Assembly: GCA_029250825.1 (NCBI GenBank)
Contig: JAQXEN010000033.1
Location: forward strand, 1-41,133
Reading direction: 5' to 3'
DNA length: 41,133 nucleotides
Origin: Porticoccaceae bacterium
GTDB lineage: Bacteria > Pseudomonadota > Gammaproteobacteria > Pseudomonadales > Porticoccaceae
In this document: positions 1 through 41,133 of the stretch, piece after piece
Position numbering within the stretch: the stretch's first letter is position 1
Layout: each line of letters begins with the position of its first letter
Made by a program: the position numbers and the translations under genes
Notes under the pieces: generated by a model
Seen by the model: only the letters and a program-made list of their open reading frames with translations
The model's database searches: none
Told to the model about the DNA's origin: nothing

Positions 1-720
1 CCGAAGCCGCCGACAACGGTATTGTCGCCACCCAGAGCAGTAATATTGTCATCGCCACCCTGGTCAGCTGCAGTAGATTGAAGCTCGGCAATAACACCGG
101 CATTAAAGTTGATCTCGCCACTGTCGCCTATCACTGTGTCGGAGCCCGAACCAGCATTAACCGTATCGGCACCCTGACCCGCGATAACGATATTGTCGCC
201 TTCGCCTACTGCGATCGTGTCCACATCACCTAAGGCTGTTTCACTGCTGACTGCGCCGGTCAAAATGCCTGCGGAGTAAGTCAGCTCGCCGTTATCACCC
301 AGTACCACATCAGTGCCACCTAGAGTGGTCACGTCATCATTGGAGAGACCTGCCAGAATACGGTTGTCGCCATCGCCTGCATTAATGATATCGCGACCAG
401 TAGTGGCCACATCTTCATCATTGCTGCTTAAACGAACCGCATTGCCATTAACATATTCAATAACACCGTTATCACCGAGGATCGCGTCAATGCCGCTACC
501 GGTTGTGATCGCGTCGCTACCAAAGCCACCGACAATCGTATTGTCGCCGCCAAGCGCGGTGATGCTGTCATCACCCCCCTGGTCAGCAGATATAGATTGA
601 ATAGAGGAAATCAGACCAGCAGCATCGTAATTAATCTCACCGTCGTCACCAACAATCAGATCATCACCAGAACCACTCTGAACAGTATCATTACCAACAC
701 CAGCAATAATGATATTGCTT
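1..720 (-). repeat. C-terminal RTX-like array of ~58-residue units, continuing out of the window
   Basis: Four units each contain a GD(D/N/S)G(E/V) core: GDDGEINYDAAG, GDNGVIEYVNG, GDNGELTYSAG and GDSGEINFNAG. Equivalent codons begin 174, 177 and 171 bp apart. A higher-order period of about 519 bp (173 residues) is visible from ADQGGDDSITALGGDN to ADQGGDDNITALGGDN. The array has no end within the window. Confidence 0.8.
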
Positions 721-3700
721 CCATAGCGATCAGTAATCGCATCGTTAGATGACTCGGAATCTACGCTGACAATACGCGCCATAGTGACATTGCCGAAGCC
801 GTTGAAGGCCTGCTCAGCTAATAGTGCCCTTGCCTCCTGATCTTCAACCCGGCCATTATTACCAAATATAATATCGCGACCCGCACTGCCAAAGATGATG
901 TCATCACCGGACATGCCGCGTATTAAATCGTTGCCCTGACCACCAAGGATCATATCATTCCCGGCCCCACCCCAGAGGGTGTCATTCCCCAACATTCCAT
1001 TGATATAGTCGGTGCCTTCTTGGCCGCTTATCTCGTCATCACCGCGCCCGCCAGACAATACATCGTCACCCAGACCGCCAGTGATTTGATCTTTATGCAG
1101 GCCGCCATGAACTTGAACCGCCAAGTCTGATGCCGAGGCATCGAACACATCCTCTCCATCCTGAGTAAAAGTGTGTATGCGACGGTCAGCAAACCGAGCA
1201 CCGTCCACTTGAGTACTTAAATTGGACGCTGCGGTGGCCGAGGCGGCAACAGTAATCTGGTCATCACCTTCGTTTGTGTAGAGGGTAGTAATGCTAAGAT
1301 CGCCAGAGTAGACCGATTCAATCTCAATAACATCGTCACCTCTGGAGGTCCAGATAACCAGACCATCATCGAAGTTGCCGTCTGTGGCCTGATAATTGAT
1401 TACACCAGCTGATGCGCCACTTAGACTGCTATCGGTTAACACAATGGCAGCATCACCAATGGTACTGTCAAAGTCACTTATATAGAGCTGGTTAACACCG
1501 CTGCCAGCCTCCAACTTCAGCTCACCATTTATGCCATCTAGATCGCCATGAGCAACCGGAGAATCGCTTAAATCAGCATCTGCGTCTGACGTCACATAGA
1601 TGCGATCATCTCCAAGACCCGAGTTAATCGTTGTAACAGTGCCAGCGGCAGTCGATTGGACATTGATATCATCATTTCCACTACCTAAGAAGATATCTAG
1701 CTGATCAATGCCGTAATAGTTGATTCCTTTGACCCGCATTTTTAACTCAGCATCACCCGTAATATCTGACTCGCTGATACTGTAGTCAGCATAGGCACCC
1801 TGGAAGATAAAGGTAAATACACTGCCATTCTTAGTCACTGAGAAGTTATCCGTTTCAGGGTAGTAACTTCTGCGCTCTAAGCTATTGTTCGGGTTCAATA
1901 GCAAGTTTAAGCGGCTATACCAATTAGCCCCTTCTTCGTCAGTGGCAAAACCGGCCGTTAATGAGCCTAAGTCAGCAGCGCCACTAAATCCTACTAGGTA
2001 AGTCTTAGTCGTATCATTCAGGGCGCCAGATGACAGCTCAACCGAATCAATTGAAATAGTTGAATTATCCGCCGCAGTGAAGAGTTCAGAGAGTAGCCCT
2101 TGCAGACTCTCCGCGGAACTGTTGGCATCCACTGTACGGCTGACTACTTGATCCCCATTAGTGAGACTTAACTGATAACTGCCTTCAACTTCCGTTAGAG
2201 TAATCTCGCCACTGCCTCGATCAACATTGACTGCGCTAGCTACAGGTAGACTGTCTGCATCAAACTCGACAGAGCCCAGAGGCAGTCCGTCAGGAGACTT
2301 GATTTGCAACGTAATTGAATCTTCACCATTAATGCTGACTGTCTGCACAGTAGTCATCGCAGGATTTTTGGTTCCCTCCGCTATCACAGTGATTTTCGCC
2401 TGAGCAGATAGTGGAGATGAATCGGTAATTTGCAATTCAGTGGAAAAATCAGCGGTTAATTCGCCCAAGTCATTAGTACCAGAGAACTCTATTAGGTAGG
2501 TCTTAGTTGCATCATCTACAGTTGCAGTGCCAACTAAACTAATACTACTGATTGATACAGTTATACCCGCATCAGCATAGAGCTCACTAAGAAGCGTTTG
2601 AAGGCCTGAAGTGGAAATATTGGCATCTACAGACTGGCTAACGAGATCGCCATTCTCTGCAGTTAGACTTAGCTGATAAGCATCTTCAATCGCCGTTAAA
2701 GCAATCTGGTTGCTGTCACGGTCAATATTGATTGAACCCACATGCGCAACACTCAGCGTTGCAATATCCAGCGCGCTGGTGTCGACGAGATTGGCCGGAT
2801 TGACCTCGATTACATAAATATTAGTGCCATCAATATCGTTTTGCGCAAGCGTTACATCAACTTGTATTTCCGGATTGTTACCCAGCAGTTGCGTAATCTT
2901 GGCGGCCATTTGCTCCGCTGTTGCTCCAGCACTAACAACCACTGAACTGCTGTCACCGGCAGAGATTGTGTAATCCTCTTCTTCCACAGTTGATCGCAGC
3001 GTATATTGTTTTGCAAAAGCGAGTCCGTTATCGACATCGATATCAGCGCTAATGGTCGGCATGTTGATGCCCGCAGAATTACCGACAAAGGAAATCTGGT
3101 AAACCTTAACTTTGGCACTGGTTTGGCCTTCTATGAGCTCGATCTCAATGTCTGTCTCAGCCGCTCCAGAGACCTGACTAATGGCAGTGGTAATCTCTGC
3201 CAAAGAAGCATCCCAGCTCAGAGTTTCCGCAACAGAGCCCTCTGTCAGAGATAGACTATAAACACCGGCTTCGGCCTGAATTTTTAGAGTGAATTGCTCA
3301 GATACACTGGGCATATCCAAACCAGTGATAGTGTTTTCTGTCACCGTTAAGCTATTGTCATTTTGATCAAAGCTATCATTAACCGTCACCAGATTGTTAG
3401 CAAGGTCGTCACCGGAGATGGTCAACAACGCCATAATCTGGTCTGCCAAGACATCGTTACTAGCAATATCAACGCGATTATTGGTGGGGCCAGACGCGTT
3501 GGCTTGCAGATTTATTGTGGTATGACCTGAGATAGTCTTAACGTCAATATCATCGTCACCGAAACCTGTATTGATATTGGTTAGACCAGTATGGGTGGAT
3601 TCAATAACAAGAGAATCACTACCTCCACCCAGAGACATATTCAACTCTTCAAAGCTCGAATATCTAATGCCCCCCGGAATATCAATTCCCTCGATTTGAA

Positions 3701-6700
3701 TGTCCTCACCCATGCCAAAACCAGTGATCCTGTCACTGGTAAGGATGCCCAATTCGTCAACAGGGCTTCCCGTGTTATTAAAGTTGAGCACATCAACCTG
3801 TTCAGACTCATCGACTCGCTCATTGCGATTTACCGGACGGTAATAATATTCTTCGCTGCCAGAACTACGGTCGAAGACAGCCGCTGACGGCCAGTCTCCA
3901 GCCAATATCATCCGGTTGCCCACTACCGCTAGCACATCAAACTGCACCAACTTCTCGCCATTGGGGCCTACGAAACCAACTTCATAGGGTGCCGTATTAA
4001 TTCGCTTGTCAAAGGCATAGGTGTTTTCATCTGCATCTCTATCGTAGAAGGTCACATCTTCATCGACAAAGGTGCCAAATTGTTCAACGTCAGAATTGTC
4101 AGCAAGGTAGTCTTGTAATATCTGGTAGCCACCATTCTCTGCATCCGCGTCGGCCTGCAGCAAGAAGTCTTGCAATTCAGCCCGGGTGACAACCTCAGAA
4201 TTAGCCAGCGTAATCTGAACGCCAGCAGCTGACATATCACCATCCTGATTGCCCGCGACTGAACCTAGAGCCATCAAACCATTGGTAACCGGCGTATTCG
4301 ACTCTCCTGGAACCAGCACTGGGTTACTCAGCTCAATATAGCTAGCAGCAACAGCACCACCCTCAATACTAATTGGCCCACGAATACTGTTCACCCGCTG
4401 TTCCGCCGGGGCAAAGACCTGAAGATCTCCACCATCTACCAAATCGTCGTCAACAGCAGCAACAGTAACTATGCCGGTATCCAGATCTATACTGGAATCG
4501 GTTTGAACTCGCCTCGATGCTCCACCATCGGTGAATGCTCTTGCTGAGTCGTACGCTGCAGTCTCGAGGTCAGAGACCTCTACACCGAGCAAACTCGGCT
4601 GTGTAAGTGCAACTCGATAAGTGTCGCCCAGCTGGCTTTTCCAAGAGTCATAGTCATTGCCTAGCGCGCTGCTAACCGAAGTAAACACTTCATAGTGGCT
4701 CTCGCTGGATACGTCGCTCCATGATAGGCCCTCAGGGCTTGCCTCATCTTGTGGTTGAATTGTAAATCGGTTGACCTTAAGACCGTCTTCATAGGCAACA
4801 AAACTACTTATCAGTCCCACCAATCCCGCCTGAGGACCAGTAGTAATACGAATGTACTTATTTGCGATGGCCTGATTAGCCAAATCGATGGCATGTTCAT
4901 GTACAGATATATTTAAGTTGTAGGAACTGCCAGGCGCCACACCGACCCACTGGTGATCAGAGTTATTTGTAGTGGTATCGATAGTCGTAGTGCTGGTATG
5001 CCAGTACCAGACTGAACGCTTAACTGTGGTGGTCTGCTGGAAAATCGTCGACTCTACATACCCGACCTGAACTACATAATCACCGGCACTGGAGAACAGG
5101 TGCTCAAGGTATGGATCATCCGAGGCTAAAACAGCAATCGGTTTTAAATACCCGCCATTATCCGCAATCTCATTATCAGCATTAACGATATCATTGACGA
5201 AGCTTGCGCGAACGTCTGGCGTCCAATCCGCTGACAGCGCATCAATATCACTATCAGTCAGGGAGTAGCTACTATCAACAACCTCATAAATAATCAGGTA
5301 GGGGGTTTGCACCTTATACTCTGTACCCTGTGTAGTGGCACTAATCACACGCGATGTAGAAATTAAATCATTGGGAGCAGTTTCAACGCCATTAGCCTCA
5401 CGCCGCTCTGCCGCACTTGCGGTATCTGCAAATTCCCATGGAATTCCAGAGTATGAGAAAGTCCGTACCAGCTGCCTCTCTTCTTTAACACCGTCTAGGT
5501 CAAACAGCGATCCAACACCTTCAACATTCGCCTTTAACTCAACGATCGCATCACCAAGACCACTTATGGTCAACCTTTTGGCTTCAGTATCAATGACACT
5601 GTTGAAGCCGCTATCATTCAGCGCCACGTCTAACTCTTCCAGAATAGTCGTGAAGGTGGGTAGTTGATTTCCATTACCAGCCCCCGCTTGAGCTGTAGCG
5701 ACGCTCTGACCATCAATGCTGACAGTCCAAGATTTGCCGCCATAGATCGTGGCAGCGGAGAAATCATAAGCGTAGTCATCAAAAATATCGTCTCGAGCGA
5801 CCATGTCAGAGGCAGAGCGCTTTTCAACAGCACTTATATTGGCGGCAAATGGCAGATTGTCTGACCGCTCAAAGGTCAGCTTGGTATTAGACGTATCAAA
5901 GGCAAAGTCATAATCACTAAATTCAAGCTCTAGAGCCGCCAGCATATTGCTGTAGCGATCATCGCCAACGCCTTCAATCGCGATATTACCCGAGGCACTA
6001 TTAATATCGACCGTCCAGAACCCATCAGTGTCAAAGTGATCGGCTACACCAGCGAGGTCAATTTCTATCTGGAATCTGTTGTCATTGTTCTGGGTAGCAG
6101 TAAATGTTATCTGCTCCTGAGCAACGGAAGGCTCTACCGAATTAGTAAATTCTATCGTGGGAATACCAGTCAGATCCGGCCCTTGCTCGTTATACATGTA
6201 AGCAAATTCATCACCAGTACCTTTGGTAACCAAATAGCCATCAGATGACGAATAGGTGGTTTTAACCAAATCCAGAAGCGTGCTATTTGTAGTGGCCGAA
6301 CCCGCAGAACCAGTGGTTAACTGATAGTTCGCACCGGATAAATAACTGCCACTCAGACTGAGCTTTTGCCCACTAAAAATTTGATTAGCAGCTGCAGTGT
6401 ATTGCACTGACCCAGCACTAATACTGATTGGCGAGGTAACAGTGGCTTGAGAGATATCCAGCGTGGTCGCGTTGAGAGAGTAATCTCCAGAGTCAGCCCA
6501 GACACTTCCAGTGTAGGCAAAGACCTGCTCATCGCCATTGATGATTAAACTAATTTGATCCCCCGCAACAGCGGTTAACGAGAAGTCATCTAAGTTGGCG
6601 TTTCCATAGATATTTTGATTGGAAAAGGATAGATTCGTCTCATCAATATATTGATAAGAATCCGCCGAACGACCCTCAATGGTCGTGGCAAAGTTACCTG

Positions 6701-9700
6701 AACTATCGAGACTGAAACCAGTGGTATTTGAATTCCAAGGCTGGTTATCGGCATTGAAAGTGAAGACCACCTCGTCACCGTTATCGAGCGTAACCGTAAC
6801 AGTGTCATTAACTCTGCTGTCAACTGTTTCCAACTCAATAGCTGATCTACCGAAAGATGGAGCACTATAAGACTGGAGAGAAACATCCTCTACAGCGGCT
6901 GTGTAGACTGCTCCCGCAAGAGTAATATCCCCTGCTGTGTCGGCGGATGCATGACTAATAGTAAAGGTGCCAGCAGTATTATCCTCTAGGCTGTAAGCTT
7001 CAATTGTAATCCAGAAGCCTGAGTTATATTCAAAGAGCACGTTCGCACTGTCGATGGTGACATTCAGCGTATCGCCATCGTCAAAGACAGTAGCGGAATC
7101 ATAGGCTAGTGTCGCATCAGTTTCGGTAAGCGATATGCCAGTAGCTACAGGCGTATAGGTTGCGTTAGCAAGAGTGATTCCTACGGAAGGGTCGGTAGGC
7201 GAATGGCTGATAGAGAATATTCCTGCGCTCTCAACGACCAAGCTATAGGCTGCATTAGTAGTCCAAGCACCCGAAGCCGTAGCATAGGTAAAGACTGTAT
7301 TGACATCGTTAATGACCACACTGAGCTCATCACCCTCACTAAAGCTTGTTGAGCTGTCATAGGTAACCGTTGCATCTCCATACACAGGAGTATTGGTTAC
7401 ATTGTCTACCGCAGCGGCCTTATCGAGATAGATCGCACTGGCAACAGTGAAGGTAGAATTTCCGTCTGAACTAAGTACTCGAGTACTTCCGTCAAAGCTA
7501 AAGTTCGGAATATCAAGCCAGTCTGAGCCACTGTATTCGAATGTAAACTCGTCGCCACCTTCCAGAAAGATGGTTAACGTATCCCCTGCAACTGCCGTCG
7601 GCAGGACATCAGAAGTCGCGTAGTTATCGATGACCACAGCATCTGTGCTCGACAAAACTTCAACCAAGCTAAAGGCGCTGCTGCTAGTTGTGGTATCAAT
7701 AATAATGTGGTCGGCATCAACTACTACAGAATCGGTAAAGTTAGCGTCAATGTTGTAGGCCGACAGGAACGATTCTGCAAAACCTGCATTAGTTACCACA
7801 AAGTCCAGCGTTTTACTGTTGGCACTATCGATCAACTGCCACTGAGAGCCTTCATTGGCGGCCAGCACCGGTATAACAACAGCCTGACTGACACCGCTAA
7901 GCACTGGCAGGTGAACATTGTCATAGCTGATATCGAGCTGGTACGAGGTGTCCTCTGTAGCGACATTAATCACCAAAGTTGTACCAGAGATATCTGCAGC
8001 TTCACCAATCCAGGTCTCAAACGACTGCATAATGTCTGCTCGAGAGCTATTGGAACCACCGGTAGTAACCGTGTGACTGGTTTCATTGCCATCTGCAATA
8101 ACAGTCAGAGTCCAGGCTTCACCATCGTAATTAACCTCGGAAGAACCAAAGTCGATCGTTAAAGTTTGACCGCTGCCAATTTGCGCAGGAGTTCCCGTCA
8201 ACGTAGCCCCGGGAACAAAAGACTCATCAACTCTGTTTCGGTCTTGCATAACCCAAATCGAAATCGCCTCTGGACTATCATCAGCATAATCCAGTAAGCC
8301 GCTATTTAAATTGAGAGCAGAATGTCGATTTGCCATCTCAGTGGCAAGAGTGACCACATCATCGCCACTTTCCAGCGTGTAACTATGCTGTTGATCACCA
8401 ATCTGAATAAACCAAGTATCACCCTCTATCACTGTTGCGTCATCGAAGCTTATCTGGGCGCTACTAAACAAGATGTTACCCGTTGCATCATGGTTGTCTA
8501 CAACAGTAATTTTTGGGGTATTCGTCTCCAGCGGCTGGGTAATCGTCAGTGCAGGACCATTATCCAGTGTATCAAAGTAAAATGCTGCGTTTTCTCCAGC
8601 GCTGAATATCAGGTTATCGCCATCTATCTCAACTGCAATTAAGTCATCAAAGCTCGAGTCTAAATTAAGCGCGGCAACAAGGTTCGCAGCCAAAGTGATG
8701 TCACCATCTATTGGATAATCATCAATTTCGATGATTTCATGGACAACTTGGCCCGGCTTGTTGATCACTAGAGTAGTGCTCATCAGATGATCGTCTACAG
8801 AATCACCTGCCATATTAAGGGTAGCCGCGGATAACCAATGATCAATTAACGATCGTGAATCGTCAGCGTCAAAGCCGTCTGCACCACCGGCAATCATAGC
8901 TTCAGTGATCTCGATCTTATATCGATCGACAGACCCATCACCGGCACCAGTGATTGTCGTATAAGGTGTCGATGAGTCGATATTTAAGCCCAGCGACGAT
9001 CCCTCATCACCTATGCTGGCGTTGGCAAAGTTGTACCAGTCAGACTGGCCGTCGATGTCTGTGCCCACACCAGTACTATTTTCGGCTTCGTTCTCGATAA
9101 CAGTATCTGGAGTAAAGGCCCATACATCTTTCTGGTGCGACTCAATAGACACTTGCAACTCATAGTCCACTCCATCGGGAACACCCCACTTAAATCCTTC
9201 GCTGTAGCTGTAATACCAATCATATTTATTGTTGATCTCAATCGTGTAAGTACCCACAGTATCAATTTCGTAACTATTGAAATCATCATAATAATAGGAC
9301 GCACTACCCTGGCTATCCTCTTGGCCGGTTACACGCCCTGATGTGTCATCAGTGTCAGCCGGCACGATTTGATTAACCGAATCTTCTCCTTTGAATAATC
9401 TAAGCTCGCTGCGCCACCAAATGTCGTCTTGCTGCTGTGAGTCGAAGTAAAAACCATCATCAATATCCAGGTAAACAGTAACTGAACCCCCTGAAAGATC
9501 CAGCATCGCCTGAGTTACTTCAAACTCGTAGAAATCCGCACTGCCCTCCAGCTCTCCACTTACACTGATATGTGGAATGGAATCAGAGTCTTTGATATCG
9601 GCATCACTCTCCATTCCCCATTCTGAGACATCGAGATTTTGCGCCGAATTAAAGGTGTTGTTCTTAGTGTTTTCTGCAATTTCAGGAAGTCCAAAGGTAC

Positions 9701-12700
9701 CCTCAAATGCCCAACTGTCGTTCACAGCCTCAAGAGAAGACACAACTTGCCCCTCGGCATAAACAACTTCCTGGGCCTCTTCTGTAACCTGAGTACTACC
9801 CTGGCTTTCGAAGAAAATAATATCTTGAACCTCATTATCACCCACCATTACATCGACATGCCCAATGCTGATATCAGCATAAGCAGCGTCTTCACTCAGG
9901 ATGCTGTGACTAATGCGGCTGTAATGAATGCCCTCTACAATTTCATCATTGATGGCACCAATGGTGACCTCGACGGCGCTATCCCAGAGATAGATTCCAT
10001 CGCCTTCATTAACCTCAGCGGCAGTAGCAACAAAGGTTATAGATGAGGGCTCTGTGGTCAACTGGGTTAGGCCCTTCTCATTCACATCAGGCGTAATATT
10101 GACGTGCACCGGACTAGTTGGCTGTTTAGAAAGCGCCAAATGATAGGTGTCATAGCCGGAGGCGTAATTATCCTGACCAACGTCTAACTCACCCACAATA
10201 AGCTGTTTCTGAGAAGGCAGAATAACAACAGTTGGAGAGTCCGCATCAACGACATTAACGACAAATGTGTTCACTTCTACGTTATCGTATTCATCGCCGT
10301 CCACAGCGCCATCTTCAACAATACTATGCTGAATTTCATAGGCCTGAGTGCCCTCGATACCACCATTGGAAGCGTCGCTGTCCTGAGGGGCGCGCACCGT
10401 AATAATTTGCTGCTGATACCAATTGCTCTTATCGAACAGCAGCGTGACGCCATCGGCACTGCCATTTAGTAAAATACCATCTGAGTAGATATTGCCGTCG
10501 TCCTGGCTGCCAAGATCCTCACCCTCCAAGCCTGACGGAATGGCGGAGAAAGACACGACACCCTTAGGTGGCCTAGTGAGCACTACTGCATACTGGACAT
10601 AAGCAAAGCGAGCGAACACTGAGCCTAACTCGTCAGGAATACCGTCATACTCAAGAAGGGTATTTCCATTGGAAAGAGGAATTAAGCGAACATCAGCCTC
10701 GTCTTCATCAAACACATTGGCGCTCAGGGTATTAGTAACACCTGCCGCACTGTGCTCAATAAGGCTATTGTGGCCTTCAAGATCATCTGCAACGACCTCA
10801 ACACTGCTACCCACATTGGCATCGCCTACATTGACAATATCAGAGCCCAGTCCACCTATAATTTTGACCTCAGAACCATCCGGCGTACTAAATACAAAAA
10901 ACTCGTCATTGCCCTGCAGACCATCGATTATCAGCTGTTCAATACTGTCATAACCGGTGAATCGCCCAGCACCATAAATGCCCTTATCAGTAATCACATA
11001 ATCATCGGCAAACTCGGTGCCTATCACGGTAAGAGAATCAAGACCGTCGCCACCGGCAATCCGCACAGGGGCATTGACTGCATAAGATATGTAGTCGGCG
11101 CCAGCACCACCATTAATATTGGTTATCGGTGCAAGGGGGTCATTGGGGTCTACCAAGACAAAAGAGCGCACCAAGAAATTATCACTATCAGCACCGCCCT
11201 CCAGTTTGAGTGAAGCTTTGTTGCTTAATACCGTAAAGCTATCATTGCCATCGCCGCCAATTAGTGTGGCATTGGCACTGATACCGTTGGACAGATAGCC
11301 CTGAGTCGTAAGAATGGTGTCAAAACTATCTTCCTCGGTCAGTCCAGCCTCTGTGCCTCGCGGCGACTGGTACATCTGTCCGACCTGGAAGGTATCGTCA
11401 CCGGCACCGGCATCCACAGTCACCAGCACATTGCTTTCATCAAAGATAAAGCTATCGTTACCACCATAGGTGGATAGCGAGAGCGCGGTAAATCCAGTGT
11501 AGTCAATTCGCTGCTCTGCGACATAGCGGTAAAGCAGACCATCTCGGAACATGAACTGATCATCTACCTCGGCAAATTCCTCGGTATCGACAAAGAGCCT
11601 GTTACCCACAGAGTCAGCATCGATTGCCGTGGTGTCGATAATTTCTATATCGCCAGTCGCAGTTCCGAATAAGCTAAGACTGTAATCATCGGCTTCGGTG
11701 CCGCCGCGCAATTGCATGTTACTAACCAATCCAGCCTGTTCAATAACAATACTGTCCTGACCGGCATCGGTTCTCAGCTCTAACGCCGGGTCAACGTAGT
11801 CATCTGGTTTAGTAATATCGCCCAACAGCGACATTTCGACATCATCGTCACCCGTACCCGTGACTAGGCGTAAGCCCTCGATCTCAGCATTCTCGCCAAC
11901 GCTTAGATTGGCGGTCACTGACCCATTGCCAAGGTCAACACTCATGGCACGCAATAGGTTATTTGAGGAGGTTAAGCGGGCCGCTAAATCAGCCTCAAAA
12001 TCAAAGGTATCGGCGAAATCCCCAGTAGATTGCAGGCTCAATCCCTGCACTTCACCCGAGACTTTAATGTCCGCATCTACACCGCCATCGCCAAACTGAA
12101 GGTCTACAGAATACTGAACAGTTGCAGGCGCGGTTATCTGCGCCTCGGCCTGAACGGTCAAATCAACGATATCGTTTTGACTTCCCGTGGTCTCAAGGAC
12201 AATGCCTTCGATCTGACCATTGAGATCCATAACAGCAGTTGCCGAGCCCTCACCAAGCCCAACATTGACGGCGTGCAATGAGTCATCTGTGGAAGTAATG
12301 TTGGCCGTTATACCGGTAACAAAATGTAAGCTGTCAGCATGATCACCTGAGGACTGGAGACTAATTCCCTGGATTTGGCCTGCCAGCTGGACATCCGCAT
12401 CCAAGCCACCCTCGCCCATCTCTAATTCTACTGAATACTGATCAGCGGCGAGCGCGGTTATCTGCGCCCCGGCCTGAACCGTTAAATCAATTTCATCATT
12501 TTCATTTCCCGTGGTCACCAGGCCAATGCCTTGAATCTGACCATCTAGATCTATTGTGGCGTCCACAAGACCACTGGCTAGATTAAAGGCTAATGCCTTA
12601 TTAACGCCATTAACCGATCTGATATTGGCGCCGTTATTGATGGTTAAGTTAATGACATCAGCAAAGTCGCCACTGCTATCCAGAGTAAGCCCATAGATCT

Positions 12701-15700
12701 CACCGCCTAGGATAATATTCGCGTCAACTGCCGCTGCCCCAAGATTCAAGTCAACTGCCGCCTGAGTATCCGTAGCGGAACCGACATTTGCATCAATTGA
12801 GATATCGAGATCGGCAGCACCCGAGCTGGCATTTAGCTTAAAGCTCTCAGCCGCACCCTCCAGAGTCACATCGACCAGCACGGGGCTATCATTCAAGTTA
12901 AAGATCACATTGCCGATAGCGCCAGAACTTGTCATGGTCACACTGTCCTGACCCAAGCCCCCATTTAAGGTGAGATCACCCAAACCATCGCCAGCCGCAA
13001 GAGTAATCTGGTCCACAGAGGAACCGCTATTGATCAACAGATCGCCGAACATTCCCTGAGTGGTCAAATTAATAGTATTTGATGCATTGCCGGTATTAAT
13101 TGTCAGGTTCTCAATAAACCGGGCACCCTGCATAATGATCTCTGCGCCATTCACGCCAGTGTCATTGAAATCATAATTTTCGGCATTAATATTCAGTACA
13201 ACATTTTCAATATTATTGAACCAGAAACCAGGGTTAATCGAAGTAGAATTTTGACTGAGACTTATGCTGTCATAAGTGATCTGATAATCATTGTCTTTCG
13301 CCACCACATAACTCTCATCGACTTCGACGAACTCGTCAAAAGCCTCTCGCAAAACAACTTCAGTGGGTAAATAAAAGCTGTTGCTGTCTTTAAAGGTCTG
13401 TATATCAAAATAGCCAACCCGATCACCGGCAGCATCTAATTTAACTCGAGTACCATCTTCAACCGGCGCCGCGAAATCCACGCCGCTTATTAACTGAGTT
13501 TGCGCAAAGGCACTGGTGATAAAGGCCGATACATTGTTATCAGTGAAGGCCAAGTTCGCCATATCAGCTCTTCCAGCAGCGGTCACATAGGCACTCCAAT
13601 TGGCCTGTGTAAGATACATACCACTCTCTAACAACTGGTTATTTTCCACCGATCCGTTGACACGCTGGATAGCAACCGCGCTTAGCAACTTATCACCATA
13701 GGCATCAACGCTGTAATAGCTGTTGCTATAGTAGGATGTGTTTAATCCACCCAGTTCTTGCACATACGCCTTGAGCATTTCAACATTATTGCCAGCAAGG
13801 CCATCTGTATCAGTATCCTCACCAATCGAAATCGTTGACAGCCCAGAGCCGTTAGCAACGATTTTATACAGCGTTGGATCGGCCGAGCCTTCAGCACTTA
13901 TGGCCTCAGGCACTTCATTTATTCCATCGTAGAACCCATCGACCGGCTTATCGTATTCCACATGTAGGCGACCGGCGAAACCATAGTCGGCAGAACCATA
14001 GTGGCCCGCACCCCGAGGCTTATCTAACCCGGAGATCCACAGATTGGCGTCAGCAGCAGTAGACTCATCCCACAGGTCGTCTTTATATTGTCGCGTTGAT
14101 ATTACAGAATCTAATATTGGTGAATTCTGTTCATAGACTCGCAGGGAAGACACTCCAATACGCTCTAAGCTCTGCTCTGCAAGGTCAGCAGTCACCACAG
14201 ACAGGGTCAAAAATGACAATAGGTCGTCTAATGCGCTTTCCAAGCCCGTAAACTTTCCATCTTCATTGTTATCAATCAAAAACGCGAGTTCTGTACTGTT
14301 AATAAACCCGTTGAGATCCTCTATCGAAAAGCTCGCCGCATCTGGCACGTTGGTGCCCGCCGGCAGTTGATTGGACAATGCCAATCCACGATTAGCAAAA
14401 CCAATAATGCTGTCAAACCAAGCTCTCCTCTCAGTACCCTTAGTCGAGGTTTCTTCCGAGCTATACCAAGTGATCTCTGGTAGCACGGCCTCTGCGTCTG
14501 AAATAGCTATTTTGGCATTTATCAGTACGTTTATCTCATCGACCAACAGCCTCTTAATCGACTTGTCAGGTACTTCCCGATCAATGGATATCATCGCTGA
14601 AGTGGAGGTGAGACTATCCGAATGATCAAGCAATCTGTCTAAAACACCGATATCCAACTCTTTGTTACTTCGGAGCAGAGAATTCTGAACATCAGAGTGA
14701 CTAATGGTGATGCCGTTAATCGTTGAATAGGTCTGGGCAGCTAATATTTGCTCCTTATAAAGGGGCTGATCACCACCCGCATCAATCGCCTCGATTGCCG
14801 TCACTAGCTGATCCACGGCCGCAACATCATAAGCAACATAGATGCCGTTTTGCTGCAACAGTTCTGCCTTGCGCACCAATTCTTGGTCGCTGCTAACCTG
14901 CTCTGTCGGGTTTGCCGTTTCAGTCGGCGTCAACTCAGCAATCCGCTGTTGGGCTGCAATCACCTCAGCCCATCTCATGGGATCATTGGCAAAATAGAAA
15001 TCACCTAGCAGCAGAGTTTTAGCGGCTATCTCAGCCTTGAGCACAGTGTCTTCAGCACTGCTTTGGGCATTGACATAGAGATGGTCATTACCACCAGCAC
15101 CGGCGATACGAACCACTCCAGCAATTTTTGAAAGATCGTCAGTCGCGGGAAGAACGCGGGTTTCTGTGCGCTCAGGTAAGTTATCGAAACGGTAACTGCG
15201 GAGCCCATCTACTTCAACTGTTTGCCAGGTCTCAGTGATATTGTAAAGAACATCGTCTCGAGCCTCGATCACATAGTAAAGAGAGAGCAGATCAGCTAAC
15301 AAATCACCCCCACTCTCATTGTTAATAATCGGCTTATTCATATGCCAATTGTCACCAACGCCTTCAACGTGACTCATATTAGCGCTAAATGAGAATCCCC
15401 AAAAACCCCACCAAGACGGTGTGTAAAGTGGTATCTGCACCTGGGTGCTATACATAGCATCGCCGCGTATATCATCGCTGCCGTGGCGATGACCATGAAC
15501 CAAGTCGCCCGCCAAGGCATAATCCACAGCAAAACTAAGGAACTCGTCGTAGAGTAAATCGTCTACTGATAGCAGCCCGAAACCTCCGCCTCGGGTCTGA
15601 TTAATCCAAATACTGTTACCCGTCATCAGCGCCAAAACACCATCAATTGGCAACTCGCTAACCATTTTCGGAGCCGTGCCCGCCTGTAATTGCGGGTAGA

Positions 15701-18700
15701 GATCGCGATCACCACTACGGCCCGAATTTAGAACCCCAAGATTAGTAACGTTATCCATAACGTTCGCAATTTCGCTAACGCGTTCGCGATAGGCATTGTA
15801 TTTACCGCTGCTATACCTGATCGAATTAGCATCAGTGCCTTGAATCGCTCTGGAGAAATGATATAACGCCGTGGCCACATTAGCTTCAAGCAGGCTCCAA
15901 TGCTCTTTGCTGATTGTTACTTTTGATGGGTCGGAACCATTGGGGTACCATTTTCCGTAAAATGCCCTAAAGGCATCCTGACGCTCCGCTTCGCGCAGTT
16001 CGCGACGGATCAAACTGATATTATCTGTCTCAATACTGGTGTTCTGGAGAATCTCCTGCAACACTTTTTGCGACACAGTGTAGGTTGCCCCCGATGCTGG
16101 ATAAGTCACATCAAACGTTTCACTCTCACCGCCCAAATAAACTTTGTCAGCTCCGGAGCCAAGGTTGAGTAACAAACTTAACCTTTCATCTAAACCATAT
16201 AGCCAAACCTCGTCATCCCCAGCACCGGTCAAAAGTGCCAGGCGCTCAACACCATCAATTGTATCCAGCTTGATTCCGGCACCATAGAGATACTGTTGGC
16301 CATCATTATCGGTGTAAATATAAAATTTATCAGCGAGGGCTGTCCCGGCAATAACGATGGTATCAAAACCGGAACCGCCATAAATTTCTACGCGATTGTT
16401 TTCAACATAATCGAGCAAAATATCCTTATCTTTTTCATCGATATTGCCCTCTTCATCACCGGCACCGGTTGAGATATTACCGCCTGCCATCTCAGTTGTT
16501 GCTGTGTGCTCGGCATTCACCACACGATGCGCTTTCAAAAAGAAAGTATCGTCGCCAGATTCACCGAAGAGCTTCAGCTCACCGATATTGTGATTGACCT
16601 CAAAGTAATCGTCGCCACGGCCACCATAGAAACTCGCGTTATAACTAACTCCTGCGGTAATACCATCATTATTGCTGTCGTCAACCACCTGCACTTGCTG
16701 GTCATTGACGGTAACAGTTTTAGTTTTAAGAACACGGCCAATCAAGAAACTATCATTACCTTGGTCGCCATAAACGCTGACTGCAGCTGCCGTATCATCG
16801 GCAATAAAAGTATCGTCGCCCTTGCGACCGTGAAGTGAAACACGCTCTGTCGTGTAGTTATAAGTGACTCGTTGATAGTCCCCTGCAGCGGATAGATCGC
16901 CGGATGCGCGAGTTTGAGCCACCGCGTCATTGAGGTCCGCAGGCTGCAGAAAGCTTGATGCAAGAGCGCCAGACAACAGCAGCTGATAATAATTATCCTG
17001 CCGATCCCTGTCGGCATTTTCGAAGGTGATATACCAGGGGTCTTGCTCAGTTCCCTCGCCGGTAAGCTCGACCTGGGCATCAAATTCCCTGAGCACCTGC
17101 AGCAGTTGATCGGAGTAACCCAAAGCATCTGATTCGTTGTAGACAAATGTTCTCGAACTGTCGTTATAGCTTAACTGCAAGCGGTCACCGTCTGCAGTGG
17201 AGCCCGAAATTCGATTGAATACCTGAGTCTTATTTGTGGCATCGAACATCGCATCGACATCCGGTGCACCAGCTAACAGTCGATCGGCGACCCCATCGTC
17301 TAAGCGTTGCACAAAGGCCGTGGTGATACCGGTCACTGTCGCACCAGACACTGCCGTTAATACCTGAGTGCTATCCACCACCTCTACAAGACTTATACGG
17401 TAAGGTCTGCTGTCGGTCCCCTCGCCACTTACCGTGGCATCATAGATGGTCGCGACCGCCTCGAGCTGAGTTTCAATATGATCTCGCTTGTCCTGTAATG
17501 AGGATTCCCCAGCCAAATTGATCGCAATGGAAGTACCGTTATATAACAGTGTGGCTGTATCCTCAGGAAGCTCTAGATTGTAGTCCGTAGTCGAGGACTC
17601 AACATTGAGCTGGATAGTATCCGCCTCCTCACTGCCCTGCAAAAATACCGAGTCAGTATCTGTGCTCAACTGGCCACTATCGACAATTCGAGTATTTGAC
17701 GGACGATCAGAACCGCCACTTAGCGTAATGGTGTAGCTGTCGCCACCCTCAGTGCCATCGAGGACAGCATTGGCGGTAAATGCGTCAATACTAAAGCTAT
17801 CGTTATAAGCGCCACCATAGAGGTAGAAATTCTCAAATAGATCTATTCCTGCGTCTTCGCCCTCAACATCATCTTCACGCGATCGAACCGTAACAATCGA
17901 CCCATCTACAGTCGCAGTTGTTAGCTTCTCGTAACTAATAGACAAACCTGTGTCCGAAAGGACGAAAGTGGTGTCCGAGGTGCCAAAGGATTCAATCAAC
18001 GTATCGTTAGTGGAATCTCCACCCACAAAACGGTCCTCTCCTTCGCCACCGGTGATGCGATTAGTACCGGCACCCATAGTGATAACATCTTTGTATTTAC
18101 TGCCCACAATATGGTCATCGCCTGAACCAGCAATCAGATTCAATTCGTTGACAACTCGACCATGAACAACATCATCAGCTGCGATCATATCCGGCAGGTT
18201 AGGGACCACACCGGCTAAAATACTGTTGTCACCATTGCCAGCATCAATTGTGACTTGGTCATTGACCACCGAAGTCGGGTCTCCATCGGTGAGGTAATGA
18301 TCTAGCGTTAAACTCCGCAGTCGAATAATTACCTCATCGCCACTCGCATTTTCTTTAGTGTGAGTGACCTGTAAGACGTCATATTGAATTTCTTCTAACT
18401 GCTCATCATTGCGATTGAGGATTTCGTTACCGACAACAAAACTATCATTGGCATCTGAACCGTTTATATAAATGCTGTCCACATAGACGTCATTGATGAT
18501 GCGCGGATCCAAGAACCAATCCTGCTCGCCGCTCAGCACCGTGTTGCCATTCTCATCAATATTCCAAACATCTTTAAGAATTTGACGGGGCACTTCACGC
18601 TCAATGGTTTGAAAAGCCGTTAGCTCCTCGCCCGGTGTATCCGTGATGGCATCAATTTCATAAATCGCGATCTCCACGCCATCCCGCTTGGTGCTCCAAT

Positions 18701-21700
18701 CACCATTAGGTGATCTCAGCTCGACCGTTTTCATAAGCCCGGCGTTATCCAAGGACAAAGCATTCTCAAGGGTCTGTGTTGCCTCTTCGAATACGGGCGT
18801 CAACGTAAATGAGCTAAAGTCATCCAACTGAGGCATGACTATATGAAGCTCGACATCGCTGCCACTGGTGCCATCGGGATCAGCAGCCACAGTCACACTG
18901 ACAGACAAATTACTCGCGAGATCAAATGCATTACCGGCAAGCTTAAAGGTCACAGCCGAGCTGGAATCGACACTGAAGGTTTCACTATCACCGTCAAGAT
19001 CGACGATGACCTCTGTGTCAGTAACCTCCTCAACAATAAAGTTCTGATTTGGATCAGTGGTGACAAAACCGAGGCCCGCCACAGTAATACCATCGCCTAC
19101 CGACAACCCGTGGTTACTGCCCACGGTAAAGGTCATTACATCACCACCCATTACCGCAGCACTGACTATTTTCTCCTGCTCGACAAACAAATCATCGGCT
19201 GAAACTGTAACCGCCTCGTTGTCGCCGTAACGCAACAGATATTGGTCAAACTGCGCCGGGACAGTGATCGCCTGCTGACTGAGCTGAGCCACAGGATTGA
19301 TCAAGCCTGTACTAAAGACGGTTGCGCCAGGACTATCATCCCTTTGCCAAGACAGCGTCATCGCCGGCGCCGGCGCCTCTCGGTTCAGATCCGCAAGCCA
19401 GCTATCGGCTACACCATCACCATCTGAGTCATAGGCATCATTGACAGAAATCGTCTCTGCATCAATAGCAGTGACATAACTAATAGCCGCCTTAATAGAT
19501 GCCGCACTTAACTGACCAGCGAAGTTATATTCGATAGTCGCAGAGGTACCGTTTTCCGAATCAGCGTTATCCAATTTCAACTGTACCGTTTCCATCAGGA
19601 GTGGAATAAGTACCTGCGTATTGTCTAACTGAACCGCGCTAGAGTCCGATACCAGATGCTCACTGGCGATGGCAAACTGCTGGAACGGTGTCTCTACGGT
19701 CATGGCTCTGTCAATACTGCGATAGGCCTCAACAACCAAGTCATTGCCCGGGTTGGAGATCGAAATTAACCAACCACCATCCTGCTCAACAACAGTAGTG
19801 TTGTCATTATTAGCTTCTGACTGTGCCTTGATATCGGCCAGTATTGAGGCTGCAGTCGAATCCCCAGTAATGGTCACGACACTATTAGTGGCATCTTCCG
19901 CAAGACCAAAGAGTCTTATATTATTTTCGCCCGCCGCTAGGTTGAGAATATGGTCAACCCTAGAAATGGCAGAGTTTTCATCCCCTAAATAGACGCTATT
20001 CTTACCGATAACCTGAATCTTAGATCTCGAAGCGGACTCCACCTCGAGTGCATGCTCTAAGCCATCAGTGACAGAAATTAACCATTCATTATTGGCGCTA
20101 TCAAAGGTGACCAGATTACTCTTCCCTGTAAGGGATGTTGCTGCGTCAGAAAGCGCACTGGTGTTATTAGCCTCGTCCTCAGTCAGGTCTACCTGAATAC
20201 TCTCATCAAGGTAATGCAGGCTCAAAACGCTATCGCTACCCACACTGAAAGCAGTGCTTTTGCCGAGTACTTGAGCCAAGGGCGCCTCGGAAGATCCCCT
20301 CTGCAATGTTTTCTCTAGACCGCCAGTAATGGCAATCTGCCAACGCCCGTCAGCACTGTTAAAAGTAACCTCGTTATCCTGTCCAGTAATGGCTTTTACT
20401 GCGGTACTAAGAGCACTTTGATTGGTGGCATCATCATCGGACAGAGCCACAAGACGTTTTTGCCCATCATAAAACAGGTGCACTGCAGCATCAGTTACAG
20501 CAGCAAACTCATAGGTGACAATTGCCTGCGTAGCAATCCGCTCCTGCAATTTCCAGACCGGCGATTCTCCGGCAATCAGAGTTAGCGAGGCATTTTCAAT
20601 GCCCTCAAACCCGTTTAAAGCAGTTGTCAGTAAAGCGCCGGCCTGAGAAAAGGCGCGCTGATAAGTTTGATACTTAATCACCGTACCCGGCGCATCATCG
20701 TTCAACTCGGAGAAAGTCTCATCGTCACCGGTTAAAGCGTATGTAAAAGAAGTGCCGCTTATCTCAGTAACAGTGAAAACACCGTTGGGATCGGTATTAT
20801 CAAAATCAATCCCATAAACACTCACCTGATCGCCCACAGACAGACCATGACCCACTGCAACTGTCATGGTTGCCACATTTGCAGTAACACTGCCGGCGGT
20901 AATCTGTTTGTTTTCGGCCTCAGTATCAGCCAGACCCTTGGTCACGAAGGCCGCCATGCTATCCAGTTCAGCACTTTGCTTATTACCACTGGCATCAAGG
21001 CTAGACAGAGTCGCCGCAGTCATAGAGTCGACCCATCTCAACTCACTGTTTTCGATTGACAGCGATTGGGTCTTGATCTCAGCACTGCCATCAGCGGTGA
21101 ATATATACTCCACCGTACCTGTCGCAAAATCGTCCACACGATAGAAGGTATCCAGAATTCGAGTATCCGGTTCTACCGAGGCAATACCGTTGTAGCGCTG
21201 AGTCGCATAGGCATAGGCAAGAGTTTTTTCCTCGCCAGACGGGTCAAAAAACCAATCGCCAGCAGTGCCTGTAACAGTAATTTGGTCACTGATTTTAGTG
21301 TTGGCCGCTATGGCGGACTGCACGTCTGACGCACTCATCCACGAATAGATGTCCACGGCATTGTAAAAGTCTGAAGTCTTGTCAGTGATTAGACCGAAGT
21401 TTGCAGTATCAGCACTGTTATAGCCGTAATAGAGCGTGATTTTATCCAGACCACTGGGCACAGAAATTCGCTGCAGGCCCTCATCGTCTGCTGCGGCGAT
21501 ATAGTGATAATTGAGATCAGGTGCGCCATCGGCATCAAACAGATATTCCCCTGAAACTAGGCTTGCACGATAGAAATGATCCAACGATCTGGCACTCAGG
21601 CCACTGCTAGAGACCGCAGTTTCAGACCAAATTTTCTGCTCCCCACCGGCATTGGTATAGCTGAGGCTAAGCAGATTAAAGTTACCGTTTAAATCAGTAC

Positions 21701-24700
21701 CCTGATCGCTGAAAGAGAGATCCACCAGCCAATAGCTCTGACCATTCACCTCGACCTGCTCTAACTCAGCTTCAATTTTTGACGCTCGATCAGAAACCAC
21801 CCGAGCACTATCACTCGGCAACTTAGAGAGCTCCGCCAAAGCGGCGGCAACTCCAGCCTTATCATTGCTGTTAATAACGGCAGTCATATCCGTCAAAATA
21901 GCATCGGGCGCTTCTGTATCGGCTGTCACATCTCCTGTTAATTCAGGGACTTTGAGCGCTTTATAGCCCAACACTATGTTGCTTGCATCTGCCGGGATTA
22001 GCGGCAGGTATTGCAAGTGATTATCAGCGCGCGAGGGCGATTGGTTATTTGAGCTGTCGCGATCGGCAAACCACATGGTCTCCTGGGAGGAACCTGCATC
22101 CACATCAATGGACTGCAAATCGGTACCAATTACATCATCAATCTGAAGAGTATCTGCACCGCCTTTCATGGCAAGAGTCAAAGACTCCACATTAGTCAGT
22201 GCGATGCTATCGACACTGTTATTATTTTCGTCAATAACCTCAGCACTAACCTGCATAACAGCAGCGCCGTTTTGATCAGAGACAAGCACATATTGCCCTG
22301 TCGGGACCGGATTTTTGGGATCACTGCCATCAGCCAAGGTAGCACTTAATAGATCAGCGCCTTCTCCACCATCAACAGTCAACTGACTGCCCGGCTCATA
22401 GAGCCACGAGATAGTGTCGTCTCCGGCGCCAGCCTCTACATTTCCGGAACTTTCGCGAGCATCGATAAGGTCATCGCCGGCGCCAGCAAAGACAGAATTA
22501 GCGCCTGCCCCAGCATTAATTTGATCGTAACCGGTGCCGCCATAGACTGTATCTATGCCATCCCCAGCACTAATCAAGTCACCGTGGCGAGTCTGTAACA
22601 GCACCTGGCCCAGGGCATCTTTGGTAGCGCCGGAGGCGCTGAGAGTACCGTCAGCTTTGTAATCGGCAGCATCGAGAGGAGTGCCGTCAAGGTTGTAATA
22701 GATGCTGAGAACCTGAGTCGAACCGGTTCCCACCAGGGCCACGGTTTCATCACCACCATCGATATAATCATCACCACCATAGCTGACGATCGTGTCCATA
22801 CCGCCATCAGTTTGACCAATCACGCCAACCAGCGAGGTGCCATCGGCACCAGCGACATTCATTGCCGTTATCAATGCACTGGCTTGGCTTAAATCGAGAC
22901 TGTCATCCCCGTAAATAAAGTCGGCACTATCCCCACCCATAATGTCGTCATTGCCACTGCCGCCGAAGGCCGCAAAACGGTTATAGGCCTGATCTTCGCC
23001 ATCCAGCATCAAGGTATCGTTGCCAACCCCACCCTGCATAACAATGTTCGCGTCAAACGTAGCTGTCACTTTTAATCGGTCATCGCCAGCGCCGCCATCA
23101 AGAATAATATTGCTGACACTGTGGGTCTCCGAGCCAGCTAAAATCGATACAAGATCATTGCCATCGCCAGAAATCACTCTAACACTAGCGTTACCTCCAG
23201 CAGGATTATCCGCCAGAGTAATATCCACCAAGTCAGCACCGGCGCCGGTAGTCAGATCAATAGAGTCAACTAAACCGTCTAACTTGCTAAGTCGATAGAA
23301 ATCCTCTTGGTTGGTACCAGTTGACGTAATACGGTTAACCTGAGAAGCGCCGTATACCTGGACTCGCTGTCCTGTACTGACAACCAACAAGTTGGCTTCA
23401 GAAACCGAGAGACTATTCAGCCGACTGGCCAGTGCGCTCAGCTCCGAGGATGTGTAGTAGTCAAAATCAAGAAAGCCAAGCTTAAACAAGGACTCAATCG
23501 TCCACTTATTCAGAGACTTATCATGATCATCAGCATTTAGAGAGGTAACAGTATAGGCATGCTGGCCACCTGAATTGCTGCCACTGTAGGCGAGCGCAAG
23601 CTCTGTCCCATTGAGATGGGCTATATTTTCTGGCGCCTGGTGTACACATTCCCAATCAAACTCAACAATAATTTCGTCAACAAAGCGCTCGCGGGCCTCA
23701 AACAGGGTGATCTCTGAAAACCCAAGATCAATACCGACCCAAAAGAAAGCCTCTAAAAATAACGTTAAGTCACCGTGAACATCGAACAAACACTGGGGGC
23801 CATGACTGATACGCTCGATTAATTCAGAGCCGTACAATTTACCATCGCCCACCGGTGATCCGTCTTGAAACTGAGTCAACTTGTCATTCAAGTCAAAACC
23901 AATCTGCGCCTCGATACCTCCCATCACACCGGCTTCGACAAGACCGCCAATGCCGATAGATGCACTAGCGCCAAACATGGCATACAACAGAACTTCATCT
24001 AGATCACTGGCGGTATTTTCCAAACCGTGGTCATCTAAATAGAAGCCATTCATGATGCGCCAAGCTTGCGAGGCATCGTAACCACTCTCTTGGAATTCAA
24101 TGAAACCAGAGGTGTCAAAACCAAAATCAAAATTGGTTGAAGCGCCAACGCTGCCGACAATACCGGCATTCAGTCCAGGGAATACAGGGAAGGACTTTTT
24201 GTAAGTAAAATTGAGATCCAGATCCGGCAAGTCATACCAGAATAGATCCACTGGCCGGCCAGTTATGAGCCCCAGTGCAGACGCTGGATCGTCAAGTATC
24301 GGCAGTTTAAAGCGTTTTTCTTTACCCTTATCGAGACCGCGCTGATTGGGACCTTTCTTAGCGGCAGTAGTTGATGCAGTCTGCCCTGTAACCTCCCTCT
24401 TCTGCGTTGGATCGCTGCCGACCGCCTTTGTTTCCTCTTCGCTCACTTCTGAATCTGGGTCTTCTAAAAAACTCGCCCCGAGATTAAAGTCGCCAAAGTT
24501 AATAACACCATCCAAAGAGTCGATACTATCGATAAATTCCAGTGTCGACTTGATAACCTGAATGACCGCTTTTGCGGTATCGACAGTTTTTGCCGGGAGT
24601 TTTAAGTACGCAATATCAATCAACTGGAACTTAGCTATCCCCAAATCCAACTCGAGAGATAACAGATCAATTACCGGCCGCATAGGCTCGATAATCTCTT

Positions 24701-27700
24701 TGATGCCGTTCAGAGTTTCCCCGAGGAAACTGCCCATCAATGACCCGGCATCCAAAGACACATCGTACAACATCACTTCGGGACTACCGGTGACAAACTC
24801 AAAACCACTGGAACTTGACCAGGTTGCATCGCCTAGCACCTGATCATATTCAATAAATGTGCTCATTGAAGGCAAGATAGCGCCAGCTGAGGTCGCTACT
24901 TCAGCATATATATTGGCATAGGCTTCTGCGCTGGCGTTCAGAGACAGCTCTATAGCCCCACCATTCCACTTATTATCAGCGCCGCCCGCAATATCCAAAC
25001 CCAAGTGACCATTGAGACCGGCTTCGCCGTAGACGTCCATGGTCAAGAATCCGAGGGTACCGGAAACAGAGTTATATGCTCCTACAATCGTAGCTTTGTC
25101 ATCCTCGTGGGACAGAGTGCTTCCGGGGGCTTTTTCGGTAGTGAAAACCGCGGAGACATCCATCGCTATCTCTTCACCCATCGCATTGATGCCACTAGTA
25201 TCAAGGTAAATGCCGCCAGCATTGATACCGAGACCAATCCCCATCAGGTAATCCATTAAAACTTGGATCTTGGCATCAACTTCTAAACTTAGCCCTGAAA
25301 TACCGCTAGAGAAATCAATGTCGATATCTTCAGTAACACCCTCAGCAAGGAAACCAGAAAAAGAGACCAAGTTTGCAAATAAGCCCTGATCTTCGATAGC
25401 CACCGAGCTAATGCCATTACCGTGTGTGAGTTTGAGCTTGCCGTCAGTCACGCCCCAAGTCGCGCCTTCTGTCTGTAGATTAAGTTCGCTAATCAGTGCA
25501 CTAAAATCTTGAGCATCCGAACCACTAACAACCACACTCTGAGGGTTGTCATTATTCGCACCCTCGACCACAAGGCTGACTCGATACTCTGTCCCATCAT
25601 TATTAAGCCCGGTTGCACGACCGCTTAAATCACTGGCATCAAGCTCTTCAGCAAAAACGGCTTCATTGTTGTTGAGTTCGCCCAGAAGAACACCGGCAAA
25701 CATAATATTAAATGAGAGTTCTCCGTCAGATGAAAGCAGCAACTGAATGTCGTCAGCACTGGTAGCTTTTTTAGTGAGAATTTTGCCATCAGCCTGATAC
25801 TGAAGTTCGCCGAACTCATCCAAATTAGGCACAGCAAAATAGAATAGCGGATCATCAATACCCTTGAGACCTAGATACAGCGCTTCACGAAGAGATTGAA
25901 TAAGCACTTCAAAAACACCGTCTCCACGGGTCTCCATTTCCTCCAACAGAGTGGTTAGGGTAACTTCGCCGTCAACAGCTATATTTTCATAGCCGGAGGG
26001 AGCACTAAAACCTGTCTCCATAACAATGTCTTGCAAGCCTTTGAGTTGGCTCTTAACACCACTAAACATGTCACTGCCAATAACCGGAAGTTCGATGTCT
26101 CCGAGACCATCGGCAACACTATTAATACCCTCAAAGAATGTATCTAACCCTCTTATTACCTCGGTCGGATTATTGATGATCGCAAACAGCGCCGCAGTAA
26201 GATCAAAATCCATATTAAAGGATGGCATCTGATAGTTAACACCATCAAAAACAAACCCTTCATCCAAGGTCACTGTTGCAGAGGTATCAAAATGCAAGGA
26301 GTTGTCTGCAAGTCCATCCGCATTTCTATCCCCTGTGGTACCGCCGATTGGCAGAGCCTTAATCGGGAAGTAGAGTGGTAAATCAGCCTCGAGAGAAACT
26401 TCACCCCCTATATCAAAGGACTCAACAATCTCGCCAAATCCAATTCTTCCGTCAAACACGAAATCATCGCCGTCCTGCTGAGCAATTTCATTAAATCCGG
26501 CAGCAAAATTAATATCTGCACTGACCGTTCCCTCGCTTACGATAAACCCTAAACTGCTAACTCCAGGAACATCTAAACCGATGAAGATTTCGATATCCTC
26601 GGCAGCCGCATTTGCCCCAACTCGGAACCCACTATCAGCATCCAAGAACAGTTCAGGTGAAGTAACATCGGACAGATCAAAACCAATCCCAGCCGAAAGT
26701 TCAGCATAGGCTTGTGCATCTAACATTGCCGTAGCACTGGCTTCCAGGTTAAAAATATCAAATACAGAACCGAGGTTTAAATCATCAAGATCAAAACCGG
26801 CCTCAAAGGTTGTTTCCGCCAAATAATTAAGATCGAAATCTGCTTTAAAGGTCGAATCTTGGTAGCCAAAAGACAGTGGACTGAACGAATCATCAAGACC
26901 AAAAGCTGTCCTCATCAAATCATTAAAATAATCAGCTAAGCTATCGATTCCACCCGAATCATCATTGTTCAAAAATTCCCGAGTATCTCTTATCGCGCTA
27001 TAAAGCGTTCCAACAAAGTCAGTGCCGCCCGTGCCCATGACATCAGCAACCGACATATCGATAAGGTCAACCTCTTGGTACATTGCACCTGTCTGCAAGA
27101 TACCTTTGACTAGCGTTCGATTAGTCTGAGAATCACTGTCACTATAGAGCGCCTGACCTTCGATCAGCGTATCGCTTGTCGCGAAGGCTCCGTCGCTGTC
27201 ATCCCATGAGGTCGTGTTGTACCAGTTTTCCTCCATGACATGCAGCTGTGTCTGGCCAGTATCATCAACCTCTTCGTAGCCCCAGAGGGTTTCGCCGTCT
27301 ATCTCATAGCGACTGAGAACGTTATTCTGTCCCTGTCGGTTGAGAACAGACTTGGTCTTAGATGAACCATCAGTGGGATTACTTAAAACATAACCCAAAA
27401 GGAAGTCAGTCCCAGTAGCAGCCAGTGCCGTCCCAAAAAGGTGTAGTGAATTGGTTCCCGAACTGGAATCCACATATCCCAAATAACGGCTGTCATCTAT
27501 GCTGCTGACCCAGGTTCCAACACTTCTAACGGTTTGGTTGTCTTCTATATAAAACGAGGTGTCCAAGAAATCCTGATAATAATCAGAATAGTGTTCAAGA
27601 GTTGCTGAGGCTTCTGCCCCGTCAGCCTTAGTGTATTGTGCGATAACGTCCATCTCGAGATAACGCTGCTCATACACATTATTTTTGTTGGCCTGATCCA

Positions 27701-30700
27701 CATAGACATCTTTATTAATGCCCACCATCTCTTCTAACATCCCCTCAAGGGCTGCAAGAATCATATCCAGAGAGATGGTTTTCATTTCGAATAAACTTTC
27801 AAAACCATCAAAGTTTACTGAGGTTGGAAGCGAGTAAACGAACTGAGTAAAGCTCATGTCCTCCGGCAAATTTTCTGAGAAGGCACTGATATAACCTCTG
27901 CCTTCCATAAGATCTGCGAGAACACCGCCTAAGCCAACTGGAATGTAAACTGCATATGAGGGAGATTCGGTAAAGCCGATAGATAAATCTGCAGCTTGTA
28001 GTGCCTGAACATCGGCGCCGTAAAATCTACCTGTGATACCAGCTGACATCTCCGCAGAGAGCTCTATAAAGCCATCTCGACCAGCCTCAAGCTCAAAAAT
28101 ACCCAAACCTAAAGCAAAGGGCGCATCGCCGTTATCGGCCTCGCCAAAGGCCTTGCGCATCACGGCATCACTGAATACTGTGACGCCAACAATATTGTCC
28201 GCAAGGATAAAGGTTGTCTCATCTGTCTCGGCACTGTATCGCAGTTCAGCGACGTCGTAGCTGTCGCTACCAACCATAAGTGAGCCGACGCCAGAAAGCT
28301 GCGCAGACTCTAAGTCCGTTGGTGAGAACTCACCGCTGAGAGTTAGCAATGACTCGCCAGCACGGTTAATAATCCCCTGCAGTTCGGCAGTTGCATCGAC
28401 ACTGTCGGCTAAAGTGACAGTGACATTTTCAATATCCAGACGACTTTCAACTATCTCGTCGAGCCAAATTTTGGTCCTGTCGGTGTCCGCATCATAGTCG
28501 GCCCGATTCACCGATGAGGCACTTACATCACCCACTAACCCCACAACAGAAATCCAATCAGTGGCGCTGTAATCTGAACTGACATCGCCCTCAACAATCA
28601 CGACCGCTCTTTTAGTTCCCGCATCATCTTCTATCGCCAACTGGTTAAAATCGAAGGTTCCATTGCCGATATTAATAGCGGCCTCAATGGATGGATTTTC
28701 CATGTAGAAGCTAAAGGCGGAATCCAGCCCAAGCCCTAACGTTAACGATATGCCTCCAGAAACCGGCAACTTGTAATCACCCGAGATACCAAAGGGTAAG
28801 TCAAAGGGCAATCCGGGTATTGACCAGCTCTCTAGATTAATGTCGATACCTGCGCCATCGCCTATTTCCAACAATGGAATATCGAGATCAAACTGGTAAT
28901 CACCGCCTAAGCTTCTCTCGATGCTATAGCCATTAGCCCGCAGAGCGGTAAGCAGTCCATCTACAGATGGAGTACCAACATTTTGATGGTTTAAATACGT
29001 TTCAATAGCCGTGTTAAAGGTGCTTATCACAGCATCCAATTCATCGAGAAATGAACCGGCATTGGCAGGCAGTAGATCCTCGATGCTAACCGCACCAAAG
29101 GGAAGATCAATGTTAAAGATTTCGTCGAGCACGAAATCATTTATTTTGCTCGTCAGCGAGGAGAGCGAAGTCAGGCCATCCGTCAGCGCCGCCACTTTGT
29201 CGCTATCCAGATGATCCACAACAATTGATTCTCGCAAACCAACATTGATGGTCTCTGCCAGCACGCCCTCTTCAACATGCTCAAAACCCAAAAGATGGCC
29301 AACTTCGTGAGCAATAACGGAATATAAATCTATCTGGTTAGCGGGCACTTCGTCAGTGGAAAGGTCCTCATCCACAAACCAGCCAACACCACCGGCATTG
29401 GGATCCAACGCGATAACCTTGGTGTCATCGTCCACCGATGCAATGGCATCGTCAGTAAGATCACCAACGGCATAAGAAACAGGGTTCGTCACTAGGGACG
29501 TCGTATCAAAACCAGCGTCGGACCAAGCGGCTACGGCAGCAGTGATCAGATCATTAATCGCAGCATCGCCGACCTCTATATCCGCAGTTGCGGGATTAGT
29601 CGGTATCTCTATGGAGGCATCTAACTTAATCAAACCGGCTACAGTGAAAGGATCAGCCGCATCACCCACTGCGCTCTTGCCAATATCAACAGCGGAACCC
29701 ACCCAATTGCCAGCAACAGCAGTCTTTAGCTTATTCGGTGCATACTCAATATATCCGGACGTGTTAAAAGCCAGAATAGTGGAGTTGCCGGCCACTGTAG
29801 GCAGGGTATAGATAGTGACTGAATCATCTATCTTGTCAGAGTACCCAACTACCTGCTGTACACCATCGATCTTGAGAGTAAAGTCAGTACCGTTTTCAAT
29901 TGCAGTTTCTAACTGTGCACGATTGCCTAAATTGACAGTGAGGTCAGCCCCATTCAGGGTAATCACCGCATTTTTATCGTCAATCAAGCTGTCGAGAGTC
30001 TTGTAGCTTCGGCTCGAGCCTTCCTCATAGCCGATAAGATATTTCGAGTCGGCTGTGGCTGTATAGGCAGCGGCTCCGGAGACGCCTAAGGCCTGAAACA
30101 AACCACTGACACCCGTATCTCTCATGGTCACTGAGGCCAGAGCGCCAGCAGTATTACTGGTCACCTGTAACTTATTATCAGCAATACTCCAGACTGCGCC
30201 CGACGTCTCGTTATTTAGCCGTGTAAGTAATTCCCCAAAGGTCTGATCTGTGGCGCCGGTTACGCTGATAAGCGCAGAACGCCCTCCATCCACAGTCACT
30301 AGGGCGCTGTAATCAACGCCTTGGGTCAGCCCTGTTAGAGTTGTCTCCTCCACTGAGGTTGCTGCCAGATTGACCGTAGCGCCGCGATTACCCACCTTGA
30401 GCTGTTGGCCACTAAGGTCACGCTGCACATCGCCGCCAAAGACTATTTTGTTATTGCCAGCCCCAGCATAGACAATATCGTGGCCCCAGCCTTCAGCATC
30501 TTCCTGTTCATTAAAATAGAATTTGTTATCAGCATTATTGCCCAACAAAACATCATTGCCGGTACCGCCGCCAATCAACTCTATTCCGGTAAAAGAAACC
30601 CGGTCTTTGATAGTTTCGAAAATCACAGTATTCGCGGCAAGGGCGCCTGTTCCGGCCACGGCACTATCGATACCGGTGTAGTCAGTTAGTGCTGTAAATA

Positions 30701-33700
30701 AGTCGGAGATAGAGCCTGAAGCAATCTCAAGTGAAGAGGGTAGAGCTGGTGCCTGATTACTGGTGGCAACGAGCTTTCCACCCGCAATAGCCCAGGTCGC
30801 GCCCAGAGTTTGGACGTTTAACTCGTCAACAAGCTCACTGAATGACGATGCCGCCGCCCCCGCAACTACCAGTGACTGCGCTGCACCACCATCAACGGTA
30901 ATGCTGGCTTTATAGTTTGTATTAATGTCTAAACCGGTGTTGCCAATCATCGTGGCCGAGGGCGCAAAATTGACAGCCTGAGAGGCCGCCAGATCAGTGC
31001 TAGCAGTGGTCTCAAATACGATCGTCCAGTGCTTTTGTTGAGCATTATCTGAGGGGCTCTGAGTCACGGTATAAACCGATGTGCTCGAAGCTCCTTCGCC
31101 AGTTTTTATCTCCGCAAGCGCCGTTTCAATCGTTGCTTTGCTGGAGTTGAAATCGATGGCAGTAGTGGAGGAAAACCCGCGATGCTCAAGGGTAAACTGA
31201 GGCGACTGAACGCCCTTTGGCAATTTCGGCACAATAAGCGTAAAGGCTTTATTAACCGCGTCTGCAGCAGTGGCCCCATTCACCAAAACGAGACTGCTAA
31301 TGCCTGCGTACTCGGCCAGATCATAGCCCACGCCCTCACCCGTTGCACCGGCAAAAGAGACCACAGCCCCATCGCTGGAGCCAAATACCACAACATCGCC
31401 GTGTTTTTCGTCCGAGGCTGCCTTCACTCCTGACCACTGCACAGTAGAATTAGCGCCGTCACCGCCGACGATAGTATCAGTGCCACCGGTACCCAGAATA
31501 AAGATATTGTCGGCACCAGTGCCTTTAAAATTATCATCCCCAGCACTGCCCACGGCATTGCTGTAGTCAGTCAGTGCAAAATTCTCTGGCTTGTAGCCCG
31601 TCACTAGACTTATGTACTGGTCCAGACCCATAAGACGATTGCCGTCAATGCCCGTCGCCGACCCATAATTCCACTTCAATCCGCCCCATGTAATGGGCGC
31701 CACAGTCAAACCGCCAAGGGTGAAAGCTGGCATGATTTCAATTGGCGGGATTAATTCATAATTAACGCCGGCGTCCGGATCTATTTTTGCCGAGCCGGTG
31801 TACTCGGAATAATCCAAGACTAATTTACCGCCGCCATTAGGAGTAATGGTGCCTTGAAGAGAGCCGGCGCCAATAAATTTGACCGTTGTCTCACCAGAAC
31901 CCAGTACTAGATTTTCTATATCAGTGGCAAAAATGTAGTTTCCCTGAGCCTTTGTCCATGTTTCATTAAAGTCATATGAACCGAAACCGAAGCTCTCAAC
32001 ATAATCTTTGAGAGATTCGTCTTTTACCAAAATAACATTACCGCCAAGACCCAGAAGGCTCTCCCCCTCGGCATTGGAAATATTTAGAACATCCCACAAA
32101 ACACTTTTTTCATCACCGCCCAGCGTTGCCAGATCATAGATATCAATACTGGTGTCCGAGCCAGTTCCCGATAGATCTAATGTGTCATAGCCCTCGGGCA
32201 GAGCAACACCGCCAACCAAAATATCCGGCGTTTCGAGAACAGCTGCCGCGCCAAAAAACCCACTAAATTTGTAGGTGTCACCGCCACTTAATCCGGCGAA
32301 AATATTTGCGCTAGGCGCAAAGGTGCCGCCTAAATAGTCACCCATTGCCGCGTTCAACACACCATCGACATAGCTGACACCCCTGTCGAGGGCATTGTTT
32401 TCGCCAAACAGCTTTTTATCCGCCAAGGCCAGTGCATCTGCAATCACATTGCCGGCAATAGAAAATGTATCAGATCCGGTATCAATGCCCTGACTGAGTG
32501 CACCGAGAGGGTCCGCTTTGAAGCTATCCCAGCCAACATCAATACCCCAGTTGGAGCCGATAGCAACGGTGCCACCATAGCCAAAGGTAACCTGATCGAT
32601 ATTTTCAATATGACCAAATCCGTTGAGCTTTTGAGATCCAGGGCTCTGGAAAACCAACTTTTTCCCATAGCTACTATCGACAAAGTTTTTAACCGTGAGG
32701 AGATTTTCAAAGAGCTGTACTTCAACTGACGAACCATGTATCGCGCGCAATTGAACTTGCAGGTCTGAAGCCAGCTTAGTGAGCCCCTCAGCAGCTGAAT
32801 AAGTAACCTGCTTAACTGCGGAAGATATGGTGTAATAATGGCCTGCTAAACTAACTTGTCTCTCATAGCCAACCTCAAAGATAGTTCCATCTGTTAGTGC
32901 TTCATTGTTTAGTACAATCGACCATTCACCGTTACCGCTGCTGACAGTATGGTTAAACGCAGTGGTGTCCTCTTGAAAAATAGCGTAAGAGCCCTCAGCC
33001 TTATCAACAAAGTTTGTGAGATCCAGCATTCCCCCATTCATGTCAACCGCATAACCTACCTGAACCCTGTCACTTAGAAGGGCACCCAACGCCAATCCCA
33101 CATCACGGGTAAAGTGGGAGTTGTTGCCGTCATATTTGACTTTTGCCAGCTTGGTCGTATGGCTAGGGCCATCATGAAAGCCTACTTCATAGAAATTCCC
33201 AGATACCAAATGCTGAATATGAATATTCCAGGCTCCAACCGCTTGCCTGGACACCACCTCATGGGGAGAGCCTGATCTATCTTTCTGAAACAGTAGTTGT
33301 TTATTTTCTGCTATATCTGCCGCGTTGGTAATGAGTATTTCAGTGCTGCTTGCACCCTCAGTTACCGTGGCAGCAAGAAAGCCGATAGCCCTCAGCTCAG
33401 CCTGAATAGCGGCACGAAAATCTGCCATACTATTGTTGCTGTAAGTCACGACTCTGAGCGTTTCGGCGTTATTCCTGAGGTCAGTGTCGGCGGGGTAGGC
33501 AGTTAGTGGAGAGCGGAAACCAACCTGGAACTTGTCACCATTGTTTAGAGCCCCCAAGGCAATAGTCCAAGAAGTGTTGTCCCCTGTGACCGTATGAGGG
33601 TAGCCACTGTCACGGTTTATCTCTCTGAGAGATGAATAATTAAAATTGGATGAGGGGGCAGTCAGATCATTTTTATACACCAGCTGATTTGACACTGTAA

Positions 33701-36700
33701 TAGCCGGTAACTTTCCATGGGATACGTCATCAAAAAGATTGTAGTAATCAGCCAGCGACGAGAAACCAGACGAAGCGGTGCTAAATACGCTTTTCTTTGG
33801 CTCAAGTAGTAACTTAAACCCGAGAGCCGAATCTTTAAAACTACTAACGCCGATAAACCGAGCGGCACTGATGGTGCTGTAATTGGTCAGTGAAGCAAAT
33901 AATTTGTTTGTGCCGGTGTCTTCAATACTGATTGAGGCACCAGCTGAACCCTGCTCAACGATAGCCACCAATTTGCCACCGATAATCTGCCAGTCGACAT
34001 TTGCAGTGACGTTTGTGAGCTTCGCAATCAAAGCGCTAAACGTCTGTGCTTCAGCCCCCGCAATAGTAATATTTTGGGCAGGATCTGTACCTACCGATAG
34101 CGTTGCACTGTAGTTTGTACCAACGGCCAAACCAGTGACCGAACTTGCATCTATCTTGCTGCTAAAGGCAATGCTCTGCCCTCCGGCGTCAAACGCCGAA
34201 GCACCAGACTCCATGTTGTTTACCGTTGTCGTTACAGAGGCTATAAATGCCTGCAGATCTCCAGCGTAAGCAACCTCCTGCGTCTGGCCACCCTCGCCAC
34301 TGAAGCCCACAGTATAATTGCCACTGTGAAGCTGTGTGCTCTCAATATCAGCCCACCATTTATTACCATCCCCAGCAATCTGATGCTCGGTGAAAAAGCC
34401 GCTGGGCATGCCTACGGTCAAGCCTTCGCCACCAATTAAGCTGCCGGCAAATTCGACGCCATGCTTAATGACAAAAGTATTGTGATTGCGACCCGCAAAT
34501 ATAGTGGCATTTGCATCCAGATTGGTGAACTTAAGCGCGCTGCGCTCATTGGCGCCATCACCAATAATTGGTAGTTCTTTAATAAAGCTTAAGCCAACAT
34601 TACCCGGCTGGGTAACAGTGAGGCTAATACTGCCGTCAGATTCTTTTGCAAAGGCGAACTTTAGCGCCTTAGAGACATTGCGAAAATCAATCACCAGAGC
34701 TGAATCAATGGATACCGAAGAGGTATCAATGGTCAGGGTGCGATCAGTATTGACCAGTGCCGCCAAGCCAGACCCAATAGTCCCTGCCGCAGCCTCAATT
34801 AGATCATTTAACGCCCCTGCAGATGGACCCCAATCGTTACCGAAAATAAAGGTATTAGCACCCTGACTCGCCGTGATTCGATCGATATATTGAAATTGTT
34901 GCTGATTAACAAGTACCGAATTTGCCGGATTGGAAACAATGTGAGCAGCTACATCAGACGCCCCTGCAGCATTCCAGTCACTCTCTGTTAGAATTGTCCC
35001 ACCTGATTTAGTGCTACCTGTGAGAGCATTCTGGCCGGCTTGCAATGAGCTGCTGATAGCCCCTGTTGCGCCAATATAGTTATTTTCAGAGATGACATGG
35101 ACCATTCCTTCGCCAATTTGGTGATAGTCAACATGGTCACCAAGACTGCCCGTCGAGGCATCTTCAACATCATTGTCTTTAGGGTCTAGCGGATTAAAGC
35201 GCCCATTCGCCTGCGGCCCTTCTTCTGTAATCCTGTCATGACCCCAGCTACCTTCAAAAGAGTAGGTGTCGCTACCGCGCCCTCCATAAACCTGATCATC
35301 ACCAGCACCGGCAAACACCACATCATCGCCAGAGCCTAGCTTTATCTCTTCTGCCCCGTCATTGCCAAATACGACCAGCCCACCAGTGGCATTCGAAAGG
35401 TCAATATCACCATCTGATCCAGCACCGCGAGCATAGACATCTCCGCCACTAAAGCTAGCACCTATAATACCCTTGTCAGCACCTAGCTGGAGTGTCCTTT
35501 CTGCGCCAATATTGTGGAGCAACTGGCCATCATCATCGACAAAAGAGCCAATTGAGTAAGTAAACCCTGGAGCAGCTTCAGAAATCAGATCTCGTCCGTC
35601 GGCCCCAATAATTCGCTTTATAACCAGATTATTGGCCTGCCCATTTGCGATCGCATTATTTTTGCTATTGGTCAATACGCTACTGGAAGTGTGCAGGCGA
35701 CTGTAATTATGCCCATCGCTTTTGAACGCTAAATTCGCCAGCGGGTTGCCACTATCAAAAGGCTTCTGCGATGTAACCTTCAGCACCGAACCGAGCAATT
35801 CGACACTAACAGGGGGAGTTCCTGCAGTCATTATATTAAGCGCGAGCTGAAGATCGTCTTCAAACTCCACCGCCGCTAACGTTCTTATTTCGGCATTCGC
35901 AAAATAAGCCGACTTAGCTTGCTTCTGGGTGCCGCTGCTGTCCTGGATAGCTACCTTGGATTGACCAGCATCGACAATAGTTAAACCGCCATTTGAGGAC
36001 ACCGGAGTCCAGGAACCATTGCCGTTGGAACTGGCGTAGGTGAAAGCATGCCGCACTTCATCGACGACCACATACAATGAATCGCCAGTGATAAAGGGGG
36101 TTGTACTGGTATCTATGACGCTACCCTCAACGTTGAGAGTAGCTCCGTCGATTGACGATTCGCTATAGGTCACAGACTTTGATTGTTGGTCCCCTAAAGT
36201 GAAGTGAAATGCACGATCGTTAGCTACAGCAACGCCATTGAATTTCATCGACTCTTTAACTAAAGGCGTTTTGTAGTTTAAACCTGTAGCGTAATTTAGT
36301 GCGCCTGTGGCGGCATCGCTAACATGTATATTGATCTCTTGTGGAGTGCCGACGAACCCAGTGAAAGCATGCCCCCGATAATGGTTGTATCCCGTATATT
36401 GAAGACTGCCATAATCAACCCGCGCCGGCCTCAAGCTTGCAAAGAGTTTTTTCCCGGAGACTGCATCCCTCAACTCTACCGATGCGCTCAACTCCGACGA
36501 ATCACTTTTGACGGTTAGAATGCCGTTTTCAACACTCCAGGTAGCGCCGCTCGTATCATGGTTTAACTGCTCTAACAGGTCAGAGAAGCGCTGGTGCCAA
36601 TCATCGATTACAACGTCGATGTCTTGCCAGCTGCCAGCGTCGACTTTAACCTGCGCTTTGTAGGTGTTAGATCCCGATGCCACGCCATTGTCGTGAAAGC

Positions 36701-39344: not shown

Positions 39345-39363
39345 TTCTAATTCTCATTGATTT

Positions 39364-39393
39364 ATTTTAAAAATTTTTTTATTTTTTTTACAA
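39364..39393 (-). promoter_or_regulatory. Possible secondary promoter for the giant gene
   Basis: In the 71-bp gap after tolC there is TTGTAA (39393-39388), an 18-nt A/T-rich spacer and TAAAAT (39369-39364). The match is fair but lies in homopolymeric A/T tracts, so it may be chance. No hairpin terminator is visible in the gap. Confidence 0.3.
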
Positions 39394-39415
39394 ACTCGCT
39401 AGGCTGCGTAAAAAA

Positions 39416-40777
39416 CTACCGCTGACCGCTGGCGCTAGTTGATAACCACCCGTTGATAGATATCAAATCGTCCACCTGTAAATCACCCGCGGTGAACTTT
39501 AAACGCAGAGTATTGAGCACATAATCATAACGAGCTTTGGTTAGGGATTGCTTGGCCTGCGAGAGGTCTTGCTGGGTATCGAGCACATCTAAAATAGAAT
39601 TTTTACCGCCTCGATAACCTGAAGAATAGGTTTGCAATAAACGCTCCTGAGCCTTCACTGCTTGCCCCAGGGCTTCTATTTGAACTATCGCAGTATGAAC
39701 GCGATTGAAGGCATCCTGCGCTGCCCGCTCAACAGAGCGGCGCTTATCTTTTATATCTTCTACCACAGAAAGTTTTTTCTGAATTGCCTGGCGGATTTTA
39801 GAAGAGGTAGCACCGCCGGTGTAAATTGGCACATTGAGTTGCAGTTGAATATCGGCGTTATTAATATCGCTTCCGCCACCAAAAACTGAACCGTCTGTGA
39901 CCGTATCGAGGTCACTATAGACAAGGTTAACGGTTGGGTAGCGCGCAGCTTTCAGCGCAGACACTTCTTTCTCTGCAACATTAAGGGATAAAGTCATCGC
40001 CTGTAACTCAAGGTTTTGCCGAGCAGACATAGCGACCCATTCATCCGTTACATCAGGTATGGGCTTCTGGAATTCAATATCTGATCTTAGAGACGCAATG
40101 CTTACCGGTATCTCCCCCAACACTTCACGTAAAGCGTATCGGCTGTCATCGAGACGACTCTTTAGCTCAAATTCTTTACTCAGCGTGCTGAGATATCGTG
40201 CTCGAGCATCTTCCACATCCGCTGACATTCCTAAGCCACTCTTGAACTTGAGTTCAGAGAGACTCAAATGTTTGCTCATTGCAGTTTTCTCATCCTGCAC
40301 TGTGTCAAACTGGTCACCACGCTCTAAAACTAAAAAGTAACTTTCGGCGAGCCTTAACAACAGCTCCTGCTTAGCCAACTGATATTCAATCTCAGATTTA
40401 TTGACAAAGATTTTCGACTGTTTGTAGCGAGACCAGCGGGCGTAGTCAAAAATGGCCTGAGAAATACGGAAGCCCTTGGTGGTAGTGGTGTAATTGTCTT
40501 TACCGAGGTTAAAAACTGCATTGTCAGATTCATTGATAACTTGATCGGTGTTTTTATCCTCATAGTTGTAAGAAATAGTCGGCAGCAATTGCGCTCGGGT
40601 TTGCTTAATACTCTCAGCATCAGCAAGGTACCGATATTTAGCGGAAAGGTACTTGCCGTCTTGCTTCTCAGCAATCGCCCAAAGCCCAATTAGATCCTCG
40701 GCAGAGACCCTAGTTGCGGTAAAAATAAGAGCGGCTAACACAAAGCAACCGAAATATATTTTGCGAACTTGATTCAT
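39416..40777 (-). CDS. TolC-family outer-membrane channel protein (type I secretion)
   Basis: This 453-residue protein is a normal length for the TolC/OEP family. Residues 1-26 form a signal peptide with a basic start, a hydrophobic core and a VSA/ED cleavage site. The mature part has the long alternating helices of the OEP fold, with two internally related halves (about residues 30-240 and 250-440). The end carries family hallmarks: SILDVLDTQQDL, then YVLNTLRLKFTAGDL and a terminal INGWL. It should trimerise into an outer-membrane beta-barrel with a periplasmic tunnel and dock with an ABC exporter and a membrane-fusion protein, neither encoded in this window. A GAAGG ribosome-binding stretch lies about 10 nt before the ATG. 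The giant gene begins 71 bp after the TAG at 39416-39418 on the same strand, and I see no terminator between them, so co-transcription is plausible. The similarity to AggA/type I TolC proteins is from family knowledge; the link to this substrate is inferred from adjacency. Confidence 0.93.
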   Translation of the reverse strand: MNQVRKIYFGCFVLAALIFTATRVSAEDLIGLWAIAEKQDGKYLSAKYRYLADAESIKQTRAQLLPTISYNYEDKNTDQVINESDNAVFNLGKDNYTTTTKGFRISQAIFDYARWSRYKQSKIFVNKSEIEYQLAKQELLLRLAESYFLVLERGDQFDTVQDEKTAMSKHLSLSELKFKSGLGMSADVEDARARYLSTLSKEFELKSRLDDSRYALREVLGEIPVSIASLRSDIEFQKPIPDVTDEWVAMSARQNLELQAMTLSLNVAEKEVSALKAARYPTVNLVYSDLDTVTDGSVFGGGSDINNADIQLQLNVPIYTGGATSSKIRQAIQKKLSVVEDIKDKRRSVERAAQDAFNRVHTAIVQIEALGQAVKAQERLLQTYSSGYRGGKNSILDVLDTQQDLSQAKQSLTKARYDYVLNTLRLKFTAGDLQVDDLISINGWLSTSASGQR

Positions 40778-40886
40778 TGTTAGACTGCCTTCTTCTATTT
40801 TTTAAAATACTACAACCTGATGCGTCCAGCTGAGTTGGCACAGCTGAGCAAATCAAAGGCGCGATTAAGTGGTTTATCCATTTTCG

Positions 40887-40915
40887 AGTATCTTATGAAT
40901 ACCCTTGTATAGCAA
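40887..40915 (-). promoter_or_regulatory. Possible tolC promoter
   Basis: Reading the minus strand, TTGCTA (40915-40910) and GATACT (40892-40887) are separated by 17 nt. Each matches the sigma-70 consensus at four of six bases. The spacing is ideal and the position, about 110 bp before the ATG, is suitable, but the hexamers are weak. Confidence 0.35.
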
Positions 40916-40920
40916 GGTAT
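40899..40920. promoter_or_regulatory. Operator-like inverted repeat upstream of tolC
   Basis: The 22-bp stretch has arms ATACCCTTG and CAAGGTAT around a short TATAG centre, a near-perfect dyad with one extra base in one arm. It overlaps the possible -35 hexamer of tolC, so it could be a repressor or activator site. No cognate regulator gene lies in the window. Confidence 0.35.
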
Positions 40921-41010
40921 ATTGGCCTCTATACTCCAGCGGACGGGTGAATTAAACCCTGTCGTGAAACGATGATCTATGGTTGTAATAGCGGAAGGCT
41001 GAGACCGTTT
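40921..41010. other. Intergenic sequence without recognised features
   Basis: No gene, RNA or clear motif was recognised between the tolC regulatory region and the REP-like repeat. No gene is seen anywhere between 40778 and the right edge. Confidence 0.6.
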
Positions 41011-41133
41011 ACCCGCGTTCGAGATGACAGTAACCCTAACCTGTCATCCCGACAGAGCGCAGCGACGAGGGACCTCAAAACCTGAACCCACTCCCAAGCC
41101 CGAGATCTCTCACCTGCGCTCGAGATGACAGTA
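41011..41133. repeat. REP-like palindromic intergenic repeat
   Basis: The end GAGATGACAG at 41021-41030 recurs at 41122-41131, 101 bp apart. GATGACAG (41023-41030) pairs with CTGTCATC (41041-41048) across a 10-base loop. The segment 41041-41076 (CTGTCATCCCGAC...GAGGGACCTC) is roughly the inverted complement of 41101-41131. This TGTCATCCCG...GCGCAGCGA...GGAxCTC family of palindromic repeats is common between genes in many proteobacteria. The element may continue beyond the window. Confidence 0.65.

What the first reader, a model, noticed from the sequence alone, without database searches (positions are those of the whole stretch)
1..39344. A single gene longer than 39 kb: at least 13,114 codons and still open
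All sampled codons from 39344 to 59 are in one phase, encode motif-rich protein, and meet no stop. This puts the product among the very large bacterial proteins. The modules form an ordered mosaic, suggesting a long fibre with several functional stations rather than a simple repeat.
Basis: seen in the sequence. Interest (0 to 1): 0.9.

Follow-up and report, generated by a model that had tools for sequence, protein, structure and literature searches.

The report
Giant surface protein with export cassette
A bacterium encodes one protein of more than 13,000 amino acids, and beside giants of this kind sits a conserved set of genes that looks like an undescribed export machine built around a shortened SecA motor instead of the usual ABC transporter.

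Summary
Confirmed: 3..39344 (-) is one open frame of 13,114 codons, no stop, open at the contig end. The gene is real: seven relatives carry 11,426-13,252-aa frames closed at both ends, and three of them align colinearly with it. Contig C51 of the same genome very probably holds the missing C-terminus (638 aa plus stop), so the protein is at least about 13,750 aa if nothing is missing between. It is no record. It belongs to a known kind: LEPR-XLL/DUF4347/RTX giants, with a metzincin motif. The interesting part lies outside the window: the giant sits between TolC and a cassette of GAF-HlyD, M50-HlyD, a SecA-like ATPase lacking the C-terminal third, and a periplasmic adaptor. Of 80 related loci, 78 have GAF-HlyD and 78 the SecA-like gene beside M50; ABC ATPase hits lie in 2, more than 8.9 kb away. 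Among 369 class genomes LEPR-XLL occurs in 30, a strong M50 match in 30, both in 23 (p about 1e-24). I propose an ABC-less, TolC-dependent export route with LEPR-XLL as the signal. Gene content and association are shown; export is inferred.

The parts
3..39344 (-). Giant open frame, 13,114 codons, open at the left contig end; C-terminus most likely on contig C51 of the same genome (638 aa plus stop)
39174..39236 (-). LEPR-XLL domain NF012209, residues 37-57 (contains MENRFLLSAD); proposed export signal
   Evidence: 20.7 bits against cut-off 17; 27.6 bits
38229..38696 (-). DUF4347 domain, residues 217-372; invariant His266 (SHG) and Cys309 (YGC); possible caspase-type cysteine protease fold (weak)
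   Evidence: Pfam 4.9e-46; His and Cys invariant in 13 of 13; Cys309 is one of only 3 Cys in the 13,114 residues; fold hits weak
29193..29444 (-). Peptidase_M10 (matrixin) match, residues 3301-3384, with HEVGHLLGFEH at 29277-29309
   Evidence: Pfam 1e-06 above cut-off; HExxHxxGxxH in 8 of 8 giants, 9e-5 expected by chance in the window's protein; the Met found after the motif in the 7 relatives is absent here
11805..12872 (-). Internal repeat block, residues 8825-9180, copies about 108 residues apart and about 45% identical
3..1109 (-). C-terminal RTX calcium-binding repeat block running off the contig; the repeats probably broke the assembly
39416..40777 (-). TolC-family outer-membrane channel, 453 aa, 71 bases upstream of the giant
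   Evidence: TIGR01844 270.5 bits against cut-off 225; TolC also directly upstream of the giant in Amphritea, an Oceanospirillales MAG and Psychromonas at 53-60% identity

Best explanation
The frame encodes a giant, acidic, nearly cysteine-free, RTX (calcium-binding type) extracellular protein of the LEPR-XLL kind, at least about 13,750 aa if contig C51 follows directly. Its neighbours encode its own export machine. Proposed working: (1) the LEPR-XLL segment, which lacks a Sec-type hydrophobic core, is the export signal and is recognised by the PqqD-like (leader-binding) domain of the M50-HlyD membrane protein; (2) the cassette SecA-like ATPase (both nucleotide-binding domains and the preprotein-binding domain, but no C-terminal third) feeds the unfolded chain from the cytosol; (3) M50-HlyD and GAF-HlyD form the inner-membrane gate and periplasmic collar, joined by the small adaptor and TolC into one duct; (4) the M50 active site (HExxH plus the Asp motif, invariant in 32 of 32) cuts the leader or releases stalled chains; (5) outside, Ca2+ folds the RTX blocks, and the embedded metzincin and DUF4347 domains act on the protein itself or on what it touches. 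Shown: gene content, order, conserved residues, association. Inferred: every transport step, the signal role and the surface location.
For: Gene order TolC-giant-DUF3467-GAF/HlyD-M50-SecA-like-MFP on C77 plus C51 matches Psychromonas, Amphritea and an Oceanospirillales MAG. Of 80 related loci, GAF-HlyD is found in 78, SecA-like in 78, small MFP in 61, DUF3467 in 25, TolC in 14, within the up to 10 kb held on each side (some queries were taken from these loci). LEPR-XLL over cut-off in 43 of 48 cassette genomes, and in 38 of 48 a LEPR-XLL frame lies within 9 kb of M50 on a contig of the same length. Class sample of 369 genomes: LEPR-XLL in 30, strong M50 in 30, both in 23, Fisher p 1.7e-24; 28 of the 30 LEPR genomes have some M50 relative. 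Giants with no BLAST similarity to the window's (Dyella, Pinirhizobacter, Massilia) keep LEPR-XLL and lie near the same cassette. Cassette SecA: Walker A Lys 72 of 73, Walker B Asp and Glu 71 of 73 each, no residue at sampled housekeeping positions from 676 on; one clade, support 100, beside separate housekeeping SecA in 14 of 14 genomes. M50 protein: PqqD matched in 23 of 32 members, adaptor fold at its C-terminus. No Sec-like hydrophobic stretch in 21 of 21 LEPR N-termini. No type I ABC exporter recognised in the genome.
Against: No experiment. The genome is 91% complete, so an ABC exporter could be missing. Seven of 30 strong-M50 genomes lack a detected LEPR-XLL and 7 of 30 LEPR genomes lack a strong M50; two lack any. 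Two of 80 loci lack a detected SecA-like gene. TolC is in reach in only 14 of 80 loci. The window genome's own M50 protein is not among the PqqD matches at E 0.05. In Methylomonas sp. LW13 (cassette and DUF4347 giant) no LEPR-XLL was found. No inner-membrane channel is obvious: M50-HlyD has eight hydrophobic stretches, but that it conducts protein is a guess. The C77-C51 link rests on synteny, not on reads.
Confidence: 0.55

Rival explanations
1. Ordinary type I secretion: the giant leaves through an ABC exporter encoded elsewhere, with TolC; the SecA-like/M50 genes only process or regulate it.
For: RTX repeats, low cysteine, acidity and the neighbouring TolC are typical of type I substrates (the typicality is recalled).
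Against: ABC ATPase hits in only 2 of 80 related loci, both more than 8.9 kb from M50. The three ABC_membrane exporters of the own genome are MsbA, an MsbA-related protein and one unclassified; none reaches a type I cut-off. The cassette itself brings three proteins with adaptor domains.
Confidence: 0.2
2. The truncated SecA works with the housekeeping SecYEG, as SecA2 does in Gram-positive bacteria, delivering the giant to the periplasm; M50-HlyD, adaptors and TolC then move it through the outer membrane or release it.
For: The protein is SecA by sequence, with nucleotide-binding and preprotein-binding domains present.
Against: It lacks the region that in SecA holds the helical wing and two-helix finger used with SecY (domain names recalled); 21 of 21 LEPR N-termini have no hydrophobic signal peptide.
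Confidence: 0.2
3. Assembly artefact: separate genes or a decayed gene joined into one frame.
For: Fragmented assembly; both contig ends lie in or near repeats.
Against: Colinear relatives with closed frames of 12,077-12,607 aa in three other genomes; even codon-position signal.
Confidence: 0.02

Closest known systems
LEPR-XLL domain giant proteins (NCBIfam NF012209)
   Same: N-terminal LEPR-XLL over cut-off, huge size, RTX repeats; a roughly 8,000-aa Vibrio example with LEPR-XLL, RTX and serralysin domains is in print in one sentence (PMC10868602, passage)
   Different: Longer than that example; DUF4347 and a metzincin motif; here tied to a defined neighbouring cassette
Type I secretion systems (HlyB-HlyD-TolC; LapA and SiiE exporters)
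   Same: TolC, membrane-fusion adaptors, RTX substrate without a Sec signal peptide
   Different: No ABC exporter in the cassette; a SecA-like ATPase and a PqqD-M50-HlyD protein take its place; the proposed signal is N-terminal
SecA2 / accessory Sec system
   Same: Extra SecA paralogue beside genes of large surface proteins (accessory Sec role recalled)
   Different: Gram-negative, with TolC and adaptors; C-terminal third of SecA missing; one clade apart from the housekeeping SecA sequences compared (no SecA2 was in the tree)
M50 maturation proteases of daptides and epipeptides (NF041824, NF058609)
   Same: M50 membrane protease related over residues 21-397 (NF041824 1e-44, 153 bits, below its cut-off of 300)
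   Different: C-terminal membrane-fusion adaptor domain; neighbours are giant proteins and an ATPase

Membership tests
LEPR-XLL giant proteins | N-terminal LEPR-XLL domain above curated cut-off | tested here: met
   20.7 bits against cut-off 17
LEPR-XLL giant proteins | Very large single frame | tested here: met
   13,114 codons, still open
Type I secretion system | Dedicated ABC exporter next to adaptor and TolC | tested here: not met
   None of the genome's 3 ABC_membrane matches lies on C51 or C77 or reaches a type I cut-off; ABC hits in 2 of 80 related loci, distant. The genome is 91% complete
Type I secretion system | Membrane-fusion adaptor and TolC-type channel | tested here: met
Type I secretion system | C-terminal uncleaved secretion signal | not testable with these tools
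   Needs secretion assays
Accessory Sec (SecA2) | Second SecA besides the housekeeping one | tested here: met
Accessory Sec (SecA2) | SecA C-terminal part retained | tested here: not met
   No residue at sampled housekeeping positions 676-876 in 73 sequences; 69-82 aa after motif VI against 269-324, one exception of 139
Accessory Sec (SecA2) | SecY2 and Asp/Gap partners | not tested
   Not searched
M10 metzincins | HExxHxxGxxH zinc motif | tested here: met
   Residues 3346-3356; Pfam Peptidase_M10 29.1 bits against cut-off 24
M10 metzincins | Met-turn after the motif | tested here: not met
   Met follows within about 15 residues in the 7 relatives, absent in the window (sequences)
Clan CD cysteine peptidases (caspase fold) for DUF4347 | Caspase-type fold with His and Cys dyad | tested here: inconclusive
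   His and Cys invariant in 13 of 13; Foldseek best E 0.019 to another DUF4347 chain, legumain and caspases 0.07-0.1 mixed with methyltransferases, none at 0.001 or better; model pLDDT 66

The most novel reading that the evidence does not exclude
A widespread, undescribed secretion pathway of Gram-negative bacteria: a shortened SecA motor plus a PqqD-M50-HlyD gate, GAF-HlyD, a periplasmic adaptor and TolC export LEPR-XLL giants of up to about 13,000 residues in one step, with LEPR-XLL as an N-terminal signal read by the PqqD domain.
Probability: 0.35. Interest if true: 0.92.

Novelty: new variant of a known kind. Interest (0 to 1): 0.72.

Why it matters
How bacteria move single chains of over 1 MDa through two membranes is open for many giant proteins. 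This cassette gives a testable machine for a whole named class (LEPR-XLL). It would add a SecA-powered, ABC-free route to the TolC-dependent systems and would give LEPR-XLL, so far a label in the sources seen here, a function. Carriers include named strains (Amphritea opalescens ANRC-JH13, Dyella sp. OK004, Pinirhizobacter soli NC2-4-308), so it can be tested.

Tried and rejected
Considered and rejected: (a) record-size protein: relatives reach 13,252 aa (the class sample even shows frames of 13,848 and 14,112) and a 39,678-aa ORF is published (PMC10066038, passages). (b) Simple repeat protein: 33.5% of residues lie in internal repeats. A first self-BLAST inside one search gave no rows, I think because BLAST drops matches contained in the full-length self match; it is not used. 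(c) Counting cassette genes by filtered ORFs labelled M50 in only 66 of 80 loci, which all hold it; replaced by tblastn. (d) A strict motif VI pattern missed 48 of 78 cassette SecA sequences; replaced by alignment columns. (e) Adjacency of LEPR-XLL and M50 from coordinates alone gave 39 of 48; contig lengths confirm 38 and refute one (G115), and they drop extra coordinate matches in G110 and G127. (f) DUF4347 as a proven protease: fold evidence too weak.

Literature: 10 searches. Among the rows listed none was seen to describe a SecA/M50/HlyD/TolC cassette or LEPR-XLL export. Three searches listed only part of their hits (20 of 629, 15 of 284, 6 of 1,456). Preprints and most subscription journals are not held, so 'undescribed' means only that. 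Papers seen as passages: PMC11573180, PMC10868602, PMC8277102, PMC10066038, PMC8262886, PMC12322963, PMC7352654, PMC9611531; the rest as listing only.

Full report
1. Observation. The window is the whole contig C77 of a 93-contig, 2.33-Mb assembly estimated 91% complete. The minus frame 39344..3 has 13,114 codons without a stop. Codon-position composition is even along the gene, and random codons would give such a frame with probability about 10^-308. Seen mass 1,388 kDa, pI 4.05. The frame is cut at the left contig end inside diverged RTX repeats.

2. The rest of the gene. A search of the own genome with window 1-3000 hit contig C51 (15,062 bases) in the same kind of repeat. C51 begins with an open frame of 638 aa ending in a stop. 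Amphritea opalescens carries a 12,604-aa frame with stops at both ends. Window residues 1-724, 2239-8118 and 10585-13113 align to its 8-746, 2998-8549 and 10120-12352 at 25-38% identity, and the C51 frame aligns to its last 650 residues, 11951-12600, at 36%. The same pattern holds for Psychromonas (12,077) and an Oceanospirillales MAG (12,607). TolC lies directly upstream of the giant in these three, and DUF3467, GAF-HlyD, M50, SecA-like and MFP directly downstream. So C51 is very probably the end of this gene. The total is at least about 13,750 aa if no sequence is missing. The contig ends do not overlap exactly, so repeat copies may be missing between them.

3. Anatomy of the giant. LEPR-XLL at residues 37-57. 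DUF4347 at 217-372, with a His and a Cys invariant in 13 of 13 aligned domains; the Cys, 309, is one of only three in the 13,114 residues. A model of this domain (mean pLDDT 66) matches best the DUF4347 protein of a type VI Hcp3-Tce1 complex (E 0.019), then methyltransferases, legumain and caspases at E 0.02-0.1; nothing reaches 0.001. That is a hint of a caspase-type fold, no more. A matrixin match with HEVGHLLGFEH at 3346; the motif occurs in 8 of 8 giants, including four with no BLAST similarity to the window's giant, against 9e-5 expected by chance. The Met that follows the motif in the seven relatives is missing here. RTX repeats are scattered, with a dense block at the end. Internal repeats cover 33.5% of residues in 24 stretches.

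4. The neighbourhood. On C51 the giant's stop is followed after 34 bases by DUF3467 (104 aa), then GAF-HlyD (616), M50-HlyD (712), SecA-like (664), a small MFP (252) and a 164-aa protein. Two same-family relatives, G018 and G006, have TolC, four genes (in G018 two of them are radical SAM and SapC by Pfam), a giant of 7,639 or 7,864 aa whose N-terminus shows the LEPR-XLL motif, then GAF-HlyD, M50, SecA-like and MFP, each set on a single long contig.

5. How general. By tblastn, 78 of 80 have GAF-HlyD before M50 and 78 of 80 the SecA-like gene after it. Missing are GAF-HlyD in L074 and L121, where M50 starts 6-258 bases from the contig edge, and SecA-like in L055 and L112. MFP is found in 61, DUF3467 in 25, TolC in 14 within the stretch held, which is often cut by contig ends; some queries came from these loci, so a few matches are to themselves. 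ABC ATPase-like hits, with the own genome's three ABC exporters as queries, lie in 2 of 80, at 8.9 and 11.6 kb from M50. In the 48 cassette genomes searched (50 asked, 2 not held), LEPR-XLL is over cut-off in 43; among 14 control genomes it is over cut-off in 1 and rings in 7 at this loose E. In 38 of 48 a LEPR-XLL frame lies within 9 kb of M50: coordinates gave 39, and contig lengths agree for 38. The Azonexus giant lies on another contig. In an even sample of 369 genomes of the own class, M50 relatives occur in 56 (30 with 500 bits or more) and LEPR-XLL in 30 (0 of 14 controls). The strong-M50 and LEPR sets share 23 genomes (Fisher p 1.7e-24; 1.6e-23 without the window's genome), and 28 of 30 LEPR genomes have some M50 relative. 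Against: 7 strong-M50 genomes without detected LEPR-XLL, and two LEPR genomes without an M50 hit (G221, G358). Whether the 30 strong-M50 genomes also hold the SecA-like gene was not tested.

6. The parts. The SecA-like protein aligns to solved SecA over its first part only (query 46-655 to 20-609 of a 783-residue chain). In 73 sequences (72 of 78 loci kept by length, plus the own) the Walker A Lys is kept in 72, Walker B Asp and Glu in 71 each, motif V Arg in 72 and the motif VI Args in 71 and 70, while no sequence has a residue at the sampled housekeeping positions 676 to 876 (every 25th); the aligner did place the own protein's last residues out to 823. A tree of 14 housekeeping and 16 cassette sequences puts the cassette ones in one clade (support 100, stem 1.01), and 14 of 14 genomes have both kinds; the cassette ones include extra copies in three genomes, not all shown to sit in a cassette. 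The tail after motif VI is 269-324 aa in housekeeping SecA with one exception of 139 (a shorter frame, not examined), and 69-82 in the cassette kind. Of 32 M50 proteins, Pfam finds M50 in 32, HlyD_3 in 28 and PqqD in 23 (best 1.1e-6), the own protein not being among the PqqD matches (E up to 0.05); a profile of all 32 matches a solved PqqD only weakly (E 0.09). HExxH and the Asp motif are invariant in 32 of 32. The M50 model (pLDDT 83) matches membrane-fusion proteins (MexA, MacA, CusB) at about 1e-9. GAF-HlyD has hydrophobic stretches at 273-291 and 349-367, the latter just before the HlyD part.

7. Signal. None of 21 LEPR-XLL N-termini (two of them the same gene) has a stretch of 12 residues with mean hydropathy 2.0 or more (my threshold); the window's TolC reaches 2.57 and the giant 1.31. 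Giants of unrelated body keep LEPR-XLL and the cassette, which is what an export signal would do. PqqD-like domains bind leader peptides in peptide-maturation systems (recalled), which suggests the reader of the signal. Inference, not shown.

8. ABC exporter. The own genome has three ABC_membrane exporters: MsbA, an MsbA-related one (both over cut-off) and one unclassified; none reaches the HlyB, LssB or PrtD cut-offs. With 91% completeness a missing one cannot be excluded.

9. Origin. M50 relatives occur in 8 of 98 family genomes, the own included, and in 1 of 35 other same-genus genomes. The closest are in Psychromonas (64%), an Oceanospirillales MAG and Amphritea (61%), against 29-41% in the same family, and the cassette SecA groups with Amphritea's at support 100, not with the same-family G018 and G006. 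Horizontal transfer of the whole locus is likely.

10. Verdict. As a protein it is a new member of a known kind. The cassette is what I did not find in the library searched: a TolC-linked set with a SecA-derived ATPase in place of an ABC exporter, tied to LEPR-XLL. I rate the mechanism 0.55 and the bold form, a separate secretion pathway, 0.35. Recalled, from no call: SecA domain names, clan CD topology, Met-turn, leader binding by PqqD-like domains, and a guess that the family is Porticoccaceae.

Noticed in passing
window 41041-41072 (+): A 32-base interspersed repeat (CTGTCATCCCGACAGAG...) near the right contig end: 41 copies in the genome with up to 3 mismatches (17 forward, 24 reverse), 0 for the reversed-pattern control. 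A REP-like family that probably also broke the assembly.
   Followed up: partly
L037:9046-10932 (G018, upstream of the giant): In the same-family relative G018 a radical SAM protein and a SapC protein lie between TolC and the giant; G006 has the same gene order. A modification step for the giant is possible; not present between TolC and the giant in the window.
   Followed up: partly
L005:1953-2267: DUF3467, a 104-aa protein of unknown function, directly follows the giant and is found in 25 of 80 cassette loci; a chaperone or adaptor for the giant is possible.
   Followed up: partly
window 29277-29309 (-): The metzincin motif is intact, but the Met that follows it in seven relatives is absent here, so this copy may be less active.
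   Followed up: partly
L049 (G019): A more distant M50-HlyD set with an outer-membrane factor-like protein, adaptor and HlyD but no SecA-like match, beside a repeat protein; the weaker M50 hits may be this second type.
   Followed up: no
G385:C84 and G198:C1: LEPR-XLL frames of 14,112 and 13,848 codons, longer than the window's frame; not fetched.
   Followed up: no
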